A stretch of DNA of 64,000 nt. Source: Streptomyces sp. Q6. Its GTDB lineage: Bacteria > Actinomycetota > Actinomycetes > Streptomycetales > Streptomycetaceae. The translations under genes and the position numbers were made by a program. Below, in pieces: positions 1 through 64,000 of the stretch (position 1 is the first letter of the stretch; the number at the start of each line of letters is the position of its first letter). The notes below the pieces were generated by a model that was not told the origin of the DNA, searched no databases, and saw only the letters and a list, made by a program, of their open reading frames with translations. The stretch lies in assembly GCF_036967205.1 (NCBI RefSeq), contig NZ_CP146022.1, positions 3,720,001-3,784,000 of the forward strand. The letters run 5' to 3'.

Positions 1-1
1 C

Positions 2-397
2 TGGGAGCTGCGGGCGGTGGACGGCTCGAACAACTACAGCGAGGCCGTCACCGTCCACGCGACCGAGCAGGACACCCGGCCCGCCGAGGCGACCGCGCCC
101 GGCTCCCCGGTGACCGGGCTCGACGCCGTGGCGAACGCGGGCGACGCCGCCCTGAACTGGACCGCGGTCGACGGGGCCACGGCGTACCGCGTGTACCGCT
201 GGGACCGTGCCGCGGGCGCCTACACGCGGATCGCCGAGGGGGCGCTGGTGAACTCGGGCAACGACGCCTTCCGGCACTACCGGGACGAGGACGCCCCGGC
301 CGGAACGGCCGTCTACTACCGGGTGACGGCGGTGGCCGCGGACGGCACCGAGTCCGCTCCGGCGCTCGCCGCGGTGGTGATCCCGCCCGTGTCCTGA
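2..397 (+). CDS. Fibronectin type III domain protein, C-terminal fragment
   Basis: The frame is open from the left edge of the window to a TGA at 395-397, so only the last ~131 residues of a longer protein are present. Residues ~40-125 read as one fibronectin type III beta-sandwich ([16 protein letters not shown], then [16 protein letters not shown]). FN3 modules of this sort are usually carried by secreted or cell-surface actinobacterial proteins such as glycoside hydrolases and peptidases, but the catalytic part lies outside the window, so the protein's function cannot be named. argS follows on the same strand 127 bp later and is probably independent. Confidence 0.75.
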
Positions 398-524
398 GGT
401 GACGGGCCCGGGGGTGGGGCGGGCGGGCGGTAATCCGTGCGACCGCCCGCTCCGCCCCGTGGGAGACTGGGGACGTCTTCGGTATCCCTACCTGTACTCC
501 TACGAGCGGAACGGCATCCTCTCC

Positions 525-2303
525 ATGGCCTCGGTCACGTCCCTCACGTCCTCCGTCCACCAGCGTCTCTCCGACGCCCTCGTCGCCGCCCTCCCCGAGG
601 CCGGTACGGGCGCGGATCCGCTGCTGCGACGTAGCGACCGGGCGGACTACCAGGCCAACGGGATCCTGGCGCTCGCCAAGAAGGCCAAGGCGAACCCGCG
701 GGAGCTGGCCACCCAGGTCGTCGAGAAGATCGTGACCGGTGACCTGCTCGCCGACGTCGAGGTCTCGGGTCCCGGCTTCCTGAACGTCACGGTCACCGAC
801 CGGGCGATCACCGAGACGCTCGCCGCCCGTGCCGCGGACGGCGACCGGCTCGGCGTGCCCACGAAGGACCGGCCGGGCATCACGGTCGTCGACTACGCCC
901 AGCCGAACGTGGCGAAGGAGATGCACGTCGGCCACCTGCGGTCGGCGGTCATCGGGGACGCGCTGCGCGGCATGCTCGACTTCACCGGCGAGCGGACGAT
1001 CGGCCGGCACCACATCGGCGACTGGGGCACCCAGTTCGGCATGCTCATCCAGTACCTGATCGAGAACCCCGACGCCCTGGCCCCGGCCGCCGAGGACGCG
1101 GTCGACGGCGAGCAGGCGATGAGCAACCTCAACCGGGTGTACAAGGCCTCGCGCGCCGTCTTCGACGCGGACGAGGACTTCAAGGAGCGGGCCCGCAAGC
1201 GGGTCGTGGCGCTCCAGTCCGGTGACAAGGAGACGCTCGACCTGTGGCAGCGGTTCGTCGACGAGTCGAAGGTCTACTTCTACTCGGTCTTCGAGAAGCT
1301 CGACATGGAGATCCGCGACGAGGAGATCGTCGGCGAGTCCGCGTACAACGACATGATGGCCGAGACGGCCCGGCTCCTGGAGGAGTCGGGCGTCGCCGTC
1401 CGCTCCGAGGGCGCGCTGGTCGTGTTCTTCGACGACATCAAGGGCAAGGACGACCAGCCGGTCCCGCTGATCGTGCAGAAGAAGGACGGCGGCTTCGGCT
1501 ACGCGGCCTCCGACCTCTCGGCGATCCGTGACCGGGTCCAGAAGCTGCACGCCACGTCGCTGATCTACGTCGTGGACGTACGGCAGTCGCTGCACTTCAA
1601 GATGGTCTTCGAGACGGCCCGCCGCGCCGGCTGGCTGAACGACGAGGTCACGGCCCACAACATGGGCTACGGCACGGTCCTGGGCGCGGACGGCAAGCCG
1701 TTCAAGACCCGTGAGGGCGAGACGGTGAAGCTGGAGGACCTCCTCGACGAGGCCGTCGAGCGGGCCACGGTCGTCGTGCGCGAGAAGGCCGAGAAGGTGG
1801 GCCTGACCGAGGAGGAGATCGTCGAGAACGGCCGGTACGTGGGCATCGGCGCCGTGAAGTACGCGGACCTGTCGACGTCGCCGAGCCGCGACTACAAGTT
1901 CGACCTGGACCAGATGGTGTCGCTGAACGGCGACACGTCGGTGTACCTCCAGTACGCGTACGCGCGGATCAAGTCGATCCTGCGCCGGGCCGGTGAGAGC
2001 GCCGGGCCCGTCGCGCACCCGGAGCTCGCGCTCGCCCCGGCGGAGCGGGCCCTCGGCCTGCACCTGGACGCGTTCGGCGACACGGTCTTCGAGGCGGCGG
2101 CCGAGTACGCGCCGCACAAGCTGGCCGCGTACCTCTACCAGCTGGCGTCGCTGTTCACGACGTTCTACGACCAGTGCCCGGTGATCAAGCCGCGCCCGGC
2201 GCAGGAGATCGCCGAGAACCGTCTGTTCCTCTGCGACCTGACGGCCCGGACGCTCCACGAGGGCATGGCGCTGCTGGGCATCCGCACCCCCGAGAAGCTC
2301 TGA
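525..2303 (+). CDS. argS: Arginyl-tRNA synthetase
   Basis: Class I aminoacyl-tRNA synthetase that charges tRNA-Arg in the cytoplasm. The 592-residue product has an N-terminal Arg-tRNA-synthetase domain, the HIGH-type signature HVGH at residues 134-137 ([16 protein letters not shown]), the loop [10 protein letters not shown] at the KMSKS position, as is usual for ArgRS, which often lacks a canonical KMSKS, and the C-terminal DALR anticodon-binding helices ([18 protein letters not shown]). The ATG at 525 is chosen because homology begins at MASVTSL; the frame is open further upstream to 399 but that extension is not protein-like. In S. coelicolor, from memory, lysS adjoins argS; here the next gene is an unrelated convergent HTH membrane gene. 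Length is normal for the family. Confidence 0.97.
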
Positions 2304-2317
2304 CCCCTCGGGGTCAG
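2300..2317. terminator. Compact hairpin holding both convergent stop codons
   Basis: CTGACCCC-TC-GGGGTCAG is a perfect 8-bp inverted repeat. The TGA of argS (2301-2303) lies in its left arm and the TGA of the minus-strand HTH gene (2314-2316) in its right arm, so it can serve as an end signal for both converging transcripts. There is no T-tract. Confidence 0.5.
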
Positions 2318-3611
2318 GGCTGCTCCTCCCGCGTGATCCATTCGCCGCCGCCCAGCGGGTAGTCGTACCCGGGGCGGCCGACGTCGGCGCTCGTGCGGAA
2401 CGGGGTGCCGGAGTTGTCGACGCGTACGGTGCCGTGGCGCGAGCCGCTCGACCAGTCCAGGGTCAGTTCCCAGCGGACGTCGTGGGCCGTGGTGTGCGCG
2501 GTGACGTAGAAGACCTCGGGGTCGGACTCGCTGACCTTGTACGGGAAGTCGCGCTGGCCGTTCTTGACGGAGAGGGTGGGGCTGCCGTTGTCGAGGTCGA
2601 CGTCGAACGACTTGGTCTCGACGTTGCCGCCGCAGCCGACGCCCATCGCGTAGTCGTTCCAGGCGAGCGGCGCGGACTTGCCCGTGACGTGGACGTGCAG
2701 CGCCTCCAGGACCACGGTGTCCTCGCCGGTGCCCTGCACGGTGAGGGCGACGCGCTGCTCGCCCGCGGACACGGCCCCGTAGGCGCCGGCCCAGCGCACG
2801 GCGTCCTGCTCGCCCGCGGGCGGTCCGACCTGCTCCGGTTCGCTGTCGACGAGGAAGTGCTGGCTGCACGGGCTGTCGTAGACGTACGGGCGGGTGGCGA
2901 CGTTCAGGGGGACGGCGGCGGGGTTCCGGGCGCCGCCCTTGGAAGCACCGGGGCGGGGAGGGTCCCCGACGCGGACGCGGACGCGCTCGCGCCGGAGGAG
3001 GGTGTGCGGCTCGCCGACGGCGACGCGGACGGTGAGGTGCGCGGGCCGCGGCTGCCGCCGGTCGCCTCCGCGGCGGACCCGGCCGCCTGTCGCCGGTCGG
3101 CGGAGCCGTCGTTCCCGCCGCCGGAGGCCAGGTTCACGGCGAGCGTCACGGCCCCGAGCACGGCGGCGACGGCCACGGCGGCGATGAGTGCGGTGCGGCG
3201 GCGGGTCGGCGGGGCGGGGCGGTCGGGGGTGTCGGCCTCGGTACCGGTGTCGGCCTGAACCGTCACCTCCGGTTCGGGGGCCGCCGGGGTCTCCACGTGA
3301 GCCGGGACCGGCGCCGAGGCCGGGACCGGAGCCGCCTCCGGTGTGCCCGCCGCCGCCCGCGGCTCCCCCTTACGCCCCCGCCCCGCGTCCGCCAGGATCC
3401 ACCGGCGGTGCAGCTCGACGAGTTCGTCGGGGGTCGCCCTGCACACCCGGGCGAGGCGCTCGACCGGCGCGTACTCGTTCGGCACCGCCGTGCCGTTGCA
3501 GTAGCGGTGCAGCGTCGACGTGCTCATGTGCAGCCGCTTGGCGAGGGTGCCGTAGCTGAGTCCCGAGCGGTCCTTCACCTCTCGCAGCAGCTCCGCGAAA
3601 TCCCCAGACAC
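2314..3611 (-). pseudogene. Membrane-anchored HTH protein, split by a -1 frameshift
   Basis: The N-terminal part (3611 down to ~2950) encodes an XRE-like helix-turn-helix (LREVKDRSGLSYGTLAKRL, STSTLHRYCNG), a Pro/Ala-rich linker, one membrane segment (TALIAAVAVAAVLGAVTLAV) and a Ser/Ala-rich stalk, then stops at 2904. A different frame continues from ~2940 to the TGA at 2314 with a folded extracytoplasmic domain (ATRPYVYDSPCSQHFLVD ... GGGEWITREEQP). The two parts belong together in the Streptomyces family I know. One extra base in the G runs at 2950-2958 would restore a single frame. The GTG at 3611 is preferred because GGAGG lies 5 bases before it; an ATG at 3623 has no spaced ribosome site. 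The DNA target is unknown. Confidence 0.7.
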
Positions 3612-3798
3612 CCGTTCCTCCATCCCCCCGTGTCCCGTTCACGCATTCCAGGGCACGTACGTTCTTGCAGGCCAGAGCCCGTTTCAGCGTTCCAGCGTCC
3701 CCAACTGCCCGGCAGACATGGCCGTTGGGACGGATCACCCCACAAGCTCCAGTCATCCAAGCACCACACCGACCCGGACTTCGAAGGGGCTCGACCAC

Positions 3799-4491
3799 AT
3801 GGCCAAGAACCGCACCTCCCGCACCCGCTTCCTGACCGCCGCCGCGACCGTCGCACTCGCCGCGCTCTCGCTCACCGCGTGCAACGACGGCACGGGCGTC
3901 GACGACGAGGGCGCGTCCGTCCCGTCGTCCTCGACCCCCTCGGCCCCGGCCACGACGCCCGGCGGCGACGACGCGAAGCCCACGACCGCCCCCGCGTCGA
4001 AGCCCGCGGCGAGCACCCCCGCGGGCCGGGCCCCCACGGCGACGAAGGCGCCCGCCGCCACCAAGCCCGTCACCTGCCAGGGCACCGACACCAAGACGGT
4101 CGCGGCGCCGCTCACCCGTCCCATCAACCACATGCTGCTCACCGTCACCAACACCGGCCGTGCCACCTGCTACCTCTACGGCTATCCGGCCGTGCGGTTC
4201 GGCGAGGCCCAGTCCGTGCCGCCGGCCGACGAGGAGACGCACCCGCAGGCCGTCGTGACGCTGAAGCCGGGCGAGTCCGGCTACGCCTCCGTGCGCCTGT
4301 CCGGCGGTGACGACGGCAGCGGCGCGAACGGTCACACCGAGAAGTCCCTGACCGTCCACTTCGCCGGCCGCACCGAGGGCGAGCAGACCGCCCCGGCGCG
4401 GCCGGCGCTGCCCGCCGAGGGCCTCTTCATCGACGACTCGATCAAGGTCACGTACTGGCAGCAGTCGATGGACGACGTCATGTCCTGGTGA
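3799..4491 (+). CDS. DUF4232 lipoprotein
   Basis: A 230-residue exported lipoprotein. The first 28 residues are a signal peptide with positive N-region, hydrophobic core and lipobox LTAC (Cys28). Residues ~30-95 are a low-complexity Ser/Thr/Pro/Ala linker. The remainder is a DUF4232 domain, beginning TCQGTDTKTVAAPL with the typical NHMLLTVTNTGRATCYLYGYP segment, whose two Cys probably form a disulphide. DUF4232 proteins are common cell-surface proteins of unknown function in Streptomyces. The start at 3799 has GAAGGGG 9 bases upstream. Its last 14 bases overlap the end of the convergent ABC permease gene. Confidence 0.85.
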   Translation: MAKNRTSRTRFLTAAATVALAALSLTACNDGTGVDDEGASVPSSSTPSAPATTPGGDDAKPTTAPASKPAASTPAGRAPTATKAPAATKPVTCQGTDTKTVAAPLTRPINHMLLTVTNTGRATCYLYGYPAVRFGEAQSVPPADEETHPQAVVTLKPGESGYASVRLSGGDDGSGANGHTEKSLTVHFAGRTEGEQTAPARPALPAEGLFIDDSIKVTYWQQSMDDVMSW

Positions 4492-7006
4492 GCGTGGCGT
4501 GCGCCGGGGCCCGCAGCGCGGCGCGGGCCGGGAGCGCGGTCGCCGTGAAGGCGAGGACGGTGGCCGCGGCGACGACGCCGAGGTAGGTCAGCGGCGGCCC
4601 GTACGGCGTGGCGCTGCCCGTCATCCCCCGGCTGTACGCGCTGAGCGTGACGTAGGCGATGCCGGTGCCGAGGGCGACGGCGAGGAGCACCACGGTGAGC
4701 GTCTCCCAGCGCAGCATGGCCCGTACCTGCCGTGCGGTCGTGCCGATCAGGCGGAGCATGGCCAGTTCGCGGCGGCGGGCGGCGGTCGCCATCACCAGGG
4801 TGTTGACCACGGCGATCCCGGTGAACGCGATGATCAGGCCCATCGCGACCAGGTTGACCTGCGCCTGGGTGCCCTCCTGCGCCCGCTGGACCGCGTCGGC
4901 CCGCGTCCGGTCCAGGACGCGGACGGCGGCGAACTCCCGTACGGCGGCCCTCAGCCGGTCGGCGTCGACGCGCGCCCCGGCGATCAGGACCGACGACGCC
5001 AGTGGATGGTCGACGTGCGCGGCGACGACGTCGAACGGCAGCAGGACGTCCCCGAAGCCGAGGCCGCGCGCGTAGACGGCGACGACACGCGGCCTGACCT
5101 TCGTGCCGTCGCCCAGGGTCAGCGGCAGCCGGTCGCCGACGTCGACGCCCTTCGTGGCGGCGGCGAGTTCGCTGAGCGCGACCGTGCCGCGGCCGAGGTC
5201 CCCGACCGAACCGGCGACGGCCCGCGGATCGAGGGACGCCGTCAGCCCCTCGGGGGTGACGCCCTGAGCGGGGAACTTGTCCTGTCCGGCGCGGAGTTGG
5301 GTGCGGACGACCTCGGTGGCCGCGCTGACGCCCGGCACCTCGCGGACCGCCTCGGCCGCGGCGCGCGGCACGCCGGGTCCCGCGGCGGCGAGCACGTACG
5401 AGGCGGTGGTGCCGTCGAGCATCTGCTCGCGGGCCGCGTGTCCGGCCGTGGTCTGGGTGAACAGGATGGTGGAGGTCATCGCGACGGCGAGGCTGAGCGG
5501 GGTGACGACGGCGGCGAACCGCTGGGCGTTCGTACGGGAGTTGCGGTCGGCGAGGAAGCCGGCGGCGGGCGAGACACGGCGGACGACACCGCCGACGACG
5601 GCCGCGGCGACCCGGGCGAGCTGCGGGCCGAGCAGCGCGGTCGCGGCGGCGGCCAGGATGACGGTCAGGAACGTGACCGGGGTGGCGGCGGCCTCGGTGC
5701 GCAGGCCGGACAGGACGAGGACGAGGACCGCGTACCCGGCGGCCGCGAGCACGCCCGCGACCAGCCGCACGACGCTGAAGCCGCGCCCCGGCACGGACGC
5801 CTCGGCCAGTGCCTCGGTGGGCCGGACGCGGGCCGGACGGCGGGCGGCGGCGCGGGCCGCGCCCCAGGCGGCGAGCAGCGTGGCGAGGACGGCGAGCAGC
5901 GGCGGGAAGGCGCTCAGCGTCAGGTGCAGGGTGTCGGGCAGGGCGCCGACGGCGACGAACCGCGCGTACATCCAGCGGGCCAGCAGCAGCCCCGCGAACG
6001 CGCCGGCCACTCCCGCCAGCAGGCCGACGACGAGGGCCTCGCGGCCGACCATGCGCCGCAGTTGGCGCGGGGTCGCCCCGATGGCGCGCAGCAGCGCCAG
6101 TTCCCGCGCGCGCTGCTGCACGGAGAGCGCGAACGTTCCGGTGACGACCAGCAGCGCGACGAGCAGCGAGGTGCCGCCCATCGCGGCGCCGAGGCTGACC
6201 AGGCTGACGCGCGCCTTGCCCGCGTCGAGGAACTCGGCGGGGCCGAGGTCGTCGCCGGTCCTGACCTGCGCGGTCGTGCCGGTGAGCGCCTCGGCGGCGC
6301 GTTCCCGTACGGCGGTGACGTCGGCGCCCGGCGCGGTCAGCAGGCCGATCGTGGAGACGCGGCCGGGGTGTGCGGCGAGGCGGCGGGCATCGGCGGCGGA
6401 GAAGAAGAGGGTGGACTGCCGGTCGAGGGCGTCGCGCCCGGCGGGGGCGGCGATCCCGGCGATCCGGTACGCGGTGGGGGCGCCGGTCGACTGCACGGTG
6501 ACGCGTTCGCCGACCTGCTTTCCCGCGGCGCGCGCGACGGCGGCGTCGAGGACGACCTCACCGGCGCCGGGCGCGTGTCCGGAGCGCAGGGTGAACGGGG
6601 TGAGCCGGGCGGAGTCCCAGGCGTGGCCCCAGGAGGTGGTGCCGCCGCCGGTCCCCACCACGGCGGCGGGGAAGGTGAGTTCGGGGACGACGGCCCGTAC
6701 CCCGTCCACCCGGTCCAGCCGCTCGGCGAGGCCCGCGTCGATCCAGGCCCGCTCGGTCAGCGGCTTCGACTTGGTCTTCGTCTTGCCCTTCTTGACCTTC
6801 GTGAAGTGCACGTTCTGGTCGGCGGTGACGAGCAGCGGCGTACCGGCGTACCGCTCGGTGGGGATCTTTCCGCGCAGTCCGGTCTCCAGGAGCGCGGCGC
6901 AGGCGGTGACCAGGGCGGCCGCGCACAGCAGGGCGACGAACGCCCCCGCGAAGGCGCCCTTGCGGGCGCGCAGCGTACTGACGGCGAGAGAGAACATCAG
7001 GCCCAC
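4478..7006 (-). CDS. ABC transporter permease, FtsX/MacB type
   Basis: An 842-residue membrane protein with two FtsX repeats. Each half has a large extracytoplasmic MacB-like domain followed by three membrane helices (LLVALLVVTGTFALSVQQR; the C-terminal copy has FTGIAVVNTLVMATAARRRE), plus an N-terminal membrane anchor. The signature RARELALLRAIGATPRQLRR and its second-half equivalent RRELAMLRLIGTTARQVRAM are the coupling helices that contact the ATPase. It pairs with the ATP-binding protein encoded just upstream, whose stop overlaps this start by 10 bases, so the two are translationally coupled. Such pairs export or extract lipids, peptides or antibiotics; the substrate is not visible here. 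Confidence 0.93.
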   Translation of the reverse strand: MGLMFSLAVSTLRARKGAFAGAFVALLCAAALVTACAALLETGLRGKIPTERYAGTPLLVTADQNVHFTKVKKGKTKTKSKPLTERAWIDAGLAERLDRVDGVRAVVPELTFPAAVVGTGGGTTSWGHAWDSARLTPFTLRSGHAPGAGEVVLDAAVARAAGKQVGERVTVQSTGAPTAYRIAGIAAPAGRDALDRQSTLFFSAADARRLAAHPGRVSTIGLLTAPGADVTAVRERAAEALTGTTAQVRTGDDLGPAEFLDAGKARVSLVSLGAAMGGTSLLVALLVVTGTFALSVQQRARELALLRAIGATPRQLRRMVGREALVVGLLAGVAGAFAGLLLARWMYARFVAVGALPDTLHLTLSAFPPLLAVLATLLAAWGAARAAARRPARVRPTEALAEASVPGRGFSVVRLVAGVLAAAGYAVLVLVLSGLRTEAAATPVTFLTVILAAAATALLGPQLARVAAAVVGGVVRRVSPAAGFLADRNSRTNAQRFAAVVTPLSLAVAMTSTILFTQTTAGHAAREQMLDGTTASYVLAAAGPGVPRAAAEAVREVPGVSAATEVVRTQLRAGQDKFPAQGVTPEGLTASLDPRAVAGSVGDLGRGTVALSELAAATKGVDVGDRLPLTLGDGTKVRPRVVAVYARGLGFGDVLLPFDVVAAHVDHPLASSVLIAGARVDADRLRAAVREFAAVRVLDRTRADAVQRAQEGTQAQVNLVAMGLIIAFTGIAVVNTLVMATAARRRELAMLRLIGTTARQVRAMLRWETLTVVLLAVALGTGIAYVTLSAYSRGMTGSATPYGPPLTYLGVVAAATVLAFTATALPARAALRAPAHATLTRT

Positions 7007-7776
7007 GCTCCCAGGCGGCTCATCCGGTCGGCGACGCGGTCGGCGGTCGGTGCGGACAGGGTGTCGACGAGGCGGCCGTCGGCGAGGAAGAGGACGGTGT
7101 CCGCGTAGGAGGCGGCGACGGGGTCGTGGGTGACCATGACGACGCTCTGGCCGAGGTCGTCGACCGTCTCGCGGAGCAGGCCGAGCACCTCCTTCGCGGT
7201 CATCGTGTCGAGGGCCCCGGTGGGCTCGTCGCCGAAGACCACCTCGGGGCGGGTGACGAGCGCGCGGGCGAGGGCGACGCGCTGCTGCTGCCCGCCGGAG
7301 AGTTCGCCGGGGCGGTGTCCGGTGCGGTCGGCGAGACCGACCCGTTCGACGACGGACGCGAGGTGGGCCCGGTCGGGGCGGCGGCCCGCGAGGCGCAGCG
7401 GCAGCGTGATGTTCTCCAGGACGGTCAGCGACGGCATGAGGTTGAAGGCCTGGAAGACGAAGCCCACCCGGTCGCGGCGGAGCCGGGTCAGGGCGGTCTC
7501 GTCCATGCCGGTCAGGTCCTGGCCGCCGAGGGTCACGGTGCCTTCGGTGGGGCGGTCGAGCCCGGCGGCGCAGTGCAGGAAGGTGGACTTCCCGGAGCCC
7601 GAGGGGCCCATGACGGCGGTGAAGCCGCCGCGGGCGACACGGACGTCGATCCCGCGCAGCGCCCGGACCGCACCGGCGCCGCGGCCGTGGACCTTGCTGA
7701 CGGCGGTGAGCCGTACGACGTCGTCGGACAGGGACCGGTCGGGGGCGGGCGGGGCGGCGGCTCTGATACGAGGCAT
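6997..7776 (-). CDS. ABC transporter ATP-binding protein, LolD/MacB type
   Basis: ATPase subunit for the permease encoded downstream. The 259-residue protein has Walker A GPSGSGKST (residues 57-65), a Q-loop, the signature LSGGQQQRVALARAL, Walker B VVFGDEPTGALD and the H-loop MVTHD, all intact. The ATG at 7774-7776 is chosen because the sequence beyond it up to 7848 is not conserved-looking. The divergent LuxR/TrmB-like regulator begins 110 bp away and could control this exporter, although no shared operator was found. Operon with the permease. Confidence 0.93.
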   Translation of the reverse strand: MPRIRAAAPPAPDRSLSDDVVRLTAVSKVHGRGAGAVRALRGIDVRVARGGFTAVMGPSGSGKSTFLHCAAGLDRPTEGTVTLGGQDLTGMDETALTRLRRDRVGFVFQAFNLMPSLTVLENITLPLRLAGRRPDRAHLASVVERVGLADRTGHRPGELSGGQQQRVALARALVTRPEVVFGDEPTGALDTMTAKEVLGLLRETVDDLGQSVVMVTHDPVAASYADTVLFLADGRLVDTLSAPTADRVADRMSRLGAWA

Positions 7777-7886
7777 GCCTCCAGGGTGATCAGTCGGGGG
7801 GCGCTGCTCTAGAGTCAGAAAGGGCACCGCGTGACAGCTTGCTGCCATGCGGGGTGCGTCAACTGACAGGACGCAGGGGGGCGTTG

Positions 7887-8873
7887 ATGAGTCTGTCCGC
7901 GGTGGGGGTCACGGACGAGCAGGTGCGGCTGTACCGGTACTTCCTGAGGAGTCCCGGCCGGGGTGCGGGGGCGGCGTGCGCCTCGCTCGGCTGGGACAGG
8001 GACCGGGTCGACGAGGCGCTCGACGGCCTCCAGGCGAAGGATCTGGTGCGGCTCTCCGACAGCGCCACGGTCCTGGTCTCCGATCCGGCGGTGGCGGTGG
8101 AGTGGCTGATCGAGCAGCGGCTCGGCGAGCTCAAGGCGGAGAGCGACCTGGTGACGTCGGCCCGGCAGGTGATCGGCTCGCTCTCCGAGGACCACCGGCA
8201 CGGCGTCGAGGAGGCCCCGGCGGGCGAGATCGAGCGCGTCGACGGTCTCGACTCGGTCCGTGACCGCCTCGGTGACCTGGCGTTCTTCACGTTCCGGGAG
8301 CTGATGGCACTGGTGCCGGGGCCCTGGAGCGAGCCGGACATCGAGCAGGCCCGCCCGTCCGACCTGCGGATGCTGCGGCGCGGCATCCGCTGGCGCACGG
8401 TCATCGGCCCGGAGGCCCTCGCGGACGCGGCCACCTGCGCGTATCTGCGGGAACTCACCGCGCTGGGCGGCGAGGTCCGGTACACGGAGCTGGCGATCCG
8501 CCGGATGGTGATCTGGGACCGGGGTGTGACGATGATCCCGGCGAACCCGGACGACTACCAGCGGGCGACGCTGATCGTCCGGCAGCCCGGGGTGGTCGCC
8601 AACACGGTCGCCTGGTTCGAGCAGGTGTGGGAGGCGGCCGGCGCGCTGCCCGCGCGGGAGGCGCCGGACGACCCGGCCGACCCGCCGCTGTCCGACCTCG
8701 AACGCCGGGTCCTCGACCTCCTGACCCGGGCCGACAAGGACGAGTCGGCGGCCCGCGAGATGGGCGTCTCGCTGCGCACGTTCCGCCGGTACATCTCGGA
8801 CATCATGCTCCGCCTCGGCGCGGCGAACCGCTTCCAGGCGGGGCTGCTCGCCAAGGAGCGGGGCTGGATCTGA
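7887..8873 (+). CDS. LuxR-type HTH regulator with TrmB-like N-terminus
   Basis: A 328-residue DNA-binding regulator. Residues ~1-75 resemble a TrmB-type winged helix (DEQVRLYRYFLRSPGRGA), the middle a sensor region related to phospholipase-D-like or phosphate-binding folds, and the last ~60 residues are a LuxR-type four-helix HTH (LTRADKDESAAREMGVSLRT, FRRYISDIMLRLGA). Streptomyces has many members of this architecture, often next to transporters or peptide clusters. The ATG at 7887 follows an AGGGGGG ribosome site at suitable distance. It diverges from the ABC exporter operon, which makes that operon a candidate target (inference). Confidence 0.8.
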   Translation: MSLSAVGVTDEQVRLYRYFLRSPGRGAGAACASLGWDRDRVDEALDGLQAKDLVRLSDSATVLVSDPAVAVEWLIEQRLGELKAESDLVTSARQVIGSLSEDHRHGVEEAPAGEIERVDGLDSVRDRLGDLAFFTFRELMALVPGPWSEPDIEQARPSDLRMLRRGIRWRTVIGPEALADAATCAYLRELTALGGEVRYTELAIRRMVIWDRGVTMIPANPDDYQRATLIVRQPGVVANTVAWFEQVWEAAGALPAREAPDDPADPPLSDLERRVLDLLTRADKDESAAREMGVSLRTFRRYISDIMLRLGAANRFQAGLLAKERGWI

Positions 8874-8885
8874 CAGGGTCGGCCC

Positions 8886-9545
8886 ATGCCTTCGCCGTAC
8901 GTCGATGAACTCGCCGCCCGCGCCCGTGCCCTGGCCCGCGCCGACGGCTCCGCCCGCCGCGTCCTGGGCATCGCGGGCCCGCCGGGCGCGGGCAAGACCA
9001 CGCTCGCCGAGGCGGTGGTCGGCGCCCTGGACGGCCTGGCCGCGCTCGTCCCCATGGACGGCTTCCACCTCGCTGACACCGAACTGGCCCGCCTGGGCCG
9101 TGCGGACCGCAAGGGTGCGCCGGACACGTTCGACGCGTACGGGTACGCGGCGCTGCTGACCCGGCTGCGCACTCCGCGCGACGGCGAGACGGTGTACGCG
9201 CCGTGCTTCGAGCGGGAGCTGGAGCAGCCGGTCGCGGGAGCGCTCCCGGTGCCGCCGGACGTCCCGCTGGTCGTCACGGAGGGCAACTACCTGCTCCTGG
9301 ACGAGGAGCCGTGGTCGACGGCGGTGCGTCCGCTCCTGGACGAGGTGTGGTGGGTCGATGTGGACGACGAGACGCGCGTGGAGCAACTCATCGCCCGGCA
9401 CGTCGAGTTCGGCAAGAGTCCGGCCGACGCCCGCGCCTGGGTGCTGCGCTCGGACGAGGCGAACGCCCGCCGGGTGGCATCGGGCCGGCAGCGGGCGGAC
9501 GTGGTGGTGCGGCGCGCGGCGCGGGGCTGCGACCACGTCGGCTGA
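8886..9545 (+). CDS. P-loop nucleoside/nucleotide kinase family protein
   Basis: A 219-residue phosphotransferase of the uridine kinase / pantothenate kinase-like superfamily (YggC / fructose-transport-kinase-like branch). Walker A is GPPGAGKT (31-38); the acceptor-site motif MDGFHLAD follows at ~57; VTEGNYLLLD supplies the second acidic cluster; the lid helix contains RxxR-type residues (RHVEFGKSPADARAWVLRSD). The small-molecule substrate is not determined by sequence. It starts 13 bp after the regulator gene and may be cotranscribed with it. The convergent acyl-CoA synthetase gene ends 28 bp downstream. Confidence 0.85.
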   Translation: MPSPYVDELAARARALARADGSARRVLGIAGPPGAGKTTLAEAVVGALDGLAALVPMDGFHLADTELARLGRADRKGAPDTFDAYGYAALLTRLRTPRDGETVYAPCFERELEQPVAGALPVPPDVPLVVTEGNYLLLDEEPWSTAVRPLLDEVWWVDVDDETRVEQLIARHVEFGKSPADARAWVLRSDEANARRVASGRQRADVVVRRAARGCDHVG

Positions 9546-9573
9546 GCCCGGCCGCGCGGGTGCGGCCACGGGG

Positions 9574-11154
9574 TCAGGCGTCGCGGAGTTCTCCCTTCAC
9601 CACCTTGCCGCTCGCGTTGCGCGGGAGTTCGCCGACGAAGGCGATCTGGCGGGGGACCTTGTAGTTCGCCATCTCGCGTCGCGCCCATGCGATCAGGTCG
9701 TCGGCGGTCACCACCGATCCCGGCCGCCGCACCACATATGCCTTGCCGACCTCGCCGAGCCGCCCGTCCGGCATTCCGACCACCGCGACGTCGGCGACGG
9801 CCGGGTGCAGTCCGAGGAGCTGCTCTATCTCGGCCGGGTACGCGTTGAAGCCGCCGACGATGAACATGTCCTTGATGCGGTCGGTGATCCGCAGGTAGCC
9901 CTGGTCGTCCAGGACGCCGACGTCGCCCGTGTGCAGCCACCCCTCCTCCGTGACGGCCTCGGCCGTGGCGTCCGGGTCCTCGAAGTACTCGCGCATGACG
10001 TTGAAGCCGCGGACGAGGACCTCGCCGGGCTCGCCGGGCCCGGGGGACTCCACCCGCACCTCCGTGCCCGGGATCGCCCGCCCCGAGGTGGCCGCGATCA
10101 GTTCGGCGGGGTCGCCCCGGCGGCACATCGTCACGATGCCGCTGGCCTCGGAGAGCCCGTACGCGGTGAGGACCGTGCCGACGCCGAGTTCGCCGCGCAG
10201 CCGCTCGACCAGGCGCAGCGGGACGACCGCAGCCCCGGTGACGACGAGGCGCAGCGCCGACAGGTCGTGGGTGTCGCGGGCGGGGTGGTCGAGGAGGGAC
10301 TGGTGGAGCGTGGGCGGGCCGGGCAGGACCGAGATGCGCTCCGCCGCGATGTTGGCGAGGACGGTGTCCACGTTGAAGACGGGTTGCGGGACCATCGTCG
10401 CGCCGCGCGTCAGGCAGGCGATGATGCCCGCCTTGTAGCCGAAGGTGTGGAAGAACGGGTTCACGATCAGGTAGCGGTCGCCCTCGCGCAGGCCCGCGAG
10501 GTCGGACCAGATCGCGTAGCCGCGCAGCGTCTGGGCGTGGGTGATGACGGCGCCCTTGGGGCGTCCCGTCGTACCGGAGGTGAAGATGATGTCCGAGGGG
10601 TCGGCGGGTGCGATGCCCGCCGATCGCGCGCGGACCTCCTCGCCCGTGATCTGGTCGCCGCCCGCCAGGAACTCCTTCCAGGTGCGGTAGCCGGGCGCGT
10701 CCGGCGCGCTGTCCGCGAGGACCACGACCGTTTCCAGGTGCGGGAGTTCGGCCCCCGCCTGCTGGGCCCGGCGCAGTGAGGCGACGTACGAGGTGCCGAG
10801 GAACGTGCCCGTGACGAAGAGCAGCCGGGCCCGTGAGCGGGCGAGCACGTCGGCGGCCTCGGTGCCCTTGAACCGTGTGTTGAGGGGGACGAGGACGGCC
10901 CCGGCGCTCACCGCGCCCAGCGCGGAGACGATCCAGTCCAGGGTGTTCGGCGCCCAGATCGCCACCCGGTCGCCCGGCTCGACGCCGGAGGCGACGCACG
11001 CGGCGGCGGCCCGCTCGACGCGCTCTCCGAGTTCCGTGTACGTGATCCGGGTGCGGCCGTCGACGACGGCCTCCCGTCCGCCGTGCCGCGCGGCCGCGTC
11101 CCGCACCAGCTCCGGGATCGTCCCCCACGTGCCCTTCGCGTCGTCCGTACGCAT
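9574..11154 (-). CDS. Acyl-CoA synthetase, FadD3-like
   Basis: A 526-residue ANL-superfamily ligase that would activate a carboxylic acid to its CoA ester via an acyl-adenylate. P-loop TSGTTGRPKG is at 192-201, the A5 motif AYGLSEASG follows, the hinge GYLRITDRIKDMFIVGGFN is intact, and the catalytic Lys lies in PRNASGKVVKGELRDA. Among families I know it looks closest to FadD3, the mycobacterial ligase for the steroid C/D-ring propanoate, but the substrate is not proven. The ATG at 11154 has GGAGG 7 bases upstream; an in-frame GTG at 11169 does not. It diverges from the thiolase operon, and two CTGAC-N5-GTCAG operators lie between them. Confidence 0.9.
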   Translation of the reverse strand: MRTDDAKGTWGTIPELVRDAAARHGGREAVVDGRTRITYTELGERVERAAAACVASGVEPGDRVAIWAPNTLDWIVSALGAVSAGAVLVPLNTRFKGTEAADVLARSRARLLFVTGTFLGTSYVASLRRAQQAGAELPHLETVVVLADSAPDAPGYRTWKEFLAGGDQITGEEVRARSAGIAPADPSDIIFTSGTTGRPKGAVITHAQTLRGYAIWSDLAGLREGDRYLIVNPFFHTFGYKAGIIACLTRGATMVPQPVFNVDTVLANIAAERISVLPGPPTLHQSLLDHPARDTHDLSALRLVVTGAAVVPLRLVERLRGELGVGTVLTAYGLSEASGIVTMCRRGDPAELIAATSGRAIPGTEVRVESPGPGEPGEVLVRGFNVMREYFEDPDATAEAVTEEGWLHTGDVGVLDDQGYLRITDRIKDMFIVGGFNAYPAEIEQLLGLHPAVADVAVVGMPDGRLGEVGKAYVVRRPGSVVTADDLIAWARREMANYKVPRQIAFVGELPRNASGKVVKGELRDA

Positions 11155-11179
11155 CGAGAGACCTCCCACAACGCCGTAG

Positions 11180-11194
11180 CTGACTATCCGTCAG
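11180..11194. promoter_or_regulatory. CTGAC-N5-GTCAG operator, site 1
   Basis: CTGACTATCCGTCAG, exact match to both half-sites. It lies in the divergent control region, 26 bp before the acyl-CoA synthetase start and 61 bp before the thiolase start. Its centre is 27 bp from site 2. Confidence 0.75.
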
Positions 11195-11206
11195 ATTAGC
11201 TGTAGC

Positions 11207-11221
11207 CTGACGCGCTGTCAG
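11207..11221. promoter_or_regulatory. CTGAC-N5-GTCAG operator, site 2
   Basis: CTGACGCGCTGTCAG, exact match. Second site in the same divergent region, 34 bp before the thiolase start codon. Confidence 0.7.
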
Positions 11222-11254
11222 CAAACGGATCCAGGTGCGCAGGTGGGGGTGCCC

Positions 11255-12403
11255 ATGACGGGACTCAAGGACGCGACGGCGATCGTCGGCATAGGCCAGA
11301 CGGCCTTCGCGAAGCAACTCCCCGAATCCGAGAAGACGTTGGCGTGCCGGGCGATCATCGCCGCGCTCGACGACGCGGGCATCGCGCCGTCCGAGGTGGA
11401 CGCGTTCGCCTCGTACACGATGGAGGAGACCGACGAGGTCGAGGTCGCGAAGTCGATCGGCGCGGGAGACGTCACGTACTTCTCCAAGGCCGGTTACGGC
11501 GGCGGCGGTTCCTGCGCGACGGTCGCGCACCTGGCCTCCGCCATCGCCACCGGTCAGGCCACCGTCGGGGTCGCCTGGCGCTCCCGCAAGCGCGGCAGCG
11601 GACCGCGTCCGTGGAAGAACACGGCGGTCCAACTCCCCACGCCCGCCCAGTGGACACGGCCCTTCGGCCTGCTGCGCCCGGCCGACGAGATCGGCATGCT
11701 GGCCCGCCGCTACATGCACGAGTACGGCGCGACCCGCGACCACCTCTTCAACGTCGCGCTCGCCTGCCGCAACCGGGCCAACCAGAACCCGGCCGCGATC
11801 ATGTACGAGCGCCCGCTGACCCGCGAGATGTACATGTCGTCCCGCTGGATCAGCGAACCGCTCTGCCTCTTCGACAACTGCCTGGAGACCGACGGGGCGC
11901 TGGCCTGCGTCGTCGTCTCCGCCGAGCGCGCCCGGGACTGCCGCCAAAAACCGGTGTACGTCCACGCCGCCGCCCAGGGCCTGCCCGCGCAGCACCACGG
12001 CATGGTCAACTACTGGAACGACGACCCGCTCACCGGACCGGCCTGGACGGCGGCCCGCCACCTGTGGAAGCACTCCGACGTCACCCCGGAGGACGTCGAC
12101 GTGGCACAGATCTACGACGCGTTCACGCCACTCATCCCGCTCTCCCTGGAGGGCTACGGGTTCTGCGGCCGCGGCGAGGGCGCCTCGTTCACGGAGGGCG
12201 GCGCCCTGGAGATCGGCGGCCGCCTCCCGATCAACACGGGCGGCGGCGGCCTCTCGGAGGCGTACGTCCACGGCTTCAACCTCATCAACGAGGGCGTGAA
12301 GCAGCTGCGGGGCGTCGGCACGGCCCAGGTGCCGGACGCCCGGACGTGCCTGGTGACGGCGGGCGAAGGCGTCCCGACGTCCGCGCTGCTCCTGACGTCA
12401 TGA
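11255..12403 (+). CDS. Thiolase-fold lipid-transfer protein / Ltp2-like aldolase candidate
   Basis: A 382-residue thiolase-superfamily protein of the SCP-x/Ltp class. It starts AIVGIGQTAFAKQLPESEKT, has the YDAFTPLIPL segment, and ends in the glycine-rich loop INTGGGGLSEAYVHGFN. Proteins of this class paired with a DUF35 partner act as retro-aldolases that cut a CoA-activated steroid side chain (Ltp2 with the ChsH2 DUF35 domain in M. tuberculosis). Here the DUF35 gene is next in the operon, so the same chemistry is likely (inference). The ATG at 11255 is preferred over a GTG at 11243 for its distance from AGGTGGGGG. First gene of a three-gene operon with two operators upstream. Confidence 0.85.
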   Translation: MTGLKDATAIVGIGQTAFAKQLPESEKTLACRAIIAALDDAGIAPSEVDAFASYTMEETDEVEVAKSIGAGDVTYFSKAGYGGGGSCATVAHLASAIATGQATVGVAWRSRKRGSGPRPWKNTAVQLPTPAQWTRPFGLLRPADEIGMLARRYMHEYGATRDHLFNVALACRNRANQNPAAIMYERPLTREMYMSSRWISEPLCLFDNCLETDGALACVVVSAERARDCRQKPVYVHAAAQGLPAQHHGMVNYWNDDPLTGPAWTAARHLWKHSDVTPEDVDVAQIYDAFTPLIPLSLEGYGFCGRGEGASFTEGGALEIGGRLPINTGGGGLSEAYVHGFNLINEGVKQLRGVGTAQVPDARTCLVTAGEGVPTSALLLTS

Positions 12404-12477
12404 GCACACGGGACACCGCGCGACCGGCCCACGACGAGCCGCACCCGACCGAGCCGCACCCGAGAAGGACGAGCCCC

Positions 12478-12933
12478 ATGGCAGACCCGACCGACCAAGC
12501 CCTCCTGACCCCCGTTCCCGACGACGACGGCGCCCCCTTCTGGGAGTACACCGCGCGCCACGAACTGCGCGTCCAGGCCTGCGCCGCCCCGGACTGCGGC
12601 GAACTGCGGTTCCCGCCCCGCCCCTGCTGCCCGCACTGCCGGTCCTTCGACTCCACCTGGCGCAGGATGAGCGGCCGCGGCCGCATCTGGTCGTACGTCG
12701 TGCCGCACCCGCCGCTCCTGCCGGCCTACGCCGCGCAGGCCCCGTACAACGCGATCGTCGTCGAACTCGCGGAGGCGCCCCGGATACGTCTCGTCGGCAA
12801 CCTCGTCAGCTCCGCCGACGCCCGCCTCGACTCCGTCGACCCCGACCGCATCCGGATCGGCGCCCGCGTCCAGGCCGTCTTCACCGAGACCGGCGGCGTC
12901 AGGGTCCCCCGCTGGGTCCTGGAGCGCCCATGA
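12478..12933 (+). CDS. DUF35 zinc-ribbon OB-fold protein
   Basis: A 151-residue acyl-CoA-associated protein. An N-terminal helical region precedes a rubredoxin-like zinc ribbon with CX4C and CX2C pairs (CAAPDC ... CPHC), followed by an OB fold (GRGRIWSYVVPHPPLLPAYA, ELAEAPRIRLVGNL). DUF35 proteins bind thiolase-fold partners and help hold CoA substrates. Two starts are possible: ATG 12478 behind GAAGGA (chosen; normal family length), or ATG 12400, which overlaps the thiolase stop as ATGA and would add 26 polar residues. Translation is coupled to the flanking genes either way. Confidence 0.88.
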   Translation: MADPTDQALLTPVPDDDGAPFWEYTARHELRVQACAAPDCGELRFPPRPCCPHCRSFDSTWRRMSGRGRIWSYVVPHPPLLPAYAAQAPYNAIVVELAEAPRIRLVGNLVSSADARLDSVDPDRIRIGARVQAVFTETGGVRVPRWVLERP

Positions 12934-13703
12934 GCCTGCGCGTCGAGACCGACAAGGAGACCGGGGTGGCCGTGGTCACCCTGGACCGACCGCACCGCCA
13001 CAACGCCCTCGACCGGACGACCATCGACGAACTCGTCGCCGCCTGGCGGGATTTCAGGACCGACGACACCGTACGGGCGATCGTCCTCACCGGCGCCGGG
13101 GACCGGGCCTTCTGCACGGGCGTCGACCGCGACATCGACGCCCCGCAGCCGTCCTCCCCGTACTCCATGGACGACCCGCTCCTGACGGTCGGGCCGAAGG
13201 CGAACGACCTGTGGAAACCGGTGATCGCCGCGGTCAACGGGATGGCGTGCGGCGGCGCGTTCTACCTCATCGGCGAGGCGGACTTCGCGATCGCCGACGA
13301 GACGGCGACCTTCTTCGACCCGCACACCACGTACGGCATGGTCAGCGCCTACGAGACCGGATACCTGGCCCAGCGCATGCCGCCCGGCGAAGTGGCCCGC
13401 CTCGCGCTCATGGGCGCGGCGGAACGCCTGTCCGCGCGCCGCGCCCACGAGACGGGCCTGATCAGCGAAGTGACGCCGCCGGGCGGGGCGTTGACGGCGG
13501 CGGTCCGCTGCGCCGCCACGATCGCCGCCTGCCCGACCGCCGCGGTCCAGGGCACGGTACGGGCGGTGTGGGCGGCGACGGAGGCGTCCCGCGCCCACGC
13601 GTTCGCCCAGGCCCCGCACCTGATCGCGCTGGGCAACATCTCCGACGACGAACAGGCGCGACTTTTCAACTCCCGGGCGCCGGGCACCCATCGGACCCGC
13701 TGA
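12930..13703 (+). CDS. Enoyl-CoA hydratase/isomerase (crotonase) family protein
   Basis: A 257-residue crotonase-fold enzyme. The N-terminal half has VAVVTLDRPHRHNALD and the oxyanion-hole segment GDRAFCTGVDRDI; the second oxyanion residue lies in NGMACGGAFYLIGEADF. At the position where classical hydratases carry the first catalytic Glu (QPEILLG type), this protein has FDPHTTYGMV, and the second Glu is not obvious. It may therefore be an isomerase, hydrolase or C-C lyase rather than a simple hydratase. It overlaps the DUF35 gene by ATGA and closes the operon. A convergent secreted-protein gene ends 29 bp downstream. Confidence 0.88.
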   Translation: MSLRVETDKETGVAVVTLDRPHRHNALDRTTIDELVAAWRDFRTDDTVRAIVLTGAGDRAFCTGVDRDIDAPQPSSPYSMDDPLLTVGPKANDLWKPVIAAVNGMACGGAFYLIGEADFAIADETATFFDPHTTYGMVSAYETGYLAQRMPPGEVARLALMGAAERLSARRAHETGLISEVTPPGGALTAAVRCAATIAACPTAAVQGTVRAVWAATEASRAHAFAQAPHLIALGNISDDEQARLFNSRAPGTHRTR

Positions 13704-13732
13704 CGAGGCCGGCGGAGGGGCGGGGAACGACC

Positions 13733-14326
13733 TCAGCGCTTGACGTACCCGACGGGATCGACGTCGCACCTGTCGATCTCGCCGACAAGTCCTTCTCCGT
13801 CGACCTTGAGGCGGGCCCGCGCCGTTCCCTTGCCCTTCACCTTGACCTGGTCGACGTCGCTGGTCACGCGGATGCCGTCGGCGTCCTGGAAGTCGACCGA
13901 GATCTGGAAGGTCTGCGTGCTCCGGTTCGGGTTGCTGACCTCGACGGTCGCGTACGGCGCCGACACGGACGCGCACTTGACGAGTTTCACGGTGGCGTCC
14001 CGCAGCGAGGAGCCACCACCACTGGCGGACGACGAGGGAGTGGAGCGGTGACGCGGCGTGCGGCCGGAGCTCCCCGACGTACCCGAACTGCCGGAGTTCC
14101 CATAGCTGTCACTGTCGTCGTAGCGCGAACTTCCACCGGAGCTGGAGGAGTTGGAGTTCGCGTTCGACGAACCGCCGTGGTTCTGCGAGGAGCTGCTGCA
14201 CCCTCCCCCACCGCTCCCGCTCGACTTGTGCCCGCCGCGTCCGCCGTGCCCCCGGCCGGTCGTGAACCCGGTGAGCGCGAGGGCCACCAGGGTCGCGAGA
14301 GCCGTCAGCTTGATTCCCCGTTTCAT
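13733..14326 (-). CDS. Secreted Ser/Gly-rich protein
   Basis: A 197-residue exported protein with no recognised family. Residues 1-25 form a signal peptide (KRGIKLTALATLVALALTGF). Residues ~28-105 are extremely Ser/Gly/Asn-rich low complexity with one Cys. The C-terminal ~90 residues look folded and beta-rich (LRDATVKLVKCASVSAPYAT, EVSNPNRSTQTFQISVDFQ) with two Cys that could pair; this part resembles FxLYD-type or DUF4352-like extracellular domains. The ATG at 14326 begins directly at the basic N-region of the signal peptide; the frame stays open to 14380 without a signal-like sequence. It lies 58 bp downstream of afsK on the same strand. Confidence 0.7.
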   Translation of the reverse strand: MKRGIKLTALATLVALALTGFTTGRGHGGRGGHKSSGSGGGGCSSSSQNHGGSSNANSNSSSSGGSSRYDDSDSYGNSGSSGTSGSSGRTPRHRSTPSSSASGGGSSLRDATVKLVKCASVSAPYATVEVSNPNRSTQTFQISVDFQDADGIRVTSDVDQVKVKGKGTARARLKVDGEGLVGEIDRCDVDPVGYVKR

Positions 14327-14384
14327 CACGCCGGGCACCCTACCCGCCGCGCGGTTCCGTGGAACACGGGCGGCGGGCACCGCG

Positions 14385-16741
14385 CTACCGGCTGGTTCCG
14401 GTGCCTTTCTCCGCGTCGAGCGCGTACACGCACCGGTCCTTGCTGCACGCGTAGACGACCCCGGCCGTCACCACGGGCGTGCCCGTGATCTCGCCGCCGG
14501 TCGCCAGCTTCCAGCGCAGCCGCCCGTCGTCCGCCTTCAGCGTGTACAGCAGATGGTCGGTCGAGCCGAAGTGGATCCTGCCGTCGGCGACCACCGGGGA
14601 GCCGACGATCTCGCCGCCCGCCTGGAACCGCCACTTCGGGGTGCCCGTCACCGCGTCCAGCGTGTAGAGCCCCTGCCCGCTGCCCACATGGACGTGCCCG
14701 TGGGAGACGAGCGCCGGGTCCACCGCCGTGGGCCGGGGCTCGGTCGCGATGCGCCAGCGGTCGCGGCCGTCCGTGGCGTCGAGCGCGTACACCGTGCCGA
14801 GGTGGTCGACGAGGTAGACGCCGCCGCCCGTGACCGCGGGGCCCGGCGCGTACGCGGGCGGGCACAGGAACACGGCCGGTGCCTCGAAGTGCCAGCGCAC
14901 ATGGCCCGAGCCGACGTCGATGGCGAGGACCCGGGTGCCGGCGGAGACGTAGACGTAGCCGTCGGACGCGGGGGTGAGGCGGACCGGGACGCCGCCGCAG
15001 GACGCCGCGTCGCCGATCGGGTACGACCAGCGCTCCTCGCCGGTGCGGGCCTCCAGGGCGCGCAGCCGCGCGTCCTGCCACACGTACACCGTGCCGTCGT
15101 GCACGACCGGGCCCGTCTCCGGGGCCTCGAAGTCGGTCTGGCAGCCGGTGATCTCCCAGAGCGGCTCGCCGGTGGCGGCCTCGCGGGCCTGGACGCCGCC
15201 GCCGCGGGTGCCGGTGACGACGGTGCCTCGGTCGGCCTGGAGCGCGTACACCCAGGCGTCGCTCTGCAACCGCCACAGGTCGCTGCCCTCGCGGGCGTCG
15301 AGCGCCCACAGGGTCGGGCCGTCGGAGGCGTGGATGCGGTGGTCGGCGACGGCCATGGACCAGGCGACGTCGCGGGTCTTGAAGCGGCGCCGGCCGGTGG
15401 CCACGTCGAGGGCGTGCACCTCGAAGGACGTGACGTAGACCAGGTCACCGGCGACGGTCGGCGTGCCCCACACATCGTTCGACATGCGGAAACGCCAGGG
15501 CCGCCAGGCGGAGCCATCGCCGACGGCGGGCGCGGGGACGACGGGGGCGACGGCCCCCGCCGGGTCCACGACACCGTTGACGGACGGCTTCGCCCGGGAC
15601 CAGGACGCGGCGAGGCCCGACTCGGCGGGCGGCGCCTTCACGGCGGCGGCGCGCGCGTCGGCCACCCGCGGTCCCGGCCCGATCGGCACCTGCGCACCGG
15701 CCAGGTGGACCGGCCCGTCGGCGGCGACGGAGACCGGCGACGGACGCCGGCCGTCCGCCGACAGGGGCCCGGCGGCTGCGGCGGCATCGCGGGCATCGGA
15801 GCGCCGTGCCCCGGGGTCCGCGGCTGCTGCGCCTTCACGGCGGTGCGGCCGCCCCTGCGCTCCTCGATCAGCGCGACGGACCGCTCGGGCAGCCACGCGG
15901 ACGCCGTACCGCTGTCGTCGCTGCCGGAACCGAAGAGGTGCGGCGCGAGCTGGGCCTGGAGGTCGGCGGGCGAGGGCCGCATCGTCGCCTCCATGTGCAT
16001 GCAGGTCTCGATCAGGGGCCGCAGCTCGTCGGGGAGCCCCTCCAGGTCGGGGCCCTCCCGCAGCAGCATGAAGACGGTCTCGACGGGGTTCGCGCCGTGG
16101 AACGGCGCGTGCCCGGTGGCGGCGAAGACAAGGGTGGAGCCCAGCGAGAAGACATCGCTCGCCCCGGTCACGCTGCGGGAGTCCTTCGCCTGCTCGGGCG
16201 ACATGTACGCGGGGGTGCCCACGGCCACGTTCGTCATGGTCAGGCGCGTGTTGGAGACCCCGGACGCGATGCCGAAGTCGATGACGCGCGGCCCGTCCTC
16301 GACCACCAGCACGTTCGACGGCTTCAGGTCGCGGTGGACCAGGCCGGCGCCGTGGATCGACTGGAGGGCCTCGGCCACTCCCGCCGCGAGCCAGCGCACC
16401 GCCTGGGCCGGCAGCGGCCCGCACTCATTCACTATTTCCTCGAGGGAGGGCGCGGGCACGTACGCCGTGGCGAGCCACGGCACGGCCGCGCGCGGGTCGG
16501 CGTCGACGACGGCGGCCGTGTAGAAGCCGGACACCGCCCGCGCCGCCTCGACCTCGCGCGTGAACCGGACGCGGAAGAGCTGGTCCTCGGCGAGCTCGGT
16601 ACGCACCGTCTTGATCGCCACGCGCCGCCCTGAGGCGGACCGCGCCAGATAGACCAGTCCCATGCCGCCCGCGCCGAGCCGTCCCAGAACCTCGAACGGA
16701 CCGATCCGCCTCGGATCGTGCTGCGTCAGCTGATCCACCAC
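14385..16741 (-). pseudogene. afsK: AfsK-type Ser/Thr protein kinase with PQQ repeats, frameshifted in the linker
   Basis: The N-terminal kinase domain has Gly loop [12 protein letters not shown] Lys44, HRDLKPSN (136-143) and DFG (155-157). It closely matches S. coelicolor AfsK, a membrane-associated kinase that phosphorylates AfsR and DivIVA. The C-terminal half, in another frame, carries PQQ-type beta-propeller repeats (MSNDVWGTPTVAGDLVYVTS ... ACSKDRCVYALDAEKGTGTS). The kinase frame would otherwise stop at 15638. One extra C (coding strand) in the run at 15764-15770 joins PPGP to [10 protein letters not shown] and gives 785 residues, near the usual ~800. The start is GTG 16741 behind GGAGGT. 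If the shift is real, the cell makes a kinase without its sensor propeller; if it is an assembly error, the gene is intact. Confidence 0.85.
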
Positions 16742-16905
16742 TTGCCTGCCACCTCCCCGTACGGGACCGGAATCCCCGGGTTTCCTGGTACACCGCACAT
16801 TCGAGCCCCCGTCAGCGTCTCACCACCGCAGCGCTACGGCGGCACGCACCCCGATTCTTCCTGTCCGGGGCTCTCGTTGCGAACCCGGGGGCACAACGGG
16901 GTGTC

Positions 16906-17721
16906 TCAGGCGCCGGTCGGCTCCAGGGGCGCGCACAGGCCGAATTCCGCGCCCTGGTCGTCGACGAGGACGGCGCGGCGGCCGTACGGGGTGTCGTGCG
17001 GTGCCACCCGGACGTGTCCGCCGAGCCGGACGGCCTCCGCGCAGGAGGCGTCCGGGTCGGTGGCGCCGAAGTGGAGCAGGAAGCGGGGCCGCGCGGTGCC
17101 GGAGGCGGCGAGGCGGGCGAGTCCGGGGGCGCGGACGGTGGCGGGGGCGGCGGCGGGGGCTGCCGCGGAGGCTGCCGCGGGGGCGGGTTCGCGCGGGTGC
17201 CAGTCGCGCAGGCCGTGGCCCCGCTCCTCGGCGGCGTATCCGAAGACACCTTCGTAGAAGGAGTCGCTGAGCGCGGCGTCCGGGGTGTGCAGCTCGGCCC
17301 GGCACAGCGCGCCCGGGGCGCCGGTCCGCTCGAAGCCCTGGTGGCTGCCCGCCTGCCACAGCCCGAACGGCGCTCCCTCGGGTCCGACCACCCGCGCGAC
17401 CGTGGCGACGGCCCCGTCGGACACCGGGCCCGCGGTGATCCCGCCGCCGGCGGCGACGGCCCGCTCGGCGGTGGCGTACGTGTCACGGACCGCGAAGTGC
17501 ACGGTCCAGGCCGCGGCCCCGGGGGCCAGGGCGGCGACGGCGCGGTCCTCCCCGTAGGCCGCCGTGTAGTAGCCGCGCTCGGCTCCGGCACCCTCGTCGA
17601 AGGTCCACCCGAAGAGATCTCCGTAGAACCGCTTGCCCGCCTCGACGTCGGGCAGCCGGGCGTCGGCCCAGCACGGGGCGCCTTCGGGGAAGCCGGGGCA
17701 GATCGCGGCCGTGGCGTACAT
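16906..17721 (-). CDS. Two-domain VOC (glyoxalase/bleomycin-resistance fold) protein
   Basis: A 271-residue cytoplasmic protein with two tandem VOC domains. The first begins GAPCWADARLPDVEAGKRFYG with DLFGWTF; the second begins CRAELHTPDAALSDSFYEGV with FGYAAEERG. An Ala/Pro-rich insertion of about 30 residues interrupts the second domain (residues ~175-205). The family resembles the mycobacterial CFP30B-type hydroxylase-like antigens; substrate and metal use are unknown. The ATG at 17721 is consistent with family N-termini. It is transcribed away from the TetR gene at 17894. Confidence 0.85.
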   Translation of the reverse strand: MYATAAICPGFPEGAPCWADARLPDVEAGKRFYGDLFGWTFDEGAGAERGYYTAAYGEDRAVAALAPGAAAWTVHFAVRDTYATAERAVAAGGGITAGPVSDGAVATVARVVGPEGAPFGLWQAGSHQGFERTGAPGALCRAELHTPDAALSDSFYEGVFGYAAEERGHGLRDWHPREPAPAAASAAAPAAAPATVRAPGLARLAASGTARPRFLLHFGATDPDASCAEAVRLGGHVRVAPHDTPYGRRAVLVDDQGAEFGLCAPLEPTGA

Positions 17722-17885
17722 GGCGTCACGCTAGCCACGGCCGCCGCACACCCGCGGCCAGGATTCGAACGTCTGGCCAATTCCGGTCGCTCGCGGCGCG
17801 TCATTTGACCGGAGCCGAGTCCTGTTTCCCGGGTCAGGACCCATTTGCAGTCGGCCAGATCGCGCTCCGATCACCCCTCGGTAAG

Positions 17886-17900
17886 CTGACGGCATGACAG
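17886..17900. promoter_or_regulatory. Near-match operator overlapping the TetR start codon
   Basis: CTGACGGCATGACAG matches CTGAC-N5-GTCAG at 9 of 10 fixed bases (T to A in the right arm). The ATG of the TetR gene is inside it. This suggests autoregulation of a leaderless or short-leader transcript, but a single imperfect copy is weak evidence. Confidence 0.35.
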
Positions 17901-18541
17901 GACAAGTACGTACCGTCGACGGCCGTGTGGCCGGACGGCGTGGTCAGGCAACACGTCAGAAGCTGCTCGAATGCCTCGGCGAGATGCTCAGCTCCTCGCC
18001 CTACCGGGACGTCAAAGTCATTGATGTGGCCCGAAAGGCGGGCACTTCGCCCGCCACGTTCTACCAGTACTTCCCGGACGTCGAGGGTGCCGTCCTGGAG
18101 ATCGCCGAGCAAATGGCCACCGAGGGCGCGGGGTTGACCGATCTGGTCGCCGACCGCTCGTGGGTCGGCAAGGCCGGCTGGGCGACCGCGCAGGAACTCG
18201 TGGACGGTTTCCTGGAGTTCTGGCGCAAGAACGACGCGATCCTGCGCGTCGTCGACCTCGGTGCGGCCGAGGGCGACAAGCGGTTCTACAAGATCCGCAT
18301 GAAGATCCTGAACTCCGTGAACAACTCGCTCGCGGAAGCGGTGAAGGAGCTCCAGGACAAGGGCAAGGTCGACAAGGACGTGAGCCCGGCGGCGGTGGCC
18401 GGTTCGCTGGTCGCGATGCTCGCGGCGGTCGCCTCGCACCAGAAGGGCTTCCAGACCTGGGGCGTCAAGCAGGCCGAACTGAAGCCGAATCTGGCCCTGT
18501 TGGTGCATCTGGGCGTGACGGGAAGAAAGCCGACCAAGTAG
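17894..18541 (+). CDS. TetR-family transcriptional regulator
   Basis: A 215-residue TetR repressor-like protein. The N-terminal HTH is clear (RRGQATRQKLLECLGEMLSS, then VARKAGTSPATFYQYFPDVE). The C-terminal ligand domain is helical (ELVDGFLEFWRKNDAILRVV) and begins with a conserved GWATAQELVDG stretch. No effector can be read from it. It lies between afsK/VOC and the acyl-CoA dehydrogenase operon, converging on the latter. Because it is the only TetR in the window next to CoA-ester genes, and a near-match operator covers its start, it is my leading candidate for the repressor of the CTGAC-N5-GTCAG regulon (inference). Confidence 0.9.
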   Translation: MTGQVRTVDGRVAGRRGQATRQKLLECLGEMLSSSPYRDVKVIDVARKAGTSPATFYQYFPDVEGAVLEIAEQMATEGAGLTDLVADRSWVGKAGWATAQELVDGFLEFWRKNDAILRVVDLGAAEGDKRFYKIRMKILNSVNNSLAEAVKELQDKGKVDKDVSPAAVAGSLVAMLAAVASHQKGFQTWGVKQAELKPNLALLVHLGVTGRKPTK

Positions 18542-18575
18542 TACGGATCCTCTTTTCCTTCCTGGTCCTGTCGTG

Positions 18576-18613
18576 CGGCGGCGGTTCGCGTGGTGCAACG
18601 TGAACCGCCGCCG
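18576..18613. terminator. Bidirectional stem-loop between TetR and Ddn-like genes
   Basis: Arms CGGCGGCGGTTC (18576-18587) and GAACCGCCGCCG (18602-18613) pair perfectly over 12 bp and continue four more pairs (one G-T) to a 6-base loop GGTGCA. It lies between convergent stops at 18541 and 18620. Confidence 0.75.
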
Positions 18614-18619
18614 TTGCAG

Positions 18620-19108
18620 TTACCGACGCCGCCGCTCCAGGCAGAACAGTCTGATCTCCCGGTCGATGCGCTCCTGATACGCGGCGTACGGCGGCCAGAA
18701 CTTCAGCGCCGCCTCCCACGCGGCCTTCCGCTCCTGCCCACCGAGCAGCCGGGCCGTCACCGGGACGTCCTCGCCGCGCCAGCTGATCTCGGCGTCCGGG
18801 TGGGCCATCAGGTTCGCCGTCCAGTTCGGGTGCCCCGGCCTGCCGAAGTTCGACCCGATGAGCAGCCAGGTGCCGGTGGCGGGGTCCCCCTCGGGCATGC
18901 ACGCGAGCGGAGTACGCCGCGGCAGTCCGCTTCTCGCGCCCCGCACCGTGAGGATCACCCCCGGCAGCATCTGCGCGCTGAGCAGCACCTTTCCCCGGGT
19001 GAGGCGGTGGACGGCGCGGTCCATGGCGGGGATGACGTGCGGGGCGACGCGGGCGAAGGTCCGGGTCGACGACACCTTCTGGACGAACCGCAGTCCGGGC
19101 GGGGCCAT
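18620..19108 (-). CDS. Deazaflavin (F420)-dependent nitroreductase-family oxidoreductase
   Basis: A 162-residue split beta-barrel flavoprotein of the Ddn/DUF385 family. Conserved segments are GVILTVRGARSGLPRRTPLA, GTWLLIGSNFGRPGHPNWTANLMAHP and WRGEDVPVTARLL. Members use F420H2 to reduce nitro groups, quinones or enones. In this context a role in reducing an unsaturated cyclic intermediate is possible (inference). Its ATG overlaps the stop of the acyl-CoA dehydrogenase gene (TGATG), so it is translated as the second gene of that operon and falls under the operator at 20314. Confidence 0.88.
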   Translation of the reverse strand: MAPPGLRFVQKVSSTRTFARVAPHVIPAMDRAVHRLTRGKVLLSAQMLPGVILTVRGARSGLPRRTPLACMPEGDPATGTWLLIGSNFGRPGHPNWTANLMAHPDAEISWRGEDVPVTARLLGGQERKAAWEAALKFWPPYAAYQERIDREIRLFCLERRRR

Positions 19109-20301
19109 CAGAGAGCCGCCTCGGCCGGCGCCGCGAACAGCTCCGCCGCCTGTGCCGCCCGCGCCCGCAGCAGATGCACGGGCCCGAACAGCAGCTCGTC
19201 GCCGGCGGCCCGCTTCAGGTACAGGTGCGCGTCGTGCTCCCAGGTGAACCCGATGCCGCCGTGCAGCTGCACGGCCTCGGCGGCGGCGGTCCGCAGCGCT
19301 TCCAGGCCCTGCGCGAGCGCGAGCCCGCCAACCGCCTCCTCCTGTACGTCACTTGCGGCCCACGCGGCGTAGTACGCGGCCGAGCGCGCCGCCTGCACCT
19401 GGACGTACACGTCGGCGAGCCGGTGCTTGACCGCCTGGAAGGACCCGACGGGCCGCCCGAACTGCTCGCGCTCCTTGACGTAGGCGACGGTCCGCTCCAG
19501 GGCCCGGTCGGCGGCGCCGACGGCCTCGGTGGCGAGCAGCGTCGCGGCCCCGTTCCCCACGGCGGCGAGGGCGCCGGCCACGTCGGCGTCCTGCTCGCCC
19601 AGCAACTCGGCGCCGACGTCGCGGAGTTCGACGCGGGCCTGCGGGCGGGTCTCGTCGAGCGAGGTCTGCCGGGTGCGGACGAGCCCGGGGGCGTCCTGCC
19701 GCACCAGGAACAGCAGCGTCCGGGAGCGGGCGAAGCCGCCGGTGTGCGCGGCGACGAGCAGCAGCCCGGCGCTGTGCCCGTCGAGGACCTGCTCGGCCTG
19801 CCCGTACAGCCGCCATCCGTCGTCCTGCCGCGCGGCCTGGACGCCACCGGCCCGGCCGCCGCCCGCCCAGTCCCCCGCGTTGTCCGCGACGAGGCCGAGG
19901 GCGGTGGCGAGTCCGGTGCCGGGGACGGCGAGGGCGGCGGTCAGGGAGCCGTCGGCGATGCGCGGCAGGAGCGCCTCGCACTGCGCGCCGGTGCCGAGTG
20001 CGGCGACGAGGGGGGCCGCGAGGCCGCAGGTGGCGAGCAGCGGGCTCGGCGCGAGAACTCGCCCCAGCTCCTCTGCCACCAGGGCGAGTTCGGTGAGCGT
20101 GGCGCCCACTCCCCCGCTGCCCTCGGGCAGGGCGAGTCCCGGCAGCCCGAGCTCGCTGCCGAGCGTGCCCCACAGTTCGGGGTCGTGGCCCGCCGGGGTG
20201 CGGGTGGCGGCCCTGATGTCGTCCGGGGTACAGCGTTTGGTGGTGAGTTCGCGCAGGGTGCGGCGGATCTCCTGCTGCTCCTCGGTGAACCTGGCGTCCA
20301 T
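19108..20301 (-). CDS. Acyl-CoA dehydrogenase, FadE28-like subunit
   Basis: A 397-residue FAD-linked acyl-CoA dehydrogenase fold protein. N-terminal helices (TEEQQEIRRTLRELTTKRC), LALPEGSGGVGATLTELALV, a central beta region and the C-terminal helical bundle with KEREQFGRPVGSFQAVKHRL and QLHGGIGFTWEHDAHLYLKR are present. The last motif marks the FadE28-type (ChsE1-like) half of alpha2beta2 dehydrogenases in steroid side-chain oxidation, which need a FadE29-type partner. No partner gene is adjacent; the FadE29-like protein at 39371, under a similar operator, is a candidate (inference). The start at 20301 follows AAGGGG. Confidence 0.9.
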   Translation of the reverse strand: MDARFTEEQQEIRRTLRELTTKRCTPDDIRAATRTPAGHDPELWGTLGSELGLPGLALPEGSGGVGATLTELALVAEELGRVLAPSPLLATCGLAAPLVAALGTGAQCEALLPRIADGSLTAALAVPGTGLATALGLVADNAGDWAGGGRAGGVQAARQDDGWRLYGQAEQVLDGHSAGLLLVAAHTGGFARSRTLLFLVRQDAPGLVRTRQTSLDETRPQARVELRDVGAELLGEQDADVAGALAAVGNGAATLLATEAVGAADRALERTVAYVKEREQFGRPVGSFQAVKHRLADVYVQVQAARSAAYYAAWAASDVQEEAVGGLALAQGLEALRTAAAEAVQLHGGIGFTWEHDAHLYLKRAAGDELLFGPVHLLRARAAQAAELFAAPAEAAL

Positions 20302-20313
20302 GCGAGCCCCTTT

Positions 20314-20328
20314 CTGACGGATCGTCAT
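20314..20328. promoter_or_regulatory. CTGAC-N5-GTCAG operator, site 3
   Basis: CTGACGGATCGTCAT, one mismatch at the last base. It lies 13 bp upstream of the acyl-CoA dehydrogenase start (minus strand). Confidence 0.65.
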
Positions 20329-20387
20329 ATTAGGGCGGGCGGGTGCGAGCGGGAAGAGCCGCACGCCCCCTGCGCCGCACCCATTAT

Positions 20388-20402
20388 CTGATGTACCGTC
20401 AG
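20388..20402. promoter_or_regulatory. CTGAC-N5-GTCAG operator, site 4
   Basis: CTGATGTACCGTCAG, one mismatch (T at base 5). It ends 4 bp before the ATG of the thiolase-like gene, where a ribosome-binding site would normally be, so binding here would block the promoter or the 5' end of a leaderless mRNA. Confidence 0.7.
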
Positions 20403-20406
20403 ATTT

Positions 20407-21585
20407 ATGACTGGCAGCAGTGGATCACGCCCCAGGGTCGCCGTCGCGGGCATCGCCCTGTCCGACTGCGGACGCGTCGACGAGGCCACCCCCTACGCCC
20501 TGCACGCCCAGGCCGCCCGCCGCGCCCTCGCCGACGCCGGACTCACCCCGGACGTCGTCGACGGCTTCGCCAGCGCGGGCCTCGGCACCCTCGCCCCGGT
20601 CGAGGTCGCCGAGTACCTCGGCCTGACACCCCGCTGGGTGGACTCCACCTCGGTCGGCGGCTCGACGTGGGAGGTGATGGCGGCGCACGCGGCGGACGCC
20701 ATCGCCGCCGGTCACGCGCGCGCGGTCCTCCTCGTCTACGGTTCGACGGCCCGCGCCGACATCAAGGCGGGCCGCCGCACGTCGAACCTCTCGTTCGGCG
20801 CCCGCGGCCCCCTCCAGTTCGAGGTCCCGTACGGTCACACGCTCGTCGGCAAGTACGCGATGGCGGCCCGCCGTCACATGCACGCGTACGGCACCACGCT
20901 CGAACAGCTCGCCCAGGTGGCCGTCCAGGCGCGGCAGAACGCCTCCCGCAACCCCGACGCGATGTTCCGCGACCCGATCACCGTCGACGACGTCCTGTCG
21001 GGCCCGATGATCGCCGACCCGTTCACGAAACTGCACTGCTGCATCCGCTCCGACGGCGGCGCGGCCGTGCTGCTCGTGGCCGAGGACCTGCTGCCCGACT
21101 GCGCCACGTCGCCGGTGTGGGTGCTCGGTTCGGGCGAGTACGTCTCGCACACGACCATGTCCGAGTGGGACGACTTCACGGTCTCCCCGGCGGCGGTCAG
21201 CGGCCGGCTCGCCTTCGAGCGGGCCGGTGTCACCCCGGCCGACATCGACATCGCGGAGATCTACGACGCCTTCACGTACATGACGCTGGTGACCCTGGAG
21301 GACCTCGGGTTCTGCGCGAAGGGCGAGGGCGGCGCGTTCGTCGAGAAGGGCCGGCTGCGCTGGGACGGCGACCTGCCGACGAACACCGACGGCGGCGGAC
21401 TCTCGGCCCAGCACCCGGGCATGCGGGGCCTGTTCCTCCTCGTGGAGGCGGTACGGCAACTGCGCGGCGAGGCGGACGGGCACCAGGTGCGACGACCGGA
21501 CGGCACCCTGCCCCGGCTGGCCGTGGCCTCCGGCACGGGCGGCTGGTTCTGCTCGGCGGGGACGGTGGTCCTGGGCCGCGAGTAG
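20407..21585 (+). CDS. Thiolase-fold lipid-transfer-like protein
   Basis: A 392-residue thiolase-superfamily protein of the Ltp class, paralogous to the one at 11255. It begins PRVAVAGIALSDCGRVDEAT, contains IYDAFTYMTLVTLEDLGFC and ends in the loop LPTNTDGGGLSAQHPGM. The usual thiolase nucleophile region reads VGGSTWEVMA, without Cys, which argues against ordinary thiolysis and for an aldolase-type role with a DUF35 partner. The only unpaired DUF35 gene in the window is at 26988. Only seven bases separate a possible end of the operator's right arm from the ATG and no Shine-Dalgarno is visible, so a leaderless mRNA is likely. Confidence 0.85.
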   Translation: MTGSSGSRPRVAVAGIALSDCGRVDEATPYALHAQAARRALADAGLTPDVVDGFASAGLGTLAPVEVAEYLGLTPRWVDSTSVGGSTWEVMAAHAADAIAAGHARAVLLVYGSTARADIKAGRRTSNLSFGARGPLQFEVPYGHTLVGKYAMAARRHMHAYGTTLEQLAQVAVQARQNASRNPDAMFRDPITVDDVLSGPMIADPFTKLHCCIRSDGGAAVLLVAEDLLPDCATSPVWVLGSGEYVSHTTMSEWDDFTVSPAAVSGRLAFERAGVTPADIDIAEIYDAFTYMTLVTLEDLGFCAKGEGGAFVEKGRLRWDGDLPTNTDGGGLSAQHPGMRGLFLLVEAVRQLRGEADGHQVRRPDGTLPRLAVASGTGGWFCSAGTVVLGRE

Positions 21586-21735
21586 CCGGGACGCCGGTTC
21601 CTCCCCCGGGAGCGGGGCCGCTCGGAAGAAACGTCACCGCGCGCCGATGAGTTTCTCCGGGCGCCCCGGTCATCATGGGCAGCGACCGGCGCCCCGCACC
21701 CGGGCGGGAGCCACGAAAGCCCTGGAGAGACCACC

Positions 21736-22308
21736 ATGCGCCAGCTCATCAGCACCGCCTTCGTCTCGCTCGACGGTGTCGTCGAGGCCCCGGGCGGCGA
21801 GCCCGGCTACCGGAACTCCGGCTGGACCTTCAAGGACATCGAGTTCCTCCCCGAGGCCTACGAGATCAAGGGCCGGGAGCAGAAGGAGTCCGCCGCGATG
21901 CTGCTCGGCCGCGTGAGCTACGAGGCGTTCAGCCCGGTGTGGCCCGGCATGCCGGAGTTCGCGGACTACAAGGTGATGCCGAAGTACGTCGTCTCGACGA
22001 CCCTCACGGACGACGACCTCGTCGACGGCTGGGGCGAGACGACGATCCTGCGCTCCCTCGACGACGTCGCCGCCCTGAAGGAGACCGAGGGCGGCCCGAT
22101 CATCGTGCACGGCAGCGCCGCCCTGAACCGGGCCCTGTCCGACGCCGGCCTCGTCGACCGCTACCACCTGCTCGTCTTCCCGCTCCTCCTCGGCGCGGGA
22201 AAGCGCCTGTTCAGCACGGCGGACAAGGACGCCCAGAAGCTGAGGCTGGTCGAGTCCGAGACGTACGCGAACGGGATCCAGAAGAACGTCTTCGACGTGG
22301 TGCGCTGA
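21736..22308 (+). CDS. Dihydrofolate reductase-family (RibD C-terminal-like) protein
   Basis: A 190-residue NADPH-dependent reductase-fold protein. MRQLISTAFVSLDGVVEAPG opens the domain, LLGRVSYEAFSPVWPG and GPIIVHGSAALNRALSDAGL carry the nucleotide-binding loops, and YHLLVFPLLLGAGKRLF closes it. Family members are related to the riboflavin reductase RibD and DHFR, but most have unknown substrates. The ATG at 21736 follows GGAGAG. The stop lies in the first copy of an imperfect 24-bp tandem duplication. It is not obviously linked to its neighbours. Confidence 0.85.
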   Translation: MRQLISTAFVSLDGVVEAPGGEPGYRNSGWTFKDIEFLPEAYEIKGREQKESAAMLLGRVSYEAFSPVWPGMPEFADYKVMPKYVVSTTLTDDDLVDGWGETTILRSLDDVAALKETEGGPIIVHGSAALNRALSDAGLVDRYHLLVFPLLLGAGKRLFSTADKDAQKLRLVESETYANGIQKNVFDVVR

Positions 22309-22340
22309 CCCGGGTCCGACGTGGTGCGCCGAGCCGGGCC
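22293..22340 (+). repeat. Imperfect 24-bp tandem duplication at a gene end
   Basis: CGACGTGGTGCGC occurs at 22293-22305 and again at 22317-22329, with similar following bases (TGACCCGGGTC versus CGAGCCGGGCC). The TGA in copy 1 ends the RibD-like gene; copy 2 has CGA at that place. Confidence 0.7.
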
Positions 22341-22349
22341 CCTCGGAGT

Positions 22350-22383
22350 GTACGACCGTACGCTTCGAGGTGTACGGTCGTAC
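22350..22383. promoter_or_regulatory. Tandem TetR-type operators GTACGnnCGTAC
   Basis: GTACGACCGTAC (22350-22361) and GTACGGTCGTAC (22372-22383) are each 5+2+5 palindromes, are perfect inverted copies of one another, and are spaced 22 bp centre to centre (two helical turns). The second ends 2 bp before the acetyltransferase ATG. A TetR gene is the second gene of that operon. Confidence 0.75.
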
Positions 22384-22385
22384 GC

Positions 22386-23003
22386 ATGCCGACGACCGAC
22401 AGCACGGACAGCCTCGCCGCCACGCCCACCGACTACTTCGCGGGCGACCCGCGCAGCAATCTGGAGCGGATGCGCGCGGGGGATCTCTACATCGCCGACG
22501 ATCCGGAGATCGCGCGGCGGCAGCGGCGGGCGATGCGGCTGGCGGCGCGGTACCAGAGCGCGTTCGTCGAGGGCGACGGGGAGGCGGCGGGCATCCTCGC
22601 CGAGCTGCTGGGCGAGGTCGGCGAGGGCGTCGAGGTGCGTCCGCCGCTCGCGGTCGACTACGGGAGCAACATCTCCATCGGGGCGCGCACCTTCGTCAAC
22701 TACCACCTCACCGCGCTCGACGTCGCGCCGATCGTGATCGGCGCGGACTGCCAGATCGGGCCGAACGTCCAACTGCTCACGCCCACCCACCCGTTGGAGC
22801 CGCAGCCCCGGCGCGACAAGCTGGAGGCGGCCGAGCCCATCACCCTCGGCGACAACGTCTGGCTCGGCGGCGGCGTCATCGTCTGCCCCGGCGTGACGAT
22901 CGGGGACAACTCCGTCATCGGCGCGGGGGCCGTGGTGACCAGGGACATCCCCGCGAACGTCGTCGCCGTCGGCAACCCCGCCCGCGTCGTGCGGGAACTC
23001 TGA
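22386..23003 (+). CDS. Sugar O-acetyltransferase, maltose/galactoside acetyltransferase type
   Basis: A 205-residue left-handed beta-helix acetyltransferase using acetyl-CoA. The N-terminal Maa cap is MRAGDLYIADDPEIARRQRR; hexapeptide repeats follow (YGSNISIGARTFVNYHLTAL, IGADCQIGPNVQLLTPTHPL) with the catalytic His in TPTHPLE, and IGAGAVVTRDIPANVVAVGN closes the coil. The start at 22386 directly abuts the operator pair without a Shine-Dalgarno, so it may be leaderless; an in-frame ATG at 22470 behind GGAG is an alternative that would still keep the whole Maa domain. It is cotranscribed with the TetR gene 12 bp downstream. Confidence 0.88.
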   Translation: MPTTDSTDSLAATPTDYFAGDPRSNLERMRAGDLYIADDPEIARRQRRAMRLAARYQSAFVEGDGEAAGILAELLGEVGEGVEVRPPLAVDYGSNISIGARTFVNYHLTALDVAPIVIGADCQIGPNVQLLTPTHPLEPQPRRDKLEAAEPITLGDNVWLGGGVIVCPGVTIGDNSVIGAGAVVTRDIPANVVAVGNPARVVREL

Positions 23004-23014
23004 GGGCGGCGGAC

Positions 23015-23563
23015 ATGGCCACCGGGCAGACCGACCCGCACCGCCGCGAGCGCATCCTCGCCGCCACGCTCGACCTCATCGCCGACGAGGGTGTCGCCGG
23101 GATCTCCCACCGGAAGATCGCCGTGCGGGCCGATGTGCCGCTCGGCTCGATGACGTACCACTTCCGCGGGATCGACGAGCTGCTGCGGGAGGCGTTCACG
23201 CGGTTCGCCGACCACATCGTGGCCGTCTTCGAGCAGCACCTGCGGCGGCCGGCGGGGGTCGAGGAGGCGCGCGAGGCCGTCACCGAGCTGGTGCACGTGC
23301 TCTCCGAGGGGCCGCGCCGCGACCTCGTCCTCACCCAGGAGCTCTACACGCTGGCCGCCCGCAGGCCGGAGTACCGACAGCTCACGAAGGCATGGATGCG
23401 GCGCAGCCGGGAACTGCTCGAACAGCACTTCGACGCGGCGACGGCCCGCCAACTCGACGCGCTGATCGAGGGGTTGACCCTGCACCGGGCCCTGGACGAC
23501 GAGCCGCACGACCGCGCGCTCACCCGTCAGGCCGTCGCCCGCGTCACCCGCACCGCGGACTGA
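23015..23563 (+). CDS. TetR-family regulator of the acetyltransferase operon
   Basis: A 182-residue TetR protein. The HTH reads RERILAATLDLIADEGVAGI and ADVPLGSMTYHFRGIDELLR, the latter typical of the YcdC/RutR-like branch with TetR_C domain. It is the second gene of an operon with the acetyltransferase and is followed by a strong hairpin terminator. The tandem GTACGnnCGTAC sites ahead of the operon are its likely targets, giving negative autoregulation (inference). Confidence 0.9.
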   Translation: MATGQTDPHRRERILAATLDLIADEGVAGISHRKIAVRADVPLGSMTYHFRGIDELLREAFTRFADHIVAVFEQHLRRPAGVEEAREAVTELVHVLSEGPRRDLVLTQELYTLAARRPEYRQLTKAWMRRSRELLEQHFDAATARQLDALIEGLTLHRALDDEPHDRALTRQAVARVTRTAD

Positions 23564-23579
23564 CGCCTCCCCCTGGACC

Positions 23580-23617
23580 GCCCGTGGGGCGCGGGCCTGA
23601 CACCGCGCCCCACGGGC
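23580..23617 (+). terminator. Strong hairpin terminator after the acetyltransferase-TetR operon
   Basis: GCCCGTGGGGCGCG (23580-23593) pairs perfectly over 14 bp with CGCGCCCCACGGGC (23604-23617) around a 10-base loop, followed by TTT. It begins 16 bp after the TetR stop. Confidence 0.85.
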
Positions 23618-23649
23618 TTTGGCGCACCGCCTTCGGGGCCACGACCCGC

Positions 23650-24163
23650 CGTGCCGTGGGCGAGGCGGAACCGTTACCCATGCGGCATCCGGGGCATCTG
23701 GCGAGCCGGGCGTTCCGGAGCCGGCGTCGGACGCCGTGCGCGCGCCGCGCACCTGCCAGGCGGCCGACGACGCGGCGCTCACCGCGGTCACCCAGCCGGA
23801 CGCCGGTCCCGGCGGGCGGTGCGCCTCGTACCTCGAACGCGTCCGGCACACCGAGCGGCTGCCGGCCCTCGGGGTGCGGAGCCCGCGCGACCCGGTGCGC
23901 CCGCTGATGAAGCGGCCGGGCGCCCTGGAGCAGTACGTGGCGACGCAGGCCGTCGTCGCCGCGTTCCGGGCGCGGGCGGCCGAGGACATGAGCGTCCGCG
24001 CCGACCTGGCCGCCGCCCTGCCCGAGGCCCGTGTCAACGGCCTCCAGGGCGACTGCACCCCGGCTTCCTCGGCCACGGCACCAGCCGCCCCGTGTGGGTC
24101 GAGCGCCGCGACCGCGGCGTCTGGAGGACGCTCGGCACGGGGGCGGGCCTCACCCGCGACTGA
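23650..24163 (+). pseudogene. Decayed or frameshifted small gene, family unknown
   Basis: The ~640-bp stretch between the TetR gene and the MFS gene has no intact gene. Protein-like sequence runs in one frame (TCQAADDAALTAVTQPDAGP ... VRADLAAALPEARVNGLQGD) to ~24058 and continues in another (GFLGHGTSRPVWVERRDRGV, WRTLGTGAGLTRD) to a TGA at 24161-24163. One additional C in the CCCC run at ~24057-24060 would fuse them. No convincing start codon is visible upstream. I do not recognise the family; the C-terminal part looks like a small beta domain. Confidence 0.35.
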
Positions 24164-24205
24164 GTCACAGGGCGAGGAACCGGTGGAGTCGCCTCCGCTT
24201 ACCGC

Positions 24206-25471
24206 TTACCGCGCGGGGTTCTCGGCCGCAGGGGTGCGCGTGGCCGCCGCCGGCGCCGGTGACGTGCGCGCGGCGACGGCGTGTGCGAGGAACGGCTGGG
24301 TGACGGCCAGGGCGAGGCAGACGGCGGACATGGTCAGCCACAGCACGGTGACGCCCAGGTGCTGGAGGAGTTGGGTGCCGACGACCGGGGCCACGACCCC
24401 GGCGATTCCCCAACTGGTGCCGAAGACGGCCAGGTAGCGGCCGGTGCCGCCGGCCGGGGCGAGGTCCGCGACCAGGGCGTACACCCGGCCCATGAGGACG
24501 AGATCGCCCAGGCTCCACACCACGGTCGGCACGACATGGGCGCCCAGCGAGTGCGTCGCTCCGTATCCGGCCAGGCCCGCCGCGAGCAGGACGTACCCCG
24601 TGGCGAAGGCGGCGGGTGTGGACAGCGCGGCGAGCGGCTTGAGCCGCAGCAGCGGCTGCCCGACGACGATGGTCAGCGCCGAGGCGGTGAACAGCAGTCC
24701 GGCGTCGGCCGGCCGCAGGCCGCGGTGGGCGAGCGCGAGGGGCAGAGTGATCATGATCTGGAGATAGACCAGCGCGAAGAGCGTGCCCGAGGCGAGCAGG
24801 GCCAGGAGCGTGGCGTCACGCCACGGGGCGATGTCACCGGCCCGCTCCGCGGCACGGCCGACACGCGGCCGGTCAGCGGGCAGGACCCGCCGCACCACCA
24901 GCGCACAGACCAGGCACGTCACGGCGTCCGCGACGAACAGCCACCGCAGGTCCCACCGCCCGAGGCCCGCCGCGACCAGTCCTGCCCCCATCCCGGCCGC
25001 GGCCAGGGCGGCGTTGAGCAGGCTGTAGGCGCGCACCCGCTCCGAAGCTCCGACCGCGTCGGCGATCAGCGCCTGGCTCGGCGGCTCGTACAGCTCGAAG
25101 ACGAGCCCGAGCAGCACCACGAACCCGGCGGTGACGGCGAGGCTGTCGGCGGCCGCGATCCCCAGCTGGGCCACCGCGCAGCCGGTCAGTCCGACGACGA
25201 TGGTCCGGCGCCGCCCGAGCCGGTCCGCGAGGCGTCCGCCGACCAGTCGCGAAGGGATCGTCGCCAGGCCGAAGGCGGCCGAGACCAGCCCGGCGGTCGC
25301 GGCGCTCGCGCCGTACCGGGTGGCGATCAGCACGGTGAGGAAGGACAGGGAGAACGCCCCGAGCCGGTTGACCGCGCGCGCCGCGATGAGCCACCACACC
25401 GCACGTGGCAGTGCCGGTCCGGGCGACGCCGGTCCCCTCGACAGAAGACGCACCAGACGCATCGGACGCAC
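24206..25471 (-). CDS. MFS transporter
   Basis: A 421-residue integral membrane protein with about 12 predicted helices. The MFS loop 2-3 motif is LVGGRLADRLGRRRTIVVGL, and VFELYEPPSQALIADAVGAS marks the end of the N-terminal half. It resembles drug-efflux members of the DHA1 type more than nutrient importers, but the substrate is unknown. It diverges from the CGNR-type regulator gene at 25554, a common arrangement in which the regulator controls the exporter. The 82-bp gap contains an AT-richer stretch (TTGCATAATGACTGTCACG) suitable for a promoter. Confidence 0.9.
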   Translation of the reverse strand: MRPMRLVRLLSRGPASPGPALPRAVWWLIAARAVNRLGAFSLSFLTVLIATRYGASAATAGLVSAAFGLATIPSRLVGGRLADRLGRRRTIVVGLTGCAVAQLGIAAADSLAVTAGFVVLLGLVFELYEPPSQALIADAVGASERVRAYSLLNAALAAAGMGAGLVAAGLGRWDLRWLFVADAVTCLVCALVVRRVLPADRPRVGRAAERAGDIAPWRDATLLALLASGTLFALVYLQIMITLPLALAHRGLRPADAGLLFTASALTIVVGQPLLRLKPLAALSTPAAFATGYVLLAAGLAGYGATHSLGAHVVPTVVWSLGDLVLMGRVYALVADLAPAGGTGRYLAVFGTSWGIAGVVAPVVGTQLLQHLGVTVLWLTMSAVCLALAVTQPFLAHAVAARTSPAPAAATRTPAAENPAR

Positions 25472-25553
25472 CCCAGCCCTCCCCGTTCGTCACCGGCAAA
25501 TTGCATAATGACTGTCACGCACGCTAGATCCCGAGGGAGTGACCGGTCAAGTG

Positions 25554-26129
25554 ATGTTCGACTGTCACATCGCGACGTTGTTGGAGGTGGCCGCGTCGCT
25601 CGTGAACGAGCTGACCGACGGCTCCCGGCGCGGCAGGAGCTACGAGGCGCCACGCGACGGCCACCTCGTCGACGCCGTGGTCGCCGCCCTTCCCCCGGGC
25701 GGCGTCACCGCCGCGGAGATCAGCCGGGAGCAGGCCGAGCGACTGGCCCGCACCGCCGAGCGGCTGCGCCTCGTGTTCACCGCCGTCGAGAGCGGGGACA
25801 TCGACCGGGCGGCGGAGCACCTGAACGCCCTGCTGCGCGACTCCGGCGCCCGGCCGCAACTGGACCACGTGCCCGGAGAGCCCTGGCAGGTCCACTTCCA
25901 CGGCAGCAGCGACACCGTCGACGTGGGGTGGAGCGCCGGCTGCGCCACAGCCCTCGCCCTCGCCATCGGCAGCGATCTCGCCGGACGTCTCGGCGTCTGC
26001 GAGGCCCCGAGATGCGATCGGGTCTACGTCGACACGTCACGCAACGCGGCCCGGCAGTTCTGCTCCACAGCGTGCCGGAGCCGCGTCAAGGCCGCCGCCC
26101 ACCGGGCGCGCAGGGCACCCCGGGACTGA
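25554..26129 (+). CDS. CGNR zinc-finger regulator
   Basis: A protein of ~191 residues with an N-terminal ABATE-like stress-sensor domain (ATLLEVAASLVNELTDGSRR ... ERLRLVFTAVESGDIDRAAE) and a C-terminal CGNR zinc finger. The metal ligands are CEAPRC and CSTAC (CX4C, CX3C), followed by a basic helix RSRVKAAAHRARRAPRD that would contact DNA. The start is uncertain: GTG 25539, GTG 25551 and ATG 25554 are in frame; GAGGGAG at 25533-25539 favours one of the latter two. It diverges from the MFS gene, which is its probable target. Confidence 0.85.
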   Translation: MFDCHIATLLEVAASLVNELTDGSRRGRSYEAPRDGHLVDAVVAALPPGGVTAAEISREQAERLARTAERLRLVFTAVESGDIDRAAEHLNALLRDSGARPQLDHVPGEPWQVHFHGSSDTVDVGWSAGCATALALAIGSDLAGRLGVCEAPRCDRVYVDTSRNAARQFCSTACRSRVKAAAHRARRAPRD

Positions 26130-26187
26130 GCCGCGGACGGGACCGGGCGGACGGGCCCGGGAGCGCGCCAGGAGCGACAATCGCCCC

Positions 26188-26853
26188 ATGGATCAGGAAC
26201 CCGACCGCCTCCAGGCCCTGCTGCGCTCCCTGCGCGTGTGGGACACCGAGCTGCCCGCCTTCGACCCGGCTTCGGCGCCCGACGCCCCGCTCCCGCTGTT
26301 CGTGGAGTGGTTCGCGGCGGCCGTGGACGCCGGGCAGACCGAGCCGCACACGCCGTCGCTCGCGACCACGGACACCGAGGGCCGCGCGGACGTCCGTACG
26401 GTGATGCTGCACGGCGCCGACGCCGACGGCTTCCACTTCGCCTCGCACTCCGGCAGCGCCAAGGGCCGCCAGCTCGCCGCCCGCCCGTATGCGGCGCTCG
26501 GCTTCTACTGGCCGGTGCTCGGGCGCCAGGTCCGGGTGCGCGGCCCCGTCCGCGTCGCCCCCGCCGAGGTCGCGTACGCCGATCTGCACGCCCGCTCGAC
26601 CGGCGCGCTCGCCTCCGCGCTCGTCGGGCACCAGAGCGAACCGCTCTCGTCCTACGAGGAGTTGGAGCGGGCCTCCGACGCCGCCTGGGAGCGGGCGCGG
26701 GCGGAACCGGACGCGGAGGTGGCGTCCTGGACGGCGTACGCCCTCGCGCCGGAGGAGGTCGAGTTCTTCCAGGGCGACGCCCGCAGACGGCACGTCAGAG
26801 TCAAGTACAGCCTGCGGGACGGCACATGGGGCAAGGAACTGCTGTGGCCGTGA
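26188..26853 (+). CDS. pdxH: Pyridoxine/pyridoxamine 5'-phosphate oxidase
   Basis: A 221-residue FMN enzyme forming pyridoxal 5'-phosphate. The FMN-binding segment is ADVRTVMLHGADADGFHFAS, continuing HSGSAKGRQLAARPYAALGF and YWPVLGRQVRVRGPVRVAPA. The C-terminal dimerisation region ends WTAYALAPEEVEFFQGDARRR ... VKYSLRDGTWGKELLWP, matching the PNPOx C-terminal domain that ends in the Leu-x-Pro tail. Length is normal. Actinobacterial paralogues with weak vitamin B6 activity exist, so the function is likely but not certain. It stands alone between the CGNR gene and the convergent DUF35 gene. Confidence 0.85.
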   Translation: MDQEPDRLQALLRSLRVWDTELPAFDPASAPDAPLPLFVEWFAAAVDAGQTEPHTPSLATTDTEGRADVRTVMLHGADADGFHFASHSGSAKGRQLAARPYAALGFYWPVLGRQVRVRGPVRVAPAEVAYADLHARSTGALASALVGHQSEPLSSYEELERASDAAWERARAEPDAEVASWTAYALAPEEVEFFQGDARRRHVRVKYSLRDGTWGKELLWP

Positions 26854-26987
26854 GCGTCCGGGGCGCGGCATAGCGGGACGGGCCGGCGCCCGAGGCTCCG
26901 GTGGGGACGTCGCTCGCCGGACGGCCGAGGTCCGTCAAGGGCGGCACCCGGGCGCCGGTCACGCGCGGCGCCCGGTGGCGGCGCCCG

Positions 26988-27440
26988 TCATCCGCCCGTG
27001 CCGCCGTCGCGCCCGGCCGGCCGGAACACGGGCACGGTGAAGCCGTCCTGCCCGTCGCCCCTGAACGCGACGACGAGGTCCATGCCCACCCGCAGGTCCG
27101 CCGCCGCGCACTCCACGACCTCCGTCATCATCCGCGGCCCCTCGGCGAGGTCGACGACGGCGGCGACGTACGGGGTGCGGGTGCCGAAGGGCGGCAGGTC
27201 GTTGCGGTGCACGACGGACCAGGTGTAGAGCGTGGCCCGCCCGCTCGCGGGCCGCCACGACACGACGTCGGGGGCATCGCTCCAGCAGAACGGGCAGAAC
27301 TCGCGCGGATAGTGGTGGTACCGGTCGCACGCCGCGCAGTGCCGGAGGATCAGCCGCCCCTCGGCGGCCGCGTCCCAGTACGGGCGGGTGAACGCGTCGG
27401 GCTCGGGGACGTCGAACCGTACCCGCGAGGTCGCGGCCAT
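26988..27440 (-). CDS. DUF35 zinc-ribbon OB-fold protein
   Basis: A 150-residue protein of the same family as the one at 12478. The zinc ribbon has HCAACDRYHHYPREFCPFC (CX2C and CX2C), followed by the OB fold GRATLYTWSVVHRNDLPPFG and TPYVAAVVDLAEGPRMMTEV. It is the second gene of an operon with the DoxX-like protein; the start overlaps the previous stop as TGATG. No thiolase-fold gene adjoins it, so it may pair in trans with the Ltp-like protein from 20407, which carries the same operator (inference). Confidence 0.9.
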   Translation of the reverse strand: MAATSRVRFDVPEPDAFTRPYWDAAAEGRLILRHCAACDRYHHYPREFCPFCWSDAPDVVSWRPASGRATLYTWSVVHRNDLPPFGTRTPYVAAVVDLAEGPRMMTEVVECAAADLRVGMDLVVAFRGDGQDGFTVPVFRPAGRDGGTGG

Positions 27441-27889
27441 CAGAACAGTCCGATCGCGTGGTCGAGGGACCAGGTCTGCCAGGACATGGCGAACAGCGCG
27501 ACGAGCGAGACGAGGCCCATCATCGCGTTCTGCCCCTGCTCGGCCCAGTCATGGATCATGAGCGTGAAGTAGAGAAGGTTCAGGAGCAGCCCGCCGACGA
27601 GTGCGATCGGGGTCAGGAATCCGACCACCAGGCCGAGCCCCAGGGCGAGTTCGGCGTACACGACGACGTACGCCATCGTCTTCGGCCGCGGCCTGACGAC
27701 GGTGTCGAACCCGCTCCGCACGGCGTTCCACCGGTGCTTGGCGGCCACGTCCGCGGCCCACGCGATCCCGGTGCCGCGCTCGAACCAGCCCTTCTTGTCC
27801 TTGTGCCGCCAGCTCTCCAGCCACCACAGGCCGAGGCCGATGCGCAGCACGGCCAGCCATTCGGCGCCACCGAGACCTATCGCGTCCAT
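27440..27889 (-). CDS. DoxX-family membrane protein
   Basis: A 149-residue integral membrane protein with four predicted helices: LGGAEWLAVLRIGLGLWWLE, TMAYVVVYAELALGLGLVVG, PIALVGGLLLNLLYFTLMIH and ALFAMSWQTWSLDHAIGL. An N-terminal charged loop (SWRHKDKKGWFERGTG) is typical of DoxX / thiosulfate-quinone-oxidoreductase large subunits. Its role beside CoA-ester enzymes is unclear; it could pass electrons to quinones. It is the first gene of a two-gene operon with a perfect CTGAC-N5-GTCAG operator 26 bp upstream of its start. Confidence 0.85.
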   Translation of the reverse strand: MDAIGLGGAEWLAVLRIGLGLWWLESWRHKDKKGWFERGTGIAWAADVAAKHRWNAVRSGFDTVVRPRPKTMAYVVVYAELALGLGLVVGFLTPIALVGGLLLNLLYFTLMIHDWAEQGQNAMMGLVSLVALFAMSWQTWSLDHAIGLF

Positions 27890-27914
27890 GTACCGGACCG
27901 CCCCTCCACGTCAT

Positions 27915-27929
27915 CTGACGGTACGTCAG
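27915..27929. promoter_or_regulatory. CTGAC-N5-GTCAG operator, site 5
   Basis: CTGACGGTACGTCAG, exact match and symmetric across all 15 bases except the centre. It lies 26 bp upstream of the DoxX-DUF35 operon. Confidence 0.75.
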
Positions 27930-28086
27930 TTCAGCGCATCCGGCGCCGACTCCGCAAGAGCCCGGACGCGACCGGACCCGGCCGCCGGGACCCGCCCCGA
28001 CCCGCCCCGGACCTCGTGATCAATTCGCAACCGATTTCAGACTTGACCGAGCCCCATCAACTCCGTGCCGGATTACGCTCCCGCAC

Positions 28087-29256
28087 ATGACCGACCCCAA
28101 TCCGTCACCGGCCGTCCGCACCCATGAACGTCCGCCCGTGTACGTCGTCGGCGGCGGACCCGGCGGTCTGGCCGCGGCCGCGAGCCTCAAGGCGCACGGC
28201 GTGCGAGCCGTCGTCCTGGAGCGCTCCGACCGGGTCGGCGCCTCGTGGCGCGGCCACTACGACCGCCTCCACCTGCACACCACGCGCCGCCTCTCGGCCC
28301 TGCCCGGCCTGCCGATCCCGCGCCGCTTCGGCCGCTGGGTCGCCCGCGACGACGTCATCCGCTACCTGGAGAAGTACGCCGAGTACCACGACCTGGAGGT
28401 CGTCACCGGCGTCGAGGTCACCCGCATCGACGCCGCGCCCGGCGGCTCCGGCTGGCTGCTGCACGCGACGGGCGGACGGGAGCTCACCGGCACGGCGGTC
28501 GTCGTCGCCACCGGCTACAACCACACCCCGCGCCTGCCCGACTGGCCGGGCGCGGCCACGTACACCGGCACGCTGCTGCACGCGAGCGAGTACCGGAACC
28601 CGGCCCCGTACGCCGGGCAGGACGTGCTCGTCGTCGGCGTCGGCAACACCGGCGCCGAGATCGCCGTCGACCTGATCGAGGGCGGCGCCGCACGCGTCCG
28701 CCTCGCCGTGCGCACCGCCCCGCACATCGTGCGGCGCAGCACGCTGGGCTGGCCCGCGCAGCTCACCGGCATCCTCTGCCGCCGCCTCCCGGTGCCCCTG
28801 GTGGACCGACTGGCCGTACCGCTGGGCAAGTTGAGCGTCCCCGACCTCTCCTCGCGAGGTCTGCCGCGCCCCGACACCGGCCTGTACGCGCGGGTCCGCG
28901 AGGGCTCCATCCCCGTACAGGACGTGGGCCTGATCGACGCGGTCCGCACGGGGAAGGTCGAGCCGGTGGCGGCCGTCGCGTCCTTCGACGGCACCGAGGT
29001 CGTCCTCGCCGACGACACGCGCATCACCCCGGACGCGGTGATCGCGGCGACGGGGTACCGGCAGGGCCTGGAGGACCTGGTGGGCCACCTCGGCGTCCTC
29101 GACCCGGCCACCGGCCGCCCCCTCCCGCACGGCCCGCGCACCCTCCCGGCAGCACCCGGCCTCTTCTTCCAGGGCTATTCCAACCCGATCAGCGGCATGT
29201 TCCGCGAGATGGCCCTCGACGCGACCCGCATCGCGAAGGCCCTGGCCAAGCGGTAG
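28087..29256 (+). CDS. FAD/NAD(P)-dependent flavin monooxygenase-like oxidoreductase
   Basis: A 389-residue class B flavin monooxygenase-like protein (YUCCA/CzcO type). The FAD Rossmann motif is VYVVGGGPGGLAAAASLKAH, the NADPH motif is VLVVGVGNTGAEIAVDLIEG, and ATGYNHTP and VIAATGYRQGL are the usual ATG signatures. FFQGYSNPISG near the C-terminus completes the fold. It could hydroxylate or Baeyer-Villiger-oxidise a soft substrate, but none can be named. No operator of the CTGAC type lies ahead of it. No Shine-Dalgarno is evident before the ATG (GCTCCCGCACATG), so it may be leaderless. Confidence 0.88.
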   Translation: MTDPNPSPAVRTHERPPVYVVGGGPGGLAAAASLKAHGVRAVVLERSDRVGASWRGHYDRLHLHTTRRLSALPGLPIPRRFGRWVARDDVIRYLEKYAEYHDLEVVTGVEVTRIDAAPGGSGWLLHATGGRELTGTAVVVATGYNHTPRLPDWPGAATYTGTLLHASEYRNPAPYAGQDVLVVGVGNTGAEIAVDLIEGGAARVRLAVRTAPHIVRRSTLGWPAQLTGILCRRLPVPLVDRLAVPLGKLSVPDLSSRGLPRPDTGLYARVREGSIPVQDVGLIDAVRTGKVEPVAAVASFDGTEVVLADDTRITPDAVIAATGYRQGLEDLVGHLGVLDPATGRPLPHGPRTLPAAPGLFFQGYSNPISGMFREMALDATRIAKALAKR

Positions 29257-29415
29257 GCGCGACGGCGCCCACGCTCTCCCCCGCACACGGACGCACATCC
29301 GCCGAACCCACCCCACGATCACTCCCGCCGAACACACCCGCACCAGCGCGACCCCATCCGCGAGGCCCGGCGGCCGAGACCGCCGGGCCCACCGAGCGAG
29401 ACGGAGTACCCCGCA

Positions 29416-30912
29416 ATGGCACGCGAAAGACACCCGCTCACCCGCCGCCGAGCCCTCCTGGGCGGGGCGGCGGCCACCACCCTGATCGCCACGGGAACCG
29501 GTACCGGAACGGCCGTCGCGGCGGACACCCGGGACGTGGACGTCGCCGTCATCGGCGGCGGTCTGGCCGGACTCACCGCCGCCCGCGACCTCTCCGCCGG
29601 GGGAAGGACCGTCCTCGTCCTTGAGGCCCGTGACCGCGTGGGCGGCCGCGTCGTCAACCTCCCCCTGCCGAACGGCGGAGTCTCCGAAGGCGGCGGCGAG
29701 TTCATCGGCCCGACGCAGGACCGGATCAAGGCCCTCGCCGACGACCTGGGCGTCGCCACCTTCGCCACGTACAACACCGGCAAGAACGTCCTCTACAAGG
29801 ACGGCAGGCGCACTCCGTACGCGACCGACGGGCTCCTCGGCTCCGTCCCGCCCATCGACGCGGCCGGCCTCGCCAACGCCGCCGCCGTGCAGGCCCTCCT
29901 CGACGACATGGCCAAGAAGGTCCCGGTGGACGCGCCGTGGACCGCGGAGAAGGCCGAGGAGTGGGACCGCCAGACGTTCGAGACGTGGCTGCGGGCCAAC
30001 GCCGTGATCCCCTCGGCCCGCTTCCTCTTCGACGTCGCCTGCACCTCGATCTTCTCGGCCCAGCCGCGCGAACTCTCGCTGCTCTACGTCCTGTTCTACA
30101 TCGCGTCGGCCGGCAACGAGTCGACCCCCGGCACCTTCGAGCGGCTCACGGAGACCGCGGACGGCGCGCAGGCCACCCGTTTCGTGGGCGGCTCGCAGCT
30201 GGTCCCGCTGAAGCTGGCCGCGAAGCTCGGCGCGGACCGCGTCCGGCTCTCCGCGCCCGTGCGCCGGATCGCGCGCGGCTCCGACGGCCGCTACACCGTC
30301 ACCGCCGACGGCGTCACCGTCACCGCGCGCCGCGTCGTCGTCGCCGTACCGCCGCCGCTGGCGGCCCGTATCGACTTCGACCCGCTGCTCCCGGCCGCCC
30401 GCGACCAGCTCTCGCAGCGGCTGCCGATGGGCGCGATCGGCAAGGCGATCGCCGTGTACGCGACGCCGTTCTGGCGGGCGGACGGGCTCAACGGGCAGGT
30501 CGTCAGTGACGCGGGCGTCGTCCGCTCGACGTTCGACAACTCGCCGCCCGACGGGTCGTACGGCGCGCTCATGGGCTTCATCGAGGCGGACGAGATGCGC
30601 GCGTACGACGCCGCGTCCGAGGCGGAGGTGAAGGCGGCGGTCCTCAAGGACTACGTCACCTACTTCGGCGCGAAGGCCGCGTCGCCCACCGGCTTCGTCC
30701 TCCAGCGCTGGGACAACGAGGGCTTCTCGCGCGGCGGTCCGGTCGCGTACGCCCCGCCCGGTGTCCTGTCCCGGTACGGGGCCGCGCTGCGGCAGCCGGT
30801 GGGCGGCATCCACTGGGCGGGCACCGAGACGTCGTCGTACTGGAACGGGTACATGGACGGTGCGGTGCGCTCCGGCGAGCGGGTCGCGCGGGAGGTGCTC
30901 GCGGCGCTGTAG
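29416..30912 (+). CDS. FAD-dependent amine oxidase, Tat-exported candidate
   Basis: A 498-residue flavin monoamine oxidase-family protein. The N-terminus has a twin-arginine-like signal (HPLTRRRALLGGAAATTLIA), then the FAD motif VAVIGGGLAGLTAARDLSAG and VLEARDRVGGRVVNLPLPNG. The C-terminal segment HWAGTETSSYWNGYMDGAVR forms the flavin pocket. Putrescine, tyramine and amino-acid oxidases share this layout; the aromatic cage cannot be resolved by eye. It follows the monooxygenase gene by 159 bp with its own ribosome site (GGAG), so it is probably separately expressed. Confidence 0.88.
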   Translation: MARERHPLTRRRALLGGAAATTLIATGTGTGTAVAADTRDVDVAVIGGGLAGLTAARDLSAGGRTVLVLEARDRVGGRVVNLPLPNGGVSEGGGEFIGPTQDRIKALADDLGVATFATYNTGKNVLYKDGRRTPYATDGLLGSVPPIDAAGLANAAAVQALLDDMAKKVPVDAPWTAEKAEEWDRQTFETWLRANAVIPSARFLFDVACTSIFSAQPRELSLLYVLFYIASAGNESTPGTFERLTETADGAQATRFVGGSQLVPLKLAAKLGADRVRLSAPVRRIARGSDGRYTVTADGVTVTARRVVVAVPPPLAARIDFDPLLPAARDQLSQRLPMGAIGKAIAVYATPFWRADGLNGQVVSDAGVVRSTFDNSPPDGSYGALMGFIEADEMRAYDAASEAEVKAAVLKDYVTYFGAKAASPTGFVLQRWDNEGFSRGGPVAYAPPGVLSRYGAALRQPVGGIHWAGTETSSYWNGYMDGAVRSGERVAREVLAAL

Positions 30913-30959
30913 CGAGCCGTCCGCCCGTTCCTCGGGGGACTTTCTGTGCAGCCCTGTTC

Positions 30960-30974
30960 CTGACGGAGCGTCAG
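30960..30974. promoter_or_regulatory. CTGAC-N5-GTCAG operator, site 6
   Basis: CTGACGGAGCGTCAG, exact match. First of two sites 24 bp apart (centre to centre) upstream of the ADP-forming acyl-CoA synthetase. Confidence 0.75.
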
Positions 30975-30983
30975 TTCAGTAAT

Positions 30984-30998
30984 CTGACAGTGCGTCAG
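30984..30998. promoter_or_regulatory. CTGAC-N5-GTCAG operator, site 7
   Basis: CTGACAGTGCGTCAG, exact match. It lies 88 bp before the preferred start at 31087 and 10 bp before the less likely ATG at 31009. Confidence 0.75.
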
Positions 30999-31086
30999 CT
31001 ACGGATTCATGGGCTCCAGGAGCATCCAGCAGGCCTCCGGAAGCCTCAGGAACTGTTCCCACTGTCACACAGGAGCGGGCGGACCG

Positions 31087-33309
31087 ATGCTTGGATCGAC
31101 TTACGGCACCTTGACCACCGACTCCCGCCGGGCCCGCGTGATCGCCTGCGGCGAGCAGCCCGGCCCCGCGGTGCACGGCAGGACCGGCGCCGACGAACGC
31201 GACGTCAGCGGCCGTCCGCTCCACGCCGACGTACCGGACCTCGACCGGTTCTTCCGGCCCGAGTCCGTCGCGGTCGTCGGAGCCTCGGACACCGAGGGCC
31301 GCCCCAACACCGGGATCACGCGGCAGCTCACGGCCTGGGCGGAGCGGGTCGGCGCCCGGCTGCACCCGGTGCACCCGACGCGCACGTCCGTCTTCGGCCG
31401 CCCTTGCGTGCCGTCCGTCGCCGACCTGCCCGAACAGGTCGACCTGGCGGTCCTGCTGGTCGCCGATCCGCTGCCGGTCATCGAGCAACTCGCCGATACG
31501 AAGGTGAAGTTCGCGGTGGCCTTCGCCTCCGGGTTCGCCGAGACGGGCGACGCGGGCGCGGTCGCGCAGCAGCGGCTCGCGGCGGCCGTCGGGCGTTCGG
31601 GTCTGCGGCTGCTCGGGCCCAACACGAACCTCAACGCCTTCGAGCGGTTCCGCGACGACCTCGACGGTCCGGCCGTCGCGCTCATCACCCAGTCGGGACA
31701 CCAGGGCAGGCCCGTCTTCGCCCTCCAGGAACTCGGCATCCGGCTCTCCCACTGGGCGCCGACCGGCAACGAGGCCGATCTGGAGACCTCCGACTTCATC
31801 TCGTACTTCTCCCAGCGGCCCGAGGTGGGCGCCATCGCCTGCTACGTGGAGGGCCTCAAGGACGGCCGCTCCTTTCTGCTGGCCGCCGACCGGGCGGCGC
31901 GGGCCGGGGTGCCCGTCGTCGCCGTGAAGGTGGGCCGCACCGAGACGGGCGCGCGCACCGCCGCCTCGCACACCGGGAAGCTGACCGGCGCGGACACGGT
32001 CGTCGACGCGGCGATGCGGCAGTTCGGCGTCATCCGGGTCGACGGTCTCGACGAACTCCAGGACACCGCCGCCCTGTTGGCGCGGGCCAGGCCCCCGCAG
32101 GCGGACGGTGTCGTCGTCTACTCCATCTCCGGCGGCACCGGCGCGCACTTCTCCGACCTGGCGACGGCGGCGGGCCTGCCCCTGCCCACCCTCTCCGAGG
32201 CCAAGCAGAGCGAGCTGCACCAGTGGATACCGGAGTACCTGAACGTCGCGAACCCGGTCGACAACGGCGGCCACCCCGTCGGCGACGAGCGCGGCCCGAA
32301 GATCATCGACGCGATCCTCGACGACCCGTCCGTCGGCGTCCTGATCTGTCCGATCACCGGCCCCTTCCCGCCCATGAGCGACAAGCTCGCGCAGGACCTG
32401 GTGGACGCGGCCGAGCGCAGCGACAAGCTGGTGTGCGTGGTGTGGGGGTCGCCGGTCGGCACGGAGGACGCGTACCGCACGACGCTGCTCGGCTCGTCCC
32501 GCGTCGCCACCTTCCGCACGTTCGCGAACTGCATCACGGCGGTCCGCGCCTACCTCGGCCACCACCGCTTCACGGCCGCCTACCGCTCACCGTTCGAGGA
32601 GGCGCCGCGCACCCCGTCGCCCTCCTACCGCAAGGCGCAGGCCCTGATGCGTCCGGGCCACCAGCTCAGCGAGCACGCCGCGAAGCAGTTGCTGCGGGCG
32701 TACGGGATCCGCGTACCGCGCGAGCAGTTGGTGACGAGCGCGGCCGCGGCCGTGCGCGCCGCGTCGCTCGTCGGCTACCCGGTCGTCATGAAGGCGTCCG
32801 CGCCGCAGCTGGCGCACAAGTCCGAACTGGGCTTGCTGAAGGTCGGGTTGACGTCCGCGAGCCAGGTGCGGGACGCGTACCGCGACCTGACCGACATCGC
32901 CCGCTACGAGGGCATCGATCTGGACGGGGTCCTCGTCTGCCAGATGGTGGAGCGGGGCGTGGAGATGGTCGTCGGCGTCACCCATGACGACCTGTTCGGG
33001 CCGACGGTGACGGTGGGGCTGGGCGGCGTCCTGGTCGAGGTCCTGCGGGACACGGCCGTGCGCGTACCGCCGTTCGGCGAGGACCAGGCGCGGGCGATGC
33101 TCTCCGAGTTGCGGGGCCGGGCGTTGCTGGACGGAGTCAGGGGCGCGCCCCCCGCCGACATCGAAGCGCTGGTGGAAGTGGTGCTCAGGGTGCAGCGCAT
33201 GGCCCTCGAACTCGGCTCCGAACTGTCGGAGCTGGACATCAATCCCCTGATGGTGCTGCCGCGGGGGCAGGGGGCGGTGGCACTGGACGCGTTGGCCGTG
33301 TGCCGGTGA
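31087..33309 (+). CDS. Acyl-CoA synthetase, ADP-forming / acetate-CoA ligase family
   Basis: A 740-residue NDP-forming ligase. An N-terminal CoA-binding Rossmann domain starts PDLDRFFRPESVAVVGASDT, followed by succinyl-CoA-synthetase-like flavodoxin domains (SGHQGRPVFALQELGIRLSH; SHTGKLTGADTVVDAAMRQF with the putative phospho-His) and a C-terminal ATP-grasp domain (YGIRVPREQLVTSAAAAVRA, VVMKASAPQLAHKSELGLLK ending SELDINPLMVLPRG). Such enzymes interconvert acyl-CoA and acid with ATP/ADP, or work as acyl-CoA lyase-like factors. The ATG at 31087 is preferred since MLGSTYGTLTTDSRRARV looks family-like; the frame is open to 31009. Two perfect operators lie upstream. Confidence 0.9.
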   Translation: MLGSTYGTLTTDSRRARVIACGEQPGPAVHGRTGADERDVSGRPLHADVPDLDRFFRPESVAVVGASDTEGRPNTGITRQLTAWAERVGARLHPVHPTRTSVFGRPCVPSVADLPEQVDLAVLLVADPLPVIEQLADTKVKFAVAFASGFAETGDAGAVAQQRLAAAVGRSGLRLLGPNTNLNAFERFRDDLDGPAVALITQSGHQGRPVFALQELGIRLSHWAPTGNEADLETSDFISYFSQRPEVGAIACYVEGLKDGRSFLLAADRAARAGVPVVAVKVGRTETGARTAASHTGKLTGADTVVDAAMRQFGVIRVDGLDELQDTAALLARARPPQADGVVVYSISGGTGAHFSDLATAAGLPLPTLSEAKQSELHQWIPEYLNVANPVDNGGHPVGDERGPKIIDAILDDPSVGVLICPITGPFPPMSDKLAQDLVDAAERSDKLVCVVWGSPVGTEDAYRTTLLGSSRVATFRTFANCITAVRAYLGHHRFTAAYRSPFEEAPRTPSPSYRKAQALMRPGHQLSEHAAKQLLRAYGIRVPREQLVTSAAAAVRAASLVGYPVVMKASAPQLAHKSELGLLKVGLTSASQVRDAYRDLTDIARYEGIDLDGVLVCQMVERGVEMVVGVTHDDLFGPTVTVGLGGVLVEVLRDTAVRVPPFGEDQARAMLSELRGRALLDGVRGAPPADIEALVEVVLRVQRMALELGSELSELDINPLMVLPRGQGAVALDALAVCR

Positions 33310-33322
33310 GCGGGGGCCGAGA

Positions 33323-33423
33323 GCGCGGTTCCCCGCGCCCCTGACCCGCCCGCGCGGCGCGCGCGGGTCCCCGGCGAAGGCCGAGCGGCGCAGCCGCCCG
33401 CCGCGGGGCGCGGGGAACCGCGC
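33323..33423. repeat. Streptomyces-type intergenic inverted repeat
   Basis: GCGCGGTTCCCCGCGCCCC (33323-33341) and its exact 19-base reverse complement (33405-33423) flank a 63-base GC-rich centre. The right arm continues GACCAGCCACGACG. This is a palindromic family I know to be repeated in many Streptomyces intergenic regions. It sits between the synthetase stop (33309) and the crotonase start and may terminate transcription. Confidence 0.75.
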
Positions 33424-33504
33424 GACCAGCCACGACGCGGCCCGCACACGGCGACGAAACCCCACCCCTGCGGTAACCATCCGCCCCCAGCCCCGGAGCC
33501 TCCT

Positions 33505-34299
33505 ATGACCCCGCCTCCCGAGATCCTGCACACCACCGAGAACGCCGTCTCCCGGATCACCCTCAACCGGCCCGAGGCGATGAACGCCCTCACCCCTCCC
33601 CAGCGCGACCACCTGATCACCCTCCTGGAAGCCGCCTCCGCGGACCCCGAGATCCGCGCCGTCGTCGTCACCGGCACCGGCAAGGGCTTCTGCGCGGGCG
33701 CGGACCTGCGCGGCGCCCCACCCGCCGGGCGCCCCGTGGTCGGCGACATCTCCCGGACGATCCGGCGCGGCGCCCAGCGCCTCGTTGCCGCCGTCCTGGA
33801 CTGCGAGAAGCCGGTGATCGCCGCGGTGAACGGCACGGCCGCCGGGATCGGCGCGCACCTCGCCCTCGCCTGCGACCTGGTCGTCGCGGCGGAGTCGGCC
33901 CGCTTCATCGAGGTGTTCGTACGGCGCGGTCTCGTCCCCGACGGCGGCGGCGCCTACCTCCTGCCCCGGCTGATCGGCCCGCACCGCGCGAAGGAGCTGA
34001 TGTTCTTCGGCGACGCCCTCGGCGCGGCCGACGCGGAACGCCTCGGCCTGGTCAACCGGGTCGTCCCGGACGGCGAGCTGGCGAAGACGGCGAGCGACTG
34101 GGCCGAGCGCCTCGCGTCCGGGCCGACCCGCGCCCTGGCGCTCACCAAGCAGTTGGTGAACGCGTCCCTGGACAGCGACCGGGCGACGGCGTTCGCGGCG
34201 GAGGCCACCGCCCAGGAGCTCAACATGACGACCCGCGACGCGAACGAGGGAGTCGCCTCCTTCGTGGAGCGCAGGCATCCGGAGTTCGAGGGCCGCTGA
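33505..34299 (+). CDS. Enoyl-CoA hydratase/isomerase family protein
   Basis: A 264-residue crotonase-fold enzyme with VSRITLNRPEAMNALTPPQR, the oxyanion motif TGKGFCAGADLRGAPPAGRP and AAVNGTAAGIGAHLALACDL. The catalytic region is FIEVFVRRGLVPDGGGAYLL, with Asp in the PDGG position rather than the paired Glu of classical hydratases; this pattern is typical of PaaG/PaaF-like and isomerase-type members. It probably acts on an unsaturated cyclic or branched acyl-CoA in the local pathway (inference). The start follows GGAGCC. It is separated from the synthetase by the palindromic repeat, so it likely has its own promoter. Confidence 0.9.
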   Translation: MTPPPEILHTTENAVSRITLNRPEAMNALTPPQRDHLITLLEAASADPEIRAVVVTGTGKGFCAGADLRGAPPAGRPVVGDISRTIRRGAQRLVAAVLDCEKPVIAAVNGTAAGIGAHLALACDLVVAAESARFIEVFVRRGLVPDGGGAYLLPRLIGPHRAKELMFFGDALGAADAERLGLVNRVVPDGELAKTASDWAERLASGPTRALALTKQLVNASLDSDRATAFAAEATAQELNMTTRDANEGVASFVERRHPEFEGR

Positions 34300-34344
34300 C
34301 CGGGCGCGGCCGACGGCACCCGGCCGTCCCGCACCCCTTCCAAT

Positions 34345-34359
34345 CTGACGCTCCGTCAG
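34345..34359. promoter_or_regulatory. CTGAC-N5-GTCAG operator, site 8
   Basis: CTGACGCTCCGTCAG, exact match. It lies 17 bp upstream of the flavin reductase start and 45 bp after the crotonase stop. Confidence 0.75.
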
Positions 34360-34376
34360 CTTCACTGAGGAACATG

Positions 34377-34994
34377 ATGGGACACGCAGGGATGGCGGCC
34401 ACCGTCGTCCGGTACCTCAAGTCGGTCGGCGCCCCCACCACGGCCGGGCCCGTGGACATGCTGCCCCGGCCCGCTCTGCGCGCGGTCCGCGACGACGAGC
34501 GGGCGCCCGTCGACCCGGCCGAGTTCCGGCGCGTCCTCGGCAGCTTCGCCACCGGCGTCACCGTCATCACGGCCCCGGGCCCCGAGCCGGGCGACCCGCC
34601 CGCCGGCTTCGCCTGCCAGTCCTTCGCGTCCCTGTCGCTCGACCCGCCGCTGGTCGCCTTCATGGTCGCGCGTACGTCGACGACCTGGCCGCGGATCGCC
34701 CGCGCGGGCGTCTTCTGCGTGAACGTACTGGGCGCGGACCAGGGCGAGTTGTGCCGCGCGTTCGCGATCAGCGGCGCCGACAAGTTCGCGGGCGTCTCCT
34801 ACGACGAGGCTCCCGTCTCGGGGTCGCCCCGGCTGGACGGCGCCGCCGCGTGGGTCGACTGCGCGGTCCACGCCGTGCACACCGGCGGCGACCACCTGAT
34901 CGTGGTCGGGCGGGTGACCGCGCTCGGCACCGCCCCGACCGACACCGGCCCGCTCCTCTTCCACCGGGGCCGCTTCGGCCGTCTCACGGACTAG
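34377..34994 (+). CDS. Flavin reductase-family protein, HsaB-like
   Basis: A 205-residue split-barrel flavin reductase. Typical segments are FRRVLGSFATGVTVITAPGP, GFACQSFASLSLDPPLVAFM and GVFCVNVLGADQGELCRAFA, with the C-terminal DCAVHAVHTGGDHLIVVGRV and LLFHRGRFGRL. These enzymes supply reduced FMN or FAD to a two-component monooxygenase, for example HsaB for HsaA in steroid ring cleavage. No monooxygenase partner of the HsaA type is in the window. Two adjacent ATGs (34374, 34377) are possible; the second has better spacing from GAGG. It converges on, and overlaps by 11 bp, the MFS gene. Confidence 0.88.
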   Translation: MGHAGMAATVVRYLKSVGAPTTAGPVDMLPRPALRAVRDDERAPVDPAEFRRVLGSFATGVTVITAPGPEPGDPPAGFACQSFASLSLDPPLVAFMVARTSTTWPRIARAGVFCVNVLGADQGELCRAFAISGADKFAGVSYDEAPVSGSPRLDGAAAWVDCAVHAVHTGGDHLIVVGRVTALGTAPTDTGPLLFHRGRFGRLTD

Positions 34995-36357
34995 CCAGGG
35001 CCCCCGGCCGGCGCCGGATCACCAGCGACATCAGCGCCGCCATCGCGCAGAGCGCCCCCGACGCGTACCAGACCACGTCGTACGAGCCGAACACGTCCCG
35101 CGCCACGCCCCCGAGGACCGCGACCACGGCCGCGCCCACCTGGTGCGAGGCGAGCACCCAGCCGAAGACGATCGCGCTGTCCTCGCCGTAGTACTCCCGG
35201 CACAGGGCGATGGTCGGCGGGACGGTGGCGACCCAGTCGAGGCCGTAGAACACGATGAAGAAGAGCATCGGCGGGTGGACGGTCGGCGCGAGCAGCATCG
35301 GCAGGAAGAGCAGCGACACCCCGCGCAGCGCGTAGTACACGGCGAGCAGGCGCCGCGCCTCGAAGCGGTCGGTGAACCAGCCCGACGCGATCGTCCCCAC
35401 CACGTCGAAGACCCCGACCACCGCGAGCAGCGACGCCGCCGCGGGCACCGGCATCCCGTGGTCGTGCGCGGCGGGCACGAAGTGCGTCTTGACCAGGCCG
35501 TTCGTCGTGGCGCCGCAGATCGCGAACGTACCGGCGAGCAGCCAGAAGGGACCGGTGCGGGCGGCCCCGAACAGCACCCTCACCGCGCGCCGGGCCGCGC
35601 CCGGCACCGGAGCGGGCTTCGCCACGAACTCCTTCCCGCCGTACGGCTTCACGCCCACGTCGGCCGGGTGGTCGCGCAGCAGCAGCCAGACGAACGGGAC
35701 GACCACGAGGGCCGACAGGGCGACCGTGACGGCGGCGGGACGCCAGCCGTGCCGGTCCACGACCCACGCGAGCAGCGGCAGGAAGACGAGCTGCCCGGAG
35801 GCGCCCGCCGCGGTCAGGACGCCGGTCACCAGACCGCGCCGGGCGACGAACCAGCGGTTGGTCACGGTCGCGGCGAAGGCCAGCGCCATGGACCCGCTGC
35901 CGAGCCCGACCAGCACGCCCCAGTACAGGACGAGCTGCCAGGCCGCCGTCATCCACACGGTGAGCAGCGAGCCCGCCGCGATGACGGTGAGGGCGACGGC
36001 CACGACCCTGCGGATGCCGAAGCGGTCCATGAGCGCGGCGGCGAACGGCGCCATCAGCCCGTACAGGGCGAGGTTCACGGAGACCGCGAGGCCGATGGTG
36101 CCGCGCGACCAGCCGAAGCCGGTCACGGGGTCGTGCAGCGGCTCGATGAGGAGTCCGGGCAGTGACGCGAAGCCGGCGGCGCCGATGATCGTCACGAAGG
36201 TGACCGCGGCGACCGCCCAGGCCCGGTGCGGGCGCCCGCGCCGGAGGGCCGCTCCCGGCCGCGCGGCCGGCTCGACCGGCACAGCCGGTGCCGTGGGCTC
36301 CGTGGGTTCCGTGGGCTCCGTGGGCTCTGTCGGCTCGGAGGTCTGCGTCGTCGTCAC
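34984..36357 (-). CDS. MFS transporter, monocarboxylate-porter-like
   Basis: A 457-residue 12-helix transporter. After a cytoplasmic N-terminal tail made of Glu-Pro-Thr repeats comes VAAVTFVTIIGAAGFASLPG, then LMAPFAAALMDRFGIRRVVA (loop 2-3 motif). GWFTDRFEARRLLAVYYALR is the equivalent loop in the second half. The layout is that of the monocarboxylate/oxalate-formate branch. Import of the acid feeding the neighbouring CoA pathway is attractive but unproven, since its promoter lacks the CTGAC operator. It diverges from the GlxA-type regulator across 71 bp. Confidence 0.88.
   Translation of the reverse strand: MTTTQTSEPTEPTEPTEPTEPTAPAVPVEPAARPGAALRRGRPHRAWAVAAVTFVTIIGAAGFASLPGLLIEPLHDPVTGFGWSRGTIGLAVSVNLALYGLMAPFAAALMDRFGIRRVVAVALTVIAAGSLLTVWMTAAWQLVLYWGVLVGLGSGSMALAFAATVTNRWFVARRGLVTGVLTAAGASGQLVFLPLLAWVVDRHGWRPAAVTVALSALVVVPFVWLLLRDHPADVGVKPYGGKEFVAKPAPVPGAARRAVRVLFGAARTGPFWLLAGTFAICGATTNGLVKTHFVPAAHDHGMPVPAAASLLAVVGVFDVVGTIASGWFTDRFEARRLLAVYYALRGVSLLFLPMLLAPTVHPPMLFFIVFYGLDWVATVPPTIALCREYYGEDSAIVFGWVLASHQVGAAVVAVLGGVARDVFGSYDVVWYASGALCAMAALMSLVIRRRPGALASP
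36292..36336 (-). repeat. 9-bp tandem repeat encoding Glu-Pro-Thr units
   Basis: Five consecutive 9-mers (CGTGGGCTC with one or two substitutions; the last, TGTCGGCTC, is the most diverged) encode EPT repeats in the MFS N-terminal tail. The unit length keeps frame, so copy number could vary between strains without breaking the gene. Confidence 0.8.
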
Positions 36358-36428
36358 ATCAGAGAGCTTGGGGCAGCCGGGCCCGCCGAACGAGTGGCCT
36401 GAATGCCAGCCTTCGTTAGGATCGGGCC

Positions 36429-37433
36429 ATGAGTGGATCCCCGAGCGACTCCGTCCGCCACCGCGTGGCCGTGCTCGCCCTCGACGGCGTCATCCCGTTC
36501 GAACTCGGCATCCCGCACCGGATCTTCGGCCGCGCCCGGCATCCCACCACCGGCGAACCGCTGTACGAGGTGCTCACCTGCGCGGTCCGGGACGATTCCG
36601 GCCCCGTCCAGGCCGAGGCGGACTTCTCGATCATCACCCGGCACGGCCCGGACGCCCTGGGGACGGCGGACACGGTGATCGTCCCGGCCTCGTACGAACT
36701 GGGCCCCGTCCACGAGGAGGGCCGGCTCACCCCCGAGCTGGCCGCGGCGCTCGCGCACGTACGGCCGGGCACCCGCATGGTCTCGATCTGCACCGGCAGC
36801 TGGGTCCTGGCCGCCGCGGGCCTCCTGGACGGGCGGCCCGCCACCACGCACTGGGCCGACGCGGACGCCTTCCAGGCGATGTTCCCGTCCGTACGGGTCG
36901 ACGCCGACGTCCTGTTCGTCGACGACGGCGACGTGCTCACGTCGGCGGGCGTCGCCGCCGGCATCGACCTCTGCCTGCACCTGGTGCGCCGCGACCACGG
37001 CTCGGGCGTCGCCAACGACGTGGCCCGCCGCACGGTGGTGCCGCCGCACCGCGACGGCGGCCAGGCCCAGTACATCCAACGCCCGGTCCCCGAACCGCAG
37101 GTGGCGACCACGATGAACGCGCGCGCCTGGGCCCTCGGCCACCTCCACGAGCCGATCCAGCTGCGCGACATGGCCGAGCAGGAGGCCATGTCGGTCCGCA
37201 CCTTCACGCGCCGCTTCCGCGAGGAGGTGGGCGTCAGCCCGGGGCAGTGGCTCACCCGGCAGCGCGTCGAGCGCGCCCGCCACCTGCTGGAGTCCTCGGC
37301 GCTGCCCATCGACCAGGTGGCCCATGACGCCGGTTTCGGCACCGCCCAGTCGATGCGGCAGCATCTCCAGACGGCGCTCGGCGTGACGCCACGGGCGTAC
37401 CGGGCGACGTTCCGCCGCCTCCCGGGCGAGTGA
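36429..37433 (+). CDS. GlxA-family AraC-type regulator with DJ-1/PfpI domain
   Basis: A 334-residue regulator. The N-terminal class I glutamine-amidotransferase-like domain (HRVAVLALDGVIPFELGIPH) has the nucleophile-elbow Cys in MVSICTGSWVLAAAG and the following His in ATTHWADADAF. The C-terminal AraC pair of HTHs reads LRDMAEQEAMSVRTFTRRFR and PIDQVAHDAGFGTAQSMRQH. GlxA proteins usually regulate amine, amino-acid or small-acid metabolism; none is proven enzymatic. The divergent MFS gene 71 bp away is the natural target. A perfect hairpin follows the stop. Confidence 0.9.
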   Translation: MSGSPSDSVRHRVAVLALDGVIPFELGIPHRIFGRARHPTTGEPLYEVLTCAVRDDSGPVQAEADFSIITRHGPDALGTADTVIVPASYELGPVHEEGRLTPELAAALAHVRPGTRMVSICTGSWVLAAAGLLDGRPATTHWADADAFQAMFPSVRVDADVLFVDDGDVLTSAGVAAGIDLCLHLVRRDHGSGVANDVARRTVVPPHRDGGQAQYIQRPVPEPQVATTMNARAWALGHLHEPIQLRDMAEQEAMSVRTFTRRFREEVGVSPGQWLTRQRVERARHLLESSALPIDQVAHDAGFGTAQSMRQHLQTALGVTPRAYRATFRRLPGE

Positions 37434-37462
37434 CTCCCGTACGCGTGGCCCCCGTACGGGAG
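37434..37462. terminator. Bidirectional stem-loop between GlxA-type and SnoaL-like genes
   Basis: CTCCCGTACG (37434-37443) pairs perfectly over 10 bp with CGTACGGGAG (37453-37462), loop of 9. It starts directly after the GlxA-type stop and lies 4 bp before the convergent stop. Confidence 0.75.
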
Positions 37463-37466
37463 GAGG

Positions 37467-38111
37467 TCAGTGCGCGACCGGGCAGCCCCCGGTCAGCTTC
37501 CCGAGGAACGCGTTCGGGTCGTAGAAGTGCTCGACCTCCAGGAGCCGCAGGTCGTCGCTGACCTTCGCGACGCTCACACCGAACATCTCGATCTTCTCGC
37601 CGGTCGACTCGAAGCCCTTGTACGTGCCGTCGAAGGTGCCCCAGTGGCGCCACTTGAAGGTGATGGTCGGCGGCCCGGACAGGACCTCGGTGACCTCCCA
37701 GAAGAAGCCGCCGGGAAAGGCCGTGTGGAAGACGTCGTGCGAGGACTCGAAGGTCTCGTCGCCGTAGAAGACGCTGTCGCCGATGAGGATGTTGTAACTG
37801 CCGCGGTCCACGATGTCCGCGGCGTCCGCCCACGGGCCGCCGTTGGCCCTCGTACGGAACCGCTCCGAGACCATCGAGACCCAGGTCGCGGGGTCGTGCT
37901 TGTGCGAGACCTCCATCTCGAAGACCTGCACGACGCCCTCGACGATCGCCTCCAGCGAGCCGGGGGCGTGTTCGGTGGTGCGCTGGGCCGGCATGTCCGT
38001 GTGCGAGAGGTGGTAGTCGGGCGCCTCCTCCCGCCAGTCGGACGGGTCCGCGGCGGCGATCACCGCGGACCGGCCCTGGAGCCACAGCGGGGGCAGAGCT
38101 GCTTCCGGCAT
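37467..38111 (-). CDS. SnoaL / NTF2-like fold protein
   Basis: A 214-residue cytoplasmic protein with an NTF2-like cone fold in its C-terminal two thirds: SLEAIVEGVVQVFEMEVSHK (first helix), DSVFYGDETFESSHDVFHTA, FKWRHWGTFDGTYKGFESTG and MFGVSVAKVSDDLRLLEVEH. The segment HWGTFDG and the terminal FYDPNAFLGKL resemble ester-cyclase/SnoaL enzymes and related lyases. It could isomerise or cyclise a small ketone or ester; I cannot assign a substrate. Upstream is a 213-bp AT-richer gap containing the palindrome ACCGAAC-AA-GTTCGGT. Confidence 0.75.
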   Translation of the reverse strand: MPEAALPPLWLQGRSAVIAAADPSDWREEAPDYHLSHTDMPAQRTTEHAPGSLEAIVEGVVQVFEMEVSHKHDPATWVSMVSERFRTRANGGPWADAADIVDRGSYNILIGDSVFYGDETFESSHDVFHTAFPGGFFWEVTEVLSGPPTITFKWRHWGTFDGTYKGFESTGEKIEMFGVSVAKVSDDLRLLEVEHFYDPNAFLGKLTGGCPVAH

Positions 38112-38152
38112 GAAAGTGAACCCTTCAGGGATACGAGCACGAAGCGAGCAGT

Positions 38153-38168
38153 ACCGAACAAGTTCGGT
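38153..38168. promoter_or_regulatory. Palindrome ACCGAAC-AA-GTTCGGT upstream of the SnoaL-like gene
   Basis: Perfect 7+2+7 inverted repeat 42 bp upstream of the SnoaL-like start, in a stretch otherwise lacking features. It differs from the CTGAC operator and is probably the site of a separate regulator. Confidence 0.55.
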
Positions 38169-38324
38169 CGCTGAGATGCTGAAAGGCGACCGGAGACATA
38201 CTCATTCGGCCACACTTTCTACACAACCCGTCCGCACTCAATCCACAGCCCCAACTCCCCACTCTTTACGGGCACTTAACGCGCCGCACTCACTCCGCAC
38301 GCCATCCGAAACGGAACGCTCCGC

Positions 38325-39374
38325 TCAGAACGTCAGCACCCCCCGCGCCACCCGCCCCGCCTCCGCGTCCTCGACCGCCTTGCCGAACTCCTCCACGGGA
38401 TACGTCCGCGTCACCAGCTCGTCCAGGAGCAGCCGGCCCCGCGCGTACAGATCGGCATACAGCTTGATGTCGCGCTGCGGTCGCGACGAGCCGTACCGGC
38501 AGCCGAGCACCGACTTGTCCAGGAAGAGCTGGGCCGGCACGAACGACGCCTCCGCGTCGGCCGCGGGCATCCCGAGCAGCACCGCCTGCCCGTGCCGGTC
38601 GAGCAGGTCGATCGCGGCCCGCACGAGCTCGACCCGCCCCACGCACTCGAAGACGTGGTCGGCCCCCTCGGGCAGCACGCCGCGCACCTCGCCGACGTCC
38701 GTGAGGAACTCGGTCGCCCCGAACCGCCGCGCCACCTCCTCCTTCGCCGGGTTCGCGTCGACGGCGACGATCTTCAACGCCCCCGCGATCCGGGCCCCTT
38801 GGAGCACGTTGAGGCCGACGCCGCCGGTGCCGATGACGACGACGGAGTCACCCCGGTCGACCCGCGCCCGGTTCAGCACGGCGCCGACGCCCGTCAGGAC
38901 GCCGCAGCCGATCAGCGCGGCCGATGTCAGCGGCAGCTCCTTCGGGATCTTCACCGCCTGGACGGCCTTCACGACGGTGCGCTCGGCGAACGCCGAGTTC
39001 GACGCGAACTGGTAGACGGGGTCGCCGCCGCGCGAGAACGGCTGCCCCGGCATCCCGATCGCCTTGCGGCACATGGTCGGCCGGCCCCGGTCGCACTCCG
39101 CGCAGGCCCCGCAGTTGGCGAGGGTGGACAGCGAGACGTGGTCGCCGGGCACCACATGGCTCACGCCGGCGCCGACCTCCTCCACCACACCGGCGCCCTC
39201 GTGCCCGAGCACCACGGGCCGCGGGAACGGGATCGTCCCGTCGATCACCGACAGGTCGCTGTGGCACAGACCGGCCGCCGCGACCGAGACGAGCACCTCC
39301 CCCGGGCCCGGCTCACGTATCTCCAAGTCATCGACCACGACGGCCTGTTGACCGTCGAAGAGAACACCCCTCAC
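38325..39374 (-). CDS. Zinc-dependent medium-chain alcohol dehydrogenase
   Basis: A 349-residue MDR dehydrogenase. The catalytic zinc ligands are in GLCHSDLS and LGHEGAGVVEEV plus a later Cys in GCGVLTG; the structural zinc has four Cys in NCGACAECDRGRPTMC. The NAD Rossmann motif is VIGTGGVGLNVLQGARIAG. It resembles the FadB4/AdhD-type or formaldehyde-dehydrogenase-like branch that uses large alcohols. The start is GTG 39374, which overlaps the previous stop (GTGA) behind GGGAGG. It is the last gene of the SDR-FadE-ADH operon and may oxidise a pathway alcohol. Confidence 0.9.
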   Translation of the reverse strand: MRGVLFDGQQAVVVDDLEIREPGPGEVLVSVAAAGLCHSDLSVIDGTIPFPRPVVLGHEGAGVVEEVGAGVSHVVPGDHVSLSTLANCGACAECDRGRPTMCRKAIGMPGQPFSRGGDPVYQFASNSAFAERTVVKAVQAVKIPKELPLTSAALIGCGVLTGVGAVLNRARVDRGDSVVVIGTGGVGLNVLQGARIAGALKIVAVDANPAKEEVARRFGATEFLTDVGEVRGVLPEGADHVFECVGRVELVRAAIDLLDRHGQAVLLGMPAADAEASFVPAQLFLDKSVLGCRYGSSRPQRDIKLYADLYARGRLLLDELVTRTYPVEEFGKAVEDAEAGRVARGVLTF

Positions 39375-40585
39375 GACGACGCCTCCCTCGGCTGATCCTT
39401 CGGCTGGTCCTTCGGAAGACCGAGCACGCGCTCGGCGATGATGGTGCGCTGGATCTCGTCCGAGCCGCCGTAGACGGTGTCGGCCCGGCTGAACAGGAAC
39501 AGCCGCTGCTGTTCGTCGAGTTCGTACGGAGCGTCGGCCGTCCAGTCGCCGGGCCCGACGGCCGCCGCGGGCCCGCGCACCCGCAGCGCCAGCTCGCCGA
39601 GCCGCTGGTGCCAGCCGCCCCAGAGCAGCTTGGCGACGCTCGGCGCCCCGGCGTCCGGCGCGCCGCCGAGGGTGCGCAGCGCGTTCCACCGCATGGTCCG
39701 CAGCTCGGCCCAGAGCCGTACGATCCGGTCCGCGATCACCGGATCGCGCACCGCCCCCGATCCGACGGCGGCCCGCACGACGGCCCGCAGTTCCTCCTCG
39801 AACCCGATCTGCTGGGCGAGCGTCGACACGCCGCGCTCGAAGGCGAGCAGCCCCATGGCGACCCGCCATCCGTTGCCCTCGCCGCCGACGACGCCCACCG
39901 CGCGGGCCCCGTCGAAGAAGACCTCGTTGAACTCGCTGGTCCCGGTCAGCTGCCGGATCGGCCGTACGTCGACGCGCCCCGGCTGGTCCATGGGCACCAG
40001 CAGGAACGACAGGCCGTGGTGGCGGCGCGAGCCGGGTTCGGTGCGCGCGAGCACGAAGCACCAGTCGGCCTCGTGCGCGAGCGACGTCCACACCTTCTGC
40101 CCGGTGACCCGCCAGTGCCCGTCGCCGTCCCGCTCGGCGGCCGTGCGCAGCGAGGCGAGGTCGGACCCGGCGCCGGGCTCGCTGTACCCCTGGCACCACA
40201 ACTCCTCGCCGCGCGCGATCGGCGGCAGGAAGCGGCGCCGCTGCTCCTCGTCCCCGTACGCGAGCAGGGTCGGGGCCAGCAGGTTCTCGCCGATGTGCCC
40301 GGAGCGGCCCGGCGCCCTGACCCGCGCGTACTCCTCGGCCCAGACGACCTGCTGGGTGAGCGTGGCGACCCGGTTGCCGTAGCCGGCCCGGCCCCAGCCG
40401 AGTCCGATCCAGCCGCCCTCGCCCAACTCCCGCTCCCAGGCGCGCCGTTCCGCCGTGCCCTCGTGCTCGCTGCCCGGTCCGCCGCGCCCCACGGCGCCCG
40501 CGAACCGCCCGACGAGATGTTTCTCCAGCCACTCCCGCGCCTCGCGCCGGAAGACCTCGTCGTCCTCCCCGAAACCGAACTCCAC
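39371..40585 (-). CDS. Acyl-CoA dehydrogenase, FadE29-like subunit
   Basis: A 404-residue acyl-CoA dehydrogenase. FAD-binding beta-domain residues are in LWCQGYSEPGAGSDLASLRT and HWRVTGQKVWTSLAHEADWC; the C-terminal region is DTVYGGSDEIQRTIIAERVL. The canonical catalytic Glu of MCAD (YEG before the QIQ segment) is replaced by Gly, as in heteromeric steroid dehydrogenases where the base comes from another position or subunit. No FadE28-like gene adjoins it; the one at 19108 is a possible partner (inference). Middle gene of the SDR-FadE-ADH operon, 13 bp after the SDR gene. Confidence 0.92.
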   Translation of the reverse strand: MEFGFGEDDEVFRREAREWLEKHLVGRFAGAVGRGGPGSEHEGTAERRAWERELGEGGWIGLGWGRAGYGNRVATLTQQVVWAEEYARVRAPGRSGHIGENLLAPTLLAYGDEEQRRRFLPPIARGEELWCQGYSEPGAGSDLASLRTAAERDGDGHWRVTGQKVWTSLAHEADWCFVLARTEPGSRRHHGLSFLLVPMDQPGRVDVRPIRQLTGTSEFNEVFFDGARAVGVVGGEGNGWRVAMGLLAFERGVSTLAQQIGFEEELRAVVRAAVGSGAVRDPVIADRIVRLWAELRTMRWNALRTLGGAPDAGAPSVAKLLWGGWHQRLGELALRVRGPAAAVGPGDWTADAPYELDEQQRLFLFSRADTVYGGSDEIQRTIIAERVLGLPKDQPKDQPREASS

Positions 40586-40598
40586 GCCGCGCCCCCTG

Positions 40599-41513
40599 TC
40601 AGCCGTTGGGTCGTTCCTTGGCCGCGGCGGCCCGTGCCATCTCCTCCAGGCGTGCCAGCATCGGCATGGGGTCGGTCCCGACGGTCCCCGGCAGGAAGTC
40701 CGCGATCCGCTCCGGCGTCCAGGCCCCGCCCTCCGCGTACCCGGCGCGCAGTTCGCGCGGCTGCGCCCAGACGGCGATCTTCGGTCCGGCCACCGTGTAG
40801 ACCTGCCCGGTGATCTTCTCGTCGCGGGCCCGCTCGCTGAGCAGGTAGACGACGAGCGCGGCGACGTCCTCGGGCTCCCCGATCTCCTTGAGCTCCATCG
40901 GCACGTTGGCCGACATCCGCGTACGGGCGACGGGCGCCACGGCGTTGGCCGTCACCCCGTACTTGTGCAGTCCGAGGGCGGCGCTGCGCACCAGCGAGAT
41001 GATGCCGCCCTTGGCCGCGCTGTAGTTGGCCTGCGCGACGGACCCCTGGTGATTCCCGCTGGTGAACCCGATCAGGGTGCCGGTGCCCTGCTTGCGCATG
41101 ACGGCGGACGCGGCCCGGAACACGGTGAACGTGCCCTTCAGATGGGTGGCGACGACCGGGTCCCACTCGTCCTCGGACATGTTGAACAGCATCCGCTCAC
41201 GCAGGATCCCGGCGACGCACACCACCCCGTCGAGCCGCCCGAACTCGCCGACGGCGGTGTCCACGACGCGCTGCCCGCCCGCCATGGTGGACACGTCGTC
41301 GGCGACGGCGACCGCGCTGCCGCCCGCGGCCTCGATCTCCTTGACGACGCCGAGCGCCACGTCGGAGGTGGGCTCGCCGCCCTCGATGGACACCCCGTAG
41401 TCGTTGACGACGACCTTCGCGCCCTCGGCGGCGCACGCGAGCGCCACCGCGCGGCCTATGCCGCGCCCCGCCCCCGTCACGGCGACGACCTTGCCTGCCA
41501 AGAAGTTCCCCAC
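40599..41513 (-). CDS. Short-chain dehydrogenase, MFE-2-like hydroxyacyl-CoA dehydrogenase
   Basis: A 304-residue SDR. The NAD motif is VVAVTGAGRGIGRAVALACA, the acidic residue after beta-2 is in VVVNDYGVSIEG, catalytic Ser lies in LIGFTSGNHQG and Tyr-Lys in ANYSAAKGGIISLVRS. The GVSIEGGEPTSDVALGVVKE insertion is typical of the peroxisomal multifunctional-enzyme type 2 (hydroxyacyl-CoA dehydrogenase) branch. In a beta-oxidation pathway it would oxidise the 3-hydroxyacyl-CoA. First gene of a three-gene operon, divergent from the cyclase gene, with operator sites in the shared 101-bp region. Confidence 0.92.
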   Translation of the reverse strand: MGNFLAGKVVAVTGAGRGIGRAVALACAAEGAKVVVNDYGVSIEGGEPTSDVALGVVKEIEAAGGSAVAVADDVSTMAGGQRVVDTAVGEFGRLDGVVCVAGILRERMLFNMSEDEWDPVVATHLKGTFTVFRAASAVMRKQGTGTLIGFTSGNHQGSVAQANYSAAKGGIISLVRSAALGLHKYGVTANAVAPVARTRMSANVPMELKEIGEPEDVAALVVYLLSERARDEKITGQVYTVAGPKIAVWAQPRELRAGYAEGGAWTPERIADFLPGTVGTDPMPMLARLEEMARAAAAKERPNG

Positions 41514-41535
41514 GCCCGGCCCCTTCCCGCGGTTT

Positions 41536-41550
41536 CTGACGACCCGTTAG
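41536..41550. promoter_or_regulatory. CTGAC-N5-GTCAG operator, site 9
   Basis: CTGACGACCCGTTAG, one mismatch (C to T in the right arm). It lies 22 bp before the SDR start and 64 bp before the cyclase start. Confidence 0.65.
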
Positions 41551-41569
41551 ATTTCACTCTGCTGCGGAT

Positions 41570-41584
41570 TCTACGACCCGTCAG
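41570..41584. promoter_or_regulatory. Degenerate partner site 10 (intact right half)
   Basis: TCTACGACCCGTCAG retains the right half-site and ACGACC core of site 9 but has a degenerate left arm. Centre spacing from site 9 is 34 bp. It lies 30 bp before the cyclase start. Confidence 0.4.
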
Positions 41585-41614
41585 ATACCGGAACACAAGA
41601 CCCGGGAGGACCCG

Positions 41615-42541
41615 ATGCCCCTGCCCGCCGAGTTCCATGACATCGCCAAACGCGTGAACAACTGGGGGCGTTGGGGGGACGCCGACGAGATCGGCACCCT
41701 GAACCTGGTCACCGACGAGGTCGTGCGCGCGGCCGCCGGAGAGGTCCGCACGGGCCGCCGGGTCCCGCTGGCGCTGCCCCTGAAGGAGGACGGCGTCCAG
41801 TCCGGCATGATCCCGGGCCGGGTCAATCCGCTGCACACCATGGTCCAGATCAACCAGGAGATCTTCGGCCCGGGGACGGTGGCCTGCAGCGACGACGCCG
41901 TGACGATGGGGCTCCAGGCCGCCACCCACTGGGACGCGCTCACCCACGTCTCGCACTCTGGCCGGCTCTACAACGGCCGCCCGGCGTCAACCATCACGGC
42001 GCACGGCGGCTCGGAGTTCAGCGGCATCGACAAGGCCCCGTACATCGTCTCGCGCGGCGTCCTGCTCGACGTGGCGGCGGCCAAGGGCCTCGACCGGCTC
42101 CCCGGCGACCACGCCGTCACCCCCGAAGACCTGGACGAGGCGGCCGAGTTCGGGCGGGTGGAGGTGCGGGCGGGCGACATCGTCCTGGTCCGCACCGGAC
42201 AGGTGCAGGTGTACCTGGCGGGCGACAAGCACGCGTACGGCTATCCGTCCCCGGGCCTGTCGGTCCGTACGCCGGAGTGGTTCCACGCCCACGACGTGGC
42301 GGCCGTCGCCAACGACACCCTGACCTTCGAGATCTTCCCGCCGGAGATCGAGGATCTGTGGCTGCCGGTGCACGCCCTCGACCTGGTGGAGATGGGCATG
42401 CTCCAGGGCCAGAACTGGAATCTCGAATCCCTGTCCACAGCCTGTGGACAGGAGTCGCGCTATTCCTTCCTGCTCTCGGCGATGCCCGAGCCCTTCCAGG
42501 GGGCCACGGGCACCCCGGTCGCGCCGGTGGCGATCCTGTAG
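41615..42541 (+). CDS. Cyclase-family (kynurenine formamidase-like) metal hydrolase
   Basis: A 308-residue hydrolase of the cyclase family (PF04199 fold). The metal-binding signature is THWDALTHVSH (residues 104-114), the family HxxDxxxH motif. YIVSRGVLLDVAAAKGLDRL and VEVRAGDIVLVRTGQ are typical of the core. Members cleave formamides, isatin or alicyclic amides and esters; in actinobacterial catabolic clusters they may open rings. The start follows GGGAGGA. It is controlled from the divergent region with sites 9 and 10. A 21-bp perfect palindrome with DnaA-box-like halves lies inside the coding sequence at 42431-42451. Confidence 0.9.
   Translation: MPLPAEFHDIAKRVNNWGRWGDADEIGTLNLVTDEVVRAAAGEVRTGRRVPLALPLKEDGVQSGMIPGRVNPLHTMVQINQEIFGPGTVACSDDAVTMGLQAATHWDALTHVSHSGRLYNGRPASTITAHGGSEFSGIDKAPYIVSRGVLLDVAAAKGLDRLPGDHAVTPEDLDEAAEFGRVEVRAGDIVLVRTGQVQVYLAGDKHAYGYPSPGLSVRTPEWFHAHDVAAVANDTLTFEIFPPEIEDLWLPVHALDLVEMGMLQGQNWNLESLSTACGQESRYSFLLSAMPEPFQGATGTPVAPVAIL
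42431..42451. repeat. Intragenic 21-bp palindrome with paired DnaA-box-like halves
   Basis: CTGTCCACAG-C-CTGTGGACAG is a perfect 10+1+10 palindrome. Each half contains TGTCCACA, one base short of the Streptomyces DnaA box TTGTCCACA. It lies in the 3' part of the cyclase gene. Confidence 0.7.
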
Positions 42542-42835
42542 CCACCGCGTGCGACCTGCCTACGGCGAGGCCCCGTCACCCGACCCCCGGGACAGCGGAG
42601 CCGCACCATAGGACGACCCACACTCGCCGAGGGCCCCCGTCACAAGGACCCTCGACGTCCCCTCGCAGCGAATCGCTGAACACAAGCGTGATCAAACGGA
42701 CACGCGGCGTCAACACCCGTCCGGGGATTTGCCGTTCATGTGCCTATTGTTCCGGCGCGCACTGAAGCATTGGGCAGGGGTGAACGCGGCGCATTCACGC
42801 CGGGTCCTCCGGGAAGGCGCCGGGGGCGCCGCGCC
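42542..42835. other. 294-bp non-coding gap after the cyclase gene
   Basis: No reading frame looks protein-like. The centre (42665-42765) is relatively AT-rich (GCGTGATCAAACGGACACG; GATTTGCCGTTCATGTGCCT), as promoters often are, but no oriented gene follows on the plus strand. The right end holds the hairpin at 42816-42830. Confidence 0.5.
42816..42830 (-). terminator. Hairpin downstream of the RsbW-like gene
   Basis: GGCGCC (42816-42821) and GGCGCC (42825-42830) pair around a 3-base loop, 6 bp beyond the stop of the minus-strand RsbW-like gene. Confidence 0.4.
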
Positions 42836-43354
42836 TCACACCGCCTCGAAGGCCACACCGTCGTAGGCGACGCCCTCGTACGTGACGCTCCGGTACGCGG
42901 CGCCTTCACGCGTCGCGTCCGCGTACCCGGACCCGGCTCCCGTGGTGGCCGCGCTCCGGTCGATCTCGCACCAGATGGTCTTGCCCGCGTCCTCCGCGCA
43001 CCAGCCCCAGCGGTCGGCGAGCCCCTCGACGAGTTCCAGACCCCGTCCGTTGGTCTCGTCGCCCTCCGCGTGCCGAGGCGTCGGCGGGCGCGTACTGGCG
43101 TCGGCCACCTCCACCCGCACGGTGCCGGGACAGCGCTCCTGGACGCCGGGCAGCACCATCCGCAGGACCGCGGGGCGGCCGGTGTGCACCACCGCGTTGG
43201 TGACCAGCTCGGACACGATCAGGATCAGCGTCTCGGCCAACGGCTCGTCGGCCTCTATCCCCGACCCGGCGAGGCGCGAGCGCGCCCACCTGCGAGCCCG
43301 CCCCACCTCCGCGGGGTCGGCTCCGACCTTCAGTTGAACCTGAAGCACCTGCAC
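42836..43354 (-). CDS. RsbW-like ATP-binding regulatory protein
   Basis: A 172-residue GHKL ATPase of the anti-sigma-factor kinase type. The N box is SELVTNAVVHTGRPAVLRMV (Asn53), G1 is VEVADASTRPPTPRH and G2 is NGRGLELVEGLADRWGW; KTIWCEI closes the fold. The C-terminal ~35 residues are a Tyr/Gly/Ala-rich tail with repeats (YRSVTYEGVAYDGVAFEAV). Streptomyces has dozens of these proteins; each binds a sigma factor or partner STAS protein, and the STAS gene at 49394 is a possible but unproven partner. A 17-bp palindrome lies 67 bp upstream. It carries no CTGAC operator. Confidence 0.85.
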   Translation of the reverse strand: MQVLQVQLKVGADPAEVGRARRWARSRLAGSGIEADEPLAETLILIVSELVTNAVVHTGRPAVLRMVLPGVQERCPGTVRVEVADASTRPPTPRHAEGDETNGRGLELVEGLADRWGWCAEDAGKTIWCEIDRSAATTGAGSGYADATREGAAYRSVTYEGVAYDGVAFEAV

Positions 43355-43420
43355 CGCTCACACCATCCGAACCGGCGGACACATCGCCTCGCGCCACTGA
43401 CCATGCTGGCCACTGAAGAG

Positions 43421-43437
43421 GATCACGGACCGTGATC
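43421..43437. promoter_or_regulatory. 17-bp palindrome GATCACGG-A-CCGTGATC
   Basis: Perfect 8+1+8 inverted repeat, 67 bp upstream of the RsbW-like start. A likely operator, regulator unknown. Confidence 0.6.
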
Positions 43438-43771
43438 TCCGTACCGCACAGCATGGTTGACGTACAGTCACCCCAACAAGCGCTTCGGGCATATTCCAGC
43501 GCGAAGGAGTACGCGTACGCCATACTGTGCGACGCGTCTTCAGAGGGGTCGAACAGGCGGGCGTGCCGACCCGCCGTGCACGGCGACCGGCGCGCATCCC
43601 CGGCTCCGGGGCCGCCTCACAGGCCGCACCGGTTTCCTTGCTCGGGTTCAGCACCACTCGCATCTGCCACAAGGTAGCGGAGCCGGACGCCGACTCCGCG
43701 CCGTGACGGGCCCCGCGAAGGACACAACCCGATATCGACACACAGTCACCGTCCGTGCACCCTTCCTCAGA

Positions 43772-43785
43772 GCCGGCCCGCCGGC
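43772..43785 (-). terminator. Hairpin at the end of the amidohydrolase-FadE-FadE operon
   Basis: GCCGGC-CC-GCCGGC abuts the minus-strand stop codon at 43787. Short, without T-tract. Confidence 0.35.
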
Positions 43786-43786
43786 G

Positions 43787-44644
43787 TCACAGCGAGGCCG
43801 CGAGCAGTTCCTCGGCGTCCCGCGCGGATCCGCCCAACTCGGCGCGCAGCCAGGCCCGCTTCAGATGCAGATGGACGTCGGCCTCCCAGGTGAATCCCAT
43901 GCCTCCGTGCACTTGGAGGCAGTCGCGGGCGCCCTGGACGGCCGCCTCGTCGGCGAGGAGTTTGGCGGCGGCCGCCTCGACCGGGTCCCCGGTGACGGCG
44001 GCGGCGTACACGGCGGCGCGGGCCACCTCGACGCGCGCGAGCATGTCGGCGCAGAGGTGTTTGACGGCCTGGAAGGCTCCGACGGGCTGTCCGAACTGCT
44101 CGCGCTCCCGGGCGTGTTGGACGGCCATGTCGAGCGTGCGTCCGGCCGACCCGAGCTGTTCGGCGGCGTACAGCAGTGCGGCCTCCCGGGGCACGGGGGC
44201 GGCCGCGGGCAGCTTGTGCAGCGGGGTGAGCGGGTCGACGGACGCGAGCGGCTCGGCGCCCGCCACATCGCCGCGCACCACGTCCGCCGCGTCGAGCCAC
44301 GGGACGAGTCCGCCGTACGGGGAGGTCACCACCGTGTCCCCGGACCCGGCGCCCGGCACCTCGCCCGCCGCGAGGAACGTGGCGACCAGCGGCCCCGGCA
44401 GCAGCGCCCGGCCGCACTCCTCGAAGACGACGACGGCCTCCGCGAGCCCGAGCCCGACGCCACCCCGCGCCTCCGCCAGGCACAGCGAGAACAGCCCCGC
44501 GCCGCCCAGTTCTCGCCACAGCCCCCGGTCCACGCCCGGCCGGTCCACGGCGCCGCGCAGCGCGTCCCGCCCGAACCGCCCGGCGAGCACCTCCCGTATC
44601 CCGGCCCGCAACGCCTTCTGCTCCACGCTCAGTTGGAAGTCCAC
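43787..44644 (-). CDS. Short acyl-CoA dehydrogenase subunit, FadE28-like
   Basis: A 285-residue acyl-CoA dehydrogenase homologue, about 100 residues shorter than a complete enzyme. N-terminal helices (FQLSVEQKALRAGIREVLAG) and the C-terminal bundle (REREQFGQPVGAFQAVKHLC; QVHGGMGFTWEADVHLHLKR) are normal, while the middle beta-domain that binds FAD is much reduced. This fits the FadE28-type non-standard half of an alpha2beta2 heterotetramer. The partner is the full-length FadE encoded immediately upstream, 2 bp away. The start is GTG 44644, directly after that stop, so translation is coupled. Last gene of the operon. Confidence 0.88.
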   Translation of the reverse strand: MDFQLSVEQKALRAGIREVLAGRFGRDALRGAVDRPGVDRGLWRELGGAGLFSLCLAEARGGVGLGLAEAVVVFEECGRALLPGPLVATFLAAGEVPGAGSGDTVVTSPYGGLVPWLDAADVVRGDVAGAEPLASVDPLTPLHKLPAAAPVPREAALLYAAEQLGSAGRTLDMAVQHAREREQFGQPVGAFQAVKHLCADMLARVEVARAAVYAAAVTGDPVEAAAAKLLADEAAVQGARDCLQVHGGMGFTWEADVHLHLKRAWLRAELGGSARDAEELLAASL

Positions 44645-44646
44645 GC

Positions 44647-45807
44647 TCAGCGACCCCCCTTCCCTGACTTCGGCAGTCCGAGGATCCGCTCGGCGACGAT
44701 GTTGCGCTGGATCTGCGACGTGCCCGCGGCGATCGTGTACGACAGCGACGACAGCCGGTCGAGGGTCCACTCCTGCCCGGCGTCGAGGGCGCTCGCGCCG
44801 CCGGCGACCCGGGCCGCGACGTCGTACAGCCGCTGCCGCGCGTGCGAGTACCGCAGCTTGAAGACGGATCCGCCGACGCCCGGCACGCCGCTCGCGGAGT
44901 GCTGCGCCTCGCTCACGTTCCACTGCGTGAGCCGCCACAGTGCGCTGAACTCGGCTGCGAGGAGCGCCAGTTCGCGCCGGAGGACGGCGTCGTCCCAGCG
45001 CCCGCTCTTGCGCGCGTGGGCGGCCAGTTCGCCGAGCACGCGCCGGCAGGCGACGACCTCGCCGACGAAGGCGGTGCCGCGCTCGAACGACAGGGTCACC
45101 ATCGTCACGCGCCAGCCGTCGTCCTCCGCGCCGACCCGGTTGGCCACGGGGATCCGTACGTCGTCGAGGAACATCTCGGCGAACTCCGTCGACCCGGCGA
45201 GCGTGCGCAGCGGTCGCACGGTGATCCCCGGCGCGTCCATCGGCAGGGCGAGCCAGGTGATGCCCCGGTGCTTGGGGGTGGCCTCGCTCACCGGTGTCGT
45301 CCGCACGAGCAGCTCGCACCAGTCGGCGACCTCCGCGTGCGAGGTCCAGATCTTCGACCCGCTGACGACGTACGTGTCGCCCTCGCGCCGCGCCCGCGTG
45401 CGCAGCGCCGCGAGGTCGGACCCGGCGTCCGGCTCGCTGAACCCCTGGCACCACACCTCGTCGCCGCGCAGCACCGGCTCCAGCCAGCGCTCGCGCTGTT
45501 CCGGGCTGCCCTCGGTGGCGATGGTGGGGCCCGCGTGCAGCAGCCCGACGAAGTTCGCCCCCACGTACGGGGCCCCGGCCCGCTCCGTCTCCTCCAGGAA
45601 GATCAGCCGGGTGGTCGGCGAGGCGCCCCAGTGCACGTCCCCGTACCCGGCGTCGTAGAGCCTGCGCTGCCAGCCGGTGTCGTAGGCGCGCCGCCCCGGC
45701 CAGTCGGCGGGCGACGGCTTGGGCGGCAGGGCGGGCAGCACCCGGCCGAGCCACTCCCGCAGCCGTGCCCGGAACGCCTCTTCCTCCTCGGTGTACGTGA
45801 GGTCCAT
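44647..45807 (-). CDS. Acyl-CoA dehydrogenase, FadE29-like subunit
   Basis: A 386-residue acyl-CoA dehydrogenase. The FAD region VWCQGFSEPDAGSDLAALRT and the following TYVVSGSKIWTSHAEVADWC are intact; the C-terminal motif reads YTIAAGTSQIQRNIVAERIL. The catalytic Glu expected one residue before the Gly is Ala, as in heteromeric dehydrogenases. It almost certainly assembles with the short FadE28-like subunit encoded 2 bp downstream. The ATG at 45807 is chosen at MDLTYTEEEEAFR; the frame is open much further but overlaps the amidohydrolase gene. Second gene of the operon beginning at 47012. Confidence 0.92.
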   Translation of the reverse strand: MDLTYTEEEEAFRARLREWLGRVLPALPPKPSPADWPGRRAYDTGWQRRLYDAGYGDVHWGASPTTRLIFLEETERAGAPYVGANFVGLLHAGPTIATEGSPEQRERWLEPVLRGDEVWCQGFSEPDAGSDLAALRTRARREGDTYVVSGSKIWTSHAEVADWCELLVRTTPVSEATPKHRGITWLALPMDAPGITVRPLRTLAGSTEFAEMFLDDVRIPVANRVGAEDDGWRVTMVTLSFERGTAFVGEVVACRRVLGELAAHARKSGRWDDAVLRRELALLAAEFSALWRLTQWNVSEAQHSASGVPGVGGSVFKLRYSHARQRLYDVAARVAGGASALDAGQEWTLDRLSSLSYTIAAGTSQIQRNIVAERILGLPKSGKGGR

Positions 45808-45818
45808 GGACGGCGGCC

Positions 45819-47012
45819 CTACCGGTCCAGGTCGAGATCGAGCATGCGGATGGCGTTGCCGCGCATCAGCTTGTAGACCGTCTCGTCGTCGAGCCCCTTC
45901 ACGTGGTCGAGCGCGACCTCCTTGGTGTTCGGGAACGTCGAGTCGACGTGCGGGTAGTCGGTCTCGAAGGTGGCGTTGTCCCGCCCGACGACGTCGAGGG
46001 ACGCGATCCCGTGCTTGTCGCGGAAGAAGCAGCAGAACATCTGCCGGTAGTAGTACGTGGACGGCGGCTCGGGGATCAGATCGCGCACGCCGCCCCAGGC
46101 GCGGTGCTCCTGCCACACGTCGTCGGCGCGCTCCAGGGCGTACGGGATCCACCCCATCTGCCCCTCGCTGTAGGCGAGTTTGAGCGTCGGGAACTTCACG
46201 AGCACGCCGCTGAACAGGAAGTCCATCATCGAGGCCATGGCGTTGTTGAAGCTGAGCGAGGCCTGGACGGCGGGCGGCGCGTCGGGGGAGGCGGCGGGCA
46301 TCTGGGAGCTGCTGCCGATGTGCATGTTGACGACGGTCCCGGTCTCCTGGCACACAGCGAAGAACGGGTCCCAGTACCCGGAGTGGATCGACGGGAGTCC
46401 GAGGTAGGTGGGGATCTCCGAGAAGGTGACGGCCCGCACGCCGCGGGCGGCGTTGCGCCGGATCTCGGCGACGGCGAGGTCGATGTCCCACAGCGGGATG
46501 ATGCACAGCGGGATCAGCCGCCCGCCGCTGTCCCCGCACCACTCCTCGACCATCCAGTCGTTGTACGCGCGCACGCAGGCCAGGGCGACCTCCTTGTCGT
46601 GCGCCTCGGCGAAGGTCTGCCCGCAGAAGCGCGGGAAGGTCGGGAAGCAGAGGCTGGCCTCGACGTGGTTGAGGTCCATGTCGTCGAGCCGCGCCTTGGG
46701 GTCCCAGCAGCCGCGCCGCATCTCGGCGCGGGTGATGCCCTCCAGGGTCATGTCGTCCCGGTCGAAGCCGACGGCGGCGATGTTGCGCTTGTACGGGAAC
46801 TTCAGGTCCTCGTAGATCCACCAGTCGGTCGGTGGCCCGTCCGGGTCCATGGTGATCTGGTATTTCCCCGCCACGTAGGCGAGTTCACCGATTCCCGCGG
46901 TGAGCGGTCGCGGGCCGCGCTCGCGGTACTTGGCGGGCAGCCAGGTCTCGAAGAGATGGGCCGGTTCGATCACGTGGTCGTCGACGCTGACGATGCGCGG
47001 CAGTTCCGTCAT
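45819..47012 (-). CDS. Amidohydrolase-family TIM-barrel protein
   Basis: A 397-residue metal-dependent hydrolase or decarboxylase of the amidohydrolase_2 (ACMSD-like) group. It starts with VSVDDHVIEPAHLFETWLP, where the first metal motif is D-D-H rather than HxH, has a barrel His in TGTVVNMHIGSSS and the final Asp in ATFETDYPHVDSTFPN. These proteins are frequent in actinobacterial steroid and aromatic gene sets, where their reactions are largely unknown. It is first in an operon with the two acyl-CoA dehydrogenase subunits and carries an operator 25 bp upstream. The ribosome site is GAGGGG. Confidence 0.9.
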   Translation of the reverse strand: MTELPRIVSVDDHVIEPAHLFETWLPAKYRERGPRPLTAGIGELAYVAGKYQITMDPDGPPTDWWIYEDLKFPYKRNIAAVGFDRDDMTLEGITRAEMRRGCWDPKARLDDMDLNHVEASLCFPTFPRFCGQTFAEAHDKEVALACVRAYNDWMVEEWCGDSGGRLIPLCIIPLWDIDLAVAEIRRNAARGVRAVTFSEIPTYLGLPSIHSGYWDPFFAVCQETGTVVNMHIGSSSQMPAASPDAPPAVQASLSFNNAMASMMDFLFSGVLVKFPTLKLAYSEGQMGWIPYALERADDVWQEHRAWGGVRDLIPEPPSTYYYRQMFCCFFRDKHGIASLDVVGRDNATFETDYPHVDSTFPNTKEVALDHVKGLDDETVYKLMRGNAIRMLDLDLDR

Positions 47013-47037
47013 GAATACCCCTCAGGACTACTGAGAT

Positions 47038-47052
47038 CTGATGACCCGTCAG
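47038..47052. promoter_or_regulatory. CTGAC-N5-GTCAG operator, site 11
   Basis: CTGATGACCCGTCAG, one mismatch (T at base 5). It lies 25 bp upstream of the amidohydrolase operon. Confidence 0.7.
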
Positions 47053-47115
47053 ATTCCAGGCTAGCCGCGCACCTCTGGACCGACAAGAAGTGCGGGCTTA
47101 CGCTCTGAGCCACAT

Positions 47116-47130
47116 CTGACTACCCGTCAG
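47116..47130. promoter_or_regulatory. CTGAC-N5-GTCAG operator, site 12
   Basis: CTGACTACCCGTCAG, exact match. It lies 44 bp upstream of the CoA-ligase gene. Confidence 0.75.
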
Positions 47131-47174
47131 CTCTGCGCCGGCGGATCTCTGCGATCTCCCTGGGGGTCAAGGCC

Positions 47175-48707
47175 ATGACCGACACCGCACACGCCCTGGG
47201 CGCGTCCCGCACGCTCTGGGAACTCGTCGAACGCCGCGCCGCCCTGACCCCCGACCGCCCGGTCCTCCTCCAGGGCGAACGGACCCTGACCTTCGGCGCG
47301 TTGCGCGACCGCGCCGAGCGCGTGGCGGCGGGCCTCTACGCGCAGGGCGTCCGTCCCGGCACGGTGGTGGCCTGGCAGCTGCCGACCCGGATCGAGACAG
47401 CGCTGCTCACCTTCGCGCTGGCCCGCGTCGGCGCGACGCAGACGCCGATCATCCCCTTCTACCGCGACCGCGAGGTCGGCTTCGCGCTGCGGGAGTCGAA
47501 GGCGGAGTTCTTCGCGACACCGGGCGTCTGGCGCGGCTTCGACCACACGGAGATGGCACGCCGGCTCGGCGCCAAGGGCGTCTTCGAGGCGTACGAGGAC
47601 CTGCCGGAGGGCGACCCGTCGACGCTGCCCGCGCCCCCCGCCTCCGGCACGGACGTCCGCTGGATCTACTGGACGTCCGGCACGACCTCCGACCCCAAGG
47701 GCGTCCTGCACACGGACCGTTCACTGATCGCGGGCGGCTCGTGCCTGGCCCACGCCCTGCGCCTGTCGGCCTCCGACGTGGGCTCGATGGCGTTCCCGTA
47801 CGCGCACATCGCCGGCCCCGACTACACGGTGATGCTGCTCCTGTACGGCTTCCCCGCGGTGATGCTGGAGCACTTCGCGCTGCCGGACGCGCTCGACGAG
47901 TACCGGCGGCACGGCGTGACGGTCGCGGGCGGCTCGACGGCCTTCTACTCGATGTTCCTGACGGAGCAACGCAAGGACCCGTCCCGGAAGGTGATCCCGA
48001 CCCTGCGCCTGCTCGCGGGCGGCGGCGCCCCGAAACCCCCGGAGATCTACCACGCCGTGGTCCGCGAGATGGAGGGCGTCCAGCTCACCCACGGCTACGG
48101 CATGACCGAGGTCCCGATGATCACGATGGGCGCGCCGGACGACACGTCCGACATGCTCGCGACGGCGGAGGGCCGCCCGCCGGAGGGCATGGAGATCCGT
48201 GTCGTCGACGCGGACGGCAAGCAGGTCCCGCCGGGCGTCGACGGCGAGGTCCGCCTGCGCGGTGAGGCCGTCTGCCAGGGCTACCTGGACCCGACGCAGA
48301 CCGCGCAGGCCTTCGACGCGGACGGCTTCCTGATCACCGGCGACCTCGGCCACGTCCTGCCCACCGGCCATCTCGTGCTGACCGGCCGGGCCAAGGACAT
48401 CATCATCCGCAAGGGCGAGAACATCTCCGCGAAGGAGATCGAGGACCTCCTGCACGGACACCCCGCGATCCAGGACGCGGCGGTGATCGGCCTCCCGGAC
48501 GCGGAGCGCGGGGAGCGGGTCTGCGCGGTCCTCGAACTGTGCGACGGGGCAGCCGAGTTGACGCTGCCCGAGGTCACCGCCCATCTGCGCGAGCAGGGCC
48601 TGTCGACCTTCAAGCTCCCCGAACAGCTGGAGATCCTCGACGCGCTCCCCCGCAACGACACGCTCCGCAAGGTCCTGAAGTACAAACTGCGGGAGCGGTA
48701 CGCGTGA
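47175..48707 (+). CDS. AMP-forming acyl-CoA ligase, cyclohexanecarboxylate-CoA-ligase-like
   Basis: A 510-residue ANL ligase. The P-loop is TSGTTSDPKG (167-176), A5 is THGYGMTEVPMI, and the hinge region reads GHLVLTGRAKDIIIRKGENI with the C-terminal Lys in LPRNDTLRKVLKYKLRERYA. The first half (PIIPFYRDREVGFALRESKA) resembles cyclohexane-1-carboxylate:CoA ligases and related short or cyclic acid ligases more than long-chain FadDs. It would activate a second acid substrate or intermediate. It diverges from the amidohydrolase operon with one operator in front of each gene. Confidence 0.9.
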   Translation: MTDTAHALGASRTLWELVERRAALTPDRPVLLQGERTLTFGALRDRAERVAAGLYAQGVRPGTVVAWQLPTRIETALLTFALARVGATQTPIIPFYRDREVGFALRESKAEFFATPGVWRGFDHTEMARRLGAKGVFEAYEDLPEGDPSTLPAPPASGTDVRWIYWTSGTTSDPKGVLHTDRSLIAGGSCLAHALRLSASDVGSMAFPYAHIAGPDYTVMLLLYGFPAVMLEHFALPDALDEYRRHGVTVAGGSTAFYSMFLTEQRKDPSRKVIPTLRLLAGGGAPKPPEIYHAVVREMEGVQLTHGYGMTEVPMITMGAPDDTSDMLATAEGRPPEGMEIRVVDADGKQVPPGVDGEVRLRGEAVCQGYLDPTQTAQAFDADGFLITGDLGHVLPTGHLVLTGRAKDIIIRKGENISAKEIEDLLHGHPAIQDAAVIGLPDAERGERVCAVLELCDGAAELTLPEVTAHLREQGLSTFKLPEQLEILDALPRNDTLRKVLKYKLRERYA

Positions 48708-48738
48708 GGGGCACGACGGCCGCCCCCCGGTCCCTCAC
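48704..48738. terminator. Inverted repeat spanning two convergent stop codons
   Basis: GTGAGGG (48704-48710) and CCCTCAC (48732-48738) are 7-base perfect arms containing the TGA of the CoA-ligase gene and the TGA of the EF-hand gene. The 21-base loop makes it weaker than the similar arrangement after argS. Confidence 0.35.
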
Positions 48739-49232
48739 TCCGGCACGGTGAAGTACAGGGCGAAGCCCCGCACCGCCTCGTCCTCCGAGATCCGGCCGTC
48801 GCCGTCCGCGTCGAGCGCCGCGACGGCCCCCTCGGCGAGCTCCGGGGCGACCCCGAGCACGCGCAGCACCCGCTGCGCGGTGTCCGTGCCGACGCCGGGG
48901 CCCTCGGGGCCCGCCACCGCCATCGCGGCGCGCAGGAACGGCCGCGCGATCTCGGCGAACCGCTCCGGGCTGTCCCGCAGCCGCTTCACGGCCCCGGTCA
49001 CGAACTCCTCCCGGGTCACCCGCTGGTCGCCGTCGACGTCCGCGATCCCGGCCATGCCCTGCCAGAACGCCTCGGCGCCCGCGTACAGCGCCTGGCCCCG
49101 CTCGGAGCGGGCCGGGACACCGAACTCGGCGAGCAGTGCCTTCGCCGCGCTGTAGAAGTCCTCGCGGTCGATGTAGCCGTTGCCGTCCTGGTCGAAGCCG
49201 GCGAAACGGCTCGCGATCCTCCGCTCGTCCAT
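48735..49232 (-). CDS. EF-hand calcium-binding protein
   Basis: A 165-residue cytoplasmic EF-hand protein of the calerythrin type. Three loops keep the Ca2+ ligand pattern: DQDGNGYIDRED (14-25), DVDGDQRVTREE (65-76) and DADGDGRISEDE (141-152). The site expected between ~95 and 125 (GPEGPGVGTDTAQ) lacks ligands, as in the degenerate second or third hand of calerythrin. It probably buffers or senses calcium during growth or development. The ATG at 49232 is chosen at MDERRIASRF; the frame is open to 49355 without protein-like sequence. Confidence 0.9.
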   Translation of the reverse strand: MDERRIASRFAGFDQDGNGYIDREDFYSAAKALLAEFGVPARSERGQALYAGAEAFWQGMAGIADVDGDQRVTREEFVTGAVKRLRDSPERFAEIARPFLRAAMAVAGPEGPGVGTDTAQRVLRVLGVAPELAEGAVAALDADGDGRISEDEAVRGFALYFTVPE

Positions 49233-49393
49233 GCTCTGGGGCCGCCTCTCGCATTGGTCGGTGGGTGGTACGCCTGGGAGCGTACGTCGAACAGGGGCGC
49301 GCGGAACCGGAAGTGAGCCGGTTGTGGCAGGACCAGGAGAAATCCGGGACAACACCGTGCCAACGCGCTATGCCCTGCGGCTGTGCCGCTCCG

Positions 49394-49768
49394 CTATGCC
49401 GACATCGGCTCGGCTCCGTCGTCGAGCGCCGCCGCCACGTCCGGGTACACGTCGAAGAGGCGCCGCACGCCCAGCGCGCCGAGGACGCGGTTCACGTGGG
49501 AGCCGTCGACCGCGCCCTGCGCGGGCAGGATCAGGCGCAGCCGGCCTTGGCAGGAGCGGATCAGGCGGCGGGCCGCGATCAGCACGCCGACGCCGCTGGA
49601 GTCGCAGAACAGGACGTCGGACAGATCGAGGACCAGGCTGTGGCGTCCGTCGGCGACCGCGTCGTGCACCTCCTGCCGCAGCGCGGGGGACGTCACGAGG
49701 TCCATCTCGCCCGACACCCGCACGACGGCCCAGTCGCCCTTCACTCCCCCGGTCACCTTGAGCGCCAC
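49394..49768 (-). CDS. STAS-domain anti-sigma-factor antagonist
   Basis: A 124-residue SpoIIAA/RsbV-like STAS protein. It opens WAVVRVSGEMDLVTSPALRQ, and the phospho-acceptor Ser sits in DLSDVLFCDSSGVGVLIAAR (Ser57 or Ser58). When unphosphorylated, such proteins bind RsbW-like kinases and free a sigma factor. A kinase of that type is encoded at 42836 but partner choice cannot be read from sequence. The promoter region contains a 14-bp tandem duplication and a pair of TCCGGAACCTGT direct repeats. It diverges from the ECF sigma gene at 50106. Confidence 0.9.
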   Translation of the reverse strand: MALKVTGGVKGDWAVVRVSGEMDLVTSPALRQEVHDAVADGRHSLVLDLSDVLFCDSSGVGVLIAARRLIRSCQGRLRLILPAQGAVDGSHVNRVLGALGVRRLFDVYPDVAAALDDGAEPMSA

Positions 49769-49816
49769 GCGCCACGCCTCTCGCTCGACGGTCTCGACGG
49801 TCCTGACGAGAAGTCT

Positions 49817-49844
49817 TCGTGCAGCAGTTCTCGTGCAGCAGTTC
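49817..49844. repeat. Perfect 14-bp tandem duplication in the STAS leader
   Basis: TCGTGCAGCAGTTC occurs twice head to tail (49817-49830, 49831-49844), 49 bp upstream of the STAS start. Confidence 0.8.
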
Positions 49845-49851
49845 CCGTCCG

Positions 49852-49879
49852 TCCGGAACCTGTTCTATCCGGAACCTGT
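49852..49879. repeat. Spaced direct repeat TCCGGAACCTGT upstream of the STAS gene
   Basis: TCCGGAACCTGT occurs at 49852-49863 and 49868-49879, 16 bp apart, immediately beyond the tandem duplication. Confidence 0.75.
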
Positions 49880-50105
49880 CCTTACGTTTCCTCCGAGTGC
49901 GGCTGCCCGGCCGCAGTCCGATGAAACGCCGTTGCCCTCGGGCACACCTATCACATATGGCCTGAATAAGACCGAGCCGGTCACATTCGAAGCAAAGCGA
50001 AAACAGCAACCCTCTGTACGGCAAAGGGTCGTGCGCTGTCGCCGCCGCCGACTACATTCGAGTACACAGCAAGTAGTTCGGGCAGTCGGTGGGTGAGGGG
50101 GCCTC

Positions 50106-50678
50106 ATGCCCAAGGACACTCCGTCCCGCTGGGACCGGAGGATGCAGCAGCGCCTGGCGCACGGCGAGGCCGCCGCGCTCGCGGAGCTCTACGACCGCTT
50201 CGCGTCCTTGGTGCACGGCCTGGCCCACCGCGTCCTGGACGACGAGGACGCGGCCGACCGCATCACCCGCGAGGTCTTCACCCAGCTCTGGGAGGACCCC
50301 GAGGCGTACGACCCCAAGCAGGGCCCCCTGCGCTCCTTCGTCGCCACGCTCGCCCACCGCCAGGCCGTCCAGCGGCTGCGCCAGACCGAGTCCGCCGCGC
50401 TCGTGCGCACCGGCCTCGGCACCACGGAGGATCTGGAGCGCAAGGTGCGCCGCGCGTCCGCCGCGGCCCGCGCCGACTACATCGTGACGTCGATGCCCGC
50501 ACCGCTGCGCGCCGCCCTGGAGCTGGCCTACTTCCAGCGCCGTGACTACCGCCAGACCGCCGCCGACCTCGGCGTCACCGAGGACGAGGCGCGCCGCCGC
50601 CTCCGCCTCGGCCTGCAACTGCTGTCCACGGCCCACGACAGCGGCTCGCCGCCCGCGGGCTACGGGAGGCCGGCGTGA
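50106..50678 (+). CDS. ECF-type RNA polymerase sigma factor
   Basis: A 190-residue sigma-70-family protein. Region 2 reads AALAELYDRFASLVHGLAHR, with DAADRITREVFTQLWEDPEA as the core- and -10-binding helices; region 4 reads PAPLRAALELAYFQRRDYRQ then TAADLGVTEDEARRRLRLGL, the -35-binding HTH. The gene for a zinc-finger anti-sigma-like protein overlaps its stop (GTGA), the usual sigma/anti-sigma pairing. No regulon can be named. An ECF-like promoter sequence about 75 bp upstream could reflect autoregulation. Confidence 0.92.
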   Translation: MPKDTPSRWDRRMQQRLAHGEAAALAELYDRFASLVHGLAHRVLDDEDAADRITREVFTQLWEDPEAYDPKQGPLRSFVATLAHRQAVQRLRQTESAALVRTGLGTTEDLERKVRRASAAARADYIVTSMPAPLRAALELAYFQRRDYRQTAADLGVTEDEARRRLRLGLQLLSTAHDSGSPPAGYGRPA

Positions 50679-51966
50679 GCGGCACGAACGGCCCGGACCG
50701 CTTCGGTCCGTACGGCGACGGACCGCAGGGCCCGCGCGACAACGGCGGCGCGGCGGGCGCGCCCGCATACCGCTGCCGCGGTCCTCCGTCGAGGAAGGTG
50801 AGCGTCCGCTGCCCGATCTCCCCGAGCCCGAGCGGCCGCTCGTTCTGGAGCACCGGGTCCTCAAGTCGCTGCTCGGCGCGTGGGCGCTCGCCGCCTGCTC
50901 GCCCGCGGAGACCGCCGCCGTCGAGGACCACCTGGGCCACTGCGGCCCCTGCGCGGAGGAGGCGCTGCGGCTGCGCGACGCCGTGCTCCTGCTGCACCCC
51001 GAGGAGTCCCTGGACCTCGACCCGATGCTGCGCTCCCGCGTCCTCGAAGGCTGCCTGACCCGGCGCCCCGCCCGCATCCCCGTGCCCGCCTGGGCCCTCC
51101 CGTACGACGCGGAGACCGCACGCCTCGACGCGCTGCTCAAGGACATAGGCGACGGGGAGTGGCACGCGCCGGTGCGGCTGCGCTGGTACGCGGGCGAGGA
51201 GCAGGTCAGCCGCAGGACCACCGTCGCCGGGGTGATCGCCCACCTCACGAGCGTCGACGGCATGATCGCCCGCGCCCTCGGACTCGACGACCCGCTCGGC
51301 CCGCCGGGCTCCTCCGAGCACCCCGGCCCGGACGCGCGCACGGAGGCGTACTGGAAGGCGTCCTACTTCCCGCCGACCCGCGCGGTCCGGGTGCCCTGGC
51401 GCGACCAGGCGCACGCCCTGGTCCGCACGGTCTCCTTCGCCGGTTCGAACCCGGCGGACAGCGAGGGCTCGGGACAGCTCCCGGTCCCGTACGGGGACTT
51501 CGAGCTGCCGCTGCGCGACGCGATGGTCGACCGGGCCTTCGAGTGCTGGGTGCACGCGGGGGACATCGCGGACGCGGTGGACTATCCGTACGAGGCTCCG
51601 TCCCCGCGCCATCTGAACCGGATGATCGACCTCGCCGCCCGGATGCTCCCCGACTCGCTCGCCGCGCGCCGCCGGGCCGGGCTCGCGGCCCCCGCCCGGG
51701 AGCTGCTCCCGGCCGGTACGCCGGGGCGCAGCCTGCGCCTGGAGGTCGAGGGCGCGGGCGGCGGCGAGTGGCTGATCTCGCTCGACTCCCCCGCGGCGGT
51801 GGGCTCCGCCGAGCGGGAGGTGGCCCATGTCGCGCTGGACGGCGTGGAGTTCTGCCAGCTGGCCGCGGGGCATGTCTCCCCGGAGGAGGCGGCCGCCGGC
51901 CAGGGCGGTGACCGCGAGGCGATCAGGGACGTCCTGTCGGCGACGGCGGCACTGAGCCGGATGTAG
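50675..51966 (+). pseudogene. Zinc-finger anti-sigma / maleylpyruvate-isomerase-fold protein, frameshifted near the start
   Basis: Translation should begin at GTG 50675, overlapping the sigma stop behind GGGAGG, and gives ~30 residues (SGTNGPDRFGPYGDGPQGPR) before running out of frame. The conserved protein continues in another frame from ~50765: RIPLPRSSVEEGERPLPDLP, the anti-sigma zinc finger HLGHCGPC (HX3CX2C), then an MDMPI/DinB-like domain (TVAGVIAHLTSVDGMIARAL). One missing base at about 50757-50764 explains it; no alternative start exists in the second frame. If real, the sigma factor would lose its inhibitor; if an assembly error, the protein is ~430 residues and normal. Confidence 0.75.
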
Positions 51967-51970
51967 CGGA

Positions 51971-51993
51971 GGGCGCCCCCGGCGGGGGCGCCC
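51971..51993. terminator. Bidirectional terminator between anti-sigma gene and purU
   Basis: GGGCGCCCCC-GGC-GGGGGCGCCC, a perfect 10-bp stem with a 3-base loop, between convergent stops at 51966 and 52010. Confidence 0.8.
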
Positions 51994-52009
51994 CGATCCG
52001 CGGGCCGTT

Positions 52010-52888
52010 CTAGGCGAAGACGACGGTCCGGCGCCCGTTCAGCAGGATGCGCCGTTCCGCGTGCCACTTGACGGCCCGTGCCAGCGCCTGGCACTCGACG
52101 TCGCGGCCGATCGCCACCAGCTGGTCCGGCGTGACGTCGTGCGCGACCCGCTCGACCTCCTGCTCGATGATCGGCCCCTCGTCGAGGTCGGCGGTCACAT
52201 AGTGCGCCGTCGCGCCGATCAGCTTCACCCCGCGCGCGTGCGCCTGGTGGTACGGCTTCGCGCCCTTGAAGCTCGGCAGGAACGAGTGGTGGATGTTGAT
52301 GATCCGCCCGCTGAGCTGCTTGCACAGGTCGTCCGAGAGCACCTGCATGTACCGGGCGAGCACGACCAGCTCCACGCCCTCGGCGCGGACCAGTTCCAGG
52401 ACCTGCGCCTCGGCCTGCGCCTTCGTCTCCTTCGTCACCGGGATGTGGCGGAAGGGGATGTCGTACGAGGCGACCAGCTCGGCGAAGTCCGTGTGGTTCG
52501 AGACGACCGCGGCGATGTCGACGGGCAGCGCGCCGATCCGCGCGCGGAACAGCAGGTCGTTCAGGCAGTGCCCGAACTTGCTGACCATCAGGACGACCTT
52601 CATCCGGTCCGAGGCCCGGTGGATCTGCCAGTCCATCTGGAACGAGTCCCCGATCGCGGCGAAGCTGGCCCGCAGCTTCTCCACGGTGACGGGGGCGTCC
52701 GCGCTGAAGTGGACGCGCATGAAGAACAGTCCCGTGTCGTGGTCACCGAACTGCTGACTGTCCTCGATGTTGCAGCCGGTCATGAAGAGATAGCTCGACA
52801 CGGCGTGCACGATGCCCTGCTTGTCGGGGCAGGAGAGGGTGAGGACGTACTGCTCAGGACCGGAAGCGGCGGCGGACTGCGGATTCAT
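52010..52888 (-). CDS. purU: Formyltetrahydrofolate deformylase
   Basis: A 292-residue enzyme that hydrolyses 10-formyl-THF to formate and THF, balancing one-carbon pools and purine synthesis. An N-terminal ACT domain (YVLTLSCPDKQGIVHAVSSY) precedes the formyltransferase fold: MKVVLMVSKFGHCLNDLLFR, VVSNHTDFAELVASYDIPFR, and the active-site segment INIHHSFLPSFKGAKPYHQA with LIGATAHYVTADLDEGPIIE (Asn, His and Asp triad). Length and motifs are typical. In S. coelicolor purU lies beside the SCO4402-type gene, as here (from memory). Confidence 0.96.
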   Translation of the reverse strand: MNPQSAAASGPEQYVLTLSCPDKQGIVHAVSSYLFMTGCNIEDSQQFGDHDTGLFFMRVHFSADAPVTVEKLRASFAAIGDSFQMDWQIHRASDRMKVVLMVSKFGHCLNDLLFRARIGALPVDIAAVVSNHTDFAELVASYDIPFRHIPVTKETKAQAEAQVLELVRAEGVELVVLARYMQVLSDDLCKQLSGRIINIHHSFLPSFKGAKPYHQAHARGVKLIGATAHYVTADLDEGPIIEQEVERVAHDVTPDQLVAIGRDVECQALARAVKWHAERRILLNGRRTVVFA

Positions 52889-52973
52889 GCAGAAAAGGTT
52901 CGCACACCGCGGACCCCGGCGGTCCGCCGTCCCGAGGGCCGGACCACGCGGACCGGACCCGGGGCACCGGCCG

Positions 52974-53474
52974 TCAGGCCGCCCGCGTCATGATGCGCAG
53001 GACCTCCAGGGTCTGCGGCACGGCGTCGGGGTCGTCGCCGTCGCTCGTGGCGAGCCTCACATGCGCGTCGCGCGCCGCCCGCACCGCCTCGTCCCACGCC
53101 GGGTCGTCCAGATACGCGGAGACGGGGGCGTCGGGGCCGACCTGGTGCATGATCCGCAGCACCCGCAGCACGGCGGTGTCGACGAGCGCGGCCTCCTGCG
53201 AGTCCCGGAAGATCGTCCCGACGTACTTCTCGGCGGACCAGTTGTCCAGCCAGGTGTCCTCGACGAGTCGGTACACGGCGTCGGTCACGTCCCCGTAGCC
53301 GTCCACCCCTGCGAGCCATACGCCCCGCTGGAAGGACGGGTCGGAGAGCATGTGCAGCGCGGAGCGCACATTGCTGCGCCAGCGCCACCACGGCATGTCG
53401 TTGAGTGGCATGTCGCCCATCTTTGTGGAGCGACGGCCGCGGCGGGAAGACTTCTCCGAGCTTTGCACGGTCAT
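52974..53474 (-). CDS. SCO4402-family protein, function unknown
   Basis: A 166-residue cytoplasmic protein conserved across Streptomyces and, as I recall, named after S. coelicolor SCO4402. MPWWRWRSNVRSALHMLSDP, GYGDVTDAVYRLVEDTWLDN and KYVGTIFRDSQEAALVDTAV are its conserved helices; no catalytic motif is visible. ATGs at 53474, 53420 and 53411 are in frame. The first gives a basic N-terminal extension (EKSSRRGRRSTK); the second begins at MGDMPLND, where homology starts, and may be the true start. It lies 85 bp upstream of purU on the same strand. Confidence 0.8.
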   Translation of the reverse strand: MTVQSSEKSSRRGRRSTKMGDMPLNDMPWWRWRSNVRSALHMLSDPSFQRGVWLAGVDGYGDVTDAVYRLVEDTWLDNWSAEKYVGTIFRDSQEAALVDTAVLRVLRIMHQVGPDAPVSAYLDDPAWDEAVRAARDAHVRLATSDGDDPDAVPQTLEVLRIMTRAA

Positions 53475-53591
53475 CGATCGTACGTGCCGCGCCGCGACTC
53501 CCCGACCGACCCCCGTAATTCACCTCCGCGTCACCACGCGTCGACCACGGGTAACACGCCGGTTCGGGATGCGGCGGAATCGTGCAGGCCC

Positions 53592-54908
53592 ATGACCGGC
53601 CGGCGCCCCACCCCGAACGAGCACGCCCCCACTCCCGCGCTCACCCCCAGTCCCCCACGCCCCGTGCGTACCGCGCGCACCCTGGCCGCCCTGGTCACGG
53701 GCGCGGCCCTGGTCACGGGGTGCGGACTGATACCCGGCACCACGGCGGGCTCCGCGGATCAGCCGATCACCGTGATGACCTGGGCCCCGGCCGACACCAA
53801 GGCCACGAACATGCCGGGCATGCCCGCCATGGCGCAGGCGTACGCGCGCTGGGTCAACGCCCACGGCGGCATCGGAGGCCACCCGCTCCGGGTCCTGACC
53901 TGCAACGACCACAACGACAGCGTGACCGCCGCCAGGTGCGCCCGCTCGGCCGTCGACCAGGGGGCCGTCGCCGTCGTCGGCTCGTACAGCCAGCACGGCC
54001 GCGCCTTCCTCTCCACCCTGGAATCGGCCGGCGTCCCCTACCTCGGCGGCTACGGGGCGAGCGACGCGGAGTTCACCAGCCCGCTGTCGTACCCGGTCAA
54101 CGGCGGCCAGGCCGCGCTGCTCGCGGGCAACGGCGAACAGCTCGGCAAGCCCTGCGCCCGCACCGTCCTGGTCCGCCCCGACACCATCGCGGGCGACGAA
54201 CTGTCGCCGCTGCTCAACACCGGCCTCGCCCTGGAGCACCGCCCCGCCGTCACCGACCTGCGCGTCGCCGAGGACGCCACCGACTACTCGGGCCAGGCCC
54301 GGCAGGCGCTCGGCACGGCGGGCGCCGACCCCACCGGCGACGGCTGCGTCGTGGCCGTGCTCGGCGACCGTACGGACACGTTCTTCGACTCGTTCCGGCG
54401 GATGCGCGCCGACTACCCGGCGGTGCGCACGGCGTCCGTCCTCGGCAGCGTCGACCAGTCCGAGATCAACCGCACCGGCGGCGCGAAGAGCCCGTACGAG
54501 GGCGCGTACGTGACCGGCTGGTACCCGGCGGCGGACGACGCGCGCTGGAAGCCGATGCGCCAGGTGATCAGGGAGCAGGCGTTCGGCGACAACCGCATCG
54601 ACCCCGCGGACACCGGGGTCCAGACGACCTGGATCGCCTACACGATCCTGAAGCAGGTCGTCGAGTCCCTCGGCGAGGGCGAGGTGAGCGCGCGCACCGT
54701 GCGGATCGCCCTGGACAAGGGCCTGAAGGTGACCACGGGCGGCCTCACGCCGTCGCTGCGCTGGGGCTACGACCACATGTCGGCGGCCGGCGACTTCCCG
54801 CGCCTGGTCAACGCGCGGGTCTCGTTCCAGAAGGTGGAGCAGGGCCGCCTCGTCGCCACCCGCAAGGGGATGGTCGACGTGACGAACACCCTGGCGGAGG
54901 CGCCCTGA
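53592..54908 (+). CDS. ABC transporter substrate-binding lipoprotein, branched-chain amino acid type
   Basis: A 438-residue lipoprotein. A long polar N-terminus precedes a hydrophobic stretch and the lipobox LVTGC (Cys44). The rest is a type I periplasmic-binding fold: ITVMTWAPADTKATNMPGMP, ARWVNAHGGIGGHPLRVLTC, AVAVVGSYSQHGRAFLSTLE and GVPYLGGYGASDAEFTSPLS. LivK-like proteins bind amino acids, amides, urea or aromatic acids. No permease or ATPase gene is adjacent, so it is an orphan receptor or works with a distant transporter. The convergent Gln-rich protein gene ends 22 bp downstream. Confidence 0.88.
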   Translation: MTGRRPTPNEHAPTPALTPSPPRPVRTARTLAALVTGAALVTGCGLIPGTTAGSADQPITVMTWAPADTKATNMPGMPAMAQAYARWVNAHGGIGGHPLRVLTCNDHNDSVTAARCARSAVDQGAVAVVGSYSQHGRAFLSTLESAGVPYLGGYGASDAEFTSPLSYPVNGGQAALLAGNGEQLGKPCARTVLVRPDTIAGDELSPLLNTGLALEHRPAVTDLRVAEDATDYSGQARQALGTAGADPTGDGCVVAVLGDRTDTFFDSFRRMRADYPAVRTASVLGSVDQSEINRTGGAKSPYEGAYVTGWYPAADDARWKPMRQVIREQAFGDNRIDPADTGVQTTWIAYTILKQVVESLGEGEVSARTVRIALDKGLKVTTGGLTPSLRWGYDHMSAAGDFPRLVNARVSFQKVEQGRLVATRKGMVDVTNTLAEAP

Positions 54909-54930
54909 CGCTCCCCGGCGCCCGGCCGCC

Positions 54931-56373
54931 CTACAGCTGGACGGCGGAGCGCTGGGTCAGGCCGTACGTCGTGGCGATCTGGTTCCACAGCTTCGCGGCG
55001 CGCGCCTTCTGCTGGGAGGCCGTGCCGCTCGCGGCGTCGCCCGCCCTGCGCTCCGGCGTGGGGCGGGCGTGCCCCTTGTGGCACCCCTTCTTCCCCGCGA
55101 CCTGGTCGCCCCACGCGGCGTAGTGGTTGTCCGCCGACGCCGACGCCTGCCACGCCTTGGTGAGCGCGTCGGTCAGGGCGGCGTGGTCGGGGAGCTTGTC
55201 CACGGACAGGCCGCTCAGCCGGGTCACGAGGTCGGAGCGCTGCTTCGCCGCGTTCCGCAGGTTCGTCGAGGACGCCGGCAGGTCCTTGCAGGAGCCGATG
55301 CTGGCGACGGCCCGCACGACCGAGTCGCGGCTGTTGTTGGAGTCGGCGAGGAGCTTGTCCAGCTCGACCGCCTGCGCCTTGACGGGGTCGGCCGACGGCG
55401 AGGCCTGCTCGGAGGCGGGGGCGGTCGCCGAGACGTTCTTCGAGGCATCCGTGTTCTTCTCGTCGTCACCGCCGCCGCCGAGCAGGGCGCCCGCGCCGAT
55501 GCCGACGATGAGGATGCCGACGCCGATCGCGGCGATCAACGGGAGTTTCGAACCGGTGCGCGCCTTGCCGCGCGACGGCGGCTCGGGCTCGTACGCGTGC
55601 TGCTGCACCGGCGGGACCATCGGGCCCTGCGGCCCCTGCGGCCCCTGGCTGTGCGGGTCGAAGCGCGGCATCTGCTGCGTGGCCGCGGCCCCGCCCTCCG
55701 GCTCCGTACGGAACAGGGCGTCGAACTCGGCCGGCGGCTGCCGGTCCTCCGGGCCGCCGGGACGCACGCCGTACGGGGCGGCGGCCTGCGGCTGCGCGGG
55801 CACCGGCGGTATGTACTGCGTGGCGTCGCTGTCCGAGACCCCGGCGCCGCCCGGCACCGCGTCGGGCAGTGGGCCCGGCAGCGGCCGGTCGACGGTCCGC
55901 CCCAGGAACTGGGTGGCGTCGGCCGCGGGCGCCTCCGGCGGCAGCGGCGAGGCGGCGACCGGGGCTATGTACTGGGTGGCGTCACCGTCGTAGCCCGCTC
56001 CGTACCCGTTCCCGTACGTGCCCTCGTAGGCGGGCGGCAGCGGCGCGGAGCGCTCCGGCGGCAGCGCCTGGGCCTGCGGCTGCTGAAGCTGATACTGCTG
56101 CTGTTGCTGCTGCGGGGGCTGCTGCTGGCCTGCGGGCTGGCCCCACTCGTACGTCGGCATCGGACCCGCGGCCTGCGCCTGCTGGGACTCGGGCCCCCAC
56201 GGCTGGCCCCAGGGAGCGGCCGCGGCGGGCCCCGCCTGGTCACCGAACGTGCCCGGCAACAGGGGCTCCGAGCCGTCGGCGGGCAGCACGACGCCTTCGT
56301 GCGCCTGCCGAGCCTGCGGGTGCGGACCGTCACCGTGGCCGTTGTGGCCGCCTTGTCCGCTCTGCTGCGTCAC
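54931..56373 (-). CDS. Gln/Pro-rich single-pass membrane protein with DATQ repeats
   Basis: A 480-residue protein of unknown function. Residues 1-270 are a cytoplasmic disordered tail rich in Gln, Pro and Ala, with a poly-Gln stretch at ~83-102. One membrane segment (277-299, PLIAAIGVGILIVGIGAGAL) follows, then a Ser/Ala-rich stalk and an extracytoplasmic helical domain with two Cys (ASIGSCKDL; GKKGCHKGH). The motif DATQYI/DATQFL occurs three times (131-136, 152-157, 183-188). In each, Thr is followed at +3 by Ile or Leu, as in phosphothreonine ligands of FHA domains, so Ser/Thr kinase control is possible (inference). Confidence 0.75.
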   Translation of the reverse strand: MTQQSGQGGHNGHGDGPHPQARQAHEGVVLPADGSEPLLPGTFGDQAGPAAAAPWGQPWGPESQQAQAAGPMPTYEWGQPAGQQQPPQQQQQQYQLQQPQAQALPPERSAPLPPAYEGTYGNGYGAGYDGDATQYIAPVAASPLPPEAPAADATQFLGRTVDRPLPGPLPDAVPGGAGVSDSDATQYIPPVPAQPQAAAPYGVRPGGPEDRQPPAEFDALFRTEPEGGAAATQQMPRFDPHSQGPQGPQGPMVPPVQQHAYEPEPPSRGKARTGSKLPLIAAIGVGILIVGIGAGALLGGGGDDEKNTDASKNVSATAPASEQASPSADPVKAQAVELDKLLADSNNSRDSVVRAVASIGSCKDLPASSTNLRNAAKQRSDLVTRLSGLSVDKLPDHAALTDALTKAWQASASADNHYAAWGDQVAGKKGCHKGHARPTPERRAGDAASGTASQQKARAAKLWNQIATTYGLTQRSAVQL

Positions 56374-56486
56374 CGGGACTCCTACGTAGGGGGGACCATC
56401 GGAATCGTCGGCTCACGCTACCGGGTTCCCGCACGCCCGTGCTACGCACCTCCTGGTGACACAGATCCCCCTGAACCCCTCCCTCC

Positions 56487-57878
56487 CTACGCGGCCGCCT
56501 GCAACTCCACCCGCGCCCCGAACTCCCGTACCACCGGCTCCTCCCGGAAGGGCTCCAGGCGCTCCTTGAAGTCGTCCAGGTACTCCGCCCCGCGGTTGGA
56601 GCGCACGGTGCCGAGGAGCTCCACGGCCCGAAGTCCCGTGTGACAGGCCTGTTCCACCTCGCGCTGCTGCACCTGCGCGGTGGCGAGGAGGACGAGTCCG
56701 ATGGCGCGGCGGCGCGCCCGCGACTCCGGATGCCCGTCGAGCGACTCCTGCGCGCACCGTGCCGCGTCCCGGGCCTGCCCCAAGTCCCGGTGGCAGTGCG
56801 CGAGTTCGTCGGCCAGGTAGGCGTGGTCGAAGTGCGCGATCCAGACCGGGTCGTCCCCGGACCCGGACCGGCCCTCGGCCTGCTCCATCGCGGCGAGGGC
56901 CTTGCCGCTGACGGCCTGTGCGGACCGCGCGTCCCCCAGGAGCGCGTGGCCGCGCGCTTCGGCGGCGTAGAACATCGCCTCCGCGCGCGGCGTCACGCGT
57001 CCGCGCGCCCCCTCCTGAGCCGCGCGGGCGAGCTGGGCGATCTCGCGCGGGTTGCCGAGCTGCGCCGCGAGATGACTCATCGACGCGGCCAGGACGTACC
57101 CGCCGTAACCGCGGTCCCCCGCCGCCTGGGCGAGCCTGAGTGCCTGGATGTAGTAGCGCTGCGCGAGGCCCGGCTGCCCGGTGTCGACCGCCATGTATCC
57201 GGCGAGCTCCGTCAACCGCGCGACGGCGGCGAACAGGTCACGCCCCACGGCCTCCCGGTACGAACCGGCGAGCAGCCCGCTCACCACGCTGTTCAGGTAG
57301 TGCACGACGACCGGCCGCACATGACCGCTGCCGTACTGGTGGTCGAGGTCGGTCAGCGCCTGCGTCATCGCGCGCACCGCCGCCACGTCGGAGGGCCCGA
57401 CCCGCGGCCCCGCGCTCCGCGCGACCTGCGAGTCCGGCACGGAGATCAGCCAGTCGCGGCTCGGCTCGACGAGCGCGGACGAGGCGACGGAGGAACCGGA
57501 GAGGAAGTCCCGCCGCCCCACGTCGCTGCGCCACAGCTCACACACCTGCTCGATGGCGCCCAGCACGGTCGGCGAGAACTGGAGCCCCACCCCGGAGGCG
57601 AGGTTCTTGCCGTTGGCCATGCCGATCTCGTCGATGGTCACCGTGCGGCCGAGCTTGCGGCCGAGGGCCTCCGCGATGATGCCGGGCGCCCGGCCGCGCG
57701 GTTGCTGCCCGCGCAGCCAGCGGGCCACGGACGTCTTGTCGTAGCGCAGGTCCAGGCCGTGCTCCGCACCACACATGTTGACCCGGCGGGCCAGGCCCGC
57801 GTTCGAGCAGCCGGCTTCCTGGATGAGCGCTTGCAGCCTTTCGTTGGGCTGTCGCGCGACGAGTGGCCGTGCGGCCAT
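56487..57878 (-). CDS. HTH and TPR regulator, NsdA-like
   Basis: A 463-residue cytoplasmic regulator. The first ~80 residues contain an XRE-like HTH (NERLQALIQEAGCSNAGLAR, YDKTSVARWLRGQQPRGRAP). The remainder is helical TPR-like repeats (YIQALRLAQAAGDRGYGGYV; QEGARGRVTPRAEAMFYAAE; QESLDGHPESRARRRAIGLV). The architecture matches Streptomyces NsdA/NsdB-type proteins, which repress sporulation and antibiotic production in S. coelicolor, though which paralogue this is cannot be decided here. No neighbouring target is evident. The prim-pol-like gene diverges 266 bp away. Confidence 0.85.
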   Translation of the reverse strand: MAARPLVARQPNERLQALIQEAGCSNAGLARRVNMCGAEHGLDLRYDKTSVARWLRGQQPRGRAPGIIAEALGRKLGRTVTIDEIGMANGKNLASGVGLQFSPTVLGAIEQVCELWRSDVGRRDFLSGSSVASSALVEPSRDWLISVPDSQVARSAGPRVGPSDVAAVRAMTQALTDLDHQYGSGHVRPVVVHYLNSVVSGLLAGSYREAVGRDLFAAVARLTELAGYMAVDTGQPGLAQRYYIQALRLAQAAGDRGYGGYVLAASMSHLAAQLGNPREIAQLARAAQEGARGRVTPRAEAMFYAAEARGHALLGDARSAQAVSGKALAAMEQAEGRSGSGDDPVWIAHFDHAYLADELAHCHRDLGQARDAARCAQESLDGHPESRARRRAIGLVLLATAQVQQREVEQACHTGLRAVELLGTVRSNRGAEYLDDFKERLEPFREEPVVREFGARVELQAAA

Positions 57879-58144
57879 GGCGTACCCCCTGCTGTGCGCG
57901 TCGACGGTGATCGGTGGATCAATGCCCTACGGACAAACGGAAGATGCATCACGAACGGGTACGAAGCACATAACCCGCCCAGAGATCTCCCTCTCGTCCA
58001 CACGGGGAGCTACCCACACCCCGCTGCCGCCTCGCCCGCGCGCCCCCGCCCATGCACCCATGCGCCCCACATGCGGGAACGATGCTCCCGCCCCACCCGC
58101 ACGTGCGCCCGTAACCCCTGATGGCGGCGGGAGTTGAGAACTCC

Positions 58145-58840
58145 GTGGAAGAGACCATCGCAGGCACCTCGGACGTCACGTCATCCGTCAACCCCGTCAC
58201 CGCGGCCGGGCAGATCCCGCAACAGCGCGGCGAATCCCTCCTCGACACGGCCGTGCGCTACGCGGAAGAACGGCACTGGGACGTGTTCCCCGGCACCTGG
58301 CTGGAGTTCGACGAGGGCGTCCAGCGCTGCTCGTGCGGCGACGTCCAGTGCGCCGCTCCCGGCGCCCACCCCGCGCGCCCCGACTGGGCGACGCAGGCGA
58401 CCGGCAGCGCCACCGTCGCCCGGCGCCTGTGGTCCAAGCAGCCCAACGCGTCGATCCTGCTCCCCACGGGCCGGACGTTCGACGCGATCGACGTGCCGGA
58501 GACCGCCGGGTTCCTCGCCCTGGCCCGTATGGAGCGGATGGAGCTCACCCTCGGCCCGGTCACCTGCACGCCCGACCGGCGCATGCAGTTCTTCGTGCTC
58601 CCCGGTGCGACCCTCAAGGTCGCGGACCTCGTGCGGAAGCTGGGCTGGACCCCGGCCTCCCTCGACCTGGTGGCGCTCGGCGAGGGCGGCTTCGTCGCCG
58701 CTCCCCCGACCCGCTTCGGCAGCCAGGGCGCCGTCCAGTGGGCCTGCCGCCCGACCGCGGCGAACCGCTGGCTGCCCGACGCCGAGGAACTGATCTCCCC
58801 GCTCGCGTACGCGTGCGGGCGTGAGGGCCACCGCAAGTAG
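58145..58840 (+). CDS. Primase/polymerase-domain protein (bifunctional prim-pol N-terminal type)
   Basis: A 231-residue protein related to the prim-pol N-terminal domains of actinobacterial plasmid and integrative-element replication proteins. ESLLDTAVRYAEERHWDVFP and GTWLEFDEGVQRCSCGDVQC open it; a Cys pair (CSCGDVQC) and His in GAHPARPDW form a probable metal site, and NASILLPTGRTFDAIDVPET carries the acidic motif (D-x-I-D). It stands alone with no helicase or integrase, and similar chromosomal genes are conserved in Streptomyces, so a housekeeping role is likelier than a mobile element. GTG 58145 is chosen at MEETIAG; ATG 58121 is possible. Confidence 0.75.
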   Translation: MEETIAGTSDVTSSVNPVTAAGQIPQQRGESLLDTAVRYAEERHWDVFPGTWLEFDEGVQRCSCGDVQCAAPGAHPARPDWATQATGSATVARRLWSKQPNASILLPTGRTFDAIDVPETAGFLALARMERMELTLGPVTCTPDRRMQFFVLPGATLKVADLVRKLGWTPASLDLVALGEGGFVAAPPTRFGSQGAVQWACRPTAANRWLPDAEELISPLAYACGREGHRK

Positions 58841-58882
58841 CGCCTCCGCGCCGTCGCCACCCGGCCCACGTATCGTGCCGGG

Positions 58883-59665
58883 ATGACCGGGGAACCCGCA
58901 GCAGCCGTACGCGTCCACGACCTTTGGAAGTCCTTCGGGCAGCAGACCGCCGTGGCCGGCATTGAACTCGCCCTGCCCGCAGGCAGGTTCATCGGCCTGG
59001 TCGGCCCGAACGGCGCGGGCAAGACGACCACGCTCTCCATGATCACCGGCCTCCTCCGGCCCGACCGCGGCACGGTGCACGTCGCGGGCCACGACGTCTG
59101 GGCCGACCCGGCCGCCGTCAAGGCCCGGATCGGTGTCCTGCCGGAGGGCCTGCGCCTCTTCGAGCGTCTGTCGGGGCGTGAACTCCTCGCGTACACGGGC
59201 AGGTTGCGCGGCCTGCCCGGCGAGGAGGTCGACAGCCGGGCCGGACAGCTCCTGGACGTGCTGGACCTGGCGTCGGCCCAGCACAAACTCGTCGTCGACT
59301 ACTCGACCGGCATGCGCAAGAAGATCGGCCTCGCGGCAGCTCTCCTCCACAACCCCGAAGTCCTCTTCCTGGACGAGCCGTTCGAGGGCGTCGACCCCGT
59401 CTCGGCCCAGACGATCCGCGGCGTCCTGGAGCGCTTCACCCGCTCCGGGGCGACCGTCGTCTTCTCCTCCCACGTCATGGAACTCGTCGAGTCGCTGTGC
59501 GACTGGGTCGCGGTGATGGCGGCGGGCCGCATCCGGGCGCAGGGGCCGCTGGCGGACGTGCGGGGCGGGGCGGCCTCCTTGCAGGAGGCGTTCCTTGAGC
59601 TGGTGGGGGCGCGCGGGCGCGGTGACGAGGGGGCCCTGGACTGGCTGGGCGGGGGTGCCCGCTGA
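58883..59665 (+). CDS. ABC transporter ATP-binding protein, ABC-2 type
   Basis: A 260-residue ATPase. Walker A is GPNGAGKTT (41-49), the signature is VDYSTGMRKKIGLAAALLHN (a degenerate TGMRKK in place of LSGGQ, normal for this CcmA/NatA branch), Walker B is EVLFLDEPFEGVDPVSAQTI, and SSHVMELVESLCD carries the H-loop. It overlaps the permease gene by TGATG and must form a half-transporter pair with it. The exported compound is not evident. Confidence 0.93.
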   Translation: MTGEPAAAVRVHDLWKSFGQQTAVAGIELALPAGRFIGLVGPNGAGKTTTLSMITGLLRPDRGTVHVAGHDVWADPAAVKARIGVLPEGLRLFERLSGRELLAYTGRLRGLPGEEVDSRAGQLLDVLDLASAQHKLVVDYSTGMRKKIGLAAALLHNPEVLFLDEPFEGVDPVSAQTIRGVLERFTRSGATVVFSSHVMELVESLCDWVAVMAAGRIRAQGPLADVRGGAASLQEAFLELVGARGRGDEGALDWLGGGAR

Positions 59666-61308
59666 TGAGCGGCGACGGCCGGGCTCCTCAAGCCCCTCCG
59701 GCGATCGAGGAGCGGAGTGCGGGGCCGAGCTCCGTGACCCGCACCCTGATCCGTCTCAAGCTCGCGCTCCTGCGCAACGGCCTGCGCCAGTCCGCGGGGC
59801 GGCGCGCCGCGTACATCGCCTCCGTCGCCGCCGCGCTCCTCGTCGCCGTGCTCCAGCTCCTCGGCCTCGTCCTCCTGCACGGCACCACCCACGCGCCCAC
59901 CGTCGCCGTCGTCCTCACCGCCGTCCTCGCCCTCGGCTGGGCCGTGCTGCCCCTGTTCTTCCCGAGCGGCGACGAGACCCTCGACCCGACGCGGCTCGTG
60001 ATGCTGCCGCTGCGCCCCGATCCGCTCGTACGGGGCCTGCTCGTGTCGTCCCTCGTCGGGGTCGGGCCGCTGTTCACGCTCTGTCTCGCGGCCGGTTCCG
60101 GCTACGCGGTGGCGCGCGGGGCGGCGGCCGGGGTCGTCGCGGTGCTCGCGGTGCCGCTCACCGTGCTGACCTGCGTCGCCCTCGCCCGTACGGTGGCCGC
60201 CGCCAACACCCGGCTGCTCACCAGCCGCAAGGGGCGCGACCTCGCCGTCCTGAGCGGTCTCGTCATCGCGATCGGCGCGCAGCTCGTCAACTTCGGCGCG
60301 CAGCGGCTCGGTTCGGCCGGTGGCGTCGGCGCGCTCGACCCGGTGGCCGACGTGCTGCGCTGGGTGCCGCCCGCCTCGGCGATCGGGGCGGTCGCGGCGA
60401 CCGGCGAGGGCTCGTACGGCACGGCGGTCATCCAGCTCGTGCTCTGCGTGGCGGCCCTGGCGGGTCTGCTCGTCCTGTGGCGGCGGGCGCTCACCCGCCT
60501 CATGACGGCGCCGGACGGCTCGACGCTCCAGGCCGCCGAGCCCACCCGCGGGCGGCGCGAGCCGAGCGGCCGCCGGCTGTTGCCGTCCGGCCGCACCGGC
60601 ACCGTCATGGAGCGCAGCCTGCGCTACGTGTGGCGCGACCCCAAGACGAAGGCCGCCTGGGTGACGTCCCTGGCCATCGGCCTGATCGTCCCCGTCTTCA
60701 ACGCCCTCCAGGGCACCGGCTCCGTCTACTTCGCGTGCTTCGCCGCCGGGATGCTCGGCATCCAGATGTACAACCAGTTCGGGCAGGACACGTCCGCGTT
60801 CTGGATGGTGGCGATGACGATCGCGTCGCCGCGGGACGCGTACGTCGAACTGCGCGCCCGCGCCCTGGCGTTGCTGGTGATCACGCTTCCGTACGCGACC
60901 CTGGTCACGCTCGTCACGACCGCGATGCTCGGCGCGTGGGGCGATCTGGCGGAGGTGCTCGGGATCTCCTTCGCGCTGCTCGGGGCGATGCTCGCGACCG
61001 GCGCCTGGTCCTCGGCGCGCTTCCCGTACTCGATCCCGCAGGAGGGCTACAAGAACGTCGCGCCGGGGCAGGCGGGCCTCGCCTGGATCTCGATCTTCGG
61101 CGGGATGGTCGCGGCGGCCCTGCTCTGCGCCCCCGTCCTCGCCCTGGCGATCGGCCTGCACGCGACGGGCGCGGACGCCTGGAGCTGGCTGCTGCTGCCG
61201 GTCGGCGCGGCGTACGGCGCGGCGGTGACGCTGCTCGGCCTGCGTATGGCGGCTCCGCGCACGGCGGCGCGGCTGCCGGAGATCCTGACGGCGGTCAGCA
61301 AGGGCTAG
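59665..61308 (+). CDS. ABC-2-type transporter permease
   Basis: A 547-residue membrane protein with about 12 hydrophobic segments, among them AYIASVAAALLVAVLQLLGL, TVAVVLTAVLALGWAVLPLF and AWVTSLAIGLIVPVFNALQG. A soluble loop near the middle (PTRGRREPSGRRLLPSGRTG) separates the two halves. The C-terminal half has the coupling-type segment NQFGQDTSAFWMVAMTIASP. It is coupled translationally to the ATPase gene upstream. Such pairs often export hydrophobic compounds or provide self-resistance; no biosynthetic genes adjoin it. A large nested inverted repeat follows. Confidence 0.9.
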   Translation: MSGDGRAPQAPPAIEERSAGPSSVTRTLIRLKLALLRNGLRQSAGRRAAYIASVAAALLVAVLQLLGLVLLHGTTHAPTVAVVLTAVLALGWAVLPLFFPSGDETLDPTRLVMLPLRPDPLVRGLLVSSLVGVGPLFTLCLAAGSGYAVARGAAAGVVAVLAVPLTVLTCVALARTVAAANTRLLTSRKGRDLAVLSGLVIAIGAQLVNFGAQRLGSAGGVGALDPVADVLRWVPPASAIGAVAATGEGSYGTAVIQLVLCVAALAGLLVLWRRALTRLMTAPDGSTLQAAEPTRGRREPSGRRLLPSGRTGTVMERSLRYVWRDPKTKAAWVTSLAIGLIVPVFNALQGTGSVYFACFAAGMLGIQMYNQFGQDTSAFWMVAMTIASPRDAYVELRARALALLVITLPYATLVTLVTTAMLGAWGDLAEVLGISFALLGAMLATGAWSSARFPYSIPQEGYKNVAPGQAGLAWISIFGGMVAAALLCAPVLALAIGLHATGADAWSWLLLPVGAAYGAAVTLLGLRMAAPRTAARLPEILTAVSKG

Positions 61309-61790
61309 GGCTCGCCTGAGTGGGACCGTCCGACATCCCGGCGGCGCGCGCGTGGGCGCGAGGCCGCGTCGGCGCCTGAACGCAGGCGACCCGCGAGCCG
61401 TGGTTCCTTCCGTGCGAGACGGTCGGAAGCCGGCCGGACGTACCGGCGGCTCGCGGGTCGGGTGACTGCTGTGGGAATAGGGCCGGCTGCACGCATGACA
61501 CACGTGCTGGTCCGGCGCCGAATCCGAGATGCGACGTCGGGCCGCTAGCCCGCAGTCACCTCACGCGTCCGGTTCTCATACATCTGCCGAACCACCTCCC
61601 TTCTCGTGTACGAGCCACCCTAGGAAGGCTCCGGGCACCCTTCAACCGATTTACGCGCGAGGGCGCATGCTGGGGGTGTGCGCTTATCGGATTCCAGGAA
61701 GTTGACCGAAGTCCGTGTGGGATGCGTCACGTTCGAGTTGAATGATCTGGAGGACATCGTCGCGCCGACACAGCCTGCAGGGGGTTCCAG
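61309..61790. other. 482-bp non-coding gap between permease and PAS-GAF genes
   Basis: The left part holds the nested inverted repeat at 61387-61460. The middle (61560-61640) is pyrimidine-rich and unremarkable. The right part (61675-61760) is AT-richer, with AAGTTGACC and GAGTTGAATGATC, and is the likely promoter of the PAS-GAF gene. No small gene is convincing on either strand. Confidence 0.5.
61387..61460. repeat. Nested inverted repeat, possible terminator or structured RNA
   Basis: CGACCCGCGAGCCG (61387-61400) and its exact reverse complement (61447-61460) enclose a second hairpin built on CTTCCG and CGGAAG. It begins 79 bp after the permease stop. No T-tract follows. Confidence 0.65.
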
Positions 61791-63155
61791 GTGAGTGCTT
61801 CCCGGCGTAGTGGGACCGCTGACGCGCTCGGGCCGGACGAGCCCGAGCGGGACGGGGCCGATCTGCTGGCCGCGTTGCTGGACGGGATGGACGCCGCGCT
61901 GTGCGCCTTCGACGCCGATGGGGTCGTGACCCATTGGAACCGGGAGGCCGAGCGGATCCTGGGCTGGTCGGCGGCGGAGGCGGTCGGGCGGACCGGGTTC
62001 GCGGGCTGGGCCGTGCGGTCCGCCGACGCGGACGAGGTGCAGGGCCGGATTCTCGCGGCGATGCACGCGCCGGGCCGGCAGGTCAACGAGTTCGCGCTCG
62101 TCACCAAGGACGGCGGCCGGATCCTCGTCCGCACCCAGTCCGCCGCCGTGCGCGGCCCCGACGGGAAGCCCGCGGGGGTGTACTGCGCCTTCAGCGAGGT
62201 GCACACGCAGATCGACCTGGAGCGGTCGATCGCGCTGAGCGAGGCCCTGTTCGAGGACGCGGCGTGGGGGGTCGTGCTGGTCGACGCCGACCTGCGCCCC
62301 GCGGTGGTCAACGCGCACGCGGCGCGGGCCCTCGGCTCCGGGCGCACCGCCGTACTGGGGCGCCCGCTGGGGGACTTGATCGCGCAGGGCGTCGAGGAAC
62401 TGGAGAGCGCGCTGGCGCACGTGCTGGCGGAGGGCGCTCCGCCGTCGCCGATGGAGGTGTGGGTCACGCTGCGGCTGCCGGAGGGCCGGCAGGAGCGGCG
62501 GTGCTGGCGGAGCGGGTTCGTGCGCCTGGCCTCGCCGTTGACGGAGGAGCCGGTACCGCTCGGCGTCGGCTGGCTCTTCCAGGACGTGACCGAGGCGAAG
62601 CAGTCGGAGCAGGAGGCGGCTCAACTCCGTTTCCGTGGGCTCCAGTTGCATCGGGCGGCGCGGGCCGCCGCGGAGTGCGAGGACCCGGCCGAGGCGGCGA
62701 CGGTGCATCTGGACTTCGCGCTGGCCGGGTTCGCCGACCACGCGCTGATCGACCTGGTGACGGACGAGGAGCCGCTGCGTCTGGTGCGGGCCGCCGCGAC
62801 GCCCTCGGGGGCGCCCGGCGCGAGTCTGCTGCTGATGCGGGGCGCGCTGCCCGTGCGGTACACCGAGGGGCATCCGGCGTTGCAGTGCGTGGCGCGGGCC
62901 GGTTCCGTACGGGCCGCCGCCGCGGACGGGACCGCGGCGGCGACCTGGGCGGCGGACCGGCAGTGGCCCGAGGGCTCCGTGTTCGGGCTGTGCGCGGTGC
63001 TGCGCAGCCGGGGACGGACGCTCGGGGTGGTGACGTTCCTGCGCGGGGCGAGCCGGGCCGCGTTCGAGCGCGGGGACGCGACGTACGCGGAGAGTGTCGC
63101 CGTGCGGATCGCGGCCGCGGTGGACCTGGCGCTGGTGACGTCGCCCGGCCGCTGA
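61791..63155 (+). CDS. PAS-PAS-GAF sensor protein without output domain
   Basis: A 454-residue cytoplasmic protein. Residues ~20-145 are a PAS domain (AALCAFDADGVVTHWNREAE, RILGWSAAEAVGR), ~148-275 a second PAS (WGVVLVDADLRPAVVNAHAA) and ~285-450 a GAF-like domain (GLQLHRAARAAAECEDPAEA; GLCAVLRSRGRTLGVVTFLR). In Streptomyces this series normally ends in a PP2C (RsbU/SpoIIE-like) phosphatase, which is absent here; the stop is clean and no phosphatase frame follows. It may sense a ligand and act through a partner. The start is GTG 61791 behind AGGGGG. Confidence 0.85.
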   Translation: MSASRRSGTADALGPDEPERDGADLLAALLDGMDAALCAFDADGVVTHWNREAERILGWSAAEAVGRTGFAGWAVRSADADEVQGRILAAMHAPGRQVNEFALVTKDGGRILVRTQSAAVRGPDGKPAGVYCAFSEVHTQIDLERSIALSEALFEDAAWGVVLVDADLRPAVVNAHAARALGSGRTAVLGRPLGDLIAQGVEELESALAHVLAEGAPPSPMEVWVTLRLPEGRQERRCWRSGFVRLASPLTEEPVPLGVGWLFQDVTEAKQSEQEAAQLRFRGLQLHRAARAAAECEDPAEAATVHLDFALAGFADHALIDLVTDEEPLRLVRAAATPSGAPGASLLLMRGALPVRYTEGHPALQCVARAGSVRAAAADGTAAATWAADRQWPEGSVFGLCAVLRSRGRTLGVVTFLRGASRAAFERGDATYAESVAVRIAAAVDLALVTSPGR

Positions 63156-63174
63156 GCGTCCGCCCGCGAGGGGC

Positions 63175-63945
63175 TCAGCGGCGGTAGAAGATGCGGTCGG
63201 CGTACTCGTCGAAGACCCGGTCGTTCCACGCGAGGCCGCCGTCCACGTTCCCGGAGCGCAGCAGCGGGGGCTGGATGCCGCGGTCGGCGAGGGTGGCGGC
63301 GCAGGTGGCCAGGGTGGACTGCATCAGGGCGCTGGTGGTGACGGTGGAGGCCGAGGCGAAGGGCGCGTCGACACCCTCGTAGGAGAGCTCCGCGTCGCCG
63401 ACGTCGATCTTCGAGTCGAGGACGACGTCGCAGTGGTCGCGCAGGTACGTGCCGGAGGAGTGCCGGGACTTCGGGGCGTCGGGTCCTGTGGCGTAGGCGA
63501 GGGAGGTCACGCCGATGACTTTCATCCCGAGGGCGCGGGCGGCCATGGCCATCTCCACGGGCAGGGCGTTGCGGCCGGAGAGGGAGATGATCACCAGCGC
63601 GTCACCGGCCCGCGCGGGGCTGGAGTGGAGGACCGCCGTGGCGAGGCCGTCGACCCGCTCCAGGGCGGAGCCGAGGGTGGCCGGCATGACGTCGACGCCG
63701 ACGGCGCCGGGCACGGCGAGCAGGTTCATCAGGGCGAGGCTGCCGGCGCGGTAGACGACGTCCTGCGCGGCGAGCGAGGAGTGACCGGCGCCGAACGCGA
63801 AGAGGCGGCCACCCGCGGCGACGGTGTCGGCGAGCAGCTCGCCCGCGGCGGCGACGGTGTCCAGCTCCTCGTCGCGGACCCGCTGGAGCAGGGCGATCGC
63901 GGCGTCGAGGTACTGCGCGGCCGGCGTGCTGGTGCGGTCGGTCAT
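63175..63945 (-). CDS. SIS-domain phosphosugar isomerase-like protein
   Basis: A 256-residue protein with one sugar-isomerase (SIS) fold. Phosphosugar-binding segments are RLFAFGAGHSSLAAQDVVYR and ALVIISLSGRNALPVEMAMA, with KVIGVTSLAYATGPDAPKSR after them. The HHSSGTYLRD-like stretch (SRHSSGTYLRDHCDVVLDSK) is the UPF0309-type signature of single-domain SIS proteins near amino-sugar utilisation genes. It probably isomerises or binds a phosphorylated amino sugar. It converges on the PAS-GAF gene with 19 bp between stops. Only 55 bp of upstream sequence are in the window, with no recognised operator. Confidence 0.88.
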   Translation of the reverse strand: MTDRTSTPAAQYLDAAIALLQRVRDEELDTVAAAGELLADTVAAGGRLFAFGAGHSSLAAQDVVYRAGSLALMNLLAVPGAVGVDVMPATLGSALERVDGLATAVLHSSPARAGDALVIISLSGRNALPVEMAMAARALGMKVIGVTSLAYATGPDAPKSRHSSGTYLRDHCDVVLDSKIDVGDAELSYEGVDAPFASASTVTTSALMQSTLATCAATLADRGIQPPLLRSGNVDGGLAWNDRVFDEYADRIFYRR

Positions 63946-64000
63946 CGGCGTGGCCCCTCGGATCCTGTGGGTCGTGACGCTCTGTGTCGCGGATCACCGT

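Follow-up and report, generated by a model that had tools for sequence, protein, structure and literature searches.

The window, that is, the whole stretch of 64,000 nucleotides of Streptomyces sp. Q6 that was analysed, carries the gene of a TetR-family regulator together with scattered genes for CoA ligases, acyl-CoA dehydrogenases, thiolases and redox enzymes, and in their promoter regions a palindrome, CTGAC-N5-GTCAG, that is the putative operator of this regulator (Table 1). A search of the window recovered seven exact copies and five copies with one mismatch, the latter including the one over the start codon of the TetR gene, all where the original prediction had placed them. The literature search gave no paper traceable to DitZ, one of the closest solved relatives of the amidohydrolase.

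Table 1. Predicted operators and adjoining genes (window coordinates; gene starts are approximate because genes were called with a GC3-based script).
Feature	Coordinates	Strand	Remarks
Operator 1, divergent fadD3/ltp promoters	11180..11194	.	exact; conserved in Streptomyces; matrix 22.4 bits
Operator 2, 27 bp away from the first	11207..11221	.	exact; not among matrix matches listed
Degenerate operator over TetR start codon (putative autoregulation)	17886..17900	.	one mismatch in 10-base form
Operator, divergent acyl-CoA dehydrogenase/thiolase	20314..20328	.	one mismatch; Streptomyces conservation; matrix
Operator, divergent acyl-CoA dehydrogenase/thiolase	20388..20402	.	one mismatch; Streptomyces conservation; matrix
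Operator between 149-aa/DUF35 gene pair and FMO gene	27915..27929	.	exact; conservation; matrix
Operator, acyl-CoA synthetase (ADP-forming type)	30960..30974	.	exact; matrix
Operator, 24 bp from 30960	30984..30998	.	exact; matrix 19.0 bits
Operator, flavin reductase	34345..34359	.	exact; matrix
Operator, divergent SDR/cyclase	41536..41550	.	one mismatch; matrix
Weak further operator-like site, 34 bp away from the one at 41536	41570..41584	.	matrix 13.6 bits; not in the original prediction
Operator, divergent amidohydrolase/AMP-ligase	47038..47052	.	one mismatch; matrix 29.9 bits
Operator, divergent amidohydrolase/AMP-ligase	47116..47130	.	exact; matrix
FadD3-family acyl-CoA ligase	9574..11169	-	NF005801 810 bits (cut-off 657)
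Lipid-transfer-protein-type thiolase	11243..12403	+	NF005892 584 bits (cut-off 469)
TetR-family regulator, TetR_N + TetR_C_38 (PF19352), proposed repressor	17894..18541	+	domain matches
Acyl-CoA dehydrogenase, IpdE2/PimD-like, below those models' cut-offs	19108..20364, start may be 20301	-	
Thiolase-like protein	20407..21585	+	
DUF35/ChsH2-type OB-fold protein	26988..27440	-	
149-aa protein, first of gene pair	27440..27889	-	no Pfam/NCBIfam match at thresholds used
Flavin monooxygenase-like protein	28087..29256	+	
ADP-forming-type acyl-CoA synthetase	31009..33309	+	
Enoyl-CoA hydratase, downstream of synthetase	33505..34299	+	
Flavin reductase, HsaB-like (below cut-off)	34374..34994	+	
Acyl-CoA dehydrogenase, PimC-like (below cut-off)	39371..40585	-	
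SDR oxidoreductase	40599..41513	-	
Cyclase-family hydrolase (PF04199)	41615..42541	+	
Amidohydrolase (PF04909)	45819..47012	-	closest solved relatives named DitZ and PtmU3
AMP-binding acyl-CoA ligase	47175..48707	+	

The palindrome in the window and in the genome

A further one-mismatch match, absent from the earlier list, was found at 26784 inside a PNPOx-like gene (26188-26853); 13 places in the window match with at most one mismatch, and 12 of them lie between genes or, at 17886, over the start codon. With a Markov null keeping the dinucleotide content of the window (60 runs), 0.13 exact copies were expected (maximum 1) against 7 observed, and 2.8 copies with at most one mismatch (maximum 7) against 13; the non-chance frequency, first claimed with 0.06 copies expected at equal base composition, held under this null as well. 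When two mismatches were allowed, the window showed no excess of sites (31 found, 41.4 expected), therefore only close matches to the palindrome are meaningful. The 12-base form CTGACGNNNCGTCAG is present in the whole genome in 19 exact copies, and in 132 with at most one mismatch; the reversed control gave 0 and 18, respectively. To the reading of the sites as chance palindromes or copies of a repeated hairpin element we assign a negligible probability. Two of three copies inspected in a genome without a TetR homologue (G162) do have nearly identical, repeat-like flanks, but within Streptomyces the flanks drift around conserved sites, and for the window sites both versions of this reading are at odds with the gene context in distant genomes, the conservation in orthologous gaps and the cross-lineage matrix described below. 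Chance as such was ruled out by the Markov null and the reversed control, and the counts in 296 genomes also speak against it.

The matrix was derived from four distant genomes; its core is fixed by the selection of the training sites, and independent evidence comes only from the flanks, the spacer and the gene context. It gave 21 sites of at least 20 bits in the genome of Streptomyces sp. Q6, where the sequence scored was mostly taken around motif matches; all 21 are intergenic, 9 are in the window, and 19 precede CoA-ester, redox or amidohydrolase genes. The full operator is predicted to be longer than the 15 bp core, about 19 bp, with the profile AT-CTGACG-RNY-CGTCAG-AT, so that the original operator claim stands for the dispersed palindrome and not for its length.

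In the window, all promoter sites except 17886, which belongs to the TetR gene itself, adjoin CoA-ester, redox or accessory genes. The gene context was then taken from a genome-wide set of 77 places, from which one place whose surroundings duplicate another is missing, and in which 'intergenic' spans 60 bp inside gene ends, with a chance level of 30% and not 20%. The genes behind the weaker sites comprise unrelated ones (4 ABC transporters, 3 GNATs and a MreB, among 61), ABC transporters being present also in the Pfam control (3/117, after 3 of the 120 sampled genes were dropped as members of the 41536 promoter; the control shows the 25 commonest families, and CoA families may have been hit there once each). 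Since many weaker matches precede unrelated genes, the statement that every site precedes a CoA-ester gene or its accessory is valid in the window only; genome-wide, the CoA-ester bias is a trend and not a rule. The genes, described at first as split over four blocks 38 kb apart, are in fact part of a set of sites and targets extending over the genome, in which another island is located at about 4.76-4.79 Mb.

Conservation of the sites and their link to the TetR gene

The TetR protein combines an N-terminal HTH (PF00440 TetR_N, 26.5 bits, cut-off 24) with a C-terminal ligand/dimer domain (PF19352, 244 bits). Its predicted structure is helical, with a pLDDT of 82 in one model and 60-67 in the other four, and the TetR fold was recovered among solved structures. 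The stretch SPATFYQYF, located in the predicted recognition helix, is unchanged in 11 of the 14 homologues aligned, and a homologue was found in 395/395 searched genomes of the window's family. Within Streptomyces, 80 closely related TetR loci (1.30 Mb), the best 80 of 571, contain 50 exact intergenic sites and none in coding sequence, and eight rearranged or re-spaced control patterns occur 0 or 1 times each in the same loci. The sites of other Streptomyces lie upstream of orthologous genes: allowing one mismatch or none, a site is found in the orthologous gap of all acd/thiolase (63/63) and fadD3/ltp loci (46/46) that pass the filters, and within 200 bp upstream of the 149-aa gene in 40/40; in the single acs locus passing the ortholog filter no site was found at this threshold. 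We rely on these counts, the half-site conservation measure being circular because sites were selected by half-site.

The site at 17886, over the start codon of the TetR gene, departs from the 12-base form at two positions, its conservation is confounded because the flanks are equally conserved, and the TetR locus of G246 (L042) lacks a start-codon site even at two mismatches or fewer. The regulator probably binds at its own start codon, in an autoregulatory manner. In distant genomes, sites are likewise found a short way before the TetR gene, and TetR occurs twice among the site-bearing genes there.

Of 296 Actinomycetota genomes, 20 have a TetR homologue and together carry 178 exact sites (mean 8.9); the 276 lacking it carry 85 (mean 0.31; G064, with 3 sites, 62% complete and congeneric with the TetR-positive G052, is counted here). 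At least four sites were found in 16/20 TetR-positive and in 5/276 TetR-negative genomes and, outside Streptomyces, in 7/11 TetR-positive ones; four of the 20 (G050, G016, G040 and G102, identity 38-47%) have only 0-2 sites. In four distant genomes, 30 of the 35 genes with an upstream site resemble a reference set of 39 proteins of Streptomyces sp. Q6, compared to 52 of 169 other genes (Fisher p 3e-9), with identities of 54-68% for the amidohydrolase and 36-57% for the FadD3 ligase. The co-occurrence of sites and TetR homologues indicates that the regulator of the sites is very probably the TetR protein of the window.

A different owner of the site, e.g. a CRP-type or another TetR protein, is in our opinion very unlikely. 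The Streptomyces CRP site is GTGAC-N6-GTCAC, and its half-site is similar; yet the spacing of the palindrome is strict, and in the 1.30 Mb the motif lengthened by one spacer base, which has the CRP-type TGAC-N6-GTCA spacing, has 0 copies against 50. In favour of another owner, passages of PMC3742746 state that some Streptomyces have more than 100 TetR proteins. Five TetR-negative genomes also have at least four sites, 24 in all, 15 of which were inspected as loci. Six of these 15 are inside genes, none has AT on both flanks, and 13 lack a gene start within 300 bp; the remaining 2/15 contrast with the distant TetR-positive genomes, in which 26/28 sites are near a gene start and where the sites close upstream of the TetR gene itself point again to the window's TetR. 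The idea of another regulator, as raised by the eight TetR-negative genomes with multiple sites, including these five, was rejected: none has a PF19352 protein, and with TetR as query four gave weak matches only (best E 2e-13 to 1e-6) and four no match at 1e-5.

Position of the sites and mode of action

The median distance between site and start codon is 36 bp in Streptomyces sp. Q6 and 38.5 bp in distant genomes, where 21/26 exact sites with a called gene are at most 65 bp away from the start codon. Hexamers resembling a -10 element overlap the site in 10/68 site-gene pairs, compared to 3.6% of control windows. The medians fit with repression, and the overlap together with the short distances suits occlusion. 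By contrast, that TetR binds the site mainly as an activator or in a dual role, the catabolic genes needing it, seems unlikely, even if a few sites lie farther upstream, at about 95-220 bp from the nearest called start, and such TetR-family regulators exist, as described in passages of PMC12093943. We suggest, rather, that TetR represses its target promoters.

The proposed regulon and known regulators

The set of sites, their conservation, the link with TetR and the placement before homologous distant genes are all computational observations and, with the cross-lineage matrix, they sustain the dispersed operator, the regulator at 17894 and the catabolic CoA-ester regulon of the original prediction. 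It is likely that the palindrome is the operator of this TetR, governing scattered CoA-ester catabolic promoters and probably its own start codon. A TetR dimer would bind the 19 bp profile at promoters of genes whose products serve in activation (the CoA ligases), in dehydrogenation (the acyl-CoA dehydrogenases), in hydration (MaoC/DUF35) and in thiolysis (the lipid-transfer thiolases) of acyl-CoA esters, or in flavin- or F420-dependent redox steps on them; as a guess, the substrates could be alicyclic terpenoid- or steroid-like acids. A likely operator and a target list are now proposed for a TetR regulator with no assigned job, and, as distant actinobacteria have this site and related targets as well, an experiment on a single member would inform many genomes. 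Some 20 promoters, which belong to CoA-ester, F420 and amidohydrolase enzymes that are poorly known, are grouped into one programme, which may help in finding the enzymes' substrate.

KstR and KstR2 are similarly TetR repressors with scattered palindromes before CoA-ester catabolic genes of some related families; nevertheless, their operators, TnnAACnnGTTnnA and AnCAAGnnCTTGnT as quoted in the original prediction, differ from the profile found here, as was claimed. A classical steroid-degradation regulon of this kind, suggested by the FadD3-family ligase, the Ltp thiolase, the IpdE2-like and HsaB-like proteins and the acyl-CoA dehydrogenase - MaoC/DUF35 - acyl-CoA dehydrogenase row behind the site at 4186645, is highly improbable: a search of the genome for KshA_C gave nothing at E values of 0.001 or below, and all matches to HsaA are below the cut-off (best 175 bits, cut-off 450). 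These two markers rule out the steroid pathway as the main reading; moreover, passages of PMC4810484 report it missing from 55/57 Streptomyces genomes, while the TetR homologue is present in every searched genome of the family.

The TetR of the window, governing the proposed regulon, is very likely the ortholog of S. coelicolor SCO4421, which has the same family and position near afsK, the two being matched by position, not sequence. We take SAV3818 to be a possible S. avermitilis counterpart. As reported in passages of PMC3878966, SCO4421 is induced during sporulation in a whiA-dependent way, and its deletion gave no detected phenotype; because this apparent counterpart has already been deleted and studied with respect to sporulation, the TetR locus is not an unstudied one. 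Those passages give no operator, regulon or ligand; no operator or regulon for the window TetR or SCO4421, and no motif string, was found in the open-access literature searched (most subscription papers fall outside this scope), where the locus tags SCO4417-SCO4422 occur in one paper, and PMC2276206 contains none of four motif fragments. A doubtful, though conceivable, extension is an ancient actinobacterial regulon, apart from KstR/KstR2, for polycyclic isoprenoid acids (e.g. diterpenoid- or hopanoid-derived CoA esters), tied in Streptomyces to sporulation by whiA-dependent expression of the repressor, so that developing spores would change isoprenoid or lipid turnover.

Among further regulators, EthR of Mycobacterium tuberculosis acts mainly on a single target, ethA, through a different operator; it was ruled out as an orthologue, its identity to the window TetR being 18-21% and the similarity covering residues 16-78 only. 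The acyl-CoA-linked FasR, SaFadR and DesT are fold neighbours with 12-16% identity, in a comparison that does not exclude regulator families missing from it. Finally, Sco4385, as presented in passages of PMC12093943, is a TetR protein encoded beside CoA ligase and enoyl-CoA hydratase genes in the same chromosomal region by locus number, and it is set beside the window TetR by location only; its gene, however, lies with sco4383-4386 and not beside afsK (SCO4423), and it has a 23-bp consensus.

The palindromes in the window and in the genome

A motif scan of the window (73% G+C) located the seven exact CTGAC-N5-GTCAG copies and the listed one-mismatch copies exactly where the original prediction had placed them. 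The exact copies number 7 vs 0.13 under a Markov null and those with at most one mismatch (near copies) 13 vs 2.8, and allowing two mismatches gave no excess of matches in the window. The sites lie in the gaps of divergent genes or shortly ahead of genes. The 13th near match, at 26784, falls within a PNPOx-like gene and is probably due to chance. At 41570, 34 bp from the site at 41536, we also observed another operator-like sequence, in which the left half is broken.

Genes adjoining the palindromes, with window coordinates of sites or genes
Genes	Sites or gene	Family likeness
FadD3-family ligase + lipid-transfer thiolase	11180, 11207	both above NCBIfam cut-offs
Putative repressor gene (TetR)	17894-18541 (+); site 17886 overlaps start codon	PF19352
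IpdE2/PimD-like acyl-CoA dehydrogenase + thiolase	20314, 20388	IpdE2, PimD below model cut-offs
149-aa/DUF35 pair + flavin monooxygenase		
Acyl-CoA synthetase, hydratase behind	30960, 30984	
HsaB-like flavin reductase		HsaB below model cut-off
SDR (PimC-like dehydrogenase behind) + cyclase		PimC below model cut-off
Amidohydrolase + AMP-ligase		

In the whole genome (8.95 Mb), there are 19 exact copies of CTGACGNNNCGTCAG (0 of its reversed control) and 132 with at most one mismatch (control 18), and the looser one-sided form CTGAYNNNNCGTCAK gave 96 strand hits, corresponding to 77 places, vs 3 strand hits for the control. A site on the second contig (C2:48102) was dropped from the intergenic count as a duplicate of that at 878600 on the chromosome; the two seemingly share both site and surroundings, as might be expected of a segment that is mobile or has been duplicated. 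The 76 distinct places are biased to the gaps between genes, 61 being intergenic and 15 intragenic, where the same rule gives an expected intergenic share of 30% (p 2e-19, in the stretches fetched around the sites). By Pfam, the 61 site-adjoining genes include 5 luciferase-like oxidoreductases, 4 thiolases, 3 AMP-ligases, 3 acyl-CoA dehydrogenases, 2 amidohydrolases and 2 aldehyde dehydrogenases, six families absent from the 25 listed of the 163 families in 117 control genes. Thus, the predicted association with CoA-ester and accessory genes holds as a genome-wide trend but not for every site, since 4 ABC transporters, 3 GNATs and one MreB also adjoin. Some of the exact copies look unrelated: two lie within genes or at a gene edge, and others are found ahead of genes for an ABC transporter, a fasciclin-domain protein or an HTH/EPSP-synthase-like protein. 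In the last case (L065:4077-5606), an HTH domain is fused to an EPSP-synthase-like domain, with the exact palindrome 81 bp upstream.

Conservation in Streptomyces and in distant lineages

Scanning other Streptomyces bore out the expectation of sites ahead of orthologous genes. The 80 loci compared, the best of 571, hold the closest named relatives of the TetR gene and all come from Streptomyces. Among them, a site was present in the tested gap of 63/63 filter-passing loci for acd/thiolase, 46/46 for fadD3/ltp and 40/40 for the 149-aa gene; for the synthetase gap only one locus passed the filters, with no site there. Neighbouring sites are spaced by 27 bp in 44 cases at fadD3/ltp and by 24 or 25 bp in 13 cases at the synthetase, and spacings of 33, 47 and 59 bp were each seen in a single case. 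Sequence around the sites has drifted (majority frequency 0.53-0.62 on average), with the exception of the TetR-start site, where everything is conserved (0.97).

The same sites were found in 20 stretches of four distant genomes (G025, G134, G284, G294), of the same phylum by the tool's label. There, 30 of the 35 genes with an upstream site (at most one mismatch) resemble a reference set of 39 own-genome proteins, made of regulon genes and some operon neighbours, vs 52/169 genes without such a site (Fisher p 3e-9). The closest matches are amidohydrolases (54-68%), an Amidohydro_3 protein (59-67%), FadD3-like ligases (36-57%) and PimC-like dehydrogenases (36-55%). A gene start lies within 300 bp of 26 of the 28 exact sites; the flanks of these 28 are AT at 75%, and their spacer is RNY.

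A matrix trained on 30 of these distant-genome sites, whose core is fixed by site selection and whose added information is therefore flanks and spacer, was run over 0.70 Mb of the own genome. All 21 matches of at least 20 bits are intergenic, 9 of them within the window, and 19 lie ahead of genes for CoA-ester, redox (flavin, F420, SDR, P450) or amidohydrolase enzymes, if a DUF35-like gene with a thiolase behind it (L056) is included. Further strong sites in the genome head a row of acyl-CoA dehydrogenase, MaoC/DUF35 and acyl-CoA dehydrogenase genes (4186645), a lipid-transfer thiolase preceded by acyl-CoA dehydrogenase and CoA-transferase genes (2570455), and an island (4764278-4788966) whose amidohydrolase is 57% identical to that of the window. 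Six exact copies without CoA genes (L057, L060, L063, L065, L066, L067) score below 15 bits by flanks and spacer. Of the other two of the 21, one lies ahead of an uncharacterised protein (L208), for which no PDB match was found, and one near the end of contig C2. A perfect, high-scoring palindrome about 170 bp from the end of this 385-kb contig (L068:10410, C2:385410), with no called gene behind, could belong to the end of a linear plasmid and not be an operator.

Co-occurrence of sites and probable regulator

Among 296 sampled Actinomycetota genomes, a TetR homologue (E up to 1e-20) was called in 20, which carry 178 exact sites vs 85 in the 276 negatives (rank test p 4e-20, ignoring relatedness); the 11 positive genomes outside Streptomyces account for 61. 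Four positives (G050, G016, G040, G102) have 0-2 sites. All 395 Streptomycetaceae genomes searched have a homologue, only at 2e-35 in G361 (76% complete), and the own genome encodes one PF19352 protein. Distant homologues have sites shortly upstream of the aligned TetR start, exact at 72 bp (L045) or with one mismatch at 77 bp (L047) and 23 bp (L049); through the L045 and L049 sites, the TetR gene is among the site-preceded genes in two of the four distant genomes.

Five TetR-negative genomes (G100, G061, G078, G162, G214) have at least four sites and no PF19352 protein, and at 13 of the 15 sites inspected there, no gene starts within 300 bp. In G162, CTGACGGTTCGTCAG copies with near-identical flanks and no called gene start close by (L236, L246) probably represent a palindromic repeat that has nothing to do with this TetR.

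Possible substrate and relation to SCO4421

KshA was not found in the own genome, HsaA matches there were below cut-off, and PMC4810484 reports steroid pathways as absent from 55/57 Streptomyces genomes. The site-linked enzymes are similar to ones that have alicyclic CoA esters as substrates. Among solved structures, the nearest relatives of the amidohydrolase carry the names DitZ and PtmU3, which are linked to diterpenoids. A terpenoid-like acid is thus only a guess at the substrate.

The motif strings, as written here, had no occurrence in the open-access papers searched. The afsK marker, a kinase domain (15638-16798) followed by a PQQ-repeat frame, lies two genes from TetR. In the window, afsK (14385-16798, minus strand) is seemingly split between these two parts by a frame change near 15600, which is due either to an error in sequencing or to a genuine frameshift. 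The position of TetR by afsK matches that of SCO4421, a TetR regulator close to afsK; according to PMC3878966, its deletion gave no detected phenotype, and its expression is up in sporulation and reduced in a whiA mutant.
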